Source of the DNA: Microbulbifer sp. HZ11
Lineage (GTDB): Bacteria > Pseudomonadota > Gammaproteobacteria > Pseudomonadales > Cellvibrionaceae
DNA: 64,000 bases
Assembly (NCBI RefSeq): GCF_000708675.1
Contig: NZ_JELR01000001.1
Coordinates: 744,001 to 808,000, forward strand
Direction of reading: 5' to 3'
Positions 1-64,000 of this stretch are shown here, in pieces. The translations under genes and the position numbers were made by a program. The notes beneath the pieces were generated by a model. The model was not told where the DNA came from. It ran no database searches and saw only the letters and a list, made by a program, of their open reading frames with translations. How positions within the stretch are numbered: position 1 is the stretch's first letter; the number at the start of each line of letters is the position of its first letter.

Positions 1-1184
1 AACGACAGCCAGAATCCAGCATTGAGTACCGCCAGTGGCTGCCAGAACAGGATGCCACACAGGGCAAGCGCCAGCCCCAGGTGACCGTCAAACCGGCGCC
101 GCAGAACGACTGCCCCCAGTGCCACCATCGCCATCACGAGTGCCCGCTGGGCAGACAGTGGAGCCCCGCTGATCAGCGTATAGGTCAACGCCGCGAATAA
201 CCCGGCGGCACCGCCCAGGTACACAGGATTGCCCGCCCGCATAGCGCCCAGCACAGCGGCGGTGCGCCCCAGAACGCCTCCAAATAAAAAGAAGCACCCG
301 GCCACCATTCCCACGTGCAGCCCAGAGATCGCAAGCAGGTGCGCAGTACCCGTATTCTGGAGGAGCTTGCGGGTCGCCTCATCAATTCCGCTGCGGTCGC
401 CCAGCAATAATGCACGCATCAGCGGCGCCTGTTTATACGCGAGCTCTTGTAGCTGTGCCCCGCTATCCAGGTGACTGCGCAGATCCTCCCGAATGCGGTT
501 GAGGCCCGCACCGGCTCTGAGAAACAGCGGCTCGTTATCACGATCGCGCACGTAACCCGTGGCAAAAATATCCTGTTCGAGCAGCCAGGCTTCATAGTCG
601 AAGGTATGGGGATTGACGCTACCACGGGGCTGTTTGACCCGCACTCGCATCCGCCAGCGACTGCCGGCCTCAAGACGCTCAGCGTCCGCCGGAGCCATCC
701 GATACCAGCCGAGTTGTAAAATGCGGCCAACAAAGCGGGCATCTTCTCCATCAGTAACACGGGCGCGAAAGCGCGCATCCAGATACCCACCGGTGGCCGC
801 CCGGGGCGCACCGAAAAAGGAAACCGCCGGCGCGGCTTGTGGCAGCGAAACCACTTCCAGTTCCAGGGTGTGGTCGGTACCGTGTAGTGACTCAGGTAGC
901 CTCCGCTCCAGTGCCTGGTGGTTTGCCCACAGTGCCCAGCATGTCCCGAACAAGAATGGCAGGACGACTCTGAAGAGAAGCACAACTCGCCGGTTGACTG
1001 TAACGGGCCTTACGCCGCTCAGCATCAGTAGCAGAGTGACGGCAAGCAGGCCGAGCAGTGCTGCTCCAGCCACGGTCTGAGACCCGGGCAATTCCGGCCA
1101 GTAGGCAACCTGCCCAATGCCCGCTGCACAGGCCCATAGCCCCAACAAAATATTTGGTCGGTCGTCCAACCTGATCCCTGTCAT
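1..1184 (-). CDS. comEC: ComEC/Rec2 DNA-uptake channel, 5' part only
   Basis: N-terminal 394 codons of a ComEC/Rec2 protein, cut by the left window edge, so the C-terminal metallo-beta-lactamase-like domain is not visible. ComEC is the inner-membrane channel that carries single-stranded DNA into the cytoplasm in natural competence. Translation from an ATG at 1184 gives two hydrophobic N-terminal segments, a soluble DUF4131-like region, then the family hallmark LLAISGLHVGMVAG in the competence domain, followed by GAPLSAQRALVMA and LNAGFWLS, all typical of ComEC. The next upstream in-frame ATG candidate is closed by a TGA, which supports this start. Family assignment is firm. Whether the gene is intact cannot be judged here. 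Confidence 0.9.
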   Translation of the reverse strand, partial: MTGIRLDDRPNILLGLWACAAGIGQVAYWPELPGSQTVAGAALLGLLAVTLLLMLSGVRPVTVNRRVVLLFRVVLPFLFGTCWALWANHQALERRLPESLHGTDHTLELEVVSLPQAAPAVSFFGAPRAATGGYLDARFRARVTDGEDARFVGRILQLGWYRMAPADAERLEAGSRWRMRVRVKQPRGSVNPHTFDYEAWLLEQDIFATGYVRDRDNEPLFLRAGAGLNRIREDLRSHLDSGAQLQELAYKQAPLMRALLLGDRSGIDEATRKLLQNTGTAHLLAISGLHVGMVAGCFFLFGGVLGRTAAVLGAMRAGNPVYLGGAAGLFAALTYTLISGAPLSAQRALVMAMVALGAVVLRRRFDGHLGLALALCGILFWQPLAVLNAGFWLS

Positions 1185-1384
1185 CGACCCATGCCCCGTC
1201 CCTGTGGGAACTCCCCCCGCTTTCACTCCGATTTAACTGCCATACCTGTCACGCATAAAGCGCAGTAGTAACAATTTATTCACTTTATTTTCACATTTCA
1301 CATCTTTGTAACATTTCCGCAGCAAACTGCGCGCAACTCAAGAACACACAGCGTTCATTTTTTACAAACATTACGAGAGCCCCC

Positions 1385-2317
1385 ATGAAAAAGACCGCCA
1401 TGTCGCTCGCGCTGGTTGCAGTACTTCCCTCTTTCGCCAACGCGGAAATCTTTGGCTTTTACGGTAAAGCCAACGCTTCCTTTCAGTCCAACGACGAAGG
1501 TGACGGCGCAACGACCGACGTAAAAAGCAATGCCTCTCGCCTCGGTGTAAAAGGCGAGCTGCCCCTAGACAGTGGTATCAAGGGCATCTACAAAATGGAA
1601 TACCAGGTCAACATGGATGGCGAAGGTGACACCTTCACCCAGCGCAATATCTTTGCCGGCCTCGAAGGCGACTTCGGCCAGGTCATCGGCGGTAAATTCG
1701 ATACGCCGTTGAAGATTGCACAGAAGAAAGTAGATCTGTTCAACGACCTGGAAGGCGATATTAAAAGCCTGATCACCAAAAGCGACAACCGCGAATCCAA
1801 CAATCTGCAGTACACCACTCCGTCATTTGGTGGCTTCCAAGTGGCAGCAGCGTACATCAGCAATAAAGAGGCCGAAATCCTCGACGACGAGGGTGCGCTG
1901 ATCGACACCCGCGACAACGGTACTTCCGTTGCATTTGCGTACGATAACAACGGTGTCTACCTGGCCTACGCCTATGACATGGATGTAGAGGCCAATGACT
2001 GGAATGTTGCGCGTATGGTTGCGCAGTACAACTTTGGTAATGTGCAGGTCGGCGGGCTTTACGAAGAGCAGGAAAGAGCAGACAACAGTAAGCAGGACGG
2101 ATGGATGACCTCTGTCGCTTACAAAATCAATAACTGGACCGCGAAAGCACAGTACGGCCAGTCTGATATCGTGAAAACCGATGGCGAAACATTCAGCCTT
2201 GGACTGGACTACAAGCTGTCCAAAGCTGCCAAGGTATTTACCTTCTACACCGATGAAACCGCCGCGGATGATTACGCACGCAGCTACGTTGGCGTAGGTA
2301 CGGAATTCAAGTTCTGA
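1385..2317 (+). CDS. Gram-negative trimeric-type porin
   Basis: 310-residue outer-membrane general diffusion porin. A classic Sec signal peptide (MKKTAMSLALVAVLPSFANA) is followed by the porin opening IFGFYGKANASFQ and by alternating amphipathic beta strands, many acidic turn residues, GGKFDTPL (porin strand 4-5 motif) and a C-terminal aromatic Phe (VGTEFKF) of the type recognised by the BAM complex. Length is slightly short for the 16-stranded family. It is a single-gene unit with a 200 bp upstream region and its own hairpin terminator. Substrate specificity cannot be read from the sequence. Confidence 0.85.
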   Translation: MKKTAMSLALVAVLPSFANAEIFGFYGKANASFQSNDEGDGATTDVKSNASRLGVKGELPLDSGIKGIYKMEYQVNMDGEGDTFTQRNIFAGLEGDFGQVIGGKFDTPLKIAQKKVDLFNDLEGDIKSLITKSDNRESNNLQYTTPSFGGFQVAAAYISNKEAEILDDEGALIDTRDNGTSVAFAYDNNGVYLAYAYDMDVEANDWNVARMVAQYNFGNVQVGGLYEEQERADNSKQDGWMTSVAYKINNWTAKAQYGQSDIVKTDGETFSLGLDYKLSKAAKVFTFYTDETAADDYARSYVGVGTEFKF

Positions 2318-2366
2318 TTTAGAGCGGTAGTCGGTATTTGCCGGAGGCGCCATACCGTTTCCTGCC

Positions 2367-2407
2367 AAAAGGGGCACCACCTCAGGGTCGCGCCCCTTTG
2401 CCGTTTT
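2367..2407 (+). terminator. Rho-independent terminator after porin
   Basis: AAGGGGC (within 2367-2375) pairs with GCCCCTT (2392-2399) around a 16-base loop, and a GCCGTTTTT stretch follows. It lies 50 bases after the porin stop. Confidence 0.6.
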
Positions 2408-2530
2408 TCACGCGAAGAATACTGCGTCAGGCGATACGGATTATCGCCTCGGACCATTTACTCGCTCCGGCACATTCCGCCACCTGTGCTAGGATCGGAG
2501 ATTCTGAAAATAAAAAGGTCTCCTACCATC

Positions 2531-5488
2531 ATGCATCGCACAAAAATCGCACTGATTTTCGCATCCGCACTTCTGGTAGCCTGCAGCAAGGGCACCGATC
2601 CTGAATCCCCGCAGACCTCCGCCACAAGCGAAGCGTCCGCGGAAGTTATGCAACAAGCCAGCTTACCCCCCGGTATTACCCTGATTGAGACCTTCGATGG
2701 TGACGATGCCGAGATCGCCATCCCCTACAGCAAGTACAAACTCGACAACGGCCTCACCGTCGTCCTGCACGAAGACAATTCCGATCCACTGGTGCACGTG
2801 GATGTCACCTACCACGTGGGTTCCAATCGCGAAGATCCGGGCCGTTCCGGCTTTGCCCACTTCTTCGAGCATATGATGTTCCAGGGCTCGGTCAATGTGG
2901 CGGATGAGGAACACTTCCGCATCATCACTGAAGCCGGTGGTAGCATGAATGGCACCACCAACACAGACCGTACCAATTACTACCAGACGGTACCCGCCAA
3001 TCAGTTGGAAACCGTACTGTGGCTGGAATCCGACCGCATGGGGGTATTCCTCGATGCGGTCACCCAGGAAAAATTTGAAGTCCAGCGCGCAACGGTGAAG
3101 AACGAGCGTGGTCAACGGGTGGACAACCGCCCTTACGGCCGCGCCCTGGAAACCATGTATGCCACCACCTACCCGGATGGTCACCCCTACTCCTGGCCGG
3201 TGATCGGGTGGATGGAGGATCTCGATCGCGCCGACCTCAACGACCTGAAACGCTTCTTCCTGCGCTGGTATGGTCCCAATAACGCCGTGCTCACCATCGG
3301 TGGTGACGTGGACAAAGCCAAAACCCTGGAATGGGTGGCCAAGTACTTCGGCCCCATCCCCGCCGGCCCGGAAGTGGAAAACCTGCCGAAACAACCGGCC
3401 AAACTCGATGCGGATCGCTACGTCACCCTGGAAGATAATATCCACCTGCCCGCTCTGGCGATGATGGTACCTACGGTTTACTACGGCCATGAGGACGAGC
3501 CGGCACTGGATGCCGCCGCCGCGATTCTCGGTCAGGGCCAGGACTCCATGCTATATCAGCGCCTGGTACAAACCGGTCGCGCCGTGTCCGCGAGTGTCAG
3601 CCATTCCTGCAAGGAACTGGCCTGTGAGATGTGGTTTATCGTCATCCAGAACCCCGCCTCCGGTGAAACCCTGGCGGAAATGGAACAGGCAGTACGCGAC
3701 ACCCTCACCGAATTTGCCAGTCGTGGCGTGACCGAGGATGACCTGGTGAAATTCAAGGCCGGCTATGAATCCAGTCGCGTATTTGGCCTGCAATCCGTCT
3801 CTGGCAAGGTTTCGACCCTCGCCGCCTTTGAGACTTTTACTGGCAGCCCCAAAGGCATCGACGAAGAGATCAAAGCCTACCTGTCCGTCGCCACCGACGA
3901 CGTCACCCGAGTGTTTGAAGAGTACATCGCCAAGCAGCCTGCCGTGCTACTGAGTGTGGTACCTAACGGCAAACCGGAAATGGCCGCGGCCGAACAGAAT
4001 TACCAGTGGAAGCGCACCATCCCGGAGACCTACGGTGATGACGGAGAAGCCCTCGCCCTGCGCCCCGTAAAAGACACCTTCGATCGCAGTGTACAGCCAA
4101 CTCCCGGGGTAAACCCGCAAGTGGAACTGCCCGAGATTCAGGATGGAAAACTGGAAAATGGTGTTCGCCTGCTGGCGGTAACCAATGACGAGACGCCAAC
4201 CGTTACCGTGCGTGCGGTATTTGATTTTGGTCAACGGGATGAGCCCCGTGGAAAAGCCGGCCTCACCTCGCTGATGACCTCACTGATGAGCGAGGCCACC
4301 ACCGAGCGCAGTGCCGCCGAGTTTACCGAAGCCCTGAAGCGCCTGGGTGCCAGTGTCAGCGTCAATAGTGGTCAATACGAGACCACTGTGACCCTGAATG
4401 TTCTGGCCAAGCATCTGGATACCGCAGTGCCTCTGATGATGGAGCGCATACTCAAGCCGGCATTTAGTGAAGAAGACTTTAACCGCATCAAGCAACAGAC
4501 CATTGAAGGCCTGCAACAAGCCCGCAAAACCCCTCAAGGGCTGGCAACCCGAGCGGTTGGTGCGGTAATGCGCGGTGCCGAACACCCACTCAGTTTCCCG
4601 GATGCCGGCCTGCCGGACACTGTCGAGCAGATTACCCTGAATGATGTCAAGCAGTACTACAAGGCCCACTTTCCCGCCCACCTGAGTGGAGTTACCGTCA
4701 GCACCAGTGTGCCGCACGAGAAGATCATCAAGTCTCTGGAAGGGCTGGCAAAGCTAAAAACCGCACAACCGGTACGCCCGGCCATCGCGTTGCAGAAACC
4801 GGAAATCAACGGTCGCACCGTCTACCTGGTAAACAAAGAAGGCGCGGCACAGTCCAGCCTGCGCGTTGCCCAGCATGGCCTGCCCTACGATGCCCTGGGT
4901 GATTACTACCTGGCCTACCTCGGCAACTTCCCGCTGGGTGGCAACTTCAACAGCCGCATTAACCTCAACCTGCGCGAAGACAAAGGCTACACCTACGGCG
5001 CCCGCTCGTACCTGATTGGAGAGCCGCAGGAAGGCCAATACATGATGAGCTCAGAGGTGAAGAAGGAAACAACCGCAGATGCCCTGCACGAAGTAATCAA
5101 AGAGTTTGCAAAGTATGACAGCGAAGGCATGACCGAAAGCGAGTTCAATTATCTCCGTTCCGCCATCGGCCAACAGGAAGCACGCAAGTACGAAACCCCG
5201 GGCGACAAGCTCAGCCTGCTGAACAACATCCTGCGCTACGACCTGCCACTGGACTACCGCTCTCAGCAAGGCGCCATGCTCAAAGAGACCGACCGCAAAA
5301 CCCTGAACAAGGTCATTACTGACATGCTCGAACCTGAGAATATGGCGATTGTGGTGGTTGGCGATGCGGCCAATATTCGCGAAAGCATCGCGGAATTGGG
5401 CATGCCGATTGTTGAGCTGGATGAGGATGGATACGTAAAGAAAAATGATCAGGCTGAGCAATCGGAAGATGCGGCGAGCCTGAACTGA
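2531..5488 (+). CDS. M16 family (pitrilysin-like) zinc metalloprotease, lipoprotein
   Basis: 985-residue two-half M16 protease. I start at the ATG at 2531 rather than the upstream in-frame ATG at 2486, because 2531 gives a clean lipoprotein signal (MHRTKIALIFASALLVAC, lipobox LVAC, Cys18). The protein is therefore probably membrane-anchored and periplasmic. The inverted zinc motif HxxEH is present as H110-F-F-E113-H114, followed by the usual downstream Glu region (TVKNERGQ). The first M16 half spans roughly residues 65-480. A second, catalytically inactive M16 half follows (about 525-960, with KGYTYGARS near its end). The family degrades peptides or processes proteins, but the substrate is unknown. 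It converges on the YcaO gene. Confidence 0.92.
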   Translation: MHRTKIALIFASALLVACSKGTDPESPQTSATSEASAEVMQQASLPPGITLIETFDGDDAEIAIPYSKYKLDNGLTVVLHEDNSDPLVHVDVTYHVGSNREDPGRSGFAHFFEHMMFQGSVNVADEEHFRIITEAGGSMNGTTNTDRTNYYQTVPANQLETVLWLESDRMGVFLDAVTQEKFEVQRATVKNERGQRVDNRPYGRALETMYATTYPDGHPYSWPVIGWMEDLDRADLNDLKRFFLRWYGPNNAVLTIGGDVDKAKTLEWVAKYFGPIPAGPEVENLPKQPAKLDADRYVTLEDNIHLPALAMMVPTVYYGHEDEPALDAAAAILGQGQDSMLYQRLVQTGRAVSASVSHSCKELACEMWFIVIQNPASGETLAEMEQAVRDTLTEFASRGVTEDDLVKFKAGYESSRVFGLQSVSGKVSTLAAFETFTGSPKGIDEEIKAYLSVATDDVTRVFEEYIAKQPAVLLSVVPNGKPEMAAAEQNYQWKRTIPETYGDDGEALALRPVKDTFDRSVQPTPGVNPQVELPEIQDGKLENGVRLLAVTNDETPTVTVRAVFDFGQRDEPRGKAGLTSLMTSLMSEATTERSAAEFTEALKRLGASVSVNSGQYETTVTLNVLAKHLDTAVPLMMERILKPAFSEEDFNRIKQQTIEGLQQARKTPQGLATRAVGAVMRGAEHPLSFPDAGLPDTVEQITLNDVKQYYKAHFPAHLSGVTVSTSVPHEKIIKSLEGLAKLKTAQPVRPAIALQKPEINGRTVYLVNKEGAAQSSLRVAQHGLPYDALGDYYLAYLGNFPLGGNFNSRINLNLREDKGYTYGARSYLIGEPQEGQYMMSSEVKKETTADALHEVIKEFAKYDSEGMTESEFNYLRSAIGQQEARKYETPGDKLSLLNNILRYDLPLDYRSQQGAMLKETDRKTLNKVITDMLEPENMAIVVVGDAANIRESIAELGMPIVELDEDGYVKKNDQAEQSEDAASLN

Positions 5489-5534
5489 TCGTATTGGCTC
5501 ACACCGACTTAACTAATATCTCCAAAATACCTAG

Positions 5535-5554
5535 ACCCCCGCCTTCGCGGGGGT
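5535..5554. terminator. Hairpin between convergent M16 and YcaO genes
   Basis: ACCCCCG and CGGGGGT pair across a CCTTCG-type loop. It lies between two convergent stops and could end transcription from either side, although there is no long T tract. Confidence 0.45.
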
Positions 5555-5579
5555 AACGGGGGAGAGAAATAGTACCTCC

Positions 5580-5608
5580 CGTCATTCCGGCGAAGGCCGG
5601 AATCCAGC
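5580..5608. repeat. REP-like palindrome
   Basis: GTCATTCCGGCGAAGGCCGGAATCCAG is an imperfect palindrome (ATTCCGGC/GCCGGAAT). It is the same sequence type as the repeats in the prp operon gaps at 56.6, 59.4-59.6 and 60.8-61.1 kb, so it belongs to a dispersed family. Confidence 0.7.
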
Positions 5609-5631
5609 CCCACCGGTTCCGCCCCCAGCAC

Positions 5632-7845
5632 TCACCCCTGGAACCTAGCCGCCCGCGCCGCATGCAGCTTTTTATAGCTCTCAATCAAGCGCAGATGCTT
5701 GTCCAATCCTTCCAGCTGCATATTCGTCGGCGTCAGACCATAAAAACGCAGGCTGCCATCGACTGAGCCCACCACCGCATCCATGGTGGCCTCACCAAAC
5801 ATCCGGTTCAGGTTATAGCGATAATCTTCCAACGCCAGATCCTCATCCAGCGCAATCTCCAGCACCACTTGCACCGCACGATAGAACAACCCGCGTTCAA
5901 CGGTATTGTCGTTGTACTGCAGGAAGGTCTCCACCAGCTCCAGCGCTTCTTCATGACGCTGCAGGGCGAGGTAAATGAGCAGCTTCAGCTCCAGAACGGT
6001 GAGCTGACCCCAGACGGTGTTCTCATCAAATTCCACACCAATCAGCGTAATGATGGTCTCGTAGTTGTCGATCTGGCTCTCTTCCAGTCGTTCAACCAGT
6101 TCCTCCAGCGCGTCATCTTCCAACCGGTGCAGGTTGAGAATGTCTTCGCGGTAGTCCAGTGCCTTGTTGGTGTTATCCCAGATCAGGTCTTCTACCGGAT
6201 AAACCTCGGAATAGCCGGGTACCAGAATACGACAGGCCGATGCACCCAGGTCATCGTAGGTGGCCATATAGACCTCCTTGCCCATGTCTTCCAGGATTGC
6301 GAACAGGCGTTCCGCCTCGGCCTGGTTGGTATCTCCGTGATCGCCGGACTTGGTTTTCGGAGTAAAGTCCCACTCAACAAATGCATAATCGGATTTGGCG
6401 CTGAAGAAACGCCAGGAAACCACACCGGTGGAATCGATAAAATGCTCGACAAAGTTGTGCGGCTCGGTCACCGCCAGGCTATTGAAGGTCGGCGGTGGTA
6501 CGTCGTTCAGACCTTCAAAGCTGCGGCCCTGCATCAGTTCGGTCAGACTGCGCTCCAGTGCCACATGCAGGCTCGGGTGCGCACCGAAGGACGCAAACAC
6601 GCCGCCAGTGCGCGGATTCATCAGGGTCACGCACATCACCGGGAACTTGCCGCCGAGAGAGGCGTCCTTTACCAAAATCGGGAAGCCCTGCTTTTCCAGC
6701 TCTTCAATACCTTCGAGAATATCCGGGTACTTTTGCAGAATCTCTTTAGGTACATCCGGCAGCGCAATTTCCTGCTCCAGAATTTCCTTTTTCACCGCCC
6801 GCTCGAAGATTTCTGACAGGCACTGTACCTGGGCTTCCGCCAGAGTATTACCGGCACTCATACCATTACTAAGAAACAGGTTTTCGATCAGGTTGGACGG
6901 GAAATACACCGACTCGCCGTCTGACTTGCGCACAAACGGCAGGGAACAGATACCGCGGTCGGCACGACCAGAATTGGTATCAACCAGGTTAGAACCGCCC
7001 AGCTCCCCTTCCGGATCGTAAATCGCCCGGGTGTAGTCATCGAGAATGCCCGCAGGCAAGGCGTCGTCGTCTTCCAGTGCAAACCACTTTTCATTCGGGT
7101 AGTGCACGAACTCGGCATCGGCGAGTTCCTCGCCAAAGAACTGATCGTTGTAAAAGAAATTGCAGCTCAATCGCTCAATAAATTCGCCCAGCGCAGAACA
7201 CAGAGCGCTCTCTTTTGTCGCTCCTTTACCATTGGTAAAACACATGGGCGAGGCTGCGTCGCGGATATGCAGAGACCAGACGTGGGGCACGATATTACGC
7301 CAGGAAGCAATCTCGATCTTCATACCCAGGTCGGCAAGAATTTTCGTCATATTGGCAATGGTCTGCTCCAGCGGTAGATCTTTGCCTTCGATAAAGGTCT
7401 GATGCTCCGCGTCCGGCTCCACCATGAGCAGCGCCTGGGCGTCCTCCGCCAGATTCTCCACCGTCTCAATCTGAAAGTCCGGACCGGTCTGGATCACCTT
7501 TTTCACGGTACAACGGTCGATGGAGCGCAGGATGCCCTGTCGGTCCCTCTCGGAGATATCCTCCGGCAATTCCACCTGGATTTTGAAGATCTGGTTGTAG
7601 CGGTCATCCGGGTCCACGATATTGTTCTGGGAAAGGCGGATGTTGTCGGTAGGAATATCCCGTGCCAGGCAGTACACCCGGACAAAATAGGCCGCACACA
7701 GGGCCGATGAAGCCAGGAAATAATCGAACGGGCTGGGGGCGGAACCGTCTCCCTTGTACCGGATCGGCTGATCCGTGATGACCGTGAAGTCATCGAATTT
7801 GGCTTCAAGTCGCAGGTTATCAAGGAAGTTGACGCTGATTTCCAT
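5632..7845 (-). CDS. ycaO: OsmC domain / YcaO domain protein
   Basis: 737-residue protein from the ATG at 7845 (MEISVNFLDNLRLEAKF). An in-frame extension to 7959 has no family resemblance. Residues 1-150 form an OsmC-like domain (YKGDGSAPSPFDYFLASSALC). The YcaO domain follows (about 190-560), with the ATP-binding-rich stretches GKGATKESALCSALGEFIER and SNGMSAGNTLAEAQVQCLSE, and a C-terminal TPR-like helical region. E. coli YcaO lacks the OsmC part. YcaO proteins activate backbone amides with ATP, and this stand-alone type is linked genetically to RimO-dependent ribosomal protein S12 methylthiolation. No azole-peptide biosynthesis neighbours are present, so a housekeeping role is likelier than RiPP synthesis. 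Confidence 0.85.
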   Translation of the reverse strand: MEISVNFLDNLRLEAKFDDFTVITDQPIRYKGDGSAPSPFDYFLASSALCAAYFVRVYCLARDIPTDNIRLSQNNIVDPDDRYNQIFKIQVELPEDISERDRQGILRSIDRCTVKKVIQTGPDFQIETVENLAEDAQALLMVEPDAEHQTFIEGKDLPLEQTIANMTKILADLGMKIEIASWRNIVPHVWSLHIRDAASPMCFTNGKGATKESALCSALGEFIERLSCNFFYNDQFFGEELADAEFVHYPNEKWFALEDDDALPAGILDDYTRAIYDPEGELGGSNLVDTNSGRADRGICSLPFVRKSDGESVYFPSNLIENLFLSNGMSAGNTLAEAQVQCLSEIFERAVKKEILEQEIALPDVPKEILQKYPDILEGIEELEKQGFPILVKDASLGGKFPVMCVTLMNPRTGGVFASFGAHPSLHVALERSLTELMQGRSFEGLNDVPPPTFNSLAVTEPHNFVEHFIDSTGVVSWRFFSAKSDYAFVEWDFTPKTKSGDHGDTNQAEAERLFAILEDMGKEVYMATYDDLGASACRILVPGYSEVYPVEDLIWDNTNKALDYREDILNLHRLEDDALEELVERLEESQIDNYETIITLIGVEFDENTVWGQLTVLELKLLIYLALQRHEEALELVETFLQYNDNTVERGLFYRAVQVVLEIALDEDLALEDYRYNLNRMFGEATMDAVVGSVDGSLRFYGLTPTNMQLEGLDKHLRLIESYKKLHAARAARFQG

Positions 7846-7965
7846 GGAAACTACCGGTTTGGGGCTGAATGGGGACAATAAATGGCCAAGCGAAGCCGCG
7901 GCATTATCCCGATTTTTCCCCGCTTCGTCTTGCCAGAATATTAAGGGACCTCTGACCAAATCCGT

Positions 7966-8001
7966 GATACCTCAGGTATTGCGGACTTGATCCGAGGTAT
8001 C
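7966..8001. promoter_or_regulatory. Inverted repeat between ycaO and the small exported protein
   Basis: GATACCTC (7966-7973) and GAGGTATC (7994-8001) are perfect 8-base arms with a 20-base spacer, in the divergent intergenic region. It could be an operator or a structured 5' leader. Nothing else in the sequence decides between these. Confidence 0.35.
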
Positions 8002-8103
8002 TTAGAACCGGCCGGCCTTCTCGCAACTGTGATCCACCGCAAAGCACCGCCAGGCGCCGCATCTATACTCGCCACCTTATTCATCTCCACCTAAGAGGTA
8101 CCC

Positions 8104-8544
8104 ATGAAGCTCTTTAAGCACCTGAACAAGATCGTCCTCCCTCTTCTGATTACTGCCATCAGCGCCCCGAGTTTCGCCGCCAACAAGACAGGGGTTGGCC
8201 TCGGTGTCGCCCACGACCTGGGGCTGGGCGTGACCGCACAGTTGCGAGGAACTTCGATCTTTTTCAACAGCGACGCCATCGCCGTTGATATGCGCTTGCA
8301 GAACTTCAGCAACAATCTGGGCACCATGCATGCTTACATCGATGCGGGCGGCTTTTATCGGGACGGTGACGGGAATGGCGACTACTACCAGACCGGTATC
8401 CGCCTGCCGGTAGGCCTGAGCTTTGGTATCGCACCGAGCCTCGAGGCCTACATTCAGGCAGTACCGCACTACGGATTTAGCGATGTGGACTACTACGAAG
8501 GCTTCGACGTGGATGGCGCGCTGGGCATTCGTTTGCGCTTTTGA
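8104..8544 (+). CDS. Small exported beta-rich protein, unknown function
   Basis: 146 residues with a Sec signal peptide ending near PSFA-AN (residue 25). The mature part is Gly-rich with short alternating strands (GVGLGVAHDLGLGVTAQL) and ends in an aromatic-terminated strand (GALGIRLRF), as in small outer-membrane barrels. A D-x-D-G-N-G-D segment (residues 89-96) could bind calcium. The start is preceded by AAGAGG at about 8 bases. I recognise no named family. A small outer-membrane or periplasmic protein is an inference from composition. Confidence 0.6.
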   Translation: MKLFKHLNKIVLPLLITAISAPSFAANKTGVGLGVAHDLGLGVTAQLRGTSIFFNSDAIAVDMRLQNFSNNLGTMHAYIDAGGFYRDGDGNGDYYQTGIRLPVGLSFGIAPSLEAYIQAVPHYGFSDVDYYEGFDVDGALGIRLRF

Positions 8545-8554
8545 TGGGATAGCT

Positions 8555-8585
8555 CCCCATTGCCACGAACCAGTGTGCAATGGGG
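8555..8585. terminator. Bidirectional hairpin between small exported protein and dbpA
   Basis: CCCCATTG (8555-8562) pairs perfectly with CAATGGGG (8578-8585) between two convergent stops. T tracts are weak. Confidence 0.5.
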
Positions 8586-8605
8586 TGCTCCGAACGTGAA
8601 AATGA

Positions 8606-10009
8606 TCAAACACCGACGATACGTGCGCGGAACTTTCGGCCTTTGATTTTTCCGGCAGAGAGCTTGCTCAGTGCTTTCTTGGCCACGGGCCGCTCTACCG
8701 CCACAAAGGTAGAAAAATCGAACAGCTGAATCTTTCCGATCTGAGTGCCATCGATACCACCATCGCCGGTCAGGGCACCCACAACATCACCGGCACGCAC
8801 CTTCTGTTTTTTGCCACCGTCAATCTGCAGCGTGGACATCACCGGACGTGTCGGCGCAAATCCCCGTGACAGCTCGGGCACTTCCAGCAGAGTAATTTTC
8901 TGCTGCATCAGCTCTTCCAGCCGTTCCAGCTTGTAAATTTCCTTTTTACTTACCATTGAGAGCGCCACGCCCTTCTGCCCTGCCCGTCCTGTACGACCAA
9001 CGCGGTGCACATGCACCTCTGGATCACGGGATAGATGGTAATTCACTACCACCGGCAACTCTTCGATATCCAGCCCGCGCGCTGCCACATCCGTTGCCAC
9101 CAGAACCGAGGCACTACCGTTGGCAAACAGCGCCAGGGTGCGGTCGCGGTCCTTCTGCTCCATATCTCCGTGCAGAGCCAGCGCGGCAAAGCCTGCGCGC
9201 TTGAGCGCTTGCGCGGCTTCTTCGGTTTCCTTTTTGGTATTGCAGAACACCAGCGCTGACGAGGCATCGTAACTGGCCAGTAGCTGGTACAGCGCCCCAG
9301 GGCGCGCTTCATTGTTTTCCACCCGGTAGTAGTTCTGCTCAATGGTGCTCTTGGTGTGCGCCGCGGCCACTTCCACCTTGACCGGGTCCCACAGCACGCG
9401 GGTTGCAAGTGCATCAATGGTTTTCGGGTAGGTAGCGGAAAACAGCAGTGTCTGACGCTCCTTCGGCAGCTCTGCCAGAATCTGATCCAGCACCGCCTGG
9501 AATCCCATATCCAGCATGCGGTCGGCTTCATCCAGCACCAGCGTATCCACATGGCTCAGATCGAGATTGCCCTTGCGCAGGTGGTCCTCAATTCGCCCCG
9601 GGGTACCGACCACGATATGAGCCCCGTGTTTGAGGGAACCGATCTGAGGCCCGAACGGCATACCACCGCACAGAGTCAGGATCTTGATGTTGTGGATGGC
9701 CCGCGCCAGCTTGCGCAGCTCCCGCGCCACCTGATCGGCCAGCTCCCGGGTCGGACACAGCACCAGAGACTGGACCCGAAACTGCTCGACCTTCAGCTTG
9801 TGCAATAACCCGAGACCAAACGCCACCGTCTTGCCGGAGCCTGTTTTGGCCTGCCCTATCACATCCTTCCCCGCAACAATCGCCGGCAGCGCCGCCGCCT
9901 GAATCTCGGTCAGTCGCTCGTAGCCCAAATCCTTCAGGTTCTTCAATAAGGGGTTTTGTAAAGGAAGAGACTGGAAATCGCGGGGGTGGTCAGCGTTGGC
10001 AATGGTCAC
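8606..10009 (-). CDS. dbpA: ATP-dependent RNA helicase DbpA
   Basis: 467-residue DEAD-box helicase. It has all core motifs: AKTGSGKT (Walker A), PTRELADQVARE, TPGRIEDHL, DEAD (VLDEADRMLDMG), SAT, and motif VI HRVGRTGRAG. The C-terminal 75 residues (RAGDVVGALTGDGGIDGTQIGKIQLFDF) are the DbpA RNA-binding domain that recognises hairpin 92 of 23S rRNA, which separates DbpA from RhlE/SrmB. Its role is late assembly of the 50S subunit. It is a single gene, divergent from the FAD monooxygenase at 10213. Confidence 0.95.
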   Translation of the reverse strand: MTIANADHPRDFQSLPLQNPLLKNLKDLGYERLTEIQAAALPAIVAGKDVIGQAKTGSGKTVAFGLGLLHKLKVEQFRVQSLVLCPTRELADQVARELRKLARAIHNIKILTLCGGMPFGPQIGSLKHGAHIVVGTPGRIEDHLRKGNLDLSHVDTLVLDEADRMLDMGFQAVLDQILAELPKERQTLLFSATYPKTIDALATRVLWDPVKVEVAAAHTKSTIEQNYYRVENNEARPGALYQLLASYDASSALVFCNTKKETEEAAQALKRAGFAALALHGDMEQKDRDRTLALFANGSASVLVATDVAARGLDIEELPVVVNYHLSRDPEVHVHRVGRTGRAGQKGVALSMVSKKEIYKLERLEELMQQKITLLEVPELSRGFAPTRPVMSTLQIDGGKKQKVRAGDVVGALTGDGGIDGTQIGKIQLFDFSTFVAVERPVAKKALSKLSAGKIKGRKFRARIVGV

Positions 10010-10212
10010 AGCGGGAACTCGGATAGGGAAAATAGCCGCGTATTGTAGTTAAGGAGCGCGCGGTTTCCTATCCATATATCTTGAGCGAACAACCCGCAGT
10101 ACACCTTTTCATGGCAGTCACCAGGCTTCTCTTGAGGTACGGGGTGTGATTTCATTCTGTAAGCAAGGCAGTAGCGCAGTAATCCGCGCTGGAACACTAG
10201 GAACTGTACAGT

Positions 10213-11355
10213 ATGAAAACGGACATCGCGATCATAGGCGGGGGCCTTGCAGGCATGGCAATTGCCTGCGGACTCGAAACCGCGGGCATAGATTACCGCC
10301 TCATAGAACAGCGACAACTCCCAGTATCCGACGGTATGGGCATTGTCCTGCACCCTTCAGGGTTGCACGCACTGCACCTTCTTGGAGTGGATTACCAGCA
10401 GTTGAACGAGTACATACCCCTCAGCCACATGGTATTCGGAACGCCCAAACACAATAGCATCGCAGAGCAACCTGTAGGTTATGAGGGCTACCCGGTCGTA
10501 TCGACATTACGTTCCACACTGCATCGATTGCTGTATCGCAACGTCGACATAAAGCGCTGCCTGCCACAACAGCAACTGGTTACAGTCGAACAGTTTGGAA
10601 GCTTTACACGCCTTACACTCTCCACAGGAGAGACAGTGGAGGCACGCAGTGTCCTTTTCACAGATGGGATTCACGGGTTTGAACCCGAAGCCGCAAAAAT
10701 TGAACAGACCACACAAGGGGTCTGGCGCTGGCTGATAGACACCAACTTCGATCAGGAACGGGCGTACGAAATACACAACGGAAAATACCGCCTGGGGATC
10801 TTCCCGGTAACCAGCTCCCGCGCTTATGTATTTCTCAGTTCCCAACCATGTGCATTCAACCACGAATCCCGATACAGCAACAAAGACCTCCGACAGATAC
10901 TGGAGCGTTTCGGCCAGGCTGGTGAGACGGTCAGTCGTAGCACCACCGAGCATACGAAGGTCCGATTCGACCGAATCACTGAGAACAAGGTGTGCTGGTT
11001 AAGCGATAGTGGATTCCTCCGAATAGGCGACGCTGCCCACGCAGTATCACCGAACCTGGGCATGGGTGCCTCCCTCGCGTTTGAAGACGCCGCAGAGTTG
11101 GTAAAGCTCATCAAGTCAAAACCCGAACCCAGGATCGATTCCGATCTGACACGAGCGTACATATCTGCAAGACATAAACGAGTCCTAAAAATAAAATCCT
11201 ACTCAAGAATGTTCGGGAAAATCGCGCACCTGCCCGGGGAACGGCTAAACCACGTAAAACTCGCGGCAATTAAGTATTCCAGTCGCATACCAAAGATCGG
11301 AAACGGTGGCGCTATCTATAAGCCGTACTTCAAGCACACAGAGAAGACAGACTGA
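10213..11355 (+). CDS. FAD-dependent aromatic hydroxylase-type monooxygenase
   Basis: 380-residue flavoprotein of the PHBH/UbiH fold. It shows the N-terminal Rossmann motif IIGGGLAGMAIACGLE with an acidic strand-2 end (LIEQ), and the second FAD motif RIGDAAHAVSPNLGMGAS near residues 272-290. Such enzymes hydroxylate aromatic or polyene-conjugated substrates using NAD(P)H and O2. The start at 10213 has AGGAA about 9 bases upstream. It lies 0.76 kb before the lipid/polyketide operon, points the same way and shares that region's lower GC. It may act in the same pathway, but the gap means co-transcription is not assured. Confidence 0.75.
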   Translation: MKTDIAIIGGGLAGMAIACGLETAGIDYRLIEQRQLPVSDGMGIVLHPSGLHALHLLGVDYQQLNEYIPLSHMVFGTPKHNSIAEQPVGYEGYPVVSTLRSTLHRLLYRNVDIKRCLPQQQLVTVEQFGSFTRLTLSTGETVEARSVLFTDGIHGFEPEAAKIEQTTQGVWRWLIDTNFDQERAYEIHNGKYRLGIFPVTSSRAYVFLSSQPCAFNHESRYSNKDLRQILERFGQAGETVSRSTTEHTKVRFDRITENKVCWLSDSGFLRIGDAAHAVSPNLGMGASLAFEDAAELVKLIKSKPEPRIDSDLTRAYISARHKRVLKIKSYSRMFGKIAHLPGERLNHVKLAAIKYSSRIPKIGNGGAIYKPYFKHTEKTD

Positions 11356-12111
11356 TTCCGCCTGCATTATTTTCGGCCACTCACCACATGGACCTGGATT
11401 TTTTACCGCTACCGTCTCGCGCAAAAAACTCCGCTGCTTTCAAAGCTGAACCAGCGTGCAAGAAAAAATACGAATAAAATTCTCGAAAAACATCGCACGC
11501 AGCGATCAAAACCAAACAGATTGGACACGTGTACCATAAAATTAATACAACAAAAAAATTAATACACGCCTTGCGAGAACCCTGAAACAAAATCACACCC
11601 GCGTACCGATTAACAAACCAGAACAATGGTTCCAGGATTATCAAACTCGAAAAACCGGTTAAGTTGAAACCGATAAACACCCAAGAAACCGTCAAGCACG
11701 CAAAAACATCCTCTTCAGTAGAAACATATCTTCAACAACAAACACACCCGTACCAATACAGCCTCAGCGCGCAATTCCACATAAAGTTGAAACTCACGAA
11801 AACCCGATCTGGGCAGGTGCGACATTTCACCGCATTACACGCGAAAATAATTTTTTTGCGCATTGACGAAAAAAATAATTCCTGATGAAATGCGCCGCCT
11901 TGCTACTCAAGCAATCTTTTCCCATCGAAAAAACGTTATCGAGAATATTTTTTTACGAAGAATTTTTTATGTAACAAAACTTCGCTAGCGTACACCGCAG
12001 ATCAATCGACACAGCGCGCCAAGTGGACCCGGAAAGTTTTCACGGGAAGCGAACTCGCTTTCCGTCACACCGTGGCCATGGGCATCAGAGTTACCATCGG
12101 ATGGTTTTATT
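11356..12111. other. A/C-rich non-coding stretch upstream of the biosynthetic operon
   Basis: 755 bases with no credible gene. The plus strand is strongly depleted in G from about 11460 to 11800, then becomes A/T-rich with several runs of six or more T or A (11850-11960). A possible sigma70 element is TTGACG (11863) with TGAAAT 17 bases later (11886), which is weak at -10. A 104-codon frame on the minus strand is hydrophobic but has no family resemblance. The stretch probably holds the operon promoter and a long leader. Confidence 0.5.
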
Positions 12112-12657
12112 GTGAAAATTGGAATTTACTTCGACTCCACGTCTGGCAATACCGAAGTCGCAGCCAAGCAGATACATGACTTCTTCGGGGATGATCTCGC
12201 TGAACTGAACACGATTTCAGATGCGGGTTTTCCCGACCTGGAAATTTATGATCTCGTGATCTTTGGCATACCAACCTGGGACTACGGGCACTTACAATCG
12301 GACTGGGAAGAACTCTGGCCCGAGCTCGAAGAGACCGATCTTTCAAATGCGACAATCGCGCTGTTCGGCCTGGGGGACCAGTATGGATACCCTGAGTGGT
12401 ACCTTGATGCCATGGGAATATTGCACGATCTATGTGTGGGAAAAGGAGCAGAGATCATTGGCCACTGGCCGAATCAGGGCTACGAATTTGAAAGCTCAAA
12501 AGCACTGACGGACGACGGGAAACATTTTGTCGGTCTCGCACTTGATGAAGACTGCCAACCGGAAAAGACAGAGCAACGTATTACAGACTGGTGTACTTCA
12601 CTACTGCAACAGATGAGTAGTAAGTGCGATGCTGCTGCGGAGGTCTCTGCCGTATGA
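12112..12657 (+). CDS. Long-chain flavodoxin
   Basis: 181-residue flavodoxin with a GTG start. The phosphate-binding loop FDSTSGNTEVAA sits near residues 6-17. The isoalloxazine loops are PTWDYGHLQSDW (around 56-67) and GLGDQYGYPEWYLDAMG (around 88-104), and the insertion typical of long-chain flavodoxins is present. It carries single electrons from an NAD(P)H reductase encoded elsewhere. As first gene of the operon it is a plausible donor to the di-iron oxygenase or other oxidoreductases encoded downstream (inference). Its 3' end overlaps the ligase gene by ATGA, so the two are translationally coupled. The start is the least certain part: the Shine-Dalgarno region is poor. Confidence 0.88.
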   Translation: MKIGIYFDSTSGNTEVAAKQIHDFFGDDLAELNTISDAGFPDLEIYDLVIFGIPTWDYGHLQSDWEELWPELEETDLSNATIALFGLGDQYGYPEWYLDAMGILHDLCVGKGAEIIGHWPNQGYEFESSKALTDDGKHFVGLALDEDCQPEKTEQRITDWCTSLLQQMSSKCDAAAEVSAV

Positions 12658-14210
12658 TCAGCAACCCATGTTACCGCGAAAACCTCTCCGAGCTACTCCT
12701 TCGAAGCAGCGATAGATCTTCCACAGAGGTACTGTACCTGTACAAAGAAAGCCGAATAAAGCGGACACAATTTTCAGCTTCGGTCAGAGCACTTGCCAGC
12801 GAACTCGAGAGCGTGATCAATCCCGGTGACCACATACTGATCATGCTGAACGACTCGCCATCACTGGCGCAGATGTTCTTGGCAATCATCGCGGTAGGTG
12901 GCGTTCCAGCGATCATCAACCCAAAGATTCGCTGTGAAACCATCGAAGCTATGATTTCGCAGAAGACCCCCGCGTTCATTGTGACCTCCTTTGAAAAAGC
13001 GCATACGCTCCCCCATTGGTCTGATATCGAGATCATTCTTCTTGAAGAAGACTTGCAGGCTGATAATGGCCTCTCTCCTGAGCAGTATGGATTCGCGAAA
13101 GGTAATCCAGAATGGGATGATTTCTATGAGACATCCAGCGAAGCGCTCTGCTATCTGCAATATACATCCGGATCTACGGGCACACCGAAAGGGGTAATGC
13201 ATTCCGCTGCAGGTACTTTGGCTTTCTGCGAGGCCGTCGCTGGGAAGCTGCTCAGCCTGAACAACCAACATGTGTGCTACTCAGCACCCAAAATGTTCTT
13301 TGGTTATGGCATGGGTAACTCGCTTTTTTTCCCGCTATACGCAGGCTGCACCGCTATTCTTGATGATGCCTGGCCCACACCCAAAGGAATTATCGACAAC
13401 ATCACCCGATACATGCCCTCTGTGCTGTTTGCCGTACCGGCCATTTACAATGCATTGCAAGGCCATGCGAGCCTGATAGCAAGATCAATCGAGCACGCGG
13501 TATCTGCCGGTGCCCCTCTTCCCGAAACCGAATACCGATACTGGTTGAAACAGGGCGTTGAAGTGTGTGACGGCATTGGCGCGACGGAAGTGGGACATAT
13601 TTTTCTTGCCAATCGCCCGGGAAACACCCGTGCCGGAGCTACTGGCCGGGTGCTGCCGGGGTACGAGTGCATGCTCGTAGACGATAACGGCGACGAGATA
13701 TCTGCGCCCGACACACAAGGGGTACTGCTGGTCAGAGGAGATAGTGTAAGTTCCGGCTATTACGGCCAACACGAAAAAACGTCTGAGAAATTCAATCAGG
13801 GGTGGTACCGGACGGGCGACAACTTTGTAATGGACGCCGACGGCTACTACTACTATCGAGGTCGCGAAGACGACATGTTCAAGGTAAATGGGCGCTGGGT
13901 GACTCCGGCTCTTATTGAACAGAGTCTGCTCGTGCAATTCCCCTCGTTGCTTGAGTGTGCTCTTGTTCCATCAAGTGGTGGCGCAACCCCCTCACAACCC
14001 ATCCTGTTTCTGGTGGCGGATCAGAAGATTGTCACCGCACGGTCTGTGCTGGAATTTGTTCAGAATCGTTTCGACTCCTACATGCATCCCGTGGAAATTC
14101 TGTACCTCGATTCCCTTCCCAGAAATGACAACGGGAAAGTGGTTCGCAAAGAAATGACGATGATTGCAAGCCAGCACACCGAATCTGTGGAGACATCTGA
14201 ATGCGCGTAA
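12654..14210 (+). CDS. Adenylate-forming acid:CoA/ACP ligase (benzoate-CoA ligase-like)
   Basis: 518-residue ANL superfamily enzyme starting at the ATG that overlaps the flavodoxin stop (ATGA at 12654). It shows the A3 P-loop YLQYTSGSTGTPKGVMHS, A5-like GIGATEVGHIFLANRPG, A7 YRTGDNF, A8 YYYYRGREDDMFKVNGRWV and the catalytic Lys region LPRNDNGKVVRKE near the C-terminus. The GIGATEV.HIF pattern and overall length resemble benzoate/4-hydroxybenzoate-CoA ligases more than long-chain acyl-CoA synthetases. It probably activates an aryl or short acid as starter for the neighbouring ACP/KAS machinery. The substrate is an inference and not readable from motifs alone. Confidence 0.85.
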   Translation: MISNPCYRENLSELLLRSSDRSSTEVLYLYKESRIKRTQFSASVRALASELESVINPGDHILIMLNDSPSLAQMFLAIIAVGGVPAIINPKIRCETIEAMISQKTPAFIVTSFEKAHTLPHWSDIEIILLEEDLQADNGLSPEQYGFAKGNPEWDDFYETSSEALCYLQYTSGSTGTPKGVMHSAAGTLAFCEAVAGKLLSLNNQHVCYSAPKMFFGYGMGNSLFFPLYAGCTAILDDAWPTPKGIIDNITRYMPSVLFAVPAIYNALQGHASLIARSIEHAVSAGAPLPETEYRYWLKQGVEVCDGIGATEVGHIFLANRPGNTRAGATGRVLPGYECMLVDDNGDEISAPDTQGVLLVRGDSVSSGYYGQHEKTSEKFNQGWYRTGDNFVMDADGYYYYRGREDDMFKVNGRWVTPALIEQSLLVQFPSLLECALVPSSGGATPSQPILFLVADQKIVTARSVLEFVQNRFDSYMHPVEILYLDSLPRNDNGKVVRKEMTMIASQHTESVETSECA

Positions 14211-15049
14211 TTGACGTTGATTGCCACCTTCCGGAACCCGCATTTAATAGCGTCGACCCAGGTGATAGTGATACCTACCCGATCCGTTACGCCCGGTTTG
14301 AAACCGGCAGTATCGGCGTGGACTATCTGCAACAAATGGCCGCCCGGATTCTACGCAGGCATCAGGTTAAAGCGGATGATATCGATCTGATTGTCTCTCT
14401 GTCGCTCGCGCCAGACCACTTGATCGGTGATACCAGTGTAATGGGGCCAAAAATCGGACACCCATTCCAAAGTGTGATCGGTGCGAACAAGGCTTTCGTT
14501 TTCGACCTGATGGAATCAAGCCTCGCCAAAGCACTTTCAATCATCAACACCCTGGCGATCGCCGAGTCCTACAGCAATATTTTAGTGATCCGATATGACA
14601 ATAATCAGTCGTTTGATCCCGATCCCGAGAGTGGTTTTATAAGCTCCGACGGCGCTGCGATTGCCTTGCTGGAAGCGGATCGGCAACAAATTGCTGCGAC
14701 ATATCCCCTCAATCTAGACATTGAGCCGCTAAGCATCAATCTGAATACAAAAATCAAATCGGCAAATGACAAGAAAGGTCAGTTCAGCTTTGCTTATCAC
14801 CCCAACCTTCAAAACACGGTCGAAAGCACCATCACCTCTACGCACAACCGGAATAGCGACCTGTACGACGACTACGTGATTGAATCCTGGATAGGTGGCG
14901 ATTTATTAAACGCGGGGCCCTTCACATTCTTTCAATGGATGAAGAGCAATCTCGAAACAAATAGTGGAGCGACCGGCCTCTACTCGTATGACCCATTCGC
15001 ATCAGCGATTGATTTCGTAACGTTGACCGTGAGCCAGGCTAAATCATGA
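14201..15049 (+). CDS. KASIII-like protein lacking the catalytic Cys
   Basis: 282-residue thiolase-fold protein, short for KASIII (about 320). The region that normally reads FDLNAACSGF is FDLMESSLAKAL (residues 101-112), placing Ser107 where the nucleophilic Cys belongs. The His and Asn motifs of FabH are not evident in the shortened C-terminus. KADDIDLIVSLSLAPDHLIG matches the preceding FabH-type helix-strand. It is therefore probably a non-condensing partner or scaffold, perhaps a heterodimer with the next KASIII gene, which it overlaps by four bases (ATGA). It overlaps the ligase end by 10 bases. The role is inferred. A decayed enzyme is possible but less likely in such a compact operon. 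Confidence 0.65.
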   Translation: MRVIDVDCHLPEPAFNSVDPGDSDTYPIRYARFETGSIGVDYLQQMAARILRRHQVKADDIDLIVSLSLAPDHLIGDTSVMGPKIGHPFQSVIGANKAFVFDLMESSLAKALSIINTLAIAESYSNILVIRYDNNQSFDPDPESGFISSDGAAIALLEADRQQIAATYPLNLDIEPLSINLNTKIKSANDKKGQFSFAYHPNLQNTVESTITSTHNRNSDLYDDYVIESWIGGDLLNAGPFTFFQWMKSNLETNSGATGLYSYDPFASAIDFVTLTVSQAKS

Positions 15050-16089
15050 AAAAGGCGAAAATAGCATCGATCGCGAGCCAGCTGCCCGCACGTCGATATA
15101 AAAATACTGATCCGGTCTTCAGCGAACTTCCTGAGATGTCAAAACTGTGGTGGCGTTTTTGGGGCATTGAAGAGCGCGGCTATTTCAGTCCCGAGCTCGG
15201 TGAGAATGAACTGACCGTTTCACTCTCCGTTCTCAGTCGCCTGCTGAAAGCCAACAATCTGAAAGCTGAGGATATTGATCTTATCATTTGCGCAGCATCT
15301 TGCCCTGTGTTGACAGATATCGGCAGCGTGAAAGCGGTCAATGCTCCGCGCCTGTATCCGAGATTGAGCCGGGTATTGCGTGAAGAAGCAGGCCTGACGA
15401 ATGCCATGCACTTTGATATCCAGATGGAATGCGCAAGCTTTTTACTGGGTCAGAAGCTTGCAGCCTCGTTCATCGAGCAAGGGAAAGTCAGAAACGCAAT
15501 CGTTCTTTGCTGTGAGTACATCTCCAACATGATGGACTACACCGACCGAAGTTCCACAATATTTTCCGACGGATGCGCAGCGACACTACTCACCGTCAGT
15601 GACGATGAAGGCGAGCTGCTCGCTAGCGCACAACACAGCGATGCTACACATTACACGATCGCCACAGGGAAATGGCGCCTCCCATCAAATGGGTGCCAGA
15701 CAGCGCCCACAAAGCTTTACTTCACCCTGGACGAAGATGGCCAGAAGCAGATGCAGGAATTTGTTCCGCAAAATGTACCCATCGCAATTCACCGTGCCCT
15801 GGAAAAAGCGGATCTGAAAAGTGACAAGATCAGCGAATTCGTGTTTCACCAGCCATCTCCCCTCCTCGTGCACGCCTGGGCATCCGGCGTCGACTGCCCT
15901 GAAGAGAAATATCTCACAACCATGGATAAGGCGGGCGTCATGGTGTCCGCTTCTATCCCCTATACCCTGCATCAATCCCTGAAGCAGGCACGTATCCAGA
16001 AAGGTGACACTATCGTAATGGCTGGCGCGGCGACGGGATGGGGGTTTGCGGCACAGGTGTGGCGTGTCGGCGATATCGTTATCTGCTGA
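15046..16089 (+). CDS. Divergent KASIII (3-oxoacyl-ACP synthase III-like)
   Basis: 347-residue thiolase-fold enzyme. The nucleophile is retained (FDIQMECASFL, Cys129) and the His motif reads FVFHQPSPLLVHAW. The usual Asn motif GNxSSASIP is GVMVSASIP, so the third catalytic residue is Val. FabH-like enzymes with an altered triad often do acyl transfer or non-decarboxylative chemistry rather than standard condensation (family knowledge), so the reaction here is open. It is translationally coupled to the Ser-containing homologue upstream, which suggests a heterodimer. A 55-base gap then leads to the ACP gene. Confidence 0.75.
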   Translation: MKKAKIASIASQLPARRYKNTDPVFSELPEMSKLWWRFWGIEERGYFSPELGENELTVSLSVLSRLLKANNLKAEDIDLIICAASCPVLTDIGSVKAVNAPRLYPRLSRVLREEAGLTNAMHFDIQMECASFLLGQKLAASFIEQGKVRNAIVLCCEYISNMMDYTDRSSTIFSDGCAATLLTVSDDEGELLASAQHSDATHYTIATGKWRLPSNGCQTAPTKLYFTLDEDGQKQMQEFVPQNVPIAIHRALEKADLKSDKISEFVFHQPSPLLVHAWASGVDCPEEKYLTTMDKAGVMVSASIPYTLHQSLKQARIQKGDTIVMAGAATGWGFAAQVWRVGDIVIC

Positions 16090-16144
16090 ACATATTTAAT
16101 TTAACCGGGGGAGTCCCCCAAATTTTCTCTAAACAGGTGACATT

Positions 16145-16399
16145 ATGGACAATCTTATCGAGACGATCAGAAGCCTCGCAATCGAAGCCGGCGAGCTGGA
16201 AGACACGGAAATCGGTCTTCAGGACAACCTGGAAGACGTAGGCCTGGATTCTCTGGCCGGGCTGGAGATCACGGTAGGCTTGGAGAAAAAGTATAAAGTA
16301 AAGGTTCCACCGTCCCGCTATGAAGAAATGGTGACCATTCAGGCCATTGCCGATCTGATCAATGAACTGGTCGACGCGAAAGAAGCAGCGACCGCCTGA
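16145..16399 (+). CDS. Dedicated acyl carrier protein
   Basis: 84-residue ACP. The phosphopantetheine attachment motif is VGLDSLAGLE with Ser36. Helix I is acidic (IETIRSLAIEAGELEDTE) and the remainder is the usual four-helix length. An ACP of its own, distinct from the housekeeping acpP, shows that the operon assembles its acyl chain on a private carrier. It is preceded by AAACAGGTGAC and followed after 14 bases by the CrtI-like gene. Confidence 0.92.
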   Translation: MDNLIETIRSLAIEAGELEDTEIGLQDNLEDVGLDSLAGLEITVGLEKKYKVKVPPSRYEEMVTIQAIADLINELVDAKEAATA

Positions 16400-16413
16400 T
16401 CGAGATTTGTTCA

Positions 16414-17910
16414 ATGAAGGAACGAGCGAAAATTTTCGCTGACGAACTGGTCGTTGGTGCAGGTCTTACCGGGCTGGTCTACGGGAATGTAGCCGCCGCT
16501 TCCGGGAAACGTGTGGTTGTCATAGACAAACACACAAAAGTTGGTGGCTATGCCACCAACTTTTCCCGTAAAGGCGAATATATATTCGATTGCAGTCTTC
16601 ACAAGATTACCGGGTTCGGCAAAAACGGAAACCTCGAAGATGCGTTGACCCGTACGGGACTCATTGACCTTGTGGACTTTGAGACCTACGAACACTTGAC
16701 GAACATCTTTATCGGAAAGCGAAACCTTCGTCTGTCTGCACACCCTGAGCAATTCATAGCTCAGTTACTGCAGGCGTTCCCCGATGAGGCTGAGTCAATA
16801 CAGCGTTTCGTCTCAGATATAAAAGGCTGCGGCTATCAGAACTACATGATCGCACGATTGGCTCTGGGCGAGCACGAACTCAGTCTGGATGAAATCGTGC
16901 GTGGGCGGAAACTAAGTCGAATCACTACATACGACTATCTCTGCGAGCTATTCAACAACCGGGAACTGATTACGCTATTTTGTGCAATTGCAATCAATCT
17001 TGGTGTAGAAGCCTATGAAGTCGATGCGCTGTACTTCCTCCATTTTGCTTACACGTTCTTCTTTACAGAGAAACGTTTTGTCAAAGGATCGTCACAGGCG
17101 CTATCTGACACCCTGGCCGGTGAGTTTACACGTCGCGGCGGTCAATTGATCGTCCGAGAGGAGGTAAACCGCTTGAAGGTGAAAGAAGGCACCGTCACCG
17201 GCTGCCTGACCAGACGGTACGACATAACCGCAGGACACACCGTGTTCACCGGTTGCCCCAATCAGATTATCGATCTCAGCCCTTCAACGACAGAGTTAGA
17301 TCGTTTCGCTGAAAAGTTGGAATCTCTGGAGTTCGGGCTGGGTGCCTTTATCGTCTATCTCGGACTGGACAGACCGCCGAAGGATATCGGGATAACAGAA
17401 GACGACTATCTGTTCGCTTCGACGCAGTACCTGGACTGCGCAGAAGGACTCGCCGCATCCGACGAGCGGTATCAGCACTGGCCGCTTTCGGTATCAAACT
17501 ACTCGGTACTCGATTCCTCCTACGGAAACGTCATCCAACTCGAAGTACTGGATCATCAGTCTGACTGGTTCGAACTGGATCGTCAGACATACAAGAAACG
17601 GAAAATTGCGATTGCACAACTATTGATCGATCGTTTTGCGTCACATTTTCCGGATATCAAAAAGCACATTCGGTATTTCGACGTATCGACGCCGAAGACC
17701 AGTAAAAAGTTCACCAACTCGTACGGTGGGTCCTCTTTCGGGTACAAACCAACGCCGAAAAGAAACGTGCGATTTCTACAGAAACCACCATTTCAGGGGC
17801 TTCAGTTTGTCGGAACCTGGATAAACGGAGCCGGTTACGAACCCGCCATGTGCCTCGGGTTTACCGCCGCCACCATCCGCAATCGACAACCGATCCCAGA
17901 AGGAGCATAA
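16414..17910 (+). CDS. Phytoene desaturase/CrtISO-like FAD oxidoreductase
   Basis: 498-residue flavoprotein with an N-terminal dinucleotide motif VVGAGLTGLVYGNVAAASGK and VVIDKHTKVGGYATNF (residues 13-52, the CrtI-type GG motif), a central hydrophobic substrate region, and the C-terminal FAD closing motif GLQFVGTWINGAGYEPAMCLG. The family desaturates or isomerises long polyene chains, or saturates retinol-like alkenes. In this setting the substrate is probably the ACP- or SCP2-bound acyl chain. No phytoene synthase or other carotenoid gene is in the window, so carotenoid synthesis is not indicated. Four bases separate it from the di-iron oxygenase gene. Confidence 0.8.
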   Translation: MKERAKIFADELVVGAGLTGLVYGNVAAASGKRVVVIDKHTKVGGYATNFSRKGEYIFDCSLHKITGFGKNGNLEDALTRTGLIDLVDFETYEHLTNIFIGKRNLRLSAHPEQFIAQLLQAFPDEAESIQRFVSDIKGCGYQNYMIARLALGEHELSLDEIVRGRKLSRITTYDYLCELFNNRELITLFCAIAINLGVEAYEVDALYFLHFAYTFFFTEKRFVKGSSQALSDTLAGEFTRRGGQLIVREEVNRLKVKEGTVTGCLTRRYDITAGHTVFTGCPNQIIDLSPSTTELDRFAEKLESLEFGLGAFIVYLGLDRPPKDIGITEDDYLFASTQYLDCAEGLAASDERYQHWPLSVSNYSVLDSSYGNVIQLEVLDHQSDWFELDRQTYKKRKIAIAQLLIDRFASHFPDIKKHIRYFDVSTPKTSKKFTNSYGGSSFGYKPTPKRNVRFLQKPPFQGLQFVGTWINGAGYEPAMCLGFTAATIRNRQPIPEGA

Positions 17911-17914
17911 GACC

Positions 17915-18889
17915 ATGTCGCAGCAGGCTGTCGTACACCAAGCCAACATTGACCGTATCAACAAAGTCACTGAGCGTCTCATTCTATCGTCTGAAAAAAA
18001 ATCAATGAGCACTCTCCACGATCATCCTTGGGACATGGAGATTGTCGAACCTCCTTTTCTAAAAAAGCGTGAGCGTATTTCCATTTACGGCACAGAGTTC
18101 TGGGATAAAGCGACACCTGAAGAAATTCAGAAACTCTCCCAGGAGGAAATGATTACCTGGTGGTCAGCATTCGTGCATCTCGAATCTCTGGTCGTTGAGT
18201 ACTACATGAAAGAGCTCAACAACGGTGCCTTCGATGATCTTCCATTGGTAAGAGACTACATGAAGCACTTCATCAAGGAAGAGCTCGTACACACGCTGGT
18301 ATTCAAGAAAGCCATCCGTTACTACGGCAGCGACATCTATCCAATGCCTGATTTTCTCAGGACTTTCTACGATGACAATGCCGGTACCGGGCAATACCCT
18401 TTGATGGCCGTATTTCTGACCATGGTCATCGAATGGATAGCAGATGAATATCAACGTCTTGATGTCGATGCGGACTACGTACATCCGATGGCGAAAGCGG
18501 TGGTGCAAGCCCACTGGAAAGAAGAGATGCGGCATATCAAGTGGGGGCAACAGATGATTCAGAACCTCATTGACAGTGACCCCACATTCAAACACCAAGC
18601 TCAGGAGTTGACCGCAGTATATCTTCGCCAGCTGGTGGACCAGGGCATCACAAATATCGATTGCTTCGAAAAGATCGGCTTCCAGGACCCCGCTTTCAAA
18701 GACCACGAACATCTGCTTGATGTCATTCTCTACTCCGACCACAGGCAGAAACTCAATGATCAGCTTGTGATGCCAAGCATTCACTACTTCGTAAAATCTG
18801 GTATTTACCACCCTGACTACCACGACATCTGGGTAATGCAGGGGTTCGAGCGCGTAATTAATAATGCATTAGCGAGAGGCCAGCAGTAA
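17915..18889 (+). CDS. AurF-like di-iron oxygenase
   Basis: 324 residues, ferritin-like fold. All seven iron ligands of AurF (p-aminobenzoate N-oxygenase) can be placed with matching spacing: Glu90 (FVHLESLVVEYY), Glu123/His126 (KEELVHTLVF), Glu173 (VIEWIADEY), and His200-x3-Glu204-x2-His207 (AHWKEEMRHIKW). AurF and CmlI oxidise aryl-amines to nitro groups, and other relatives hydroxylate. The reaction here is not determined by motifs, but a functional di-iron site is well supported. A strong AAGGAG precedes the start. The stop shares its final base with the next ATG. The flavodoxin at the head of the operon could supply electrons. Confidence 0.82.
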   Translation: MSQQAVVHQANIDRINKVTERLILSSEKKSMSTLHDHPWDMEIVEPPFLKKRERISIYGTEFWDKATPEEIQKLSQEEMITWWSAFVHLESLVVEYYMKELNNGAFDDLPLVRDYMKHFIKEELVHTLVFKKAIRYYGSDIYPMPDFLRTFYDDNAGTGQYPLMAVFLTMVIEWIADEYQRLDVDADYVHPMAKAVVQAHWKEEMRHIKWGQQMIQNLIDSDPTFKHQAQELTAVYLRQLVDQGITNIDCFEKIGFQDPAFKDHEHLLDVILYSDHRQKLNDQLVMPSIHYFVKSGIYHPDYHDIWVMQGFERVINNALARGQQ

Positions 18890-19218
18890 TGACACAGCGC
18901 ATAAGTTCTATCGATGAAGTGATTCAATCCATGGACGCCCGCTTTCAGCCTGCGGCCAGTAAAGGCGTAGATGCAAAGTATCAGTGGATCATCAATGGAG
19001 AGAACGGCAAAGAGTTCTGCATCCACGTTAACAATGGTGAGTTCGCCATACTCGAGGGGCGCAGGGAAAACCCAGATGTGACTTTTGAAACCGACGAGAA
19101 CTCCTATCTGCGACTGGTGAATAATGAGCTGAAGGGAATGACAGCGATATTGACGCGCAAACTTCTCGTGAAAGGCAACATTTATCTCGCCAGTAAAATG
19201 GACAATATTTTCAAATAA
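18889..19218 (+). CDS. SCP2 sterol-carrier-like lipid-binding protein
   Basis: 109-residue single-domain SCP2 protein. The pattern YQWIINGENGKEFCIHVNNG and the closing GMTAILTRKLLVKGNIYLAS (residues about 82-101) match the SCP2 hydrophobic-pocket fold. SCP2 domains bind acyl chains, acyl-CoAs or sterols non-covalently. Its place between the di-iron oxygenase and a KASIII suggests it presents a hydrophobic intermediate to the oxidative enzymes. That link is inferred from position and from its TAATG overlap with the oxygenase gene. Confidence 0.8.
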   Translation: MTQRISSIDEVIQSMDARFQPAASKGVDAKYQWIINGENGKEFCIHVNNGEFAILEGRRENPDVTFETDENSYLRLVNNELKGMTAILTRKLLVKGNIYLASKMDNIFK

Positions 19219-19238
19219 TTGAGGCAGTGGAAAATCTC

Positions 19239-20228
19239 ATGGCTTTAGAGATAGCGGGAATGGGTTGTAAGATACCCGATCGATGTGTTTCAAATGCAGA
19301 TCTTGTCAAAATGATGAATACCTCTGAGGAATTCATCATCGAACGTACGGGTGTCATCTACAGACACCATGCGGCGAGCGGACAAGCATGTAGTGACTTG
19401 ATGATTCCCGCGGCCATACAGGCAATGGAAAATTCCGGAATAGGCCCTTCAGAAATCGACTTTTTGCTGGTGAATACGTTATCGCCAGACCACCACGATC
19501 CATCCCAGGCCTGCTTGATTCAGCGAAAGCTGGGCCTCGACTGCGTTCCGGCGATGGACTTACGGGCCCAGTGCAGCGGATTCGTATATGGCCTTGAACT
19601 GGCTAACGCACTTCTCAACAACGACAAATACGAGAATATTCTCATCGTTTGTGGCGAGGTGCTGTCAAAGCGTATGGATTGCTCCGACAAAGGTCGGAAT
19701 CTGGCCATCCTGCTTGGAGATGGCGCCGCCGCTGCGGTTGTCCGTAAAAGTGAAAATGCTAAATCGGGGATGCTCGACTGCCAGCTAGGAGCTGATGGTA
19801 ACTACTTTGATCTGCTGATGACCAAAGCCCCTGGATCTGCAGGTATCCGATTTCTAAGTCCAGAACAGATTGAGGCTGGGGATACCGAGTTTGTCATGAA
19901 TGGGCGCCCGATGTTTGAGCACGCCAGTAATACGCTGATCCGACTTGCCAAGGAAACCCTTGAACACAACGAATTAACTCTCGACGATATTGACTATGTC
20001 ATTTGTCATCAACCAAATCTCAGAATACTGGATTGTGTGCGAGAGGAACTACGCATCCCCAAGGAAAAGTTTCTTATAACCGTGCATAAGCTCGGCAATA
20101 TGGCCTCCGCCTCATTGCCCGCAACATTGGCGTTAAATATGGACAGACTCTCCTCTGGTCAGACGGTACTCTGTCTCGCTTACGGTTCCGGTGCGACCTG
20201 GGGAAGCCTGGTGTACCGGGTTCCCTGA
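19239..20228 (+). CDS. KASIII (FabH-like) with complete catalytic triad
   Basis: 329 residues from the ATG at 19239. A GTG at 19227 is in frame but sits too close to the GAGG at 19221. It has the full FabH set: Cys112 in LRAQCSGFVYGL, His in CHQPNLRIL, Asn in KLGNMASASLP, and the C-terminal GSGATWGSLVY. This is the third FabH-like gene of the operon and the only one able to do ordinary decarboxylative condensation, so it probably performs the first elongation of the activated starter on malonyl-ACP. Only two bases separate it from the metallo-hydrolase gene. Confidence 0.88.
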   Translation: MALEIAGMGCKIPDRCVSNADLVKMMNTSEEFIIERTGVIYRHHAASGQACSDLMIPAAIQAMENSGIGPSEIDFLLVNTLSPDHHDPSQACLIQRKLGLDCVPAMDLRAQCSGFVYGLELANALLNNDKYENILIVCGEVLSKRMDCSDKGRNLAILLGDGAAAAVVRKSENAKSGMLDCQLGADGNYFDLLMTKAPGSAGIRFLSPEQIEAGDTEFVMNGRPMFEHASNTLIRLAKETLEHNELTLDDIDYVICHQPNLRILDCVREELRIPKEKFLITVHKLGNMASASLPATLALNMDRLSSGQTVLCLAYGSGATWGSLVYRVP

Positions 20229-20230
20229 CC

Positions 20231-21148
20231 ATGAAATGCCACAGCCGTGAAAACTGGGTTTGCGACGAACTGAAAATTCTGGGTTCAAGTGGTGTATCGG
20301 TTTATGCCGTCCCGATCAATGACCATGAATTTGCATTGTTCGAGGGTGGTATCGGACGGGATAGCGATTTACTTCTTACGCAGTTGGCCGAACACGGGAT
20401 ACCCCTGGAAGCCATACGCTATTGGTTTGTATCCCACAAACACTATGACCACTGTGGAATGCTTCCCTACGTCGTACCACTTATGCCAAATGTGGAAATC
20501 GTCGCAAGTGCAGCAACGATCGCTGCCTGGCAGAGCGCGTCGACCCGTGCAGTCATCAGCAGACTGAATACGGATCTGGGTGTGCCCACTCTGTCAACGG
20601 ATTGTATCAGCCTAAACGCAATGCCCAGTAGGGTGCTCGATCTCGGGGTGTCCTTTGTGGCCGGCGCCTGGCTCACAGTCGTCACTTTAGCCGCCCCAGG
20701 ACATTCACCGGATCATGTGTGTTTCTATGACTTCCAGAGACAACGGCTATTCACCGGGGATTGTCTGGGGGAGCTCGATCCAGCAACGCATCAATGGCGC
20801 CCATTAATATTCGACCACGCAGCGGCATACCTGGAAACCCTGAACACGCTCAGCCGGAGCCCTGTACGTCAGATAGTGACCGCGCATCACGGCGTACTTA
20901 CCCCTGAGGGCAGCGAGAATATTGTCGCCGACTGTCTTGAGCAGACGCAGCAATGTATCCGGAAGATCCGCCAAACAGCTTGCAGCGAACAGATCTCCGA
21001 GGATCTCCATCGGCACTGGCATGAACTTAGCGCGACATTCGTACCGAAAAGCCTCCATCGCAGCAGCATGAAGCGGATGGTCGACCTGATTCTGAATATG
21101 TCCCCGGACACCTTCGATAGGTGTCCGGCTTCTACAACATTAGCGTGA
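20231..21148 (+). CDS. Metallo-beta-lactamase-fold hydrolase
   Basis: 305 residues. The metal motif is H69-K-H71-Y-D73-H74 (HxHxDH), followed by the third ligand region APGHSPDH, the bridging Asp in FTGDCLGELD, and a His-rich TAHHG segment. Family members hydrolyse thioesters, lactones, phosphoesters or other bonds. Inside a type II synthase operon the natural guess is a thioesterase or cyclase that releases or reshapes the ACP-bound product, as for MBL-type thioesterases in polyketide pathways. That is inference from context. Seven bases precede the reductase gene. Confidence 0.8.
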   Translation: MKCHSRENWVCDELKILGSSGVSVYAVPINDHEFALFEGGIGRDSDLLLTQLAEHGIPLEAIRYWFVSHKHYDHCGMLPYVVPLMPNVEIVASAATIAAWQSASTRAVISRLNTDLGVPTLSTDCISLNAMPSRVLDLGVSFVAGAWLTVVTLAAPGHSPDHVCFYDFQRQRLFTGDCLGELDPATHQWRPLIFDHAAAYLETLNTLSRSPVRQIVTAHHGVLTPEGSENIVADCLEQTQQCIRKIRQTACSEQISEDLHRHWHELSATFVPKSLHRSSMKRMVDLILNMSPDTFDRCPASTTLA

Positions 21149-21155
21149 GAGAACT

Positions 21156-21905
21156 ATGTATAGCTCTTTGAAAGACAAAACCGTCATCGTAACCGGCGGA
21201 ACCCGTGGAATCGGTAAAGGCATTGTAGACGCCCTCAGCCAGAGCGGCGCCAGAGTGGTATTCACCTACCGCAACAACGAAGCGCTGGCACGGGATATCG
21301 AGGGCGACAGCGCCGCACAGGGCCTGTACTGCCGCGGTGTGCAAGCGGATGTCGCTGATCCGGAGCAATGCCAGGCGGTAGTGGATGATGTAATCGCCAA
21401 TGAAGGAAGCCTATACGCCCTCGTCAATAATGCAGGGATTACCGCCGACCAGGCCTTCATGACCATGCCAGCGGAAAGCTGGGATCGAGTAATCGATACC
21501 AATCTTTGCGGCAGTGCCTTTATCACTCAGGCTGCGTTAAAGCACATGATCCATCACGACAACGCCAAGGTTCTTTTTATCTCTTCCGTCAGTGGACTTC
21601 AGGCAAGTGCAGGACAGGCAAATTACTCGGCATCCAAGGCGGGCCTGGTCGGACTGACAAAAACTCTCAGCCATGAAATGGCTCGTTTCGGTGTTCAGGT
21701 CAACTGTATCGCCCCCGGGTTTATCCGTACCGACATGGTCGATCAGATGAATGAGCTGGCGATGAAAAAGCTTACAAAAATGATTCCCGCCCGGCGCGTT
21801 GGTGAAGTAAGCGAGGTGGCTAAGGCCACGCTCTTCCTGCTGTCAGATCACGCCGATTATATCACCGGGCAAACACTGGTAATCGATGGCGGACTGAGCG
21901 CCTAG
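21156..21905 (+). CDS. 3-oxoacyl-ACP reductase (FabG-type SDR)
   Basis: 249-residue classical short-chain dehydrogenase. The NADPH motif is TGGTRGIG (residues 13-20). NNAG follows, with the catalytic Ser144, Tyr157 and Lys161 (ISSVSG...NYSASKAG) and the IAPGFIRTDM and GQTLVIDGG closing segments typical of FabG. It reduces beta-ketoacyl-ACP after each condensation. GAGAGAA precedes the start. Confidence 0.9.
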   Translation: MYSSLKDKTVIVTGGTRGIGKGIVDALSQSGARVVFTYRNNEALARDIEGDSAAQGLYCRGVQADVADPEQCQAVVDDVIANEGSLYALVNNAGITADQAFMTMPAESWDRVIDTNLCGSAFITQAALKHMIHHDNAKVLFISSVSGLQASAGQANYSASKAGLVGLTKTLSHEMARFGVQVNCIAPGFIRTDMVDQMNELAMKKLTKMIPARRVGEVSEVAKATLFLLSDHADYITGQTLVIDGGLSA

Positions 21906-21949
21906 CACAACCTACCCCGCGCAATCAGCTGCGCCACAAGGAGAGTACA

Positions 21950-23179
21950 ATGCGAAGAGTAGTCGTTACGGGTATCGGGGTGGTATCACCTCTGGGCAGT
22001 CAGATTCAATCTTTCTGGGGAGGATTGATGGATAGCCAGAGTGGTATCGACAGGCTTACAAAGCTGGATGCGGATAAATACCCTCGCCCTCTGGCAGCGG
22101 AGATCAAAGACTGGGAGCAACTACCACAAAGTAAGGATCCGAGTCTCGCGACATTTGGCCAGGCGGTCGGATACAGTGTGGCTGCGGCCAGTATGGCAAT
22201 TACCGATGCCAATCTCGATATCGACCCGGACAAGCCAAATCGCTATGGCGTTTTGATCGGCACAACCATGGGCAACCAGGACCTGGTTGAACGGGCGATC
22301 GACCGCCACAATTTACAGGAAGATCAGGACCCCGCGATTGTCCCGAAAGCCGATATCGAGAATTTCAGCCCGGCAAAGCTGAGCACTGAGACGGCAAAAC
22401 GACTGTCGCTGTACGGTGGGTCTGCAACGCTGGTAAACGCATGTGCAGCCGGAAACTACTCCGTGGGTGTCGGCTTCGACCGCATTCGTAGCGGAAGGAA
22501 TGATGTCATCCTGGCGGGGGGCGCGGACCCATTCAGTCGTACCTGCTATACCATCTTCCACCGCCTCAATGCGTCCACCAAGGGCCCCTGCCGACCTTTC
22601 GATGAGAACCGCGATGGAATGGTTGTAGGCGAAGGTGCTGCGTTTCTGGTGCTTGAGGAACTGGAGCACGCTAAAGCGCGCAACGCACAGATCTATGCGG
22701 AAGTTACTGGCTACGCCCTCACCTGCGATGCCTACCACGCGACCGCACCGCATCCGGAGGGTAACGGCGCCGTCCGCGCCATGAAACAGGCGTTGGAAAT
22801 GGCGGATATCGAGAAAGCGGACATTGATTATATCAGTGCGCACGGCACAGGCACTCGGGCCAACGATGAGTCAGAAGCCATTGCGCTACACCGGGTGTTC
22901 GGCGATACACTCAATGAAATCCCGGTGAGTTCCATCAAATCCCTGATCGGACACTGTATGGGCGCTGCGAGCGGCTTTGAAGCGGTTGCCTGTGTGTTGG
23001 CACTGAAAGAGCAGGCACTGCCCCCCACTGCAAACACTCAGAACCTGGACCCCGCGTTCCCCTACCCGCTGGATATCGTCCCCAATCATGCCAGAGAAGC
23101 AAAAGTAAACCATGTGCTAAGCAATGCGTTTGCCTTCGGTGGCAATGTCGCTTCCATTGTAATGAGCCGCTACGAATAA
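21950..23179 (+). CDS. 3-oxoacyl-ACP synthase II (KS-alpha)
   Basis: 409-residue FabF-type elongating condensing enzyme. The nucleophile is Cys165 in LVNACAAGNYSVG. The two catalytic His residues lie in SAHGTGTRANDESEA and IKSLIGHCMGAASG, and the C-terminal NAFAFGGNVASIV is canonical. It is preceded by AAGGAGAG and followed after nine bases by a KAS-like protein lacking Cys, so the pair has the KS/chain-length-factor architecture of type II polyketide synthases. Confidence 0.92.
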   Translation: MRRVVVTGIGVVSPLGSQIQSFWGGLMDSQSGIDRLTKLDADKYPRPLAAEIKDWEQLPQSKDPSLATFGQAVGYSVAAASMAITDANLDIDPDKPNRYGVLIGTTMGNQDLVERAIDRHNLQEDQDPAIVPKADIENFSPAKLSTETAKRLSLYGGSATLVNACAAGNYSVGVGFDRIRSGRNDVILAGGADPFSRTCYTIFHRLNASTKGPCRPFDENRDGMVVGEGAAFLVLEELEHAKARNAQIYAEVTGYALTCDAYHATAPHPEGNGAVRAMKQALEMADIEKADIDYISAHGTGTRANDESEAIALHRVFGDTLNEIPVSSIKSLIGHCMGAASGFEAVACVLALKEQALPPTANTQNLDPAFPYPLDIVPNHAREAKVNHVLSNAFAFGGNVASIVMSRYE

Positions 23180-23188
23180 AGGTGCCCT

Positions 23189-24208
23189 ATGACTTTTGCC
23201 ATTGAACGTTTTACCGTCAAATTCCCGGAAACGGTTTCCGCGAATACATGCTTTGATGCCGTCAGAGCAGGGGCACTTACCGGCACCTTCTCAAACTATG
23301 ACGCAGACAAAAGTATCGGGAAGAGCCGACACCTGAGTGCTGCAACCAAGCTATTCAGCTCCACTGCGTGCAAACTTCTCGAGGATTCGGAATCGGCTGA
23401 AACCCTGCAGAGAGACCCAGGTGCCATTGGTGTTTTCTTTGCCGGTGAGCACATTAATCTGGAAGACGACTTCGTTTTCGACATGTGTGCACGGAATCAC
23501 GGCCCCGATTATGTCAGCCCACTGCACGCGCCAAATACCCTTGCGAATGTGGTGGCAAGCCATTTCGCCCGTTTTGCGGGTGTCCAGGGTCCAAACTGTA
23601 CAGTTTCTTCAGGTCAATCCAGCCTTGCCCACACCCTGGATCTCGCGTTTCTGAGTATAGAGAACGAGTCAATTAATCTGGGAATTATTGGCGCGGTAGA
23701 AATTTTCTCACCCTATCATCAGTCGCTGCACTCAAAGCCCCGAGAACTCGCCTGTAGTTTCGTGGTTCGTCGATCCCGGGAAGACGATCAGGTGCTAGTC
23801 CACATTCCAACGATTTTCACCAGTCCAACACCAGACCTGAACAGCGTCGTGACAATGATCAACCAATCGATCAACACCAAGAATCTGCCTGCGGGTCTCG
23901 ATTGTCTGATCATTGCTTCTGCATCGAAATTCTACGATGACAGCAAGTCGCTTGCTGCCGCGATGTACGCCAGCAATAGCGCACAGTACGTGATAGATGG
24001 CGAAGCATGGCTCGGCCAAACTGGCGAATGCGCAAATGCCTTTGTTTTCGCGGGATGGGTTAATGAAACGTTAACCAAGGGACTTCAGGTTCCAAAGGAA
24101 GCTACTCCGTATGTACTCGGGGAACCTACTGCAGCACCGTCAACCATTGGCATCCTTGCCTGTGACGACGACGGGCAACATAGCCTTGTGATCTTTCAGA
24201 AGCGATAG
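23189..24208 (+). CDS. Chain-length-factor-like KAS (KS-beta), Gln in place of Cys
   Basis: 339 residues, a shortened KAS fold. The nucleophile region reads GPNCTVSSGQSSLAHTLDLA, aligning Gln143 with the catalytic Cys of FabF (GPxxxVSTACASG). The Cys-to-Gln change is the diagnostic substitution of KS-beta/chain-length factors. Neither HGTGT nor the second GHxxGA His motif is present, so it cannot condense alone. It probably heterodimerises with the adjacent KS-alpha and sets chain length. Similar short partners occur in aryl-polyene clusters. Assignment rests on the Gln and on gene order. Confidence 0.75.
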   Translation: MTFAIERFTVKFPETVSANTCFDAVRAGALTGTFSNYDADKSIGKSRHLSAATKLFSSTACKLLEDSESAETLQRDPGAIGVFFAGEHINLEDDFVFDMCARNHGPDYVSPLHAPNTLANVVASHFARFAGVQGPNCTVSSGQSSLAHTLDLAFLSIENESINLGIIGAVEIFSPYHQSLHSKPRELACSFVVRRSREDDQVLVHIPTIFTSPTPDLNSVVTMINQSINTKNLPAGLDCLIIASASKFYDDSKSLAAAMYASNSAQYVIDGEAWLGQTGECANAFVFAGWVNETLTKGLQVPKEATPYVLGEPTAAPSTIGILACDDDGQHSLVIFQKR

Positions 24209-24217
24209 GTAAGCCAA

Positions 24218-24700
24218 ATGTACAAAACGATCGATATACGGGAATTGATTCCCCATCGCGAACCATTCTTACTGATTGATCAAATTGTCGACTACTCCCC
24301 CGGTGTTGCGCTACACGCGCAACGTTCGGTGAGTGAGAGCGACTATTGGTTTAAGGGGCACTTCCCCGGCTTTCCGATTATGCCGGGCGTTCTGGTGACC
24401 GAAGCCCTTGCACAGTCCTGTGCGGCATTCCTTGCACTGGAAGCAAAAAGCATCACGGACACACAAAAGCTGGCAGCGGATCAGGTATACGTCCTGTTGC
24501 ACTCGGATATCAAGTTTCCAAAAGCGGTATTCCCCGGAGCACCTCTTGAACTGCGGGTCAAGATCGTAAGTGATAGCGACGCGTTTCGCGAATTCAAGGT
24601 TCAAGCTTTACAGAGCGGAAAGATCTGTGCCCGCGGAACACTAAAAGTGTCCGCCACCAGCCTGCAGGCGGTTGATCACACAAAGGCTCAGCCCGCCTAA
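24218..24700 (+). CDS. FabZ-like 3-hydroxyacyl-ACP dehydratase
   Basis: 160-residue hotdog-fold protein. IPHREPFLLIDQIVDY opens the domain. The active site is GHFPGFPIMPGVLVTEALAQ with His48 and Glu62 at the FabZ positions. It dehydrates 3-hydroxyacyl-ACP to the 2-enoyl form. No enoyl reductase is encoded in the operon, so retained double bonds (a polyene-like chain) are the simplest prediction. The operon then passes, after a 53-base gap, to export genes. Confidence 0.9.
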   Translation: MYKTIDIRELIPHREPFLLIDQIVDYSPGVALHAQRSVSESDYWFKGHFPGFPIMPGVLVTEALAQSCAAFLALEAKSITDTQKLAADQVYVLLHSDIKFPKAVFPGAPLELRVKIVSDSDAFREFKVQALQSGKICARGTLKVSATSLQAVDHTKAQPA

Positions 24701-24753
24701 AGTACCAGCAACATCAAAGCTTCGCTCCAACTCACGACCAGAAAGCGTACAAC

Positions 24754-27069
24754 ATGGACAGTTTAACCAAGAAATACCGGTATCATCTGCTTGCCCTACT
24801 GGCGATCATTGTCATTGGGCTCGCCGCAGGCATTCCTAAACTGAGTTTCAATACGGACTATCACGCTTTCTACGATAATGAGAACCCGGAACTGAGAGCG
24901 TTCGATACCATTCAGGACCGTTTTGTAAAGAGCGATACGGTGATGATCATGCTATCACCGGAAAACCATCGCGTTTTTACCGAGTCCACCATATCCGCAA
25001 TTCATAAACTCACCGAACTGTCGTGGAAAATACCCTACTCGACGCGGGTTGATTCCATTACCAATTTTCAGTTCAGTGAGGCGGAAAATGACGATCTTAC
25101 GGTACGAGACCTGGTTCCAACGGATCAACCTCTAACCCAGGATTTCCTGACAAGATCCAACCAGGATGCACTTCGTCAGGAAGAGCTTGTGGGTCGACTG
25201 TTGTCAAACGACAGCGCGCATACGGCACTTTATATCACCATCAGCTTTCCCGATGAGCGCACACCGGGACAGCCGAAAGAAGTGATGGAAGCCGTGAGAG
25301 AGATGATTAGCAGTGTTGAAGAAGAGCACCCGCAACTGGCCTTTTATGTCAGCGGTGTGGTTCCCATGGATTACGCATTCGCAGAAGTGTCCATGCGGGA
25401 TGGGGAAACCCTTATCACCGGTGCGCTACTGCTGATGTTGGTCATCCTCTATGCACTGTTTCGCTCGCTGACCGCGGTATTTGCAACAACCAGTATCATC
25501 GTCGCATCTGTTCTTATGGCACTGGGTGCAGCGGGGTGGATTGGCATACAGCTCACTCCGCCCTCCGCCTCAGCACCTTTAATGATTTTGACCATCGCTA
25601 TCGCTGATTGCATTCATTTTATTTCGTCCTATCAGCACAAGCTACAAAACACCCGGATTAAGCTGAAGGCGCTTCGCTATGCGTTCTCGCACAACTGGAT
25701 GCCGATCACGCTTACCTCCATTACTTCGGCAATTGGCTTTATCGGAATGAATTTCAGTGATTCACCACCGTTTCGGGATCTTGGCAATATCACCGCACTG
25801 GGCATCCTGTTTGCTGGCGTTCTCTCGCTGACCGTCCTGCCAACGCTACTATGGTTGCTACCGCCTGTCACACAACAAGGGATCACGCTACGCGGTACAG
25901 ACAAGCTACTGGGTGGCCTCGCACATAAAATCGTTCAGAAACCAGGGCTCATTGCCGCAGCTGGATTACTCATTGTCGCTGCGCTTGTTGCGCAAGTACC
26001 CAAGAACCGGATCGACGATACATTTCTTCATTATTTCGATCGCGAAATCCAGTTTCGTGCTGACAGTGACACCATAGAACAGAGTCTTACCGGGCTCTAT
26101 TTTATCGACTATGCCATCGATTCTGGCACGGAGAATGGGGTTTATGACCCCGCATATCTACGTAATGTTGAAGAATTCGTGACATGGTTGAATGAGCAAC
26201 CGGAAGTGACACATGTAAGTTCACTACTCAGTACCATCAAGCGCCTGAACAAAAACCTGCATGGCGATGATCCACACTATGCCCGCCTGCCAGAGACAGA
26301 GCAGGAAATCGCGCAATATATCTTTCTCTACGAGATGTCCCTGCCCTATGGGCTGGATCTGAAAAACCAGATGAGCCTGGACAAATCTTCCCTACGGGTC
26401 TCGGCAACGCTGTCAACGATACCCACTCAGCAGGTGCTTGCCTTTGAAGAGCGTGCGAAGCAATGGTGGAGCCAGCGGGGGGATATTGAGGTGCTCGCGG
26501 GCAGCCCCACATTGATGTTCGCGCACATCAGTCTACGAAATATCAAATCAATGCTCACTGGTACGGCACTCGCACTGATCGGGATCTCAATTTTGATGTT
26601 GTTGATGATGCGATCATTGAAATATGGTGCCATCAGTCTACTACCGAATCTCGCTCCGGCGCTGATGGCGTTCGGGCTTTGGGGGATAGTGGTCGGTGAG
26701 GTGGGCCTCGCGGTCTCGGTTGTTGCAGCCATGAGTCTGGGTATTGTGGTAGATGACACCATCCACTTTCTGTACCGCTGTCTGCGCTATCAGCGCGCCG
26801 GTCTTGGAATCGAGCAGGCTGTTCCCCGCACCATACGTCATGTCGGTCGCGCTATCGTCAGCACAAGTCTGATTCTGGCGGGCGGGTTCGGCATACTGGC
26901 GTTATCGCACTTCAAGGTGAATTCCGAGATGGGGCTTCTCACTGCGGTCTGTATACTGATCGCCCTCATGCTTGACCTCATAGTTCTCCCTGCTCTACTC
27001 ATCATCACCCTTCGCAGAAGGCGCGCGGCTTCTGCACTTCCGGTGGACGTACAGCCTCAATCGGCTTGA
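24754..27069 (+). CDS. MMPL/RND-family lipid exporter
   Basis: 771-residue inner-membrane transporter with two repeats of one plus five membrane segments, each repeat holding a large periplasmic loop (about residues 35-215 and 410-600). The second half carries SLGIVVDDTIHFLYR, and the first DCIHFISSYQHKL, with the conserved Asp of proton-driven RND pumps. The HAE3/MMPL subgroup moves lipids, hopanoids or polyketide lipids to the periplasm. It is followed directly by a LolA-like carrier, a pairing seen in several lipid export systems including aryl-polyene clusters. It is probably the export pump of the operon product. Confidence 0.88.
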   Translation: MDSLTKKYRYHLLALLAIIVIGLAAGIPKLSFNTDYHAFYDNENPELRAFDTIQDRFVKSDTVMIMLSPENHRVFTESTISAIHKLTELSWKIPYSTRVDSITNFQFSEAENDDLTVRDLVPTDQPLTQDFLTRSNQDALRQEELVGRLLSNDSAHTALYITISFPDERTPGQPKEVMEAVREMISSVEEEHPQLAFYVSGVVPMDYAFAEVSMRDGETLITGALLLMLVILYALFRSLTAVFATTSIIVASVLMALGAAGWIGIQLTPPSASAPLMILTIAIADCIHFISSYQHKLQNTRIKLKALRYAFSHNWMPITLTSITSAIGFIGMNFSDSPPFRDLGNITALGILFAGVLSLTVLPTLLWLLPPVTQQGITLRGTDKLLGGLAHKIVQKPGLIAAAGLLIVAALVAQVPKNRIDDTFLHYFDREIQFRADSDTIEQSLTGLYFIDYAIDSGTENGVYDPAYLRNVEEFVTWLNEQPEVTHVSSLLSTIKRLNKNLHGDDPHYARLPETEQEIAQYIFLYEMSLPYGLDLKNQMSLDKSSLRVSATLSTIPTQQVLAFEERAKQWWSQRGDIEVLAGSPTLMFAHISLRNIKSMLTGTALALIGISILMLLMMRSLKYGAISLLPNLAPALMAFGLWGIVVGEVGLAVSVVAAMSLGIVVDDTIHFLYRCLRYQRAGLGIEQAVPRTIRHVGRAIVSTSLILAGGFGILALSHFKVNSEMGLLTAVCILIALMLDLIVLPALLIITLRRRRAASALPVDVQPQSA

Positions 27070-27103
27070 AGTCAATCAATAACGGTTTACAGTGAGGTTA
27101 ACC

Positions 27104-27895
27104 ATGAAATGGAACAAGACAATCCCGCATCTCATCCTGGCGATAGTACTGTCCGGGCAGGCCTGGGCTGTGGAACAAAATAATGAAAAGGCACTCGCAA
27201 TCGTTACCGAAAGCAAGCAACGCGATGCTGGGTGGGTAGATGCATCCGCAGAAATGACCATGACCCTCTTCGACAAAAATGGTAATAGCGTCAGTCGAGA
27301 GTTGCGGACCATGATGCTCGAAGTAGCCGACGATGGTGATAAAAGCCTGACGATTTTCGACACACCACATGACGTCAAAGGCACCGTCTTTCTGAATATA
27401 TCCCGCGTTCTCGAGCCGGATCAGCAATGGATCTACATGCCCGCTCTGGGGCGTATCAAACGGATCGCCTCGCGGAACAAATCCGGACCATTTCTTGGCA
27501 GCGAGTTCGCCTACGAGGACGTCGGCTCATTTGAAATCGGAAAATACGACTATCGATACGTGGAACTGGAAGACTTTCAGGGAAAACCGAACCATGTCAT
27601 CGAATACATTCCGAAATACGAAAATTCCGGATATACCAAACTGAAAGTCTGGTTAGACACCAAGCATCTGCGCCAGAGCAAGGTCGAATATTATGATCGC
27701 AAAGATAGCCTTCTCAAGACGCTACTGCTATCAGACTACACTCTGTATGAGAATCGCTATTGGCGGGCGAATACGAAAACCATGGTCAACGTACAGAATA
27801 AGAACAAAACCATACTCGCCACCAATAAATTGTCTTTTGGTGTGGATTTCGACCCCGCGACCTTTCATCGCAGCGGTATGAAGCATCAGAAATAA
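27104..27895 (+). CDS. LolA-like outer-membrane lipoprotein-sorting protein
   Basis: 263 residues from the ATG at 27104, with AGTGAGG six bases upstream (a GTG at 27092 lies within that site). A Sec signal ends near SGQAWA-VE. The mature part is the LolA_like beta-sheet half-barrel family (PF17131 type), with WIYMPALGRIKRIASRNKSG and YTKLKVWLDTKHLRQSKVEYYD. Members shuttle lipids or lipoproteins across the periplasm for RND pumps. It probably receives cargo from the preceding MMPL pump. Confidence 0.85.
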   Translation: MKWNKTIPHLILAIVLSGQAWAVEQNNEKALAIVTESKQRDAGWVDASAEMTMTLFDKNGNSVSRELRTMMLEVADDGDKSLTIFDTPHDVKGTVFLNISRVLEPDQQWIYMPALGRIKRIASRNKSGPFLGSEFAYEDVGSFEIGKYDYRYVELEDFQGKPNHVIEYIPKYENSGYTKLKVWLDTKHLRQSKVEYYDRKDSLLKTLLLSDYTLYENRYWRANTKTMVNVQNKNKTILATNKLSFGVDFDPATFHRSGMKHQK

Positions 27896-27942
27896 AGCGC
27901 GCTTCTAATCAATCCGATGTTTCGTAGATGCCAGGACTTTCC

Positions 27943-28422
27943 ATGATCAGCCAACGCAGTACCCTTATCGCCGCCGGTGTTATCACTCTCGCAGGAGCAC
28001 TTCTTCATATTTTCATCATTATCGGAGGACCCGATTGGTATCGATTCTGGGGCGCCGGTGAAGAGATGGCCAGAATGGCAGAAAGCGGGTCTACCTACCC
28101 TGCGATCGTAACGCTGTTCATCGCGTCCGTTCTCCTGATCTGGTCTGCTTATGCTTTTGGCGCTGCCAATGTCATCCGGCGGTTGCCACTGACCCGCGTT
28201 GCTCTCTACACAATTGGAGCAATTCTGCTCGCCCGGGGTCTGCTCGGTGTCCCCCTGCTATTCGTGGGAGAATCTGCCTATTTTGCCGAATTGCAGGTCA
28301 GACCCGCCTTCCTATTCTGGTCTTCCCTGCTATGCATCGGCCTGGGAAGCCTATATACCCTCGGGGCCATTCGCCTGAATAATGGCGCAACTGAATCGAC
28401 GTCTTCCTCCTCAACCCCCTGA
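27943..28422 (+). CDS. Four-helix membrane protein, unknown function
   Basis: 159 residues from the ATG at 27943 (AGGA seven bases upstream). An ATG at 27928 in the same frame is possible. Four hydrophobic segments are clear (about residues 5-25, 53-72, 83-103 and 118-138), with a short soluble Ser/Thr tail. The pattern resembles small DUF4345-like or DoxX-sized membrane proteins, but no diagnostic motif is seen. Its place between the LolA-like and outer-membrane genes suggests an accessory to export. Confidence 0.6.
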   Translation: MISQRSTLIAAGVITLAGALLHIFIIIGGPDWYRFWGAGEEMARMAESGSTYPAIVTLFIASVLLIWSAYAFGAANVIRRLPLTRVALYTIGAILLARGLLGVPLLFVGESAYFAELQVRPAFLFWSSLLCIGLGSLYTLGAIRLNNGATESTSSSSTP

Positions 28423-28430
28423 GTACTCCC

Positions 28431-29699
28431 ATGTGTAGGATCATTTCGCATAAGACGCGTCGCACGGAGAGACATGATTCGCGTACAAAGTCGCTTCCGG
28501 CGGGCAAGCGATCTTGTGTTAATTCCCGTCTATTTGGAGCCTTCACCCTGCTTTTGCTGCAATCCCATAGTATTGGTGCAAGCACTGACGGATACCTCGC
28601 GGCGCAGACACGGTATTTCCCGCAAAATCCACTGTACGCAGAACAATCTGAGCATTCCGCTTCCATTTCTGCAGAGCTTGAGCAGTATTACGAAGTCTCA
28701 GATGCTCACCAGATACAGGTCAAAGCATTCGGGCGTCTTGATAGTGCCGACAGTCAGCGATCCCACTTTGATCTTCGGGAGGCCTATTGGCTTACCACGA
28801 TTGAAAACGGCAGTGTCTCCGTCGGTGTCCAGAAGATATTCTGGGGCGTCACCGAGTCTGTCCACCTGGTCGACATTATCAATCAGGACGATTTTGTCGA
28901 AGATATGGATGGAGAGGAAAAGCTCGGACAGCCCATGGTACAGCTGAGCTGGACAGAAAATTGGGGATCGCTACAGGGTTACCTGCTTCCCTACTTTCGT
29001 AGCAGAGAGTATCCATCAGAGTCTGCGAGGCTGCGATTTCCACTTATCGTTCACTCGGACCCGGTCTTTCAATCCAGTGCTGGCAAGCGTCATGTGGATT
29101 GGGCGCTGCGTTGGTCTAATTATTTCGATATCTGGGATATCGGTATCAGCCATTTTTCTGGAACCAGCCGCACGCCACTCCTGGTGCCCGAGTTGAGTGG
29201 CGAAGTTTGGGGGTTGCGGCCACATTATCAGCAAATCGAACAGACTGGTTTCGAAGTCCAAGCCACACTGGATGCCACGCTGTTGAAACTTGAGGCCGTA
29301 TCCGTCTATGAGACAGGGCACGGTCGCAACACGGCCTTCGTCGGTGGGTTTGAATATACTCTCTATGGCCTCGGTGGAAGCAGTGCTGATCTTGGAATAA
29401 TTACCGAGTACCAGTTCGACGATCGCGCAGGCTTGCGCCAACGATTGAGTCAGAACGATATCGCGGCCGGTCTCAGGCTTTCACTGAATGATTTCAACGG
29501 AACCGAGGTACTCGCATTACTCGCAACAGACCTCGATAACGGCAATCGATTTATATCCATCGAAACCGAACGCCGGCTGAACAGTTTCTGGCACCTTGGG
29601 ATTGAGGCAAGGGTATTCTCCTCTATCGATACCACATCCCCGGAATTCAGTTTTCATCGCGACGATTACCTGCAACTTGAAATACGGCGTTACTTCTAA
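28431..29699 (+). CDS. Predicted outer-membrane beta-barrel of the export operon
   Basis: 422 residues. The only in-frame ATG is at 28431 and gives a long basic N-region before a hydrophobic stretch (LFGAFTLLLLQSHSIGA), an unusual but workable signal. The mature part alternates polar and aromatic residues, with many short strands, and ends LQLEIRRYF (C-terminal Phe), as in BAM substrates. SVGVQKIFWGVTESVHLVDIINQDD recalls the alginate-export/DUF1302-type porin-like proteins that often accompany MMPL and LolA-like genes. It is probably the outer-membrane end of the route. Its stop overlaps that of the convergent DTW gene by four bases. Confidence 0.65.
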   Translation: MCRIISHKTRRTERHDSRTKSLPAGKRSCVNSRLFGAFTLLLLQSHSIGASTDGYLAAQTRYFPQNPLYAEQSEHSASISAELEQYYEVSDAHQIQVKAFGRLDSADSQRSHFDLREAYWLTTIENGSVSVGVQKIFWGVTESVHLVDIINQDDFVEDMDGEEKLGQPMVQLSWTENWGSLQGYLLPYFRSREYPSESARLRFPLIVHSDPVFQSSAGKRHVDWALRWSNYFDIWDIGISHFSGTSRTPLLVPELSGEVWGLRPHYQQIEQTGFEVQATLDATLLKLEAVSVYETGHGRNTAFVGGFEYTLYGLGGSSADLGIITEYQFDDRAGLRQRLSQNDIAAGLRLSLNDFNGTEVLALLATDLDNGNRFISIETERRLNSFWHLGIEARVFSSIDTTSPEFSFHRDDYLQLEIRRYF

Positions 29700-30283
29700 C
29701 GCGAATGAGAACGGGCCAGCTCCAGTTGCGTTGACACCATCTTTTCGAACGGTCTGAGCAACCGCGTAAAGCCGCCCTCAGGCTCCAATGCATCCATCGC
29801 GAGAGCAATGCTTTCCAGCGACGATAGACTGTTTTCCATCGAGGAATGGCGGATCTGGTAGTTTGAGTTGATCGCACCGGCAAAGCTTACCCTCGGCAGT
29901 TTTTGCAGTACTGGGTGCAGATGGAGCATTTTCTTTGATTTGCGCCAGGTCGCATCGATCACAACCAGCTGCTCCAGCTCACAGGCGCCTGGTCCCCCTG
30001 GGACTAACTCCGGCACTTGCGGGAGCCACTCCAGGGAAGGATAGAGTAGCGCCGATCGGGGCTTCAACAGCTCAGCTAGTTTATTGTCAGGCAAGCGCTC
30101 CGCAACCACCAACGTACTATTCGGTAAGCACAGATGTGCCATACGCCCGGTATTGAACGGGTGCTTCTCCTCCAGAGGATGCTGTATGATCATTACCTTG
30201 ATATGACTGGGAATATACACCAGGTCATCGCAATAGCACGTCTTGAGTGGGCGTCGGCAGTCAGGACAGGTTTCGCGTGGCAT
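29696..30283 (-). CDS. DTW-domain protein, TapT-type tRNA acp3U modification
   Basis: 195 residues from the ATG at 30283 (MPRETCPDCRRPLKTCYCDD). An in-frame ATG at 30307 would overlap the divergent gene. The Cys-x2-Cys...Cys-x-Cys zinc-type N-terminus and the central VVIDATWRKSKKML (DxTW motif) define the DTW/YfiP family. E. coli YfiP (TapT) adds 3-amino-3-carboxypropyl to U47 of tRNA. It lies divergent to the GNAT gene and tail-to-tail with the operon. Confidence 0.85.
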   Translation of the reverse strand: MPRETCPDCRRPLKTCYCDDLVYIPSHIKVMIIQHPLEEKHPFNTGRMAHLCLPNSTLVVAERLPDNKLAELLKPRSALLYPSLEWLPQVPELVPGGPGACELEQLVVIDATWRKSKKMLHLHPVLQKLPRVSFAGAINSNYQIRHSSMENSLSSLESIALAMDALEPEGGFTRLLRPFEKMVSTQLELARSHSR

Positions 30284-30291
30284 AAAGAAAT

Positions 30292-30741
30292 ATGGGCTTG
30301 GATACATCGACTGAATTTTATACTACCCAATGGCTCTCCGACCAGGAGATACCTTTAGCCAATAAGTTCTATCGCAACCAAAAATTACGCGGTAAAGCCC
30401 GGCGGCATGACCCATGTATGGTAATCCGGGATAGCACCAACCAGATCATTGCCTGCGGCTCGCTTCGCAAACTCACCGACAGCCAATTACTCACCGGTGT
30501 CGCCGTCGCGGAAGGCTACCGGGGTAAAGGCGTCGCGCGACTGCTTCTGACCCACATGGCAGAAGCCTACGACGACAGCACATTTACCTTCCCCTATCAG
30601 CACCTGACTCCGTTTTACGAATCACTCGGTTATGCCCTTGTGGGAGAAAATGGCTTGCCTTCCGCCATCATTGATAGATTCCACACATATCAAAAGCAGG
30701 GGCGGGATATTGTGATCATGCGCTATCAGATGCGCACATAA
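30292..30741 (+). CDS. GNAT-family N-acetyltransferase
   Basis: 149 residues. The acetyl-CoA motif A is LLTGVAVAEGYRGKGVARLLL (V-x-x-x-x-R-G-x-G-x-A) near residues 66-86, followed by FPYQHLTPFYESLGYALVG, the usual GNAT strand-helix closure. The N-terminus resembles PanZ-like or general protein acetyltransferases, but the substrate cannot be told. The start lies close to that of the divergent DTW gene, so the two share a very short regulatory space. Confidence 0.8.
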   Translation: MGLDTSTEFYTTQWLSDQEIPLANKFYRNQKLRGKARRHDPCMVIRDSTNQIIACGSLRKLTDSQLLTGVAVAEGYRGKGVARLLLTHMAEAYDDSTFTFPYQHLTPFYESLGYALVGENGLPSAIIDRFHTYQKQGRDIVIMRYQMRT

Positions 30742-30874
30742 CATCTACCCCGAGTGACTGAGAAATCCCCAAGAAAGCTTTTATCAGTTCACTCAATCGC
30801 AATAGATAGCCATCACCAAAAAGCGTTTAGGCGACCAAACCAAGAACCATGTCACACATTCGGACGGGTACACC

Positions 30875-30886
30875 TCACAGCTGTGA
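30875..30886. promoter_or_regulatory. Perfect 12-base palindrome upstream of csu-type operon
   Basis: TCACAGCTGTGA, with the core ACAGCTG repeated at about 30941 and 31009, in the 276-base gap before the pilin gene. It is a candidate operator for the pilus operon. The half-site order is opposite to a CRP site, so CRP is not implied. Confidence 0.35.
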
Positions 30887-31017
30887 CACCTCTGAGCTCA
30901 ACTAAGGTTATCTTTTCCGCCAACCTTTCGCGATAAACCATACAGCTGTCCGGAATTGGGCTAGCTTTAGCCTACATAAAAATTTTCCGGCAGCGTCTAA
31001 AAACAGCTGAGGTTATC

Positions 31018-31503
31018 GTGAATAAAAAGAAAACACTTTCCCTTATCGCCCTACTGCTTTCGGCCCCCGTGTTCTCCGCCACAGATGTAACAACATTCGA
31101 TGTATCCATCACTATCGAAAATGACTGCACTATTTCTATTAACGACCTCAGTTTCGGTACCGTCAATGATTTGACGCCTTCGATTTCCGGCTCCACTACC
31201 GGCTCTATCACCTGTACCGGTATTGCGCCCGTAAGCGTTGCCTTCAGCGCAGGGACAGGCGGCACTAGCTCATTTACCACCAGGCAAATGGACGACGGTA
31301 CCAATACCATCGACTTCAACCTTTACCGTGATGCGGCGAATACCGAAATTCTCGGTGATGGAAGTACCGGCACGTTTACCATTGACCTCACCAGTACGGG
31401 CGGTGCTGATACTTTCGATGTTTATGGGCTCACTGGCCCAGGGCAAAACCCCAAGCCTGCAGGCACTTACGACTCTACGATCACCGCCACGGCAACCTTC
31501 TAA
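31018..31503 (+). CDS. Csu-type major pilin (spore coat U domain)
   Basis: 161 residues, GTG start with TGAGG six bases upstream. The signal peptide ends at PVFSA. The mature domain is the SCPU fold of archaic chaperone-usher pilins: VSITIENDCTISINDLSFGTV at the N-terminus with the conserved Cys pair, RQMDDGTNTIDFNLYRDAA in the middle, and the C-terminal PAGTYDSTITATATF donor-acceptor pattern. It is probably the main subunit of a thin adhesive pilus. Only one such subunit gene precedes the chaperone gene, whereas Acinetobacter csu has three (A/B, A, B). Confidence 0.85.
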   Translation: MNKKKTLSLIALLLSAPVFSATDVTTFDVSITIENDCTISINDLSFGTVNDLTPSISGSTTGSITCTGIAPVSVAFSAGTGGTSSFTTRQMDDGTNTIDFNLYRDAANTEILGDGSTGTFTIDLTSTGGADTFDVYGLTGPGQNPKPAGTYDSTITATATF

Positions 31504-31504
31504 G

Positions 31505-32230
31505 ATGCGGATTCCGCACGCGCGTCTGCGTTGGTTCATATTGTTCATCAGCGCTATTTTCTGTGCTGCGGCGTTCGCCAAAGGTCAACTGCAGGCAGGT
31601 CCTATACTGGTGCAGATCGGCGCTAGAGATAAGGCTTCACGCTTAAGACTTTCCAATACCGGTGACGGGCAACTTTCCGCGCAGGTTCGAATATTCCATT
31701 GGCAACAGGTTGATGGCGAAGATCAACTGACACCCAGTGATGCCGTAGTTGCAAGCCCGCCGATAGTCCAGCTCGCACCCGGCGCAGAGCAGATCGTGCG
31801 CATCGTACGGCTGGGGCCAGCGGCTTCGGGGCAAGATCATAATTTCCGCCTGGTAGTGGACGAGTTGCCATCAAACAACCGCGATGACAACGCAAAAGTC
31901 CATGTTCGGATGCGCTATGTTCTGCCGCTGTTTGTACGTGCTGGAGACGCACTTCCCTCCCAGATTTCCTGCAGTATCAATGAAGGCGCGGGCTTATTGG
32001 AATGCCTCAATTCCGGTGGCCGAGCAGCTCAGCTAGGCGCCACTCGCCTGACCGATGACTCTGGTTGGGCTGTGCCACTCAGTGCAGGTTTACTCGGCTA
32101 CGTATTACCTGGCAGTCGCAGGGTTTGGACACTACCAGACAATACCCATCTACCTGAATCGAATTCCACGCACCCCTTGCGACTGGAAACACTGCTCAAT
32201 GGACAACCCAGCACTATCCCTCTGCAATAG
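31505..32230 (+). CDS. Csu-type periplasmic pilus chaperone
   Basis: 241 residues from the ATG at 31505, one base after the pilin stop. The frame is open further upstream, but that part is antisense-like sequence inside the pilin gene. The signal peptide ends AAAFAKG. The PapD-like first domain has LSNTGDGQLSAQVRIFHW and LAPGAEQIVRIVRLG (the conserved strand G1 Arg/Lys region), then LVVDELPSN and a second Ig-like domain. It folds pilin subunits by donor-strand complementation and delivers them to the usher. Its 3' end overlaps the usher gene by 32 bases. Confidence 0.85.
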   Translation: MRIPHARLRWFILFISAIFCAAAFAKGQLQAGPILVQIGARDKASRLRLSNTGDGQLSAQVRIFHWQQVDGEDQLTPSDAVVASPPIVQLAPGAEQIVRIVRLGPAASGQDHNFRLVVDELPSNNRDDNAKVHVRMRYVLPLFVRAGDALPSQISCSINEGAGLLECLNSGGRAAQLGATRLTDDSGWAVPLSAGLLGYVLPGSRRVWTLPDNTHLPESNSTHPLRLETLLNGQPSTIPLQ

Positions 32231-34619
32231 CAAGCTTGGTGTCCGCTCAGTCCGCGCACTCCTCTACCTGTTTGTCGGTAGCCTCACTGTCACAACAGAA
32301 GCATTTACCTCTCTCGATCGCCACCAACTCGCTGCCGATCACCTTCCTACGGAGGCAATGTCGACTCAGGACTTGTACCTGGAAGCTTTTTACGGTGAGC
32401 GCAGCAGTGGATTGATCGTACATGCACAACTTCGTGAAAACCGGCTGTTTGTCATCGCCGGGGACCTTCACGAAATTGGTCTCACGATAGCGGAAACAAA
32501 CGCGACCCAATGGGTACCTCTGGACTCTGTGGCCGGTCTTTCCTATCGCTACGATATTCCAACTCAGTCTCTGGTTCTCCATGCACCTGCGAGTCTCCGT
32601 CACAGGCAGCAACTGGGCTACCGGCCACCGCCACCGGTTGAGGTGCGCCGGGATCACGGACTGCTGCTCGGGTATGACGTCTACGCCCGGCACTGGCGGG
32701 GGCAAAGCAACGCGTCCCTCGGTACCTCATTAAACTGGTTCGGTCGTTACGGGAGCCTGCAGATTGCCGGGGTAAGTCGCAGCGGTGGGGAAGCCGTTGG
32801 TTATCGTCGGCTAGATAGTTACTGGACCTACAGCGACCCCATACGAATGTGGACATGGACCGCGGGTGACCTGATTAGCGGAGGACATAGCTGGTCTCGC
32901 CCGGTGCGCATGGCTGGAATTCAGTGGCGGCGTAACTTCGATGTACGCCCCGACCTGATCACGTTACCGGTACCGCGATTCGATGGCAGCGCTGCCCTTC
33001 CCTCGACCGTCGAGCTCTACGTCAACAATATTCTTCAATATGATGAAGCCATCGACAGTGGGCCCTTTGTGCTGAATACCCTGCCCAGAATCAGCGGGGC
33101 CGGGATCGCGACGCTGGTGGTAACCGATGCCCTCGGTCGAACATCAGAAACCAGTGCCCCCCTTTATGTCGATCACCGCCGTCTTGCACCCGGGCTCAGC
33201 GATTTCAGTTTCGAGGCCGGTGTACTGCGTACCGATTTTGCAGGGGGCTGGGATGATTACAGAGAAGATCCAGTAGCCAGTGCCAGTTGGCTGCAGGGTA
33301 TTTCAGATGCGTTTACATTCGAGGCACACGCCGAGCTTGCGCATGACCTTTCGCTTGCGGGGATCGGAGGCGTATGGTCACCGGGCAGGCGCTGGGGGCT
33401 GGTCTCCACCGCCCTTGCCTACAGCAACTCCACAGCCCCTCGCGAGCATCATGAATCTGGATTTCAATACAGCCTGGGCTATCAATGGGTTGGCCCGGTT
33501 TTGGGCATAGATGTGCAATCTGTGCGCCGCTCCCGGGGCTATTGCGATCTGGCTGATATGGATACAGACAGAACCCTGACGGAGCGCTGGCTCAACGCGC
33601 AGGACCGTGCCACCACCTGGCTCCAGATTGGACGTGGCAGCCTCGCCTACAGTTATCTGCGCCGACGAGATTACCGGGAGCGCTTGCTGCCGCAAGAATT
33701 TAATAGCACTCACAGCCTCAGCTGGACGCAAAACATCGGCCGACGACTTTCTATTTCTGCTGCGCTGTTTCGGGATGACGACACCGGCTCCGGAGGTAAT
33801 CTGACATTCAGCATTCCGCTGCAGCACCTGGCCTACGTCGCGGTCGGCGCGCACCGTCGCAGTGGTGGATCAATGGAACCGCAGGCACAACTTCGGCGCA
33901 CCACTCCCTATGATGGCGGCTGGGGCTGGTGGCTTCAGGGTGGTGACGCGGACGGCGGTTACGGCCAAGCCGCAGTGGAAACCCGTGGTCGCTACCTAGA
34001 GGCACGTGCTGGCATTGACTGGGATCGTAGTGCACGCGGCTATTTTGTTGAGGCCGGAGGCAGCGTTGCCGTTATGGACAGGCAACTTATCGCCAGTCGG
34101 CGAATCCACGACGCCTTCGCGCTGGTGTACACCGGCATGGGAAATATTCCCGTCCTGAGTGAAAACCGCATCTATGGTCACACGGATGAAAAGGGCTATC
34201 TTCTGATTCCCGATTTACGTGGCTGGCAACGCAACAGGATCGGCATTGACCCTGATCAACTGGCGGCAAATGTACAAGTCGCAGAGCTGGAACAGTTCGC
34301 AGTCCCCGCCGATCATGCCGGTCAATTTGTTGTCTTTCCAATGGCTCAGCTACAGCCCGCGATAATTACGCTGCTGGACCAGCACAACCGGGAGCTAGCC
34401 CCCGGTAGCCACGCCATCCTCCACCAGGCAGACGAACATCGCGGCCTACCGGTGGGGTATGATGGCGAGATCTACCTGGATGACATCTCAACGGGTGCAC
34501 GTATCGAAGTACAACAACAAAACCTCCTGTGTCACTACACCGCCCGCCCCAGCGTCGAATCGAAACCCGGATTCATTCGGCTTCGACTGTCACCCGAACG
34601 CTGCGAGGCACTACTTTGA
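32199..34619 (+). CDS. Csu-type outer-membrane usher
   Basis: 806 residues from the ATG at 32199 (MDNPALSLC). The start lies inside the chaperone gene and gives a signal-like segment (ALLYLFVGSLTVTTEAFT). It has the usher order: an N-terminal domain binding chaperone-subunit complexes, a barrel from about residue 175 to 620, a plug around FDGSAALPSTVELYVNNILQ and GPFVLNTLPRISGAG, and two short C-terminal domains ending RLSPERCEALL. It forms the secretion pore for pilus assembly. No frame damage is seen. Confidence 0.88.
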   Translation: MDNPALSLCNSKLGVRSVRALLYLFVGSLTVTTEAFTSLDRHQLAADHLPTEAMSTQDLYLEAFYGERSSGLIVHAQLRENRLFVIAGDLHEIGLTIAETNATQWVPLDSVAGLSYRYDIPTQSLVLHAPASLRHRQQLGYRPPPPVEVRRDHGLLLGYDVYARHWRGQSNASLGTSLNWFGRYGSLQIAGVSRSGGEAVGYRRLDSYWTYSDPIRMWTWTAGDLISGGHSWSRPVRMAGIQWRRNFDVRPDLITLPVPRFDGSAALPSTVELYVNNILQYDEAIDSGPFVLNTLPRISGAGIATLVVTDALGRTSETSAPLYVDHRRLAPGLSDFSFEAGVLRTDFAGGWDDYREDPVASASWLQGISDAFTFEAHAELAHDLSLAGIGGVWSPGRRWGLVSTALAYSNSTAPREHHESGFQYSLGYQWVGPVLGIDVQSVRRSRGYCDLADMDTDRTLTERWLNAQDRATTWLQIGRGSLAYSYLRRRDYRERLLPQEFNSTHSLSWTQNIGRRLSISAALFRDDDTGSGGNLTFSIPLQHLAYVAVGAHRRSGGSMEPQAQLRRTTPYDGGWGWWLQGGDADGGYGQAAVETRGRYLEARAGIDWDRSARGYFVEAGGSVAVMDRQLIASRRIHDAFALVYTGMGNIPVLSENRIYGHTDEKGYLLIPDLRGWQRNRIGIDPDQLAANVQVAELEQFAVPADHAGQFVVFPMAQLQPAIITLLDQHNRELAPGSHAILHQADEHRGLPVGYDGEIYLDDISTGARIEVQQQNLLCHYTARPSVESKPGFIRLRLSPERCEALL

Positions 34620-35527
34620 CCGTCAAACGCGTACTACCACTGATGCTCCTATTGGTCGGAATAAAGTGCTGGGGGCAGGCATGCAACTACACCGTAGCGC
34701 CAATTCTGGATTTCGGCGCCATGGTCGGCCTACCGACGACACAGATAGATGTAAGTGCAAATATCACCGTCCAATGCCCCGCCCTCGGCAGCCTGCTGTT
34801 AAGGCGCGTATGTATCAGTCTACCTATTGGCAGTGGTGGCATTTCCCTGTCGGATCGACGCATGATCAGCGGCGGTTATGACCTTCAATACCAGTTATTT
34901 CGGAATGCAGCGCGCACTCAAGTTTGGGGAGATGTACCCGGAGGCCAGCAACTGACACTGGACTTTACTGTACTCGGCGGCACTCAGGTAACAACGGTGT
35001 ACGGGCGTATATTTGCAGGGCAGACCGGAAAGCCAGTGGGCCTTTACCAGTCAATACTGAATGGAATTGAAGTGCGGGAAGGGCTAACCCTGGAAAGCTG
35101 TTCTTCGATCAGTTCTGTATATATTCTGCCGGACAGCATGACGTCCCAGCTACAGATCGAACCAAACTGCACCATTTCAGCGAGCCCGCTCGACTTTGGC
35201 TCTGTCACCAGTATCGGCCAGACAGACGCCAGCAGTAATTTATCGGTGACCTGCACACTGAACGGTGCCTACAGCATATCCCTGGACGGCGGAAATAACG
35301 GCGACATGAACAACCGCAAAATGCAGCTAGGCGCGGACACAATCGATTACCAGCTCTACCAGGATGCCGCGCGTACCCAAATTTGGGGAGATACTGCAGG
35401 TTCCACCGTAAGCAGCACCGGTAACGGTAACACCCAGTCACTCACGGTATATGGTCGCGTGCCTATACAAGGTGCAAAGCCGACGGGAACTTACCAGGAC
35501 ACTATTACCGCAACGGTCACATACTGA
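34616..35527 (+). CDS. Csu-type two-domain tip adhesin (CsuE-like)
   Basis: 303 residues from a TTG that overlaps the usher stop (TTGA). No ATG gives a sensible signal peptide, while this start yields VKRVLPLMLLLVGIKCWGQA. There are two SCPU-type domains: one at about residues 24-175 (CNYTVAPILDFGAMVG...QLTLDFTVLGG) and one at about 180-303 (CTISASPLDFGSVTSIG...PTGTYQDTITATVTY). Two tandem domains identify the archaic-pilus tip adhesin rather than a shaft subunit. The start codon is the uncertain part. Confidence 0.8.
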   Translation: MTVKRVLPLMLLLVGIKCWGQACNYTVAPILDFGAMVGLPTTQIDVSANITVQCPALGSLLLRRVCISLPIGSGGISLSDRRMISGGYDLQYQLFRNAARTQVWGDVPGGQQLTLDFTVLGGTQVTTVYGRIFAGQTGKPVGLYQSILNGIEVREGLTLESCSSISSVYILPDSMTSQLQIEPNCTISASPLDFGSVTSIGQTDASSNLSVTCTLNGAYSISLDGGNNGDMNNRKMQLGADTIDYQLYQDAARTQIWGDTAGSTVSSTGNGNTQSLTVYGRVPIQGAKPTGTYQDTITATVTY

Positions 35528-35542
35528 GCGTGCCCCCGACAA

Positions 35543-36466
35543 TCATCCGTGTGTCAACGCATACTCAATCGCCGCACACACCGCCACTGCCTGCGCAGTA
35601 TTGCACTGTTCAGGCGTCACGCGAGGGCTATCCGGATATACCTCAGTAGTGGTTTTATAAAGCGCGCTGGTTACGCTGGCGCAAAGACCCAGCTGTTTGA
35701 GGGGGTATTCGATCACACCGCGGGCCACTACCGGCGAACCGATGATTTCGTTATTTTCGTCAGCCGGGGCAATATGGGTCACCTGCTCTACAGCAGTAAT
35801 TATCACCTGCTGGAATTCGGGCTGCGGATTCTCACTGTCATCCACCAGATAAAAACCGTCGGGAATACCGCCCGGGGAAAATGGTTTGCCGTCACGGGCC
35901 GCCAGTGCCGGGCGGAATTCGGTTTCGTCAGTATCGGTGGTTTCGTGCAGGTCGATATGCATGACCACACGATCGCGGATCGGTGCCACAAGGCGCATCA
36001 GAGCTGCGGATTCTTCTGCGGGGCTGTTGCCATAGAAAGAACGGTTCGGATCGATGGCGTTGGGGTTCCAGCGGTGGATACGTTCATAAGCCCAGGGGCT
36101 GACGCAGGGCGCCACCAGCAAGTTCACGCGACCGGCGTAATCTGCAGCATGTTGATCTACGAATTGCAGCGCACCGTGTACACCACTGGTCTCATAACCG
36201 TGCACTCCGCCGGTCACCAGCATTACTGGCAGATTGTCATTCCAGTCGCGGCTGCGAATGGCCATCAGCGGAAAGCTTTCATCGCCATATTCCAGACGAC
36301 CGTACTCTTCCACATCAAAGCGCGAACGCAATTGATCGATGTTGCCTAACACCTCAGATTCGTAGCTGCGCTGACAGGCCTGCCGAGACAACCACTGGCT
36401 GCGTTCAGCGTCACCCCAGGGGGTGCCAGGGGAACCAATGGAATAGTAATTGGTGGGAGTACTCAT
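35543..36466 (-). CDS. M14-family zinc carboxypeptidase-like protein
   Basis: 307 residues. The zinc ligands are visible as His and Glu in TGGVHGYETSG and a later His in HIDLHETTD. NPNAIDPNRSF supplies the substrate-binding Asn-Arg pair, and TTTEVYPDSP holds the probable catalytic Glu. No signal peptide is seen, so it is probably cytoplasmic. The closest known roles are succinylglutamate desuccinylase/aspartoacylase-type or murein-peptide carboxypeptidases, and the motifs do not decide. It is convergent with the pilus operon. Confidence 0.8.
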   Translation of the reverse strand: MSTPTNYYSIGSPGTPWGDAERSQWLSRQACQRSYESEVLGNIDQLRSRFDVEEYGRLEYGDESFPLMAIRSRDWNDNLPVMLVTGGVHGYETSGVHGALQFVDQHAADYAGRVNLLVAPCVSPWAYERIHRWNPNAIDPNRSFYGNSPAEESAALMRLVAPIRDRVVMHIDLHETTDTDETEFRPALAARDGKPFSPGGIPDGFYLVDDSENPQPEFQQVIITAVEQVTHIAPADENNEIIGSPVVARGVIEYPLKQLGLCASVTSALYKTTTEVYPDSPRVTPEQCNTAQAVAVCAAIEYALTHG

Positions 36467-36628
36467 CGTTTATACCTCTGCTTGGTGCATTGTAAAGCTC
36501 GCCCATTGCCCCGTCTCGACCGACCGCGATTGACCCGATTCACATTCAGGGTCGCATTTCGTGACTTACTCGCAACACAGGAACGATATATCATCTTTTA
36601 ACCAATTAAAGGAATAAAGGGTCGAAAA

Positions 36629-37327
36629 ATGCCACTACAGGATCAAATTAATTCCCGCAATGCCCTAAGGGATTTGAAACAAAACCCGCAAACCGTACTT
36701 CAAAATAACCCCCTGCTGGTTGGCCTGCCAGGCGGACACCAAACAAGCTGTACGAGAGTGCCATTTGCGTTGACAGCGGGAGGTCTGAATATTGGTCCAG
36801 GGGCGCCTAACAATGATGCACGCATTTATATGAATGCGGTGGTCACTCCAACGCGAGCTCACAACTCCCCAAACAGATTTACCGCGATGGTCCGACCGAA
36901 CACTGCTGGGGCCGACTTTTGGGTAACTGAACGGCAAACGGGCTGCAGTTTGATCATCGTGGATTGGGGTGGCGGCCAGTTGTCTATGGCGCATATGTTA
37001 CCCCACCCATTTTCCACTTATGGGCAAGTTAGCCGGAGTATCCTCGGTAACACACCATTAAGCGTTTTTGCCGGCGCCCAGAGAACCCACCTCCGTACAG
37101 AAGTAACCCAACTGATCGACGCGTCGAAGATTGGAGGTGTCGACCCGGCGAGGTACATACTTGTCCAGTCAAACTTTGCCGCGATCAACCTACAAAACAA
37201 AAATGTTATTGGCGTTAAAAATGCTGGCCGATGGAATTTCTACATGCAGACAAATGGCGTCAACAGAACCGTCCAACAACTAGCCTGGAGCAACTGGAAC
37301 AACTATTTACCGTATGCAGCCTATTAG
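36629..37327 (+). CDS. Orphan protein with CheD/CNF-like Cys-His arrangement
   Basis: 232 residues, no signal peptide, preceded by AAAGGAATAAAGG. I do not recognise a named family by overall sequence. Residues 104-126 contain TGCSLIIVDWGGG followed by LSMAHMLPH, placing Cys106 sixteen residues before His122. CheD glutamine deamidases (GSC...GGxxHFMLP) and CNF1-like toxin deamidases use a Cys and a His at similar spacing, and the HxLP ending resembles CheD closely. A glutamine deamidase or an immunity/effector-like protein is possible. No chemotaxis or secretion genes are nearby. Treat the function as unknown. Confidence 0.55.
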   Translation: MPLQDQINSRNALRDLKQNPQTVLQNNPLLVGLPGGHQTSCTRVPFALTAGGLNIGPGAPNNDARIYMNAVVTPTRAHNSPNRFTAMVRPNTAGADFWVTERQTGCSLIIVDWGGGQLSMAHMLPHPFSTYGQVSRSILGNTPLSVFAGAQRTHLRTEVTQLIDASKIGGVDPARYILVQSNFAAINLQNKNVIGVKNAGRWNFYMQTNGVNRTVQQLAWSNWNNYLPYAAY

Positions 37328-37347
37328 GTATCTAGGCTTCGTCCACC

Positions 37348-37378
37348 TGGGCTTAATCGGCCGGCCCGAATAAGCCCA
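37348..37378. terminator. Hairpin between orphan gene and polB
   Basis: TGGGCTTA (37348-37355) pairs perfectly with TAAGCCCA (37371-37378) between the two convergent stops, overlapping the polB stop codon. It is suitable for both strands, but T tracts are poor. Confidence 0.5.
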
Positions 37379-39722
37379 ACTGGCCATCTACAAGAGATTC
37401 AAAGTCGAGGTCGATAAACGGCAATATGGCATCAGCCACCGGCTTGAGCTGTCTGTCGATATAGTGCTGGTAATCAATCGGTGAGAGTTGGTACTCCGCC
37501 GGTTCCGGGCCATTGAGTGTGATAACGTACTGGATCCAGCCCTTGTTCTGGTATTTGGGTGACAGCCCCTGCAGGCGGCGCTGTTCATCTGCCAGCCGCG
37601 CGGCGCGAACCTGGGGAGGTATGTTTTTGACGTATTGATCCAGCCTGCGCCGGAGTCGTTTGCGATACACCAGCTGCTCGTCCATCTCCCCTGCCCGGGT
37701 CTTCTCCACCGTCTCGCAGATATAGTCGGACGGATCTTCGCCCTTGAAAACCATTGCGTAGAGCTTGGTCTGGAACTGTTTGGCGAGGGCCGTCCAGTCA
37801 CTGCGCACCGTTTCCAGACCTTTGAACACGAGCTTTTCTTCACCCTCTTTCACCACCAGGCCCGCGTAGCGTTTCTTGGAGCCGGCCTCGGACCCACGGA
37901 TAGTAGGCATCAAGAAGCGCTGGTAGTGGGTTTCAAATTCCAGCTCCAGTTCGCACGCCAGCGCCAGCTCGTCTTTGAGCTTGTTGCGCCAGCGCGTGTT
38001 TATCTCACTGGCAAGATTCTTACCGACCGCATCCGCCTGTTGCGGGCTGGGCTGGCCACTCAACCAGACAAAGGTGGAGTCGGTATCGCCGTAAATAACC
38101 TGATGGCCCAGCTCCTCAATCCAGCGGGCGGTCTGCTGCATGATCTCGTGACCCCGCAGGGTGATGGAGCTGGCCAGACGCGTATCGTAAAAACGGCAGC
38201 CTCCGCTTCCCAACACCCCGTAAAACGAATTCATGATGATCTTGATCGCCTGCGAGCGGGCGGCATCCTGCTCCTGCTTTGCGATATCACGCTGGGCCCA
38301 GAGATTGGTAATGATGTCCGGCAGGAAGTGTTTGTCGCGGGAAAAGCGCGCGCCGCGAAAACCGGGGATACTGCTCTCACCGGCGTCGTTCTCCGCCAGC
38401 CCCTCAGCTAACCCTTCAATCAGACCCATAGGGTCGATCTTGAAGGTGCGGATAATGCTGGGATACAGACTCTTGAAATCCAGTACCAGCACGTTGTCGT
38501 AAAGGCCGGGCCGGGAATCCATCACATAGCCGCCGGGGCTTGCCAGGCCACCGTCCGCCGGCAGGTTGGGGGCCACATAGCGGCTGCGATGAAGTTTGGG
38601 GAGATAAAGATTGGTAAAGGCCGCCACCGAGCCACCGCTGCGGTCGAGTTCCAGGCCCGTAAGCTGAGCCCGCAGCCGCAGGTAGTCCAACAAACGGGTG
38701 TGCTCATAGATATCCCACACCAGACGACAGTCTTCCAGGTTGTAGGCGGCGAGTTTGGGCTTGTCATGGCGAAAATCGTGTTCGATCGCCGCGAGACGAT
38801 TATCTACATCTTCGGTGTCCTTGCCCCGGCCCAGCAAAGTCTGGGCTACGAACTCCAGACTGAAACTTTCGAAGTTGTAGGTGGCATTCTTCAACCCGTC
38901 GATGCCATCGAGTACCACTCGGCCCGGCAGTGTCACGAAGCCCTGGTTGCCCTCCCGGCCATCCCGCCAGCGGGCATCAGAACCACCGCGCCCCAGTTTC
39001 AGGCGCAGCCCATAGCGCCCGGCCCGCTTCAGTAGCAGCCGAAAGTCAAAGTCCACCACCGCCCAGCCGATGATGACGTCCGGATCCAGTGACTGGATTC
39101 TTTCTTCCAGGGCTTGCAATAGCGCCCGCTCGTCGTTCACCCAGTGGATGTTGGTTTCGGCACTTTCCGGCTGCCCCACCATCAGCACCTCTTCCACTCC
39201 GTGCCCGTAAAGTCCAATGGAATACAGCACACCCTGGCCGGAACACTCCACATCCAGGGAGACCACCTTGAAGCCCGGCTGCACCTCAGCGCCCTTGAGG
39301 CGCACGTTGCGGTATTCCGTATAGCCCTCTTTGGCACGGGCCACACCTTCAAAGTAGAGCCCACCCCGTGCAAAGCGCTCCATCAGGTAGCGGTCGTGAA
39401 GCCGAAAATCTGCCTCAAACACCTCAATGCCGCGATCAGTCAACAAAGCCTGAGCCCGGCGGTGCGCATCAATGGTAGGGAAATACAGCATGGCCGCTTC
39501 TTCACGGCTGAAGGTCTGAAAGCCAAGCTGCTGCCATTCATGGGGCACCCCAGCCAGCACCTCGCTTACCTGAGTGCGGTCCGCCACCTTGACCATAAAG
39601 ACCGGGCGCTCACCTTCGATAACCAGCTTGACCGGGCCCTCAGGGGTAGCCAGCCAGTAGTGGATACAGGTGCTGTTGCGCTGATCAAAGCTGTGGCGAG
39701 TGAGGAGGAAACCTTGGGGCAA
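37353..39722 (-). CDS. polB: DNA polymerase II
   Basis: 789 residues, a family B polymerase close to the E. coli PolB length (783). It has the proofreading Exo I motif VVSLDVECSG, Exo II/III acidic residues, polymerase motif A DFKSLYPSII, motif B KIIMNSFYGVLG, motif C YGDTDS, and the KKRYAGL palm segment. It functions in replication restart and translesion synthesis in the SOS response. A LexA-like sequence lies about 50 bases upstream. The start ATG at 39722 gives MPQGFLLTRHSFDQRN, typical for PolB. Confidence 0.95.
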   Translation of the reverse strand: MPQGFLLTRHSFDQRNSTCIHYWLATPEGPVKLVIEGERPVFMVKVADRTQVSEVLAGVPHEWQQLGFQTFSREEAAMLYFPTIDAHRRAQALLTDRGIEVFEADFRLHDRYLMERFARGGLYFEGVARAKEGYTEYRNVRLKGAEVQPGFKVVSLDVECSGQGVLYSIGLYGHGVEEVLMVGQPESAETNIHWVNDERALLQALEERIQSLDPDVIIGWAVVDFDFRLLLKRAGRYGLRLKLGRGGSDARWRDGREGNQGFVTLPGRVVLDGIDGLKNATYNFESFSLEFVAQTLLGRGKDTEDVDNRLAAIEHDFRHDKPKLAAYNLEDCRLVWDIYEHTRLLDYLRLRAQLTGLELDRSGGSVAAFTNLYLPKLHRSRYVAPNLPADGGLASPGGYVMDSRPGLYDNVLVLDFKSLYPSIIRTFKIDPMGLIEGLAEGLAENDAGESSIPGFRGARFSRDKHFLPDIITNLWAQRDIAKQEQDAARSQAIKIIMNSFYGVLGSGGCRFYDTRLASSITLRGHEIMQQTARWIEELGHQVIYGDTDSTFVWLSGQPSPQQADAVGKNLASEINTRWRNKLKDELALACELELEFETHYQRFLMPTIRGSEAGSKKRYAGLVVKEGEEKLVFKGLETVRSDWTALAKQFQTKLYAMVFKGEDPSDYICETVEKTRAGEMDEQLVYRKRLRRRLDQYVKNIPPQVRAARLADEQRRLQGLSPKYQNKGWIQYVITLNGPEPAEYQLSPIDYQHYIDRQLKPVADAILPFIDLDFESLVDGQLGLFGPAD

Positions 39723-39769
39723 GAGGCTGTACTGGGTTGAGGCTTGATTTAGAGACTAGCCCTATTGTA

Positions 39770-39785
39770 CTGGACGAATAAACAG
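39770..39785 (-). promoter_or_regulatory. Candidate LexA (SOS) box upstream of polB
   Basis: The 16-mer CTGG-ACGAATAA-ACAG, flanked by TA on the left, matches CTGT-N8-ACAG with one mismatch. It lies 48-63 bases before the polB start. E. coli polB (dinA) is LexA-controlled. Confidence 0.5.
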
Positions 39786-39811
39786 GCGTCACCCATCGCC
39801 ACATGGACCCC

Positions 39812-39833
39812 GGCCGGCGCTCGAGTGCCGGCC
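39812..39833. repeat. GC-rich hairpin in the polB-ctaG gap
   Basis: GGCCGGC (39812-39818) and GCCGGCC (39827-39833) with an 8-base loop. There is no T tract. It lies in the 303-base divergent region 39723-40025, which otherwise holds the possible LexA box and no gene. Confidence 0.4.
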
Positions 39834-40025
39834 GCCGCCCATCGGGGGGTGACGTGCTAGACTCTTCTGACTCACTAGCTAGATCAGGAAAGATCGCGAT
39901 TCGATTCAGAAAAAGTGAATCCATAAAGGGTGGACACCGGGAAACCGGGTACAGCGAACGCGCTCAACTGCAGACACAAAAGGGTAACCGAGCGTCTCGC
40001 CTAAGGACGTGGCGCCATTGACACC

Positions 40026-40811
40026 ATGCAACTATTCCTCGACACCAACTGGGCAAGTATGGCCAACGCCATGAAGAACAGCGGAATCGGTCCGGATAGT
40101 TTGTACCGCACCTATTGTGGGGACCCACCCATGCCGGAAAGCCTCTGGGTACATTGGAATTTTGATCCGTTCGTTCTGTGCTTTCTGGGCCTTCTGCTGT
40201 TTTTCTCTTACCGGTCACCTAAACGCTACATCGGGATAGCCGCCACTCTGGTACTGTTTCTAACGTTTGTCTCCCCGCTCTGCGCGCTTTCCTCAGCGCT
40301 GTTTTCCGCGCGCGTGGTTCATCACGTCCTGCTATTTACTGTCGCGGCTCCGCTACTGGCAGTTTTTGCACCAGCCAAGCGAATTGCTGCAGGCGCCGGC
40401 GCAGCGTTTACTGTCTCTTCATTAGTTCTCTGGATCTGGCACGCGCCGCCACTTTATGACCTGGCGCTGTCTCACGTCGGTGTGTACTGGTGTATGCAGG
40501 CCAGCTTACTGCTCAGCGCCGTCTGGTTCTGGCAGATTGTGCTAGATAGGCGGCGGCCTGCGATTCAATCCATCTATCTCACTGTCGCAGGGCTCACGCA
40601 GATGGGGTTACTGGGTGCTCTTTTGACATTTGCGCCGAATCCGCTCTACGCCGCGCATTCCAACGCCCCTCTGGCGTGGGGGCTGACGCCACTGGCCGAT
40701 CAGCAATTGGCAGGATTGATCATGTGGGTCCCCGCTATTTTGCCCTATATCATCGTCGGCGCATGGCGAGCCCGTATCGCTTGGTCGGAGCTTACGGACC
40801 AGGCTGCATGA
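40026..40811 (+). CDS. CtaG-type (caa3_CtaG) cytochrome oxidase assembly protein
   Basis: 261 residues with about seven membrane segments. Family marks are PESLWVHWNFDPF at the N-terminus, ARVVHHVLLFTVAAPLL, WIWHAPPLYDLAL and LADQQLAGLIMWVPA. This is the Bacillus-type CtaG (PF09678), needed for maturation of the copper centre of caa3 oxidase, and is unrelated to Cox11. It is the first gene of the oxidase group and overlaps the next gene by ATGA. Confidence 0.88.
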   Translation: MQLFLDTNWASMANAMKNSGIGPDSLYRTYCGDPPMPESLWVHWNFDPFVLCFLGLLLFFSYRSPKRYIGIAATLVLFLTFVSPLCALSSALFSARVVHHVLLFTVAAPLLAVFAPAKRIAAGAGAAFTVSSLVLWIWHAPPLYDLALSHVGVYWCMQASLLLSAVWFWQIVLDRRRPAIQSIYLTVAGLTQMGLLGALLTFAPNPLYAAHSNAPLAWGLTPLADQQLAGLIMWVPAILPYIIVGAWRARIAWSELTDQAA

Positions 40812-41320
40812 TTGAATTTTTGTTTGCGCTCATTCCACTTTTTAAAGCTGTGCACATAACGGCTCTGATCGTTTGGTGCGGGGGCCTGGTGACCTTGCCG
40901 CTGATGCTTGCGCATCATGATCCAAAGGATACCGCGGAGGAATATCGGCGCATTCGCCACGCCACTCATCAAACCTATATTTACTATGTCACTCCAGCCG
41001 CAGTAACTACCGTGGTGGTTGGCACCTGGTTGATTTTTTTACGCGGCGTATTCGAGCCCTGGTTTTACAGCAAGCTATTTTTTGTCGCACTGATGGTTTT
41101 CGCCCATGCCTGGATTGGGCACATCATCGTAGAGGTTGCGGAAACCAAAGGCCGCACACATATACCAACACCGTTTATTGCTCTACTGGTTGTTCTATTA
41201 CCGATGCTGGCAGTTTTATTTTTGGTGTTGGCAAAACCGGAATTGTCGGGTATCGAATTTCCCGAATGGCTACGTGAGGCACGCGATAATCAGCTGCCTT
41301 TCGAGACTCCTAAACGATAG
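40808..41320 (+). CDS. CopD/HemJ-like membrane protein
   Basis: 170 residues, four membrane helices. FKAVHITALIVWCGGLVTLPL (start of helix 1) has the His-Trp pattern of CopD and HemJ, and later RRIRHATHQTYIYYVTPAA and AHAWIGHIIVE supply further His residues. It may bind copper or heme, or act like HemJ in heme synthesis. In this operon, help with heme or copper delivery to the oxidase is the likely role. It is coupled to ctaG by ATGA and overlaps the 3' end of the convergent DUF2231 gene by 31 bases. Confidence 0.72.
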   Translation: MIEFLFALIPLFKAVHITALIVWCGGLVTLPLMLAHHDPKDTAEEYRRIRHATHQTYIYYVTPAAVTTVVVGTWLIFLRGVFEPWFYSKLFFVALMVFAHAWIGHIIVEVAETKGRTHIPTPFIALLVVLLPMLAVLFLVLAKPELSGIEFPEWLREARDNQLPFETPKR

Positions 41321-41853
41321 TCAAATACAAGCTTGCCGCCATGCCAACCTGTTACGATCACGAGCACAACGGACAGAGCCGACATCAGAATGCCATAAGG
41401 CAGAACGCCCGCTTCGTAGCCGGAGAGCCGTTGTCCCCAATTTGCACCCAACAGAGAAAGCAACATCACGGCAATAATGGAATGGGTCCAGGGAGCTGCA
41501 CGAGCCCGAATACCTCTGACGAGCAACAATTCAAACAAGCCTGTGAACCCGGCCATCATGCCGAAGAAAAACCCGGTTCCAGCTGCCCAGATGGCAGCCC
41601 TTGCCAAAAAAGACTCGCCGGTAAACCAATACAGACAGTCAGCCCCGAAAGTGCAAAAGGTGAGCGCCACAGGAAAAGCAACGCTCATAGCGTGAATCGG
41701 GTGCCCCAGAATGGCGACGCGGGTTTCGGTGGCGTTATACCCGGGAATTTCCTCAATAGGATCGCGAAAAGCATCGTCGGGCGATGCTTCGTCAGTGGCG
41801 TCTTCGGGTTCTTCGGGCTGGTTTACGCCTGGCGTGGGCGAATGTTTAGACAT
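41290..41853 (-). CDS. DUF2231 membrane protein
   Basis: 187 residues. A soluble acidic N-terminus (about 45 residues) is followed by four membrane helices with LGHPIHAMSVAFPVAL, the DUF2231 hallmark (HPxH), and a conserved GWHGGKLVFDYRLGV end. DUF2231 proteins are predicted membrane-bound redox or heme proteins of unknown function. It lies antisense within the oxidase group, overlapping the ends of both plus-strand neighbours, including 12 bases with the start of subunit II. Confidence 0.75.
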   Translation of the reverse strand: MSKHSPTPGVNQPEEPEDATDEASPDDAFRDPIEEIPGYNATETRVAILGHPIHAMSVAFPVALTFCTFGADCLYWFTGESFLARAAIWAAGTGFFFGMMAGFTGLFELLLVRGIRARAAPWTHSIIAVMLLSLLGANWGQRLSGYEAGVLPYGILMSALSVVLVIVTGWHGGKLVFDYRLGVSKGS

Positions 41854-42528
41854 GCTAAGCCCCTGATACTTTTTTCGCTCGTAATGTTGGCAGGCTGCGG
41901 GGGATCTTTATCGGTGCTTGATCCAATCGGCCCTGCCGCGGCTGAAATAAATACCCTCTGGTGGATCATGCTAGCGGGATCCACTTTGATTGTCATTATT
42001 GTAGCAGCGCTGATCTGGCGCAGTTTCAGCAGTACTCCCCCAACGGATAAACCTCTGGGTCGCAATATTCGCATTTGGATCTACGGATTGGGTCTGGTGT
42101 TTCCGATGAGTGTCTTGGCCGCGTTGCTTATTTACGCACTGGTCGTGGGCGAGCGCCTGCTTCCGCATCTGGATGATGAGGTTGTGAGAGTCAATGCCAT
42201 TGCCGAACAGTGGCGCTGGCAGTTTACTTACACCGACCGCCCCGAATACGTTAGCGAAGGTGTATTGCATATTCCCGCAGGGCGTCCCGTGGATGTGGCC
42301 ATTACCACACGAGATGTAATCCATAGCTTTTGGGTGCCCCGCCTCGCCGGAAAGCTCGATGCGATCCCGGGCCACGTCAATGTTCTTCGGATTGAGGCAA
42401 GCGCACCCGGGCTCTATCACGGCCAGAGCGCGGAGTTTTCGGGAAAAGGCTACACCGGCCATACGTTTATTGTGCAGGCCCACAGCGCCGCTGATTGGGC
42501 TCGCTTCCTGGCCGGAGAACCGATGTGA
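41842..42528 (+). CDS. Heme-copper oxidase subunit II lacking CuA ligands
   Basis: 228 residues from the ATG at 41842, a lipoprotein (MLAGC, Cys19) with two membrane helices and a cupredoxin domain (QWRWQFTY, VIHSFWVPRLAGKLDAIPG). The CuA loop that should read C-x3-C-x3-H is GQSAEFSGKGY: Ser196 and Ser200 replace both Cys and Tyr204 the His, while His161 and Glu198 remain. A binuclear CuA cannot form. Together with the lipobox, this matches quinol-oxidase subunit II (CyoA-like) rather than cytochrome c oxidase. There is no fused cytochrome c domain. Its stop overlaps the GTG of the next gene. Confidence 0.85.
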   Translation: MFRHAKPLILFSLVMLAGCGGSLSVLDPIGPAAAEINTLWWIMLAGSTLIVIIVAALIWRSFSSTPPTDKPLGRNIRIWIYGLGLVFPMSVLAALLIYALVVGERLLPHLDDEVVRVNAIAEQWRWQFTYTDRPEYVSEGVLHIPAGRPVDVAITTRDVIHSFWVPRLAGKLDAIPGHVNVLRIEASAPGLYHGQSAEFSGKGYTGHTFIVQAHSAADWARFLAGEPM

Positions 42529-45026
42529 ATGCACTTAAACGCCATCGCCTACTGACCAGAATCTGGGCATCGGATTCCGGCTGGAAGCGCTGCTTTACCA
42601 CCGTCAGCCACACAGATCTTGGGCGCATGTTTCTGGGTATGGCGTTTTTCTACTTCGCTGTCGGCGGTGTACTCGCAATGCTCATTCGGGCTCAACTGGC
42701 CAGTCCTGACGCCGCATTTATGGGGCCTGATATTTACAATCAGGTTTTCACCATGCACGGCACAATGATGATGTTCCTGTTCGCAATTCCCGCGTTTGAG
42801 GGACTCGCGGTCTACCTGTTGCCCAAAATGCTCGGCGCGCGCGATCTTGCTTTTCCCAGGCTCACTGCATACGGTTTCTGGTGCTACACCTTTGGCGGGT
42901 TCATGATGCTGACCTCAATGCTGGTTGGCCTTGCACCTGACGGTGGCTGGTTTATGTATCCCCCCTTGACCGGCCCGGCGGCGTCACCAGGGGTCAACAC
43001 GGATGTCTGGCTGCTCGGCGTGACCTTTGTGGAAATCTCGGCGATTTGTGCGGCGGTAGAGCTATGCGTTTCGATTCTAAAATTTCGCGCTCCGGGCATG
43101 TCGCTGGACAAAATGCCGATATTTGTCTGGTACGCGCTAGTCACCGCCCTGATGATCCTGACCGCTTTTCCGCCACTGATCCTCGGCTCCATATTACTGG
43201 AGCTGGAGCGCGCCATCGGCCTACCTTTTTTTGATGCGGCCCTAGGGGGAGACAGTCTGCTGTGGCAACACCTGTTCTGGCTGTTCGGCCATCCCGAGGT
43301 GTACATTATCTTTCTACCTGCCGCAGGACTGATTTCAACCATCATTCCCGTCATGTCGCGCACATCACTTCTCGGCCATGGCTGGGTTGTGGCCTCGGTC
43401 GTCGCGCTGGCCTTCTTAAGCTTTGGGCTCTGGGTCCACCATATGTTTGCCACCGGTATTCCCCATATGGGGGTGGCGTTTTTCTCAGCGGCCTCGACAC
43501 TGGTCGCGGTGCCGACGGCGGTACAGGTGTTCGCCTGGATCGGCACCATGTGGCACGGGCGACCGCAGTTACAAATGCCGATGCTTTACATACTGGGCTT
43601 TTTCGCCACCTTCGTCATTGGTGGGTTGACCGGTGTCATGCTGGCGATTGTCCCCTTTGACTGGCAAGCACACGACACCGCGTTCGTCACCGCGCACCTG
43701 CACTATGTATTGTTTGGCGGTTTTGTATTTCCGGTTCTGGCGGGACTTTATTACTACGCCCCTCTGGTGACCGGCAGACGACGTTTTTTTCGCATCGGCG
43801 AATATGCATTTGGCCTCGTATTTATTGGTTTTCACGGCACTTTTTTCGCGATGCACTGGGTCGGCCTGCTGGGCCAAAGACGGCGTATCTATACCTATGA
43901 CGCGGACACGGGATGGGAACTGATCAACTTGATCTCATCCATTGGCGGATTTGTGCTCGCAATCGGTCTGGCGATGGTATTGCTTGATCTAGCGCTTAAC
44001 GCCATTGTCGCCATACGGGGCAAACGCAACCCCTGGCGATCGGGAACGCTGGAATGGTCTATGATGCTGCCACCTTCGGCCTACAACTTCGCCAGCCTGC
44101 CGAGGGTGACTAGCCGAGAGCCGCTCGCCGACATACCGGATTTACCCACTCGCCTCGCCCGCGGGGAAGGGTATCTTGCGGTGCCCCGCGACGGCCGACG
44201 GGAGATGCTTACGGTCAGTACAACCCACGCCCACCCTGAGAGTCTCGTGGTATATCCAGGTAATACAGCGCTGCCAATACTAATGGCTGCGGTGACTGGA
44301 AGCTTTTTTCTTTCGCTGCTGTTCAAGATTTACTGGTTCACACCATTCGCGGTACTGGCTGTGGCGGCCCTCGCCTGGCGGTGGGTCTGGGGGCTGGGAA
44401 GCCAAACCGATGAAGAGGACCAGGAAATAGGTTTTGGCGAGACGGTCCCGCATGCCATGCAGACCGACCGATCACAAGGATGGTGGGGTAGCGTCTTCTT
44501 GATGGTTGCCGATGCGACCCTGTTCGGCTCCTTGATCTTTGGCTATGCCTTTCTCTGGACGATCGCACCTAACTGGCCACCACCACAATGGCTGGCCTTC
44601 TCGGTCTGGGAACCACTGATTGGGGTTGCCGGGGCGGCAGTAGCGATCATTGCCGCGCGCCAGACACCCAGGCCTATGCAACGAAGAAGTGGCACTACCA
44701 CTGGCATGCCCCATTTACTGCCCACCTGGCAGTCTCTACTCGGCCTGAGCGCACTCGCGGCCGCTTTCATCGGCCTCCTATTGCGCACCCCATTACCAAC
44801 AGAACACGCTTATGGCGCGGTCCTCTGCGTTATCAGCGCTTTCGGGCTTTTTCATGCACTGCTGGCCATTCTGATGCTCGTTTTTCTGGTGTTCCGTATC
44901 CGTCGTGGTTTTATTTCCAGCCGACGCCGCTCCGAAGTGGAAATTGTCAAACTCTGGATCAACTACGCGGCGCTCATCGGCGTTGTCTGTCTGGTGCTTA
45001 TCCTCAGCCCGGTCTTGTTCACATGA
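42525..45026 (+). CDS. Heme-copper oxidase, fused subunits I and III
   Basis: 833 residues from a GTG (42525) overlapping the subunit II stop. Residues 1-560 are subunit I: the low-spin heme His in FTMHGTMMMFLF (His88), the CuB His and cross-linked Tyr in FGHPEVYIIFLP, WVHHMFATG for the CuB pair, and HLHYVLFGG for the heme ligands. Residues about 640-833 are a subunit III-like part (GWWGSVFLMVADATLFGSL). I-III fusions occur in A-family oxidases of many bacteria. The enzyme reduces O2 to water and pumps protons. It is coupled by ATGA to the small subunit. Confidence 0.9.
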   Translation: MNALKRHRLLTRIWASDSGWKRCFTTVSHTDLGRMFLGMAFFYFAVGGVLAMLIRAQLASPDAAFMGPDIYNQVFTMHGTMMMFLFAIPAFEGLAVYLLPKMLGARDLAFPRLTAYGFWCYTFGGFMMLTSMLVGLAPDGGWFMYPPLTGPAASPGVNTDVWLLGVTFVEISAICAAVELCVSILKFRAPGMSLDKMPIFVWYALVTALMILTAFPPLILGSILLELERAIGLPFFDAALGGDSLLWQHLFWLFGHPEVYIIFLPAAGLISTIIPVMSRTSLLGHGWVVASVVALAFLSFGLWVHHMFATGIPHMGVAFFSAASTLVAVPTAVQVFAWIGTMWHGRPQLQMPMLYILGFFATFVIGGLTGVMLAIVPFDWQAHDTAFVTAHLHYVLFGGFVFPVLAGLYYYAPLVTGRRRFFRIGEYAFGLVFIGFHGTFFAMHWVGLLGQRRRIYTYDADTGWELINLISSIGGFVLAIGLAMVLLDLALNAIVAIRGKRNPWRSGTLEWSMMLPPSAYNFASLPRVTSREPLADIPDLPTRLARGEGYLAVPRDGRREMLTVSTTHAHPESLVVYPGNTALPILMAAVTGSFFLSLLFKIYWFTPFAVLAVAALAWRWVWGLGSQTDEEDQEIGFGETVPHAMQTDRSQGWWGSVFLMVADATLFGSLIFGYAFLWTIAPNWPPPQWLAFSVWEPLIGVAGAAVAIIAARQTPRPMQRRSGTTTGMPHLLPTWQSLLGLSALAAAFIGLLLRTPLPTEHAYGAVLCVISAFGLFHALLAILMLVFLVFRIRRGFISSRRRSEVEIVKLWINYAALIGVVCLVLILSPVLFT

Positions 45027-45340
45027 GAGACCTACTGCGCATACTCATTGCACCGTTGATCTGGCTTGCTGCGTTTAGCGCTGTATACGCCCTTCAGGGG
45101 TTCGGCTGTGCAGCCGGCCTGAACGAAGCCATCTTTGTAGGCATGTCATTTCTGCGTGCAATGCTGATTCTTGCATGGGTGCTTACCATCGCTACGCTCG
45201 TAGGCATTTTCTATTGGCTCGAGCGCACCGCCCCGAGACTCCCCTGGACCTCGGCAATCAGCCGTATCACCGCCTGCGTTGCCATGGTGGCCGCAATATG
45301 GTCACTGTTCCCCGTCACATTTACAAGTATTTGCAACTGA
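45023..45340 (+). CDS. Small membrane subunit of the oxidase (putative)
   Basis: 105 residues from the ATG overlapping the I-III fusion stop (ATGA). It is almost wholly hydrophobic, with three helices (about residues 5-25, 45-66, 80-100). There is no motif beyond position: such small last genes in oxidase operons usually encode subunit IV-type proteins that stabilise CuB binding. The frame is open further upstream, but that part lies antisense-free inside the fusion gene and is not coding. Confidence 0.6.
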   Translation: MRDLLRILIAPLIWLAAFSAVYALQGFGCAAGLNEAIFVGMSFLRAMLILAWVLTIATLVGIFYWLERTAPRLPWTSAISRITACVAMVAAIWSLFPVTFTSICN

Positions 45341-45892
45341 TACGAGCAGGTGATTTAGACCTGTAAAATCTCGAGTTACATCATGGTGTTCGCCATGGAC
45401 ACAAAATGAACTGTGGCAGGTCACGCGCGAAAGCCCCTCGATAAATGTCGCAGTGGGCTGCTTGAGCTCAAGAGCGAATACTTCCCATCCCTCCCCGCAA
45501 GCTCACCTCATTAAAACCATTAACAAGCCGCAGCAACCACCGAAAAGCTACTGCCTTTTGATTAAGCCGTCGGCGAATAAGAAGAGCGCCAAATGGCGCC
45601 AATTTGTAGCATAACTTTCATCTTTCCCTTCTCTTTTATTCACGCCATCAACGGCACCAGGCAAAATGATAACCACCACGCGAATCAGATCTTTTCAGCA
45701 AGAACATCGAGACAAAATTAGTTTAGAATCCACGCTTAGCGCAAAAACAATGCCCGCGGCTACCGGGCACCTGCTTTCGGGCAATACAACCTGGTACTGA
45801 ATTCAGGTTGTCATCTGACAAACGGGCTGATGTGGCACGATTGTCCCAGGTGCAAAAAGCAAAACAGGTTTTCAAAGACGTTACGAGGATAA
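45341..45892. other. Intergenic stretch with two hairpins
   Basis: 552 bases without a gene. TGCCCG...CCGGGCA (about 45750-45768) forms a hairpin with an A-rich left flank. CAACCTG (45787-45793) and CAGGTTG (45804-45810) form a second one with a 10-base loop. No RNA gene was recognised. The right part presumably holds the promoter for the gene at 45893. Confidence 0.4.
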
Positions 45893-46495
45893 ATGGATAT
45901 GTCTATTAACGAACATGCAACCAAGGAACAGGTAAAGCGACTGGTGGCCTCCGCACTGGCAGCGATAAAGAGCAAGGATAAAGATCCCGGCTGGAATCGC
46001 ACACTGAATCACGCACTGGAACAGCTCGCTCTAATCAGCCGCAATCTGAATACCGCCAAACACAACGTACAGCACTTTGGCAAAATGAAGGCAGCCAGTG
46101 CTGGCCACAACACCTACCGAGCCAATCAGTCGGTGAACTCAAAGCTCGGGACACTCTCTTCGCTCGAAGCCTTTCTCACAGAAGAATGGAAAAAAATTGG
46201 CAAAGCGCTGAAAACGGACATTAAAAAACTGCCAACGGACGGTAAAAACGAAATGGAACTCCTGGACATGCTCGCAGGAGAAATTGAGTCGTTCGATAAA
46301 CTACTGAAACAAAATACCAGCCAGATTTCCAAGCATCAGTCCAACCCACATCAAACGATGATTATCCAAAGGGAAATCTCGCAACTGAAAACCATGCCCG
46401 ACCTTACAGCGCCGAGCATGCTCGTTCTGATTTCCATAGGCCTTCGCTTACTTGCCATGTACGTTGGGGCGAGAAAAGCGAACAGCGCTAGATAG
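45893..46495 (+). CDS. Orphan helical protein with C-terminal membrane anchor
   Basis: 200 residues, unrecognised. It is Lys-rich and helical: ATKEQVKRLVASALAAIKSK, then ELLDMLAGEIESFDKLLKQ with coiled-coil-like heptads. The last 30 residues hold one hydrophobic segment (SMLVLISIGLRLLAMYVGA), suggesting a tail anchor. The start ATG at 45893 is preceded by ACGAGG; the ATG at 45899 is an alternative. It sits alone between the oxidase group and a CGNR regulator, with lower GC than either, and may be an acquired gene. Confidence 0.5.
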   Translation: MDMSINEHATKEQVKRLVASALAAIKSKDKDPGWNRTLNHALEQLALISRNLNTAKHNVQHFGKMKAASAGHNTYRANQSVNSKLGTLSSLEAFLTEEWKKIGKALKTDIKKLPTDGKNEMELLDMLAGEIESFDKLLKQNTSQISKHQSNPHQTMIIQREISQLKTMPDLTAPSMLVLISIGLRLLAMYVGARKANSAR

Positions 46496-46603
46496 TCGAC
46501 ACAGCGATCCTAGAAGGGAGTGGACCGAAATCTGCTCCCCGAAGTGTAAGCATGATCACAGCCGCACCAGAAAACCGCTAACTGTTACAGATCACGGTAC
46601 TTC

Positions 46604-47182
46604 TCAACGTAACTTCTGCTGTGCCCTTGTCCTGTGTGCCGCCACTTTCATTCGATTCCCACACAGCGCCATACTGCACCAACGTCTGCGGTGGGACTTT
46701 GTCTGATCATGAAACATCAAAATACAATCAGGTGCCTCACATTGCTTTACGAGGTTTAAGTCGATGTCGGTAACCAGGTGAACAAATGCGTGTGCAATAG
46801 GGTGCAGTAAGACTTCATCGGTGATGGCACCATAACGCTCGGTAACAATAAATCTTCCCGATTTATCATCCCATCCCAGATTCGGTGTTGGTGCCCCTTT
46901 CTCAAGAATCAAGTTAACGGTATCTGCCCCATAAGGCTTCCCCAGCTTTGCCATCCCCAGGCACTCTTTCATTTCCTCACGTAGCCTAATCGCCAATTCG
47001 AGCAGGTTGGGCGAAGCCTCACTGGTCCGCAGTGATCGGGGTGCAGCCTCTTGCAGCCAATCTAAAACCTTTTCGCCGCTCGTTAATCGTTCAACCACGC
47101 TCTCCCCTGCCAATGACTCTGTATTCAGGAAATCTAGTGCCAGGTTGTTTGCCACAAAAATAAAGTCTGAAGAAGACATCAA
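46604..47182 (-). CDS. CGNR zinc-finger (ABATE domain) transcription regulator
   Basis: 192 residues. The N-terminal ABATE domain (FVANNLALDFLNTESLAG) is a putative stress-ligand sensor. The C-terminal zinc finger has Cys in QCEAPDCILMFHD and RRRWCSMALCGNRMKVAAHR, including the CGNR signature. Such proteins typically control a neighbouring enzyme gene. Here the divergent exported alpha/beta hydrolase at 47280 is the probable target, with an inverted repeat between the two genes. Confidence 0.85.
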   Translation of the reverse strand: MMSSSDFIFVANNLALDFLNTESLAGESVVERLTSGEKVLDWLQEAAPRSLRTSEASPNLLELAIRLREEMKECLGMAKLGKPYGADTVNLILEKGAPTPNLGWDDKSGRFIVTERYGAITDEVLLHPIAHAFVHLVTDIDLNLVKQCEAPDCILMFHDQTKSHRRRWCSMALCGNRMKVAAHRTRAQQKLR

Positions 47183-47219
47183 CTATTCCACCAAGCGTAA
47201 CCATCTAAACCGTGCTTGA

Positions 47220-47246
47220 CAGGTTACACCATTCACAACTAACCTG
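47220..47246. promoter_or_regulatory. Inverted repeat between CGNR regulator and hydrolase
   Basis: CAGGTTA (47220-47226) and TAACCTG (47240-47246), perfect 7-base arms with a 13-base spacer. A TTGACA at 47216 overlaps the left arm. GGGTTACAGG at 47263 resembles a further half site. It is a candidate operator for the CGNR protein. Confidence 0.45.
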
Positions 47247-47279
47247 CAAAAACACTTCTTACGGGTTACAGGATCGAAA

Positions 47280-48230
47280 ATGAAATCAAAATCAACTTCA
47301 GCGACGCTACTCGCAGCAAGTATCGCTATGGGGAGCGCATCCGCTGGTGTACAAGCGGATGCTCAGGCGCAGCAAGTAAGTTTCAATTATGAACAGGTAG
47401 AAGGGGTCAACATCTTCTACAGGGAAGCGGGAAGCCCCGATGCGCCTACCGTGGTGATGCTGCATGGCTATGCGGCCTCTTCCTATATGTGGCGTAATGT
47501 GATTACCGCATTAGCTGATGACTATCACGTAATCGCACTGGACCTGCCCGCCTTTGGGTTTACGGAATCCCCTAAAGGTACTGAGTACGACTACACATTC
47601 GCCAACCTTGCCAATACGGTAGATCAGTTCCTTGATCAAAAAGGAATCGCCTCCTTCGCCATCGCTGTTCACGATTACGGTGCCCCTGTTGGATGGCGTT
47701 TAGCGGTCAAGCATCCAGACAGGGTGACGGCGATCATCTCTCAGAATGGCAATGCCTATGAAGAGGGCCTGGCAGATGGATGGGCGCCCATCAAGAAGTA
47801 CTGGAAAGAGCCATCGACTGAAAACAGGGAGGCGCTTAACGACTTCCCAACGGCAGCTTCGATCAAATGGCAGTATATCGAAGGTGTGCCTGATACGAGC
47901 AAAGTGGCTCCTGACGGATATACCCTCGAAGGGCTGCATGTATCAAAGCCTGGAATGGCGGATATTCAGTTAGACCTGTTGCTCGATTATGCCTCCAACG
48001 TTGCGCAATATCCCGAGTACCAAGAGTACTTTCGCAAGTATCAACCGGCCCTTCTGGCGGTATGGGGCAAGAATGATCCCTTCTTCTCACCAGAAGGGGC
48101 TGAAGCATGGAAAAGAGATATTCCAGACGCCGAAGTGCATTTTTTTGATACGGGCCACTTTGCGCTAGAGACGCACCAAGCAGAAATTATTCCGGTGATC
48201 AAAGAGTTTCTGGATCGCAACTTGAAGTAA
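47280..48230 (+). CDS. Exported alpha/beta hydrolase (epoxide hydrolase/haloalkane dehalogenase-like)
   Basis: 316 residues with a signal peptide ending near SAGVQADA. It has the oxyanion-hole motif MLHGYAASSYMWR and a nucleophile elbow VHDYGAPVGWRLA, where the nucleophile is Asp as in epoxide hydrolases and haloalkane dehalogenases rather than Ser. The acid/His end is GKNDPFFSPEGA and TGHFALETH. It acts in the periplasm or outside. The substrate is unknown, and the residue set does not separate dehalogenase from epoxide hydrolase. It is divergent from the CGNR regulator. Confidence 0.85.
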   Translation: MKSKSTSATLLAASIAMGSASAGVQADAQAQQVSFNYEQVEGVNIFYREAGSPDAPTVVMLHGYAASSYMWRNVITALADDYHVIALDLPAFGFTESPKGTEYDYTFANLANTVDQFLDQKGIASFAIAVHDYGAPVGWRLAVKHPDRVTAIISQNGNAYEEGLADGWAPIKKYWKEPSTENREALNDFPTAASIKWQYIEGVPDTSKVAPDGYTLEGLHVSKPGMADIQLDLLLDYASNVAQYPEYQEYFRKYQPALLAVWGKNDPFFSPEGAEAWKRDIPDAEVHFFDTGHFALETHQAEIIPVIKEFLDRNLK

Positions 48231-48347
48231 TTGAATACTGACGGGGACTATTTTTCGACATGGCGCCTAAAGTACGCAGTTTGTTCTTTAGGCCATAACT
48301 GGCTGTATTACACTTTTTATTCCACGGGTATAAAGGAGTTACCTCGG

Positions 48348-49130
48348 ATGAAAAGGATGTTGAAATTTTCACCTCTGCTGGCGCCTCTGGCACTGGCGCT
48401 TTCCACCCCAGTCTCTGCCGGCGCTTTCGGCCTCTCCGACCCACAGGACTTTATCGTCCGTGTGGGTGGATACTATATGTCACCGGGCGATGACGAAGTC
48501 AGCTTTGTCGATGATACCTACCAGTATTTCGACGCCTTCCGCGCCAACGTCGATCCCGGCTCCGAATGGGGTTGGTACATGAACCTCGAGTGGAAGCCTG
48601 TCGAGCACTGGGGCATCGAGCTGGCCTATATGGACGGCGACAATCACACCAGTAGTCACGCTGACGGCTTTTTCTCTCTGGGATTCGACAACGTTGAATT
48701 TCGTGATGTAGTCAGTTTTGACGCCGACATCAGCACCGCAAGCCTGAAATTCTATCCTCTGGATGAGACCTGCATGGTACAGCCGTATATCGGTGGTGGC
48801 GTTAGCTACACCGACTTCGGCGAAGGCAGCCTAAGCCGCAAAGCACGCGACGACCTCGCCGACTTCGGCCTGCGCGGCGACTTCGATCTGGGATCTTCCT
48901 GGGGATATACCTGGCAAGTGGGTATGGACTTCAATTTCGGACGCGACAGCGCCTGGCTGGTAAACGTCGCCGCGGTTTACGCGCGATCCATGACCGATAT
49001 GCGTTTGCAGCTGATGGATGACGTACCACCGCCACCAAATGTAGAGCCGATTTATGAGTCCTATTCCGGGGATTACATCTATGATCCCTGGATGTTCAAT
49101 TTGTCAGTGGGATACAAATTTTCCTTCTGA
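48348..49130 (+). CDS. OmpW-family outer-membrane protein
   Basis: 260 residues from the ATG at 48348 (AAAGGAG nine bases upstream). The signal peptide ends TPVSAGA. The mature part has DFIVRVGGYYMSPGDDEV at the start, EWKPVEHWGIELAYM, SLKFYPLDETCMVQPYIGGGVSYTDF split across strands, and a C-terminal WMFNLSVGYKFSF. These are OmpW features (eight-stranded barrel with hydrophobic channel). OmpW proteins help small hydrophobic molecules across the outer membrane. The gene has its own terminator. Confidence 0.85.
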   Translation: MKRMLKFSPLLAPLALALSTPVSAGAFGLSDPQDFIVRVGGYYMSPGDDEVSFVDDTYQYFDAFRANVDPGSEWGWYMNLEWKPVEHWGIELAYMDGDNHTSSHADGFFSLGFDNVEFRDVVSFDADISTASLKFYPLDETCMVQPYIGGGVSYTDFGEGSLSRKARDDLADFGLRGDFDLGSSWGYTWQVGMDFNFGRDSAWLVNVAAVYARSMTDMRLQLMDDVPPPPNVEPIYESYSGDYIYDPWMFNLSVGYKFSF

Positions 49131-49155
49131 CATTGAAGATTCGGCAGATTCTGTT

Positions 49156-49176
49156 GGGCGCTTCGGCGCCCTTTTT
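49156..49176 (+). terminator. Strong rho-independent terminator after ompW-like gene
   Basis: GGGCGC-TTCG-GCGCCC followed by TTTTT, 25 bases after the stop. Textbook form. Confidence 0.85.
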
Positions 49177-49214
49177 ATGGATGGGATAAAACCGGCTGAA
49201 TTGGGTATTCCCTC

Positions 49215-49892
49215 CTACTTTCCAGCAAGCTCAATTTTTATGCGTTCATCCTCATTCGTGATAAATGGCAGCATGCGGCTCGCAGTCAGCCATGCAACAC
49301 CAAAGGCAAACAATCCAGTCGCTTCGACGTAGTAAGTCAGCCGCTGAGTAATACCGCTAAAATTTACCCCCAAAATATCGAGCAGCTGCACGGCCATAGC
49401 GCCAACCATAACGGATGCGCAGACTCTATAAATTAGCCCCCTAGCCTTCGCCTCCTTAGAGTTCTTTTCTTTAGCCCTCAGGTAAAAAAGCCAGCAAAAG
49501 ATTGCGAGGATAATGAACATTGAAATTGCTGAGATCGTATGAACAACCCCAGTCATCGTGGCCTCTCTAGTTACCCCGTCGTCAAACCGGCCGGTAAAGC
49601 AATCACATGGGGAAAATGCCACAGATGCAACAGCTATTGCTGCGAATTTACTCAAGACAGCTTGAAACAAGGAGTAGCCGTTATACGACCAGAGAAAAGC
49701 CGATATAACACAGAGAGAGCCAACGAATACATTTCGGGCATTGTCCGTTAAATGATATGACAGGCTAATCGACCTAATACTGACCCCGGGCGTCAGCAAG
49801 TCTGTGAAAATCGCAAGCGACAAAGCGATAAATCCCACGATAAATTTGGCAGTGTGGTGATCAATTTCTGTGTCTAGTGGTTTCCTATCCAT
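49215..49892 (-). CDS. Polytopic membrane protein (DUF998-like)
   Basis: 225 residues with six or seven hydrophobic segments, a short basic N-terminus and a charged C-terminal tail (NEDERIKIELAGK). The fragment SPCDCFTGRFDDG between helices and the VHTISAISMF segment resemble DUF998 proteins, but the match is by eye. There is no operon partner. It lies next to the IS remnant. Confidence 0.5.
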   Translation of the reverse strand: MDRKPLDTEIDHHTAKFIVGFIALSLAIFTDLLTPGVSIRSISLSYHLTDNARNVFVGSLCVISAFLWSYNGYSLFQAVLSKFAAIAVASVAFSPCDCFTGRFDDGVTREATMTGVVHTISAISMFIILAIFCWLFYLRAKEKNSKEAKARGLIYRVCASVMVGAMAVQLLDILGVNFSGITQRLTYYVEATGLFAFGVAWLTASRMLPFITNEDERIKIELAGK

Positions 49893-49925
49893 GAACCCAA
49901 CCTAAAATGTTCTGAATTACCCACA

Positions 49926-50260
<335 letters not shown>

Positions 50261-50320
50261 AATGGGGTCAGATTACCATTTCGGCACCAAATTCTCCCAA
50301 TCAGAATAACCTTACATAAA

Positions 50321-52194
50321 TTACTCAATCCCGACCCGACCTCGGCTAGACAGCATTGTGCTCAACTCATTCCGTCGGTGGTGGCTCACCAGTAAATGCT
50401 CCTGCGCTCGTGTCAAACCAACATACATTCGACGCACATCACCAGCCAAATCAACATCTTCCTCGTGGCTGGATCGATAGCTGGCATCAAGAATAATTAC
50501 AGTATCGAACTCCAGCCCCTTACTACTCGGAATCGGCATGATGCAGACACTTTCAAAATTTGGGTCATAGCGCTTTTTATACTCGCTGGAGGCGAGCCAT
50601 GCGCACGGTATGCGCTCCCTTTTCAATGCGGCAGCCATCCGCTTCCCAGCAGTGCCCCCCGGGTACAGCACTGCCATATCCTTCCAAGCCTTCCCTTTAC
50701 TATTCCAGACCTTCAAACAGCGTACCGCATACTCAATTTCCTCCTCCAGGGTTTCAACGCATTTTACATAAGGTTCAACACCACTCTTACCCGCTGCCTC
50801 AGGCTCAACTAGAGGGATTTCGGAATCAGAATTTTGAGAAAAGTAGTCCTTGGCGAATTGATACGCGAAGGCAAGGATTTCTCGGGTATTACGGTAATTC
50901 AATCGAAGTATCGTAGTCCGCCCCTGGGCCTTGATTCCCACGCTCGACAAGCTAAACCCAAGGCTTGATTTCCGTTTGTAAATAGACTGCGCATCGTCAT
51001 ACAGCAGAAGAAGCGAATCCGTCTCTGGGTCAACCATTTGAGAAATTAAAGTCAACCACTCAGCTTCAAAATCGTGCCCTTCATCAATCAACACCGCCCC
51101 GTACTGGCCTTTGGGAATACGCCCCTTCTCAACGGTTTTAATCACGGAAAGCACTTGACGCTCCCAAACCGGAGCATCTATATCGATCAGATCAACGTGG
51201 TAAGCTCGCAGCTGCTCGCCACACCAATCGTGAAAGTGATAAACCTGGACTTTATCGTTTATCCCCTTTTCGGCGATAAAGCTACGTAAGCGAGCAGCCA
51301 AGGTAATGTTGAAACAAAGCACCAAGATAGGCTTATTTAACGCCTCCGCTAGATAGAGGCACCTATAGCCCAAAATCAACGTTTTGCCAGAACCAGCAAC
51401 ACCGTGAACAACCCGATGACCATCCCCCAAACTGCGGGCCAGTTGCTCTTGCTGGATATCCATGATTTTCACAATATCTGGCATGTTTTCGGCCAACGAG
51501 GCCTCAGGCATATCTTCACCGGCCTCCTCCGCACCAAACAAATCATCCTGGGCCGCCTCAATACGGATTTCAGGAAATAAATGCCAGCGAACTCTATCTA
51601 TCTGAGGTAACGTCAGTTTATTGCCAAACTGATAATTGAACATTCCCCATAGCCGCTCCTGGAACTCTTCAGCCGTAACACTTTCGGACATTTCATCCTG
51701 GCAGATTAATAGGTGCCCAGGCAGCAGCTTTTGGCGATATTCTTCTGGGATACCTTTTTCAATTTGATTGCGAGTGATATTGGAAAATACTGCACCATAC
51801 CCGTAGGGGAAACACAGTTTTCCCTTGTATTTTCCCATCAGCTGCTTTAACTGAGGGTCGCGCTCAAGTACCTGCAAAACTTGATAACTGCACTGCCTGG
51901 CCTGTTCAATCGGATTACTTACCGTTTTACGACCGCTGGAGGTTTCAAGATCAACTTCAGCATGGCTTACACGTTTGATGCTGGATACCTTCCAATCCTT
52001 GACCTCTAAAAAAGAATACCTCTAGCGGGATGCAGAATTATAAAATCCGGGTAGCGACGCTTTCCCCCCAAGGGAATATCAAACCAACAGAGGTAATCAT
52101 CTTCCAGCAGTGCTTCGAGGCGCCGAGCAAAGCGTTTCTCGCCGGAGGTCATTCTGGACAGACAGGAACTGAGGGATGGAATCAGTTTAGCCAT
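50321..52194 (-). pseudogene. NERD-domain UvrD-like helicase, frameshifted
   Basis: The NERD nuclease-related domain begins at the ATG at 52194 (SGEKRFARRLEAL, YPDFIILHPARGILF) and runs into a stop. Adding one T to the T6 run (A6 at 52008-52013 on the plus strand) restores FLEVKDWKVSSIKRVSH and joins the long downstream frame. That frame holds Walker A GVAGSGKTLILGYR, DEGHDFE (motif II), LRLNYRNT, SSKGLEFDTVIILD and MYVGLTRAQEHLLVSHH (motifs V-VI). The full product would be about 624 residues. The NERD-helicase type is probably a DNA-processing or defence-linked enzyme. It is either a real frameshift, a phase-variable homopolymer or an assembly error. Confidence 0.82.
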
Positions 52195-52695
52195 AACGCC
52201 CTCTGCACATGGTGCGTTAGGGCGGTAGGCAAGCGAACTTCCTTGAATGATATTTGCATATCCAACTCGATTACAGAGCGCTGGGGCATATCAGCGCCGG
52301 CAATTGATTGCCAAAAAGGACGGAGCCTTCTATCCATACACAACGGGGCGCCATGTTTCGACGGACATTTCCCATATATCCGTTAAATTTTTCTGATCTA
52401 GATAGTATTTGAATTCGGTTTTAAGTCAATGACACAGGTTTGCCCACTGAAGTCGCGATTAAGTAATCCGTCATCGTGGTTTCAACATGTAATTCGGCTA
52501 AGATTTAATCAGCGACTGACGCATATAGAAAAGCGAGCTTCAAATGAGGCTCGCTTTTTCGCATTGTGAAAATTCGCTACTTTGTACCGGCCACTAATAT
52601 TGGCGTCCAAACCAAATGCAGTCACCGGGCACCTGTATCCACCCTCTTACGGATATCCTACTCAGAGCCAGAGAACTCGAGCAACCGTCAATGCA
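52195..52695. other. Gene-free stretch with terminator
   Basis: 500 bases with no supported gene. It holds the upstream region of the NERD-helicase gene and, at its right side, a hairpin for the minus-strand pair at 52696-54710. Confidence 0.5.
52528..52560 (-). terminator. Terminator of the secreted-protein pair
   Basis: AAAAGCGAGC and GCTCGCTTTT arms with a 10-base loop, 135 bases after the stop at 52696. It has T runs on both strands, so it may also work in the plus direction. Confidence 0.7.
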
Positions 52696-52992
52696 TCAAT
52701 CAACAACTCTTCCTGCAGCGCGTGCATCCTTCAAGAAGAGGTCGACCAGGCTAGTGTCATCCTTCTTACAGCCCTCTCGACTCTCAAAATAGGTGTAACA
52801 GACATAGTGTTTGAGGGTCGTATCACATAGACGGGCACTGTCATAGCGCACCTTGACTACTTTTGAAACATCACTCGCCACCCATCCAGCGCGATCCACA
52901 TACACGTGGCACCGAGGTACCTCCTGGGCTGTGACTGCGTAAGAGGTCATCGAAGCGCAAATGGTAAGAACGGTAATCCGTAAGGTCTTCAT
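52696..52992 (-). CDS. Small secreted Cys-containing protein
   Basis: 98 residues with a Sec signal ending near YAVTAQ. The mature part has five Cys (RCHVYVD, RLCDTTLKHYVCYTYF, EGCKKDD), consistent with disulfides. No family is recognised. Its start overlaps the stop of the 573-residue gene upstream by four bases (ATGA), so the two are made together and may interact in the periplasm. Confidence 0.55.
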   Translation of the reverse strand: MKTLRITVLTICASMTSYAVTAQEVPRCHVYVDRAGWVASDVSKVVKVRYDSARLCDTTLKHYVCYTYFESREGCKKDDTSLVDLFLKDARAAGRVVD

Positions 52993-54710
52993 AGTTTGAT
53001 TGGCTTCCCTGCAGATAATTGGATGTCGTAATCTGTGTACTGCGGTGGTCGACCCGGCGGGAAATCAACCACTCTTGCCGTAACACGATCGCCGGGTTTA
53101 TAGCGACGTAGAAAATCCTCCGCCTCCAACGATGAGGTGAACAGCTCACCATCAAAATCAGCCACAATCATGCCAGGAATAATACCTGCTGAGCGAGCTG
53201 GACCATTCTCAGTTACACATGTGGGCATGACGCCTACCTTCTGTACCCATTGCCATCCATTCCAACGTTCGATCGGCACCTGATAGTTATACGAGACCAC
53301 TCCACAAATGCCCATGTCAGGCCACTGCTCCCGCGTATTCAGGCGATCAGCCTTCATCGTCAATGAGCGCTGGACCGACACCGTCCGGCTTTGACTCCAG
53401 GCTTTATTTTTGTCAATCGCCGCTTGCTCATTTATCACTCGGCGGAACGAGCTATTACCGGTGGCCCGGTGGTCACCCCAACGGACCCCTTTTGCTAAAA
53501 ACCCTGCGTAATCACCGGCAGAGAGGGAAGCCACGGCATCCGCCACATCCACTTCCAGATCGGGGTTACTATTTTCAACCGCATCGGCGTACTTCAAGTG
53601 CAGATCGCGAAGCTTTTCATTTCCAGATGCCGCAGCAATTCGGGCCGCTTCGAGATGGTTCTCTATCACTGATTGGCGACTTAGCTCCGGGAAGAAGTCC
53701 GCCTCGAACTGTTCAATCATGCTGTCGTCAGCATCAAACATTTCAATCGTAGTCGACTCGGATGTTGAGCCTTTAAACTGACTATCCACACTCTGATTGA
53801 AGGCTGTTTTTAGGGTACTGCGGCGGGATCCAAATCCGAGAAACTGCCAACCAGACGACTTCTTTTTCACTGAAGACTGTTGAACCTCGCGAAGAAATCT
53901 ATTGACAATCCGCTTCGCATCGAAGCGCGCTGAAATGGTGGAGGTCTTAGCATCACGGAATTTGTAGGCGACCAGCACATCCATCTTGCCTTGTCGGATT
54001 CTGTTCTGCTCATACATTGAGGGGTTTTCAACCGCGACAGACAGCGTGTCACCCATCGTTATAAAGCTATGAGGGTACGACACAACGGAAATTTGCTCAG
54101 ACCCAATTCGCACCGAAATTTCTAGCTCCAAGAGGTTTACAAGCTCCGGCGCATAGTTATCAAACTGCTCGATCATTTTTTGTTGTTCGGCGAAGAGCCT
54201 GTCTCTTTCCATGTTTGCTTGATGCAACTGGGGAGCCAGGCCTTGCGCGGGGGGATAAATTAGAGACATACCGTTAGGTGCTTTCGCACTCGGGTACATA
54301 TAGTTGGTCACAGAGATACCGTCGCTTAGTGCGCTAACAAATGCTGGTGTATGTTCTTTACTTGGTAGTTTCTGGTGCAACGCCAACGGAATGCTAATGG
54401 AACGTGCGAGCTGCTTCGGACTATCGGCTGGGTCATATAGGAAACCATCGTCGTCGTAGAATTCAATCGCGTGGGTTCGTGCTTCAACCAATGGCAGTAG
54501 AAATATTTTCGTTTTTATATTGTCTGCGCTCTGTAAAGCAAATCCATGCGCTCGATAGAGCTCATATCCACCACTTCCGTCGGGGCCGTAATAGTCATTG
54601 ATCTGAAAGCGCCGAGAGTTGGGCGGAATTTGCGCAAAAATTTCGCCGACCCAGAAACAAAAAAGTAACCCCACCACAACCTTGGGTGCCCACATTCTAA
54701 TATTGATCAC
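52989..54710 (-). CDS. Large secreted protein with C-terminal PDZ-like domain
   Basis: 573 residues with a signal peptide (VVVGLLFCFWVGEIFAQ). The first 330 residues are not recognised and contain a DUF-like mixed alpha/beta region. About 350-420 is helical (NHLEAARIAAASGNEKLRDL). The last 90 residues form a PDZ-like domain: ENGPARSAGIIPGMIVADFD then EAEDFLRRYKPGDRVTARVV. No protease triad is visible, so it is perhaps a scaffold or quality-control adaptor in the periplasm. It is paired with the small Cys protein. Confidence 0.6.
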   Translation of the reverse strand: MINIRMWAPKVVVGLLFCFWVGEIFAQIPPNSRRFQINDYYGPDGSGGYELYRAHGFALQSADNIKTKIFLLPLVEARTHAIEFYDDDGFLYDPADSPKQLARSISIPLALHQKLPSKEHTPAFVSALSDGISVTNYMYPSAKAPNGMSLIYPPAQGLAPQLHQANMERDRLFAEQQKMIEQFDNYAPELVNLLELEISVRIGSEQISVVSYPHSFITMGDTLSVAVENPSMYEQNRIRQGKMDVLVAYKFRDAKTSTISARFDAKRIVNRFLREVQQSSVKKKSSGWQFLGFGSRRSTLKTAFNQSVDSQFKGSTSESTTIEMFDADDSMIEQFEADFFPELSRQSVIENHLEAARIAAASGNEKLRDLHLKYADAVENSNPDLEVDVADAVASLSAGDYAGFLAKGVRWGDHRATGNSSFRRVINEQAAIDKNKAWSQSRTVSVQRSLTMKADRLNTREQWPDMGICGVVSYNYQVPIERWNGWQWVQKVGVMPTCVTENGPARSAGIIPGMIVADFDGELFTSSLEAEDFLRRYKPGDRVTARVVDFPPGRPPQYTDYDIQLSAGKPIKL

Positions 54711-55276
54711 TATATCCCCCTGAGAAAATTACTATTAGTCTATTTTGGCGGCCGATCTCGTCTCGTGTCAGCCTTCACGTGAGCATCTATTCAATATTGC
54801 AACTAACGGTTCTATTAATCACAGCGAATAAAATCTACTGCATTATTACTATTTTATTTTCAAAGCATTAGCACCTGCTGATGGAACAGCAGCCAATATC
54901 GAATTATTCAAGTTTCGCGGAATAGACTGGAGAAACAAAAAAGCGAGCCCGACTTGTAGCTCGCTCTATCTGAACATTGTAAATCCGCGATCTCTCCTTA
55001 CGCTTTTACGGTCTTGGCAGTTCGGTGCAAGGGCAAAGAGGACCCTGCTATACACCCAAACTCTCACCGAATTACCCACCAAACTATTCATTAATACATT
55101 CACATATCATGCTCTACAAGATTTTTTAATTTTTCGTAGAACTGTATTCGATCGTATTTCAAATACGAATTGAGTCAATCACTTATCTTTAGTCGGGTGA
55201 TTTTCACGCCAAATTCTATCCAACGGAGAGTGCACATAGCCCTTTATAGCTAAGGGACAATAAGAAATTCGGCACA
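54711..55276. other. AT-rich gap with an orphan terminator and possible small transcript
   Basis: No long gene. A minus-strand terminator at 54938-54966 has no annotated gene in front of it. A 41-codon minus-strand frame (55091-54966, starting MNSLVGNSVRVW) stops exactly at that hairpin, but no good ribosome site is seen. Either it or a non-coding RNA could fill 54966-55276. Confidence 0.35.
54938..54966 (-). terminator. Orphan minus-strand terminator
   Basis: In the minus direction AGCGAGC and GCTCGCT pair across a 10-base loop and T6 follows. The stem is the same as in the hairpins at 52528 and 55277. Confidence 0.6.
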
Positions 55277-55307
55277 AAAAAAGCGAGCCCAAATTTTGAC
55301 TCGCTAT
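55277..55307 (-). terminator. Terminator of the prp operon
   Basis: Read on the minus strand: AGCGAGTC, an 8-base loop, GGCTCGCT, then seven T. It lies about 60 bases after the prpF stop and ends the methylcitrate operon. Confidence 0.75.
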
Positions 55308-55368
55308 TTCGACTTTCACTGCTTGTTCAAACAGTATGCACCGTTTTGCGGCGGTTCCTGAACTCGCA

Positions 55369-56547
55369 CTAAAAAGTGCTCCCAGGCACCCGCACCCACC
55401 CCTCCATCAAAATCCTCGCACTGCGACTCATAATGGCCTTGGTAGCAGTCCACTGCCCATTGGCGATTTCTGCTTCCGCACCGACCCGCAAGGTGCCGGA
55501 CGGATGACCGAAGGTCACGGCATTGCGCTCCCCTCCCCCCGCGGCCAGATTTACCAGTGTGCCGGGGATGGCGGCGGCGGTGCCGATGGCCACTGCCGCG
55601 GTGCCCATCATGGCGTGGTGCAGTTTGCCCATGGACAGGGCACGCACCAGCAAGTCGATATCACCCGCAGCCACTTCTTTGCCACTAGAGGCGATATAGC
55701 CCTTGGGTGCCGCGACGAACGCGACCTTGGGGGTATGCTGGCGAGCGGCTGCCTCTTCTACCTTTTCGATCAGGCCCATCTTCAGCGCGCCGTGGGCGCG
55801 GATGGTTTCGAACATGGCCAGGGCCTTGTCGTCACCGTTGATGGCCTCCTGCAGTTCGGTGCCGGTGTAACCGATATCCGCGGCGTTGACGAAAATGGTC
55901 GGGATACCTGCGTTAATCATGGTGGCTTTAAGGGTGCCGACGCCGGGCACTTCCAGATCGTCCATCAGGTTGCCGGTGGGGAACATTGCTCCGTCCCCAT
56001 CCGCCGGGTCCATGAATTCGATCTGCACTTCGGCCGCCGGGAAGGTGACGCCGTCCAGTTCGAAATCACCGGTCTCCTGCACTTCCCCATTGGTGATGGG
56101 GACGTGGGCGATGATGGTTTTCTTGATGTTGGCCTGCCAGATGCGCACGGTGCAGATGCCATTCTCTGGAACCCGCGCCGCATCGACAAAACCGCTGTTG
56201 ATGGCGAAGGCACCGACGGCGGCGGTGAGGTTGCCGCAGTTGCCGGACCAGTCTACGAACGGCTTGTCGATGGAGACCTGGCCGAACAGGTAATCCACGT
56301 CGTGACTCGGCTGCTCGCTTTTGGACAGGATGACGGTTTTGCTGGTGCTGGAGGTGGCTCCGCCCATGCCGTCGGTCTGTTTGCCGTAGGGGTCGGGGCT
56401 GCCGATTACGCGGAGCAGGAAGTTGTCTCTTGCTTGGCCTGGGGTTTGAGCGGATTCGGGGAGGTCTTGGAGGCGGAAGAAGACGCCTTTGCTGGTGCCG
56501 CCGCGCATGTAGGTGGCTGGGATACGTATTTGGGGGGCGAATTTCAT
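55369..56547 (-). CDS. prpF: 2-methylaconitate cis-trans isomerase PrpF
   Basis: 392 residues from the ATG at 56547 (MKFAPQIRIPATYMRGGTSKG). The open frame continues upstream into repeats and antisense of acnD and is not coding there. RGGTSKGVFF, the catalytic Cys in DWSGNCGNLTAAVG, and GHPSGTLRVGAE are PrpF marks (diaminopimelate-epimerase fold). It converts the isomer made by AcnD into cis-2-methylaconitate for re-hydration. It is the last gene of the operon. Confidence 0.93.
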   Translation of the reverse strand: MKFAPQIRIPATYMRGGTSKGVFFRLQDLPESAQTPGQARDNFLLRVIGSPDPYGKQTDGMGGATSSTSKTVILSKSEQPSHDVDYLFGQVSIDKPFVDWSGNCGNLTAAVGAFAINSGFVDAARVPENGICTVRIWQANIKKTIIAHVPITNGEVQETGDFELDGVTFPAAEVQIEFMDPADGDGAMFPTGNLMDDLEVPGVGTLKATMINAGIPTIFVNAADIGYTGTELQEAINGDDKALAMFETIRAHGALKMGLIEKVEEAAARQHTPKVAFVAAPKGYIASSGKEVAAGDIDLLVRALSMGKLHHAMMGTAAVAIGTAAAIPGTLVNLAAGGGERNAVTFGHPSGTLRVGAEAEIANGQWTATKAIMSRSARILMEGWVRVPGSTF

Positions 56548-56609
56548 TTTGCTTCTCGCGAAAATGGCGGATGCGCTGCGCTTATCCGCCCTACGGTTTG
56601 GTTCTTTCG

Positions 56610-56758
56610 CCATCCCGGACTTGCCCCGAGGTCCAGTGCTTCGATCCTCTGGATACCGGATCGAGTCCGGTATGACGAGGGTTTTTACTGGATGCCGGAT
56701 CAAGTCCGGCATGACGAGGTATTCTGGATCCCGGATCGCGTCCGGGATGACGAGGGTT
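56610..56758. repeat. REP-like palindromes between acnD and prpF
   Basis: Four degenerate palindromic units: CATCCCGGACTTGCCCCGAGG, then three of the form GGATnCCGGATC-n2-GTCCGG-n-ATGACGAGG at about 56653, 56692 and 56727. They fill nearly the whole gap. Confidence 0.8.
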
Positions 56759-56762
56759 TGGT

Positions 56763-59375
56763 TTAGGCGTTTGCTTCGGCTTCGAGGAAGTCGTTGGCGA
56801 AGCGTTGCAGTACGCCGCCGGCGTCGTAGATGGAGACTTCTTCGGCGGTATCCAGGCGGCATTTCACCGGTACTTCTATGGTTTCGCCGTCTTTGCGGTG
56901 AATGAGAAGTGTGAGTGTTGTGCCTGGGGTGCGCTCGCCGATTACGTCGAAGGTTTCGGTACCGTCGATGCCCAGAGTCTCGCGCGTAGTACCCGGCTGG
57001 AACTCCAGAGGCAGCACACCCATGCCGATCAGGTTGGTGCGGTGAATGCGCTCGAAGCCTTCGGCCACGATGGCTTCGACACCGGCGAGGCGTACGCCCT
57101 TCGCCGCCCAGTCGCGGGAGGAGCCCTGGCCGTAGTCGGCGCCGGCGATAATGATCAGCGGCTGCTTGCGGTCCATGTAGGTTTCGATGGCTTCCCACAT
57201 GCGGGTGACTTTGCCTTCCGGCTCCACGCGGGCGAGAGAGCCCTGTTTCACGGCACCGCTTTCATCGCGCACCATTTCGTTCAACAGTTTCGGGTTGGCG
57301 AAGGTGGCGCGCTGGGCAGTGAGGTGGTCGCCGCGGTGGGTTGCGTAGGAGTTGAAGTCCTCTTCCGGCAGGCCCATTTTCGCCAGGTATTCACCGGCGG
57401 CGCTGCTGGCCAGGATGGCGTTGGACGGCGACAGGTGATCGGTAGTGATGTTGTCACCGAGTACTGCCAGCGGGCGCATGCCTTTCAATGTACGCTCACC
57501 GGCGAGTGCGCCTTCCCAGTATGGCGGGCGGCGGATGTAGGTGCTCTGTGGGCGCCAGTGGTACAGCGGCTCGCCCTTCTCTGCTTCCGCTTTATTGAGA
57601 TCGAACATCGGGATGTAGACCTCGCGGAACTGCTCGGGCTTCACGCTCTGTTTGACGATCGCGTCGATCTCTTCGTCGCTCGGCCAGATATCTTTCAGGG
57701 TCACCGGGTTACCGTCTTTGTCGTGGCCCAGTACATCTTTCTCGATATCGAAGCGGATGGTGCCGGCGATGGCGTAGGCAACGACCAAGGGCGGCGAAGC
57801 CAGGAAGGCCTGCTTAGCGTAGGGATGGATACGACCGTCGAAGTTGCGGTTGCCGGACAGTACGGCGGTGGCGTACAGGTCGCGATCGATCACTTCTTTC
57901 TGGATTTTCGGGTCCAGCGCGCCGCTCATGCCGTTACAGGTGGTGCAGGCAAAGGCGACCACGTCGAAGCCCTGTTGCTGCAGTTCCGGCAGCAGGCCGG
58001 CTTCTTCCAGGTACATTTTTACGGTTTTGGAGCCCGGTGCCAGAGAGGTTTTTACCCAGGGCTTGCGGGTCAGGCCGAGCTTGTTGGCGTTACGCGCGAT
58101 CAGGCCCGCAGCAATCATGTTGCGCGGGTTGCTGGTGTTGGTGCAGCTGGTGATCGCGGCGATGATCACGGCGCCGTCCGGCATCTCCCCTTCTTTCTCT
58201 TCCCACTCTTTGGCAATACCGCGGTTCGCCAGTTCGGAGACCGGCAGCAGTGCGTGCGGGTTGGAAGGGCCTGCGAGGTTGCGGCCTACAGCAGAGAGGT
58301 CGAATTTGAGTACGCGCTCGTATTCAGCATTCTTCAGGCTATCTGCCCAGAGGCCGGTTTCTTTCGCGAACTTTTCTACCAGGGCTACCTGCTCGTCATC
58401 GCGGCCGGTGAGCTTCAGGTAGTCGATAGTCTGTTCGTCGATGGCGAACATGCCGGCGGTGGCACCGTATTCCGGGGTCATGTTGGCAATGGTGGCGCGG
58501 TCGCCCAGGCTCAGGCTGGAGGCGCCTTCGCCGAAGAATTCGAGATACGCACCTACTACGCGCTCGCGACGCAGGAATTCGGTCAGGGCCAGAACCATGT
58601 CGGTACCGGTGATGCCGGGGCGCAGTGTGCCGGTCAGCTCGACGCCGACGATGTCGGGCAGGCGCATGTAGGAGGCGCGGCCGAGCATCACGCTTTCGGC
58701 CTCTAAACCGCCCACACCTACGGAGATTACGCCGAGCGCATCCACCATCGGGGTGTGGCTGTCGGTGCCGACGCAGGTATCCGGGAATACCACTGTGCTT
58801 CCGTCTGGGCCCTCTTTTTTCTGCACCACCGGAGACATTTTCTCCAGGTTGATCTGATGCATGATGCCGTTGCCGGGCGGGATGACGTCGACGTTTTCAA
58901 ACGCGGTTTTGGTCCAGTTGATGAAGTGGAAGCGGTCTTCGTTGCGGCGCTCTTCCACGGCGCGATTTTTCTCAAACGCGTTTTCTTCAAAACCGGGGTG
59001 TTCGACAGCCAGGGAGTGGTCGACGATCAACTGGGTGGGCACCACCGGGTTTACTTTGGCGGGGTCACCGCCCTTCTCTGCGATCGCATCGCGCAGGCCG
59101 GCGAGGTCCACCAGTGCGGTCTGGCCGAGAATATCGTGGCAGACGACGCGCGCGGGGAACCAGGGGAAGTCGAGGTCCCGTTTGCGCTCGATGATCTGTT
59201 TCAGGGCTGCGGTGAGGTTTTCGGGTTCGCAGCGGCGTACCAGGTTCTCCGCGAGGATGCGGGAGGTGTACGGGAGTTTTTCGTAGCTGCCCGGCTGGAT
59301 GTTTTCGACGGCTTCGCGGGTGTCGAAATAATCGAGGTCTGTGCCGGGAAGTTTTTTGCGGTATTCGGTGTTCAT
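56763..59375 (-). CDS. acnD: Fe/S-dependent 2-methylcitrate dehydratase AcnD
   Basis: 870 residues, aconitase superfamily, AcnD length. The 4Fe-4S Cys residues lie in AAITSCTNTSNP and ACTTCNGMSG. Other marks are VGTDSHTPMVDALGV, SGNRNFDGRIHP, and the swivelling-domain motif IIAGADYGQGSSRDWAAKG. It dehydrates 2-methylcitrate to 2-methyl-trans-aconitate and needs PrpF to complete the step, and both genes are adjacent here. AcnD is distinguished from AcnA by this operon context and by the sequence MNTEYRKKLPGTDLDYFDTR. Confidence 0.93.
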   Translation of the reverse strand: MNTEYRKKLPGTDLDYFDTREAVENIQPGSYEKLPYTSRILAENLVRRCEPENLTAALKQIIERKRDLDFPWFPARVVCHDILGQTALVDLAGLRDAIAEKGGDPAKVNPVVPTQLIVDHSLAVEHPGFEENAFEKNRAVEERRNEDRFHFINWTKTAFENVDVIPPGNGIMHQINLEKMSPVVQKKEGPDGSTVVFPDTCVGTDSHTPMVDALGVISVGVGGLEAESVMLGRASYMRLPDIVGVELTGTLRPGITGTDMVLALTEFLRRERVVGAYLEFFGEGASSLSLGDRATIANMTPEYGATAGMFAIDEQTIDYLKLTGRDDEQVALVEKFAKETGLWADSLKNAEYERVLKFDLSAVGRNLAGPSNPHALLPVSELANRGIAKEWEEKEGEMPDGAVIIAAITSCTNTSNPRNMIAAGLIARNANKLGLTRKPWVKTSLAPGSKTVKMYLEEAGLLPELQQQGFDVVAFACTTCNGMSGALDPKIQKEVIDRDLYATAVLSGNRNFDGRIHPYAKQAFLASPPLVVAYAIAGTIRFDIEKDVLGHDKDGNPVTLKDIWPSDEEIDAIVKQSVKPEQFREVYIPMFDLNKAEAEKGEPLYHWRPQSTYIRRPPYWEGALAGERTLKGMRPLAVLGDNITTDHLSPSNAILASSAAGEYLAKMGLPEEDFNSYATHRGDHLTAQRATFANPKLLNEMVRDESGAVKQGSLARVEPEGKVTRMWEAIETYMDRKQPLIIIAGADYGQGSSRDWAAKGVRLAGVEAIVAEGFERIHRTNLIGMGVLPLEFQPGTTRETLGIDGTETFDVIGERTPGTTLTLLIHRKDGETIEVPVKCRLDTAEEVSIYDAGGVLQRFANDFLEAEANA

Positions 59376-59419
59376 CGTATATCACCCGTTCGGGTTGATT
59401 GGTGCTTGATGTTCTTTAC

Positions 59420-59610
59420 CCGTCATCCCGGACTTGATCCGGGATCCAGTGCCCGCGTTTGGGGGAGCTGGATTCCGGCCTTCGCCGGAATGACGGGAAG
59501 GCCGGAATGATGGGCATTTCTTTCGTCATCCCGGACTTGGTCCGGGATCCAGTGCCCGCTGGTGGTTCAGGGGAGCTGGATTCCGGCATGCGCCGGAATG
59601 ACGGGGTACA
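59420..59610. repeat. Two composite REP units between prpC and acnD
   Basis: Each unit is GTCATCCCGGACTTGnTCCG followed by GGATCCAGTGCCCGC, a spacer, then GAGCTGGATTCCGGC and its partner GCCGGAATGACGGG. The copies start at about 59421 and 59525. Confidence 0.85.
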
Positions 59611-59612
59611 AA

Positions 59613-60737
59613 TTAGCGATCGGAAATTGGGGTTACCTTGCGCAGTTCCGGGCCGGTGTATTCCGCGCTTGGGCGGATGATGCGGTTGTCGGCGCGCTGT
59701 TCGAATACGTGGGCGGCCCAGCCGGTTACGCGGCTCATCACGAAAATCGGGGTGAACAGCTTGGTGGGAATACCCATGAAGTGGTAGGCGGACGCGTGGA
59801 AGAAGTCGGCGTTACAGAACAGCTTCTTCTCGCGCCACATGACTTCTTCGCAGCGTACGGATACCGGGTACAGTACGTCGTCGCCAACATCGGCGGCCAG
59901 TTTCTCGGACCACTGCTTGATGATGGCGTTGCGCGGGTCGGATTCGGTGTAGACCGCGTGGCCGAAGCCCATGATCTTTTCTTTACGCTCGAGCATGCCC
60001 ATCAGTTCTTTTTCTGCTTCGTCGGCAGAAGAGAAACGCTCGATCAGTTCCATGGCGGCTTCGTTGGCGCCGCCGTGTAGCGGGCCGCGCAGGGAGCCGA
60101 TGGCGCCGGTGATGCAGCTGAACAGGTCAGACAGGGTGGAGGCACATACGCGCGCGGTGAAGGTGGAGGCGTTGAACTCGTGCTCTGCGTACAGGATCAG
60201 GGAGACGTTCATTACCTGTGCGTGCAGGTCGTTGGGCTTTTCGCCGCGCAGCATGTGCAGGAAGTGGCCGCCGATGGAGTCGTCATCGGTTTCGGTTTCG
60301 ATGCGCACGCCCTCGTGGCTGTATCGGTACCAGTAACAGATGATGGATGGGAATGCAGCCAGGAGACGGTTGGCGCGGTCCTGCTGCTGGTCGAAGGACT
60401 CTTCGCCTTCCAGATTACCGAGCATGGAACAGCCGGTGCGCATCACGTCCATGGGGTGTGCGTCAGCGGGGATGCGCTCGAGCACTTCGCGGAGGGCTAC
60501 GGGCAGGCCGCGCATGGTTTTCAGGGTGCCCTTGTAGTCGTTTAACTGGGCCTGGGTGGGCAGTTCGCCGTTGAAGATCAGATAGGCGACTTCTTCGAAC
60601 TCGCAGTTTTCTGCCAGGTCTTTTACGTCGTAACCGCAGTAGGTCAGGCCGGAGCCGGATACGCCTACGGTGGACAGTGCGGTTTTACCGGCTACCTGGC
60701 CGCGCAAGCCTGCTCCGCCAACTTTTTTCTCTGCCAT
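59613..60737 (-). CDS. prpC: 2-methylcitrate synthase PrpC
   Basis: 374 residues from the ATG at 60737 with AGGGGAATTAGAG upstream. The frame is open through the upstream repeats, but they are non-coding. The citrate-synthase catalytic segments are GPLHGGANEAAME (His), MGFGHAVYTESDPR (His) and LFCNADFFHASAYHFMG (Asp). It condenses propionyl-CoA with oxaloacetate. Length and ADNRIIRPSAEYTGPE match PrpC rather than GltA. Confidence 0.93.
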   Translation of the reverse strand: MAEKKVGGAGLRGQVAGKTALSTVGVSGSGLTYCGYDVKDLAENCEFEEVAYLIFNGELPTQAQLNDYKGTLKTMRGLPVALREVLERIPADAHPMDVMRTGCSMLGNLEGEESFDQQQDRANRLLAAFPSIICYWYRYSHEGVRIETETDDDSIGGHFLHMLRGEKPNDLHAQVMNVSLILYAEHEFNASTFTARVCASTLSDLFSCITGAIGSLRGPLHGGANEAAMELIERFSSADEAEKELMGMLERKEKIMGFGHAVYTESDPRNAIIKQWSEKLAADVGDDVLYPVSVRCEEVMWREKKLFCNADFFHASAYHFMGIPTKLFTPIFVMSRVTGWAAHVFEQRADNRIIRPSAEYTGPELRKVTPISDR

Positions 60738-60770
60738 CTCTAATTCCCCTATCAGTTTGCGTTTTTGGTT

Positions 60771-61086
60771 CGTCATGCCGGCGTATGCCGGTATCCAGTT
60801 CGGTGCCTGTCGACAACCTCTGGCTGGATCCCGGGTCGAGCCCGGGATGACGCTGGGTTTGTTGTTCGTCATGCCGGCGCATGCCGGTATCCAGTTCGGT
60901 GCCTGTCGACGACCTCTGACTGGATCCCGGATCGAGCCCGGGATGACGCTGGGTTTGTTGTTCGTCATGCCGGCGAATGCCGGGAACCAGTTCGGTGCCT
61001 GTCGACGACCTCTGACTTGATCCGGCATCCAGGTTGGTGGTTCTTGTCTGCCTCCGCTCTGGATCCCGGCATGCGCCGGGATGACG
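60771..61086. repeat. Tandem 96-bp REP array between prpB and prpC
   Basis: Three near-identical 96-base units start at 60771, 60867 and 60963. Each has CGTCATGCCGGCG and its palindrome, CAGTTCGGTGCCTGTCGAC, then a second palindrome GGATCCCGG...CCGGGATGACG. A partial fourth palindrome lies at 61057-61086. Confidence 0.9.
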
Positions 61087-61099
61087 GTAGGTGGATCGA

Positions 61100-61978
61100 T
61101 TACTTCTTGAAGAGTGCGTCGAGCTTGTCTTCAAACTCGTGGTAGTTCAGGTAGTCGTAGAGTTCCGCGCGGGTCTGCATGGTGTCGACAACCGCCTGCT
61201 GGTCGCCGTTTTGCAGGATGCTGGTGTAGACGTTTTCCGCGGCCTTGTTCATGGCCCGGAAGGCGGACAGCGGGTAGAGGACCATGTCGGCACCGGACTC
61301 GCCCAGCTCGGCTTTGTTGTACAGCTTGGTTTTACCAAATTCGGTGATGTTGGCGAGGATCGGGACGTTCAATGCGTCTTTAAAGGCGCGGTAGTGTTCG
61401 AGTTCGGTCACGGCTTCGGCGAAGATGCCGTCGGCGCCGGCTTCGATGCAGGCCTGGGCGCGGTCGATGGCGGCTTCCAGTCCTTCCTGTGCGAAGGAAT
61501 CGGTGCGGGCCATGATGAAGAAATCGTCGTCATCGCGGGCATCTACTGCGGCCTTGATGCGGTCGACCATTTCCTCTTTGGAGACGATCTCTTTGTTCGG
61601 ACGGTGGCCGCAGCGCTTCTGGGCTACCTGATCTTCGATATGTACCGCAGCGGCGCCGGCGCGGATCATTTCTTTGATGGTACGCGCGATATTGAATGCA
61701 CCACCCCAGCCGGTGTCGATATCTACCAGCAGCGGCAGGTGGGTGGCGGCGGTGATGCGGCGTACGTCTTCCAGCACGTTATCCAGGCTGGTCATGCCCA
61801 AGTCCGGCAGACCGTAGGAGGCATTGGCCACACCGGCGCCAGACAGGTAGATGGCCTGATGGCCGATACGCTCCGCCATGATGGCGGTGTAGGCGTTGAT
61901 GGTGCCGACAACCTGCAGTGGCTGGTTGTCTTTCAGGGCCTGACGGAAGCGTGCGCCGGCGGATTCTGGTCTGCTCAT
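61100..61978 (-). CDS. prpB: 2-methylisocitrate lyase PrpB
   Basis: 292 residues from the ATG at 61978. The isocitrate-lyase family marks are [12 protein letters not shown] (Mg-binding Asp), the catalytic KRCGH (in [17 protein letters not shown]) and [11 protein letters not shown]. It splits 2-methylisocitrate into pyruvate and succinate, ending the methylcitrate cycle. It follows the GntR gene by 28 bases. Confidence 0.94.
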
Positions 61979-62006
61979 AACTGCCTCTTCTCTGGTAATT
62001 TTCGCG

Positions 62007-62759
62007 TTAATTCTGCTGGGAAAGCTTGTTTTCGATATTGCTGCGCGACGCACGGATATGGCGGCGCATCAGGATTTCTGCCAGTTCACCATCCCCTGCT
62101 TCGATGGCTTCGATGATGTGGCTGTGTTCGCGGAAGGCGCGGTGCGCGCGGGGGCTGGCCATGCCGAGCTGATAGCGGTACATGCGCACGCGGTAATAGA
62201 GTTTGTTGCACAGGGTGTCGATCAGCAGATCATTGTGCGACGCCTGCACAATCCGGAAGTGAAAGTCGAAATCCCCTTCCGGCTGGTAGTAGGCGGTGCC
62301 CTTCTTCAGTTCTTCCTGCTGTTCGTGGCGGTTGAGCATCTGGCGCAGTTCCACCAGGTCTTCTTCGCTGCGGTTCTCAGCGGCAAGGCGGCAGGCCATG
62401 CCTTCCAGGGCCTCGCGCACGTCGTAGATTTCCAGCAGGCCGCGCTCGGTGAGTTCCACTACCCGTGCGCCCACATTGACCTTGCGCTCGATCAGGCTGA
62501 GGGACTCCAAACGCATCAGCGCTTCCCGCAGGCTGCCACGGCTGGCGTCGAAGCGACGGGCCAGCTCCGGTTCGCTGATCTTGCTGCCCGCGGCAATTCG
62601 ACCTTCGACGATATCTTTACGCAGTGACAGGAACAGTCGGTCAGCCAGGCTCTGAGTACCGCGGGCGGGTTTGCCCGCGGGTGCGTTGGATGCTTCCCCT
62701 TGTCGCGCTGATGCCGCGAGGCCGGACGTGTCGCTCGGCTGGTGTTTGGCGGATTCCAT
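62007..62759 (-). CDS. GntR-family (FadR/FCD type) regulator of the prp operon
   Basis: 250 residues from the ATG at 62759. It has an N-terminal winged helix ([18 protein letters not shown]...[20 protein letters not shown]) and a C-terminal FCD ligand domain with metal-type His residues ([25 protein letters not shown]). As first gene of the prp operon it probably represses it until a methylcitrate-cycle intermediate binds. Two TTGT-type elements upstream are possible operators. It replaces the sigma54 activator PrpR of enterobacteria. Confidence 0.9.
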
Positions 62760-62804
62760 CGTGATCACTATCCCGATTCGAGTGCCGGTATATGCCGACC
62801 AAGA

Positions 62805-62876
62805 TTGTCGACACTTTTTAGTTTGAAGCAGGATATTTGCCCACCTTTTCCGCGTCAACCGCAAATTGTGTCAACA
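62805..62876 (-). promoter_or_regulatory. Possible GntR operators upstream of the prp operon
   Basis: TTGTCGACAC (62805-62814, palindromic core TGTCGACA) and TTGTGTCAACA (62866-62876). Both look like TNGT-N2/3-ACNA sites used by FadR-type GntR proteins, and they lie 46-117 bases before the regulator start. Confidence 0.45.
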
Positions 62877-63182
62877 TTTTGTCATTTAGCGACTGACTCG
62901 CAGGTCACTGACTTTAGAGCTGAACTTGCCGACAATAAGGACGGATCTGGAGGGATTAGAGCGCAACCCGGGTACTTCGTGGGGTTCGGGCCAGGAATGG
63001 TAGTCTTGAAATAGCGATATGGGCATAATAGCGCCCGCGCCGGCCCAGGGCCGCGCCAGCGGAATCTATGCTGAACACTCTATCCTTATAAAGTGTCGGC
63101 AATTGAACACCAGATCCGCCGCTTATGTAGTACCGGTGACCCGACCGGACCCAATTTCGAGAGTACCGAGCAGAACGACATC

Positions 63183-63716
63183 ATGCCTAAGAGTATTATC
63201 AGGCGCTGGCTGCCAACTCCCGAACAGGTGCGCGCCAATAACGGCCTGAAGTTCCTTGGCACCCTGCTGCACGACCCCAACCTGTTCCACCTGAACCGCC
63301 ATTCGGTGTCGGTGGCCTTTGCCGTTGGGATCTTTACCAGCTTCCTCCCCCTCCCCGGCCAGATGCTGATCGCCGCACTGCTGGCGCTGTGGTTCCGCTG
63401 TAATCTGCCGCTGTCCATGGCTCTGGTATGGATCAGCAACCCGGTCACCATGCCGGCGATTTTCTATAGCGCTTACAAGCTTGGCGCATGGATACTCGGC
63501 ACCCCGCCCATGCAATTCAAGATCGAGCTGTCCTGGGAGTGGCTTACGGAAGAAGTCGGGCGTATCTGGTTGCCGTTGTTTTCCGGCTCCCTGATTTTCG
63601 CGATCTTCTTTGCCACCGCCGCGTACTTTGCGATGCAGGCCATCTGGCGCTGGCAAGTGGTGAAGCGTTGGAAAGCGCGCCTCGCTCAACGTAAATCCCA
63701 ACTCGACCAAAGCTGA
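63183..63716 (+). CDS. DUF2062 membrane protein
   Basis: 177 residues from the ATG at 63183. The DUF2062 pattern is NRHSVSVAFAVGIFTSFLPLPGQM, then NLPLSMALVWISNPVTMPAIFY, followed by a C-terminal helix and a basic tail (RWKARLAQRKSQ). About three membrane segments. The family is widespread in gammaproteobacteria, often near comEC or msbA-type genes, but its function is not known. Confidence 0.8.
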   Translation: MPKSIIRRWLPTPEQVRANNGLKFLGTLLHDPNLFHLNRHSVSVAFAVGIFTSFLPLPGQMLIAALLALWFRCNLPLSMALVWISNPVTMPAIFYSAYKLGAWILGTPPMQFKIELSWEWLTEEVGRIWLPLFSGSLIFAIFFATAAYFAMQAIWRWQVVKRWKARLAQRKSQLDQS

Positions 63717-64000
63717 AAAACAGTCACAGATTTACTCTCGCACCTCCGCCCCGCGTCACACATTGTTTTCTTATTCCCCTCCTTTTCCACCCGAACGTCC
63801 CTTTCTTCTGACTTGTTTCCATTAAATATTCACCGCCACTCAAACAGAATTTTATTCGGAAAAAGTATCATGATTTTGACGTAGTTCTCGAAAAAGTCGA
63901 ACTGGTCAACCAATTATTTCAATTTCTCGGGATTTTAATTGACGAACGATTTTTCGTTTCAGTAATGTAAATATCGATCAGGCCTTATCCACATAATAAC
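63717..64000. other. AT-rich end of window, no gene seen
   Basis: 284 bases, A/T-rich from about 63800. No frame with family resemblance. It probably holds the promoter of a gene beyond the window. Confidence 0.4.

What the first reader, a model, noticed from the sequence alone, without database searches (positions are those of the whole stretch)
12112..29699. Undescribed 18-gene type II lipid/polyketide operon with its own export route
Eighteen co-directional genes with gaps of at most 55 bases and several ATGA/TAATG overlaps combine a starter ligase, private ACP, three KASIII-like proteins, KS/CLF pair, ketoreductase, dehydratase, three redox proteins (flavodoxin, CrtI-like, AurF-like), SCP2, MBL hydrolase, and an MMPL-LolA-outer membrane exporter. 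No enoyl reductase is present, so an unsaturated acyl chain is expected. The parts are known families. The combination is not one I can name.
Basis: partly seen in the sequence, partly recalled or inferred. Interest (0 to 1): 0.95.

Follow-up and report, generated by a model that had tools for sequence, protein, structure and literature searches.

The report
Quinolone operon with private polyketide synthase
This bacterial genome carries a 19-gene island that joins relatives of all five enzymes by which Pseudomonas builds its quinolone signals to a private set of genes of the chain-building (polyketide) type, and it likely makes a new kind of quinolone, predicted to carry an unsaturated tail and an oxidised nitrogen.

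Summary
The 18-gene operon is real, but the pathway class can be named. Its "starter ligase", three "KASIII-like" proteins and "MBL hydrolase" are relatives of PqsA, PqsB, PqsC, PqsD and PqsE, the alkylquinolone (AQ) enzymes of Pseudomonas aeruginosa: each has a Pqs protein as best PDB match, catalytic residues kept. Between and after them lie genes not described in the four known AQ architectures (PMC12012761): a private ACP, KR, KS, CLF and DH, a CrtI-like flavoprotein, an AurF-like diiron enzyme, SCP2, flavodoxin, and an MMPL/LolA/outer-membrane set. A FAD monooxygenase at 10213-11355 belongs to the island too. Twelve core genes recur in 8 of 8 loci compared, among them Cellvibrio, a Photobacterium plasmid and a Polyangiaceae MAG. 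Two of these clusters carry anthranilate synthase genes, the Pqs substrate supply. In 14 same-genus genomes the site holds no island gene. Best reading: a fifth AQ architecture in which a dedicated type II synthase feeds an unsaturated chain to PqsBC; the AurF-like enzyme likely N-oxidises. The quinolone core is well supported; tail, N-oxide and export are inferred. No product was measured.

The parts
10213..11355 (+). FAD-dependent aromatic-ring-hydroxylase-type monooxygenase (380 aa); candidate C-3 (PqsH-like role) or N (PqsL-like role) hydroxylase
   Evidence: NCBIfam PRK06847 1e-36, below cut-off; relatives at the cluster in 6 of 8 loci; absent from 14 sites without the island; 4-member profile closest to ring C-hydroxylases, PqsL chain 6fho/2x3n 7e-16
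12112..12657 (+). Flavodoxin (181 aa); likely electron donor to the diiron enzyme
   Evidence: NCBIfam flav_long 201.7 bits, cut-off 146.75; present in 7 of 8 loci
12654..14210 (+). PqsA-like anthranilate:CoA ligase
   Evidence: Anthranilate--CoA ligase 5oe3 (PqsA, recalled) E=8e-112, next best benzoate ligase 3e-66
14201..15049 (+). PqsB-like non-catalytic KASIII subunit (no active Cys)
   Evidence: PqsB 5dwz_B E=6e-40, next 6e-5; gap at the Cys column in 7 of 7 loci checked
15046..16089 (+). PqsC-like condensing subunit (Cys129, His268)
   Evidence: PqsC 6esz E=5e-131, next FabH 1e-29; Cys and His kept in 7 of 7 loci checked
16145..16399 (+). Private acyl carrier protein (84 aa, DSL motif)
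   Evidence: PF00550; DSL in 7 of 7 loci checked
16414..17910 (+). CrtI/CrtD/CrtISO-like FAD protein (498 aa); likely acts on the polyene chain (desaturase or isomerase)
   Evidence: NCBIfam CrtD 1.5e-27, carotenoid isomerase 1e-22, both far below cut-off; in 8 of 8 loci
17915..18889 (+). AurF-family diiron enzyme (324 aa); candidate arylamine N-oxygenase
18889..19218 (+). SCP2 lipid-binding protein (109 aa)
   Evidence: PF02036 3e-14; in 8 of 8 loci
19227..20228 (+). PqsD-like anthraniloyl-CoA/malonyl condensing enzyme (Cys116, His261, Asn291)
   Evidence: 'PQS biosynthetic enzyme' 3h76 (PqsD, recalled) E=1.6e-131, next FabH 3e-57; triad in 7 of 7 loci checked
20231..21148 (+). PqsE-like metallo-beta-lactamase-fold thioesterase
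   Evidence: 2-aminobenzoylacetyl-CoA thioesterase (PqsE) 8dq0 E=2.6e-62, next other kind 1.4e-6; HxHxDH, His158, Asp177, His219 kept in 6 of 6 checked
21156..21905 (+). FabG-type ketoreductase
   Evidence: NF009466 FabG 248 bits, cut-off 222
21950..23179 (+). Ketosynthase (KS) with Cys165, His298, His335
   Evidence: best PDB match 9s5h_B 1e-108; ishigamide polyene KS 6kxd 7e-91
23189..24208 (+). Chain-length factor (CLF): KS-like, Gln in place of Cys, no match to the C-terminal KS domain
   Evidence: PF00109 2e-8; profile best 9s5h_C; Gln (3) or Glu (2) in the Cys column in 5 checked
24218..24700 (+). FabZ-type dehydratase
   Evidence: PF07977 4e-21; NF000582 fabZ 2.6e-32, just below cut-off
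24754..27069 (+). MMPL/HAE3-type RND transporter (771 aa)
   Evidence: PF03176 2.7e-38; adjacent in 4 of 8 loci
27092..27895 (+). LolA-like periplasmic carrier (267 aa)
   Evidence: PF17131 1.5e-53; adjacent in 4 of 8 loci
27928..28422 (+). Small membrane protein (164 aa), no Pfam family
   Evidence: relatives in M. elongatus and Cellvibrio
28431..29699 (+). Predicted outer-membrane beta-barrel protein (422 aa)
   Evidence: no Pfam hit; relatives in M. elongatus and Cellvibrio (37%, 4e-75); the ORF at the same place in the Polyangiaceae cluster matches DUF1302

Best explanation
The island encodes relatives of all five PqsA-E enzymes of alkylquinolone synthesis beside an ACP-KR-KS-CLF-DH chain-building set, and it likely makes a 2-alkenyl-4-quinolone whose unsaturated tail would be supplied by that set and whose nitrogen is predicted to be oxidised by the AurF-like enzyme. 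Steps: PqsA-like ligase makes anthraniloyl-CoA (inferred from the PqsA match); PqsD-like enzyme adds malonate to give 2-aminobenzoylacetyl-CoA; PqsE-like thioesterase frees 2-aminobenzoylacetate (all inferred from homology with catalytic residues kept). In parallel KS/CLF, FabG-type KR and FabZ-type DH elongate a chain on the private ACP; with no enoyl reductase seen in the operon it would keep conjugated double bonds (inferred). PqsBC-like heterodimer condenses the acyl chain with the aminobenzoylacetate and closes the quinolone ring (inferred). The AurF-like diiron enzyme, fed by the flavodoxin, would turn the aryl amine into a hydroxylamine before ring closure, the step that PqsL does in Pseudomonas (inferred, about 0.55). 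The CrtI-like protein would desaturate or isomerise the tail, the FAD monooxygenase would hydroxylate the ring, and SCP2 and MMPL/LolA/barrel would carry and export the greasy product (weak inferences). My odds: quinolone core 0.9, tail built by the island 0.8, tail unsaturated 0.65, N-oxidation by the AurF-like enzyme 0.55.
For: Best PDB matches are PqsA 8e-112, PqsB 6e-40, PqsC 5e-131, PqsD 1.6e-131 and PqsE 2.6e-62, each far ahead of the next kind of enzyme; a record annotated pqsC in P. aeruginosa matches the PqsC-like protein at 54.6% over its length (listing only). Catalytic residues are kept and PqsB lacks the Cys. Ligase, PqsB, PqsC, ACP, CrtI, AurF, SCP2, PqsD, KR, KS, CLF and DH are in 8 of 8 loci, seven with unchanged order. 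Distances of chain-building and Pqs proteins across the 8 loci correlate at r 0.82-0.95 in the 9 gene pairs tested. Anthranilate synthase genes lie in the Cellvibrio cluster (component I 550 bits, cut-off 471, plus component II) and next to the PqsA-like gene in the Polyangiaceae cluster. The CLF profile found 27 proteins (window's own and one weak FabF included); 7 of the 27 share their longest-contig length with a PqsC-family protein, and an eighth lies on the Photobacterium plasmid that has PqsC. The island is absent from 14 same-genus sites. The AurF-like model's top matches are the arylamine oxygenases CmlI and AurF.
Against: No metabolite or transcript data. The AurF-like protein is distant in sequence: its profile finds no AurF/CmlI chain at E<=1 and its fold score is tied with an RNR-like protein. 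The FAD monooxygenase could do the N-oxidation instead. PqsE is missing in 1 of 8 loci, flavodoxin in 1 of 8; the exporter is adjacent in only 4 of 8, and anthranilate synthase genes in only 2 of 8, not in the window. A host enoyl reductase could saturate the chain. The source of the best KS/CLF match, 9s5h, could not be established. The flanking gene pair is together in only 16 of the 44 same-genus genomes where both were found.
Confidence: 0.76

Rival explanations
1. The quinolone core and private tail are right, but the AurF-like and CrtI-like enzymes both work on the polyene tail (hydroxylation, epoxidation or desaturation), and the FAD monooxygenase does the nitrogen or C-3 hydroxylation as PqsL or PqsH do.
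For: AurF-like and CrtI-like genes are neighbours in 8 of 8 loci, which would suit successive work on one chain. The Polyangiaceae cluster has a flavin reductase and two FAD monooxygenases, and PqsL is known to use reduced flavin (title in the reference list of PMC7248105, passages seen).
Against: The top structural matches of the AurF-like model act on aryl amines (with a tie to an RNR-like protein), and an aryl amine is what the PqsADE part is expected to make. The monooxygenase profile is closer to ring C-hydroxylases than to PqsL.
Confidence: 0.33
2. The product is an aminoaryl polyene: anthraniloyl primes the KS/CLF chain directly, as in aryl polyenes or azoxymycin-like pathways, and PqsBCDE serve only loading and release.
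For: KS+CLF+KR+DH+ACP with an aromatic ligase and an MMPL/LolA exporter resembles aryl-polyene clusters (recalled). A diiron N-oxygenase acts on amine precursors in azoxymycin synthesis (PMC6783550, passages seen).
Against: PqsB, PqsC and PqsD occur together in 8 of 8 loci, with Cys/His (PqsC) and Cys/His/Asn (PqsD) kept in the 7 checked; this is the ring-closing set, not needed for a simple primer.
Confidence: 0.1
3. Two independent pathways share one operon: a classical alkylquinolone made from host fatty acids, and a separate polyene lipid made by KS/CLF and exported by MMPL.
For: The described AQ clusters A-D are given without a private chain synthase (PMC12012761, parts 1-2 read). The exporter is missing from the neighbourhood in 4 of 8 loci.
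Against: Pqs and chain genes are interleaved, not in blocks, in 7 of 8 loci; they are inherited together (r 0.82-0.95 in 9 pairs, host relatedness contributing). The CLF family is rare and 7 of its 27 members share a contig length with PqsC.
Confidence: 0.08

Closest known systems
pqsABCDE (+pqsL, pqsH) of Pseudomonas aeruginosa; architecture type A
   Same: All five enzymes PqsA-E have counterparts, with catalytic residues of PqsC, PqsD and PqsE kept; a FAD monooxygenase is linked.
   Different: Genes are interleaved with a private ACP/KR/KS/CLF/DH set, CrtI-like, AurF-like, SCP2, flavodoxin and an exporter; no anthranilate synthase in the cluster of the window; the linked monooxygenase is not especially close to PqsL.
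hmqABCDEFG of Burkholderia and ABCDELFG of Chitinivorax (types C, D); Pseudoalteromonas type B
   Same: Same core pathway; types C/D also tailor tail unsaturation, and D carries the N-oxidation gene in the cluster (PMC12012761).
   Different: Those change unsaturation with one enzyme (HmqF) and oxidise nitrogen with FAD-dependent PqsL/HmqL; the paper describes no KS/CLF, AurF-type or CrtI-type gene in types A-D (type B has two genes of unknown function).
Highly reducing type II PKS for polyenes (ishigamide, aryl polyenes)
   Different: FabF enzymes and 9s5h score higher for the KS. Here the chain is likely handed to PqsBC for quinolone formation rather than released as a polyene acid or amide.
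AurF/CmlI/AzoC diiron arylamine N-oxygenases
   Same: Fold and the two E-X28-37-[DE]EXXH iron motifs (motif from PMC6783550, passages).
   Different: Remote in sequence (no AurF or CmlI chain at E<=1); none is reported in a quinolone pathway in the passages and listings I saw.
Aurachin quinolone pathway (Stigmatella)
   Same: Anthranilate activated and extended; quinolone N-oxidation (recalled).
   Different: Aurachin makes 2-methyl-4-hydroxyquinoline and prenylates it (PMC12012761); no prenyltransferase domain in the operon. The ligase scores 377.8 bits with 5oe3 and 213.7 with 4wv3, also named Anthranilate-CoA ligase (aurachin's, recalled).

Membership tests
pqs/hmq-type 2-alkyl-4-quinolone pathway | PqsA-type anthranilate ligase | tested here: met
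   5oe3 8e-112 against 3e-66 for the next kind; substrate itself not assayed
pqs/hmq-type 2-alkyl-4-quinolone pathway | PqsD condensing enzyme with Cys-His-Asn | tested here: met
   (7 of 7 loci checked, of 8)
pqs/hmq-type 2-alkyl-4-quinolone pathway | PqsB/PqsC pair: one subunit with Cys/His, one without | tested here: met
   (7 of 7 loci checked, of 8)
pqs/hmq-type 2-alkyl-4-quinolone pathway | PqsE thioesterase with metal ligands | tested here: met
   missing in 1 of 8 loci (L012)
pqs/hmq-type 2-alkyl-4-quinolone pathway | Production of a 4-quinolone | not testable with these tools
   needs LC-MS
Described AQ cluster architectures A-D (PMC12012761) | Gene order ABCDE, A-insert-BCDE, ABCDEFG or ABCDELFG | tested here: not met
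   order here is A-B-C-ACP-CrtI-AurF-SCP2-D-E-KR-KS-CLF-DH
Type II polyene synthase | KS with Cys-His-His plus CLF without the Cys, ACP, KR, DH | tested here: met
   (CLF column Gln in 3 and Glu in 2 of 5 checked)
Type II polyene synthase | Product keeps conjugated double bonds | not testable with these tools
   no ER seen in the operon, but a host ER could act
AurF/CmlI arylamine N-oxygenase | Diiron motifs and fold | tested here: met
   fold score tied with an RNR-like protein
AurF/CmlI arylamine N-oxygenase | N-oxygenation of an aryl amine | not testable with these tools
   needs enzyme assay
Aurachin pathway | Prenyltransferase on the quinolone | tested here: not met
   no prenyltransferase domain among the 18 operon proteins

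The most novel reading that the evidence does not exclude
This is a fifth, self-sufficient kind of alkylquinolone cluster: PqsBC is fed by its own polyene synthase instead of by host fatty acids, a diiron AurF-type enzyme replaces PqsL as a further route to quinolone N-oxides, and the well-known pqs operon of Pseudomonas is a stripped-down descendant of such a cluster that lost its private chain genes and borrows chains from primary metabolism.
Probability: 0.3. Interest if true: 0.9.

Novelty: new variant of a known kind. Interest (0 to 1): 0.8.

Why it matters
Alkylquinolones are signals, iron traps and antimicrobials, and a 2025 survey knew producers in only four genera and described no private chain-building system (PMC12012761, parts 1-2 read). 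If right, the quinolone family extends to Microbulbifer, Cellvibrio, Photobacterium and Myxococcota, with tails that fatty acid synthesis does not make and perhaps a diiron N-oxidation route. It gives a concrete list of genes and strains to test, and it makes the origin of the Pseudomonas pqs operon a testable question.

Tried and rejected
Considered and rejected: aurachin pathway (no prenyltransferase; ligase nearer PqsA); plain aryl-polyene cluster (PqsBCD complete); cispentacin route (NCBIfam Amc models matched the KS, ACP and DH only below their cut-offs); unrelated neighbours (14 sites without the island, 8 conserved loci).

Led nowhere: the paper search for the PDB code 9s5h listed only an unrelated text. 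The genome survey for PqsC (E<=1e-60) found only the window's own copy in 390 order and 398 phylum genomes, with at most five KASIII candidates scored per genome shown, so these are lower bounds. No anthranilate synthase near the window: two chorismate-binding genes lie elsewhere in the genome. The two LysR neighbours scanned match only general LysR models below their cut-offs; whether NCBIfam holds a PqsR model I did not check. Promoter- and terminator-like sites: 10 and 16, fewer than in shuffles (18.5 and 18.6). The AurF-label tree test: labelled rows do not form one clade (12 changes, 35 of 500 shuffles as low), but the labels rest on contig-length matches and are incomplete. The CLF model (pLDDT 72) matches ketosynthases in general.

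Searches behind 'not in print': in open-licence PMC papers only; antiSMASH, MIBiG and most subscription journals were not searchable.
Full report
What is there. Pfam and NCBIfam confirm the broad families. I saw no separate enoyl reductase; the one SDR gene passes a FabG cut-off, though it also matches Pfam's adh_short_C2 model, described there as enoyl-ACP reductase. The genome has 4.2 Mb in 7 contigs and the window is part of contig 1. Same-genus genome G441 has a 4,196,952-base contig, the length given for a PqsC-family protein named Microbulbifer elongatus, so the genus is inferred to be Microbulbifer. Likewise G387's 70,805-base contig is that of Cellvibrio sp. OA-2007.

The key identification. 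Searched against all PDB chains, the ligase's best match is 5oe3, anthranilate-CoA ligase (8e-112; next kind, benzoate ligase, 3e-66). The 282-aa KASIII-like protein matches PqsB (5dwz_B, 6e-40; next 6e-5). The 347-aa one matches PqsC (6esz, 5e-131; next FabH 1e-29). The 333-aa one matches 3h76, 'PQS biosynthetic enzyme' (1.6e-131; next FabH 3e-57). The MBL protein matches PqsE, also named 2-aminobenzoylacetyl-CoA thioesterase (8dq0, 2.6e-62; next other kind 1.4e-6). That 5oe3 is PqsA and 3h76 PqsD is recalled. A P. aeruginosa record annotated pqsC matches the PqsC-like protein at 54.6% identity (listing), and four of the 120 listed homologues bear the source name 'putative alkyl quinolone biosynthesis protein PqsC'. 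Residues: PqsC Cys129 and His, PqsD Cys-His-Asn kept in 7 of 7 loci checked; PqsB has a gap at the Cys column in 7 of 7; PqsE metal ligands kept in 6 of 6. The roles of these residues are recalled; the PDB list itself includes a PqsC chain with Ala at the aligned Cys (6et0).

What Pqs enzymes do. From PMC12012761 (parts 1 and 2 of 4 read): PqsA makes anthraniloyl-CoA, PqsD condenses it with malonyl-CoA, PqsE hydrolyses the CoA ester to 2-aminobenzoylacetate, PqsL optionally oxidises the amine to a hydroxylamine, and PqsBC condenses with an acyl chain to AQs or AQ N-oxides. That paper knows four genera of producers and four gene architectures, A to D; none as described there holds KS/CLF, AurF-like or CrtI-like genes, type B having two genes of unknown function.

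Relatives. A search for AurF-like homologues gave 28 proteins, the window's own included, from 5.8 billion (361 candidates scored). A scan of 84,980 species genomes gave 5 loci, with limited sensitivity. Strong AurF-like matches (E<1e-100) occur in 2 of 369 class genomes and 3 of 144 family genomes, the window's included each time; 8 and 2 further genomes gave weak matches. I compared 8 loci: the window, M. elongatus, Cellvibrio sp. OA-2007, two gammaproteobacterial MAGs, a MAG named Cupriavidus, a Polyangiaceae MAG, and Photobacterium sp. GJ3 plasmid pGJ3-1. PqsA, PqsB, PqsC, ACP, CrtI-like, AurF-like, SCP2, PqsD, KR, KS, CLF and DH are in 8 of 8. Flavodoxin is in 7 of 8 (not found in Polyangiaceae), PqsE in 7 of 8 (not found in the Cupriavidus MAG). 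The order of the 12 is unchanged in 7; in Polyangiaceae PqsB and PqsC follow later, before the exporter. MMPL and LolA are adjacent in 4 of 8 (window, M. elongatus, Cellvibrio, Polyangiaceae); in two MAGs the cluster is followed by aminopeptidase-type genes, in Photobacterium by a FAD monooxygenase and an AraC regulator, and the 5 kb seen after DH in the Cupriavidus MAG hold none. FAD monooxygenase genes are linked in 6 of 8; of the other two, one contig ends too early to tell. LysR regulator genes flank 3 of 8.

Substrate evidence. The Cellvibrio cluster has anthranilate synthase components I (550 bits, cut-off 471) and II between DH and the exporter. The Polyangiaceae cluster has a fused anthranilate synthase divergent from its PqsA-like gene. 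The window's cluster has none; the genome's two chorismate-binding genes lie elsewhere.

One unit, gained as an island. In the two carriers of the genus, DTW-domain and RhlE genes flank the cluster, 19,689 and 19,669 bases apart. Both genes were found in 44 of 48 same-genus genomes. They lie on one contig within 20 kb in 16: the 2 carriers, 10 with gaps of 96-2,180 bases, and 4 with 4.3-8.9 kb; in the other 28 they are far apart or on different contigs. None of the 14 gaps encodes any island protein by tblastn at E 1e-3, the FAD monooxygenase included. GC is 51.1% in the island against 56.4% and 54.5% at its sides. Distances of chain-building and Pqs proteins across the 8 loci correlate at 0.82-0.95 in the 9 of 45 gene pairs tested (one of them PqsA-PqsD), at most 3 of 2,000 permutations as high; relatedness of the hosts also contributes to this.

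Roots of the family. A tree of 60 PqsC-family proteins with 3 FabH places the P. aeruginosa-type PqsC (P0046) in a clade of four (100/100) inside a 32-row clade (100/98) that holds 14 of the 16 rows labelled as AurF-linked. The labels come from contig-length matches and my loci, so they are incomplete: a Zobellella contig of 4,201,419 bases that carries PqsC, unlabelled there, is also listed for a CLF. The FabH branch is long, so the root is unsure. Loss of the private genes in the Pseudomonas line is one reading; repeated gain is another. The CLF profile search (capped at 7,995 candidates) gave 27 proteins, from the window's own down to one weak FabF; 7 share a contig length with PqsC-family proteins.

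FAD monooxygenase. Its four-member profile is closest to 6-hydroxynicotinate 3-monooxygenase and similar ring C-hydroxylases (1e-28); the PqsL chain scores 7e-16 (that 6fho is PqsL is recalled). PqsH has no PDB chain that I know of (recalled). A C-3 hydroxylation as in PQS is therefore as likely as N-hydroxylation.

Verdict. The class of the pathway is well supported and the cluster is a new architecture of it. The tail, its unsaturation, the N-oxidation and the export are inferences in falling order of strength. The review PMC7731028 (12 of 32 passages seen) reports polyunsaturated side chains in P. aeruginosa quinolones as MS detections for chains of C9 and longer, so unsaturated quinolones exist, but I saw no dedicated polyene supply described.

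Noticed in passing
G433, G434, G432, G437 (L088, L090, L089, L087): The RhlE-DTW site holds 4.3-8.9 kb of other cargo in four same-genus genomes, such as a TonB receptor and a MacB/FtsX-type permease in L088 or an M20 peptidase in L087: it looks like a recurrent insertion site.
   Followed up: partly
L099 (Photobacterium sp. GJ3 plasmid pGJ3-1, 1.69 Mb): A copy of the 12-gene core with flavodoxin and PqsE lies on a very large plasmid.
   Followed up: partly
L012:16482-17648 and L013:17974-20127: Clusters in the Cupriavidus-named MAG and in Polyangiaceae are followed by a methyltransferase and an AprA-like methyltransferase protein, which suggests tailoring variants.
   Followed up: no
P0069, P0080, P0085, P0173, P0174 (Hymenobacter, Chryseobacterium): PqsC-family and CLF relatives occur in Bacteroidota, where no alkylquinolone producer is named in the papers I saw.
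   Followed up: no
window 31238-34619: A PapD-type chaperone and an outer-membrane usher lie downstream of the island, after the DTW and GNAT genes.
   Followed up: partly
window 10006-10353 (-): A 115-aa ORF overlaps the start of the FAD monooxygenase and the start of the RhlE gene; probably not a gene.
   Followed up: no
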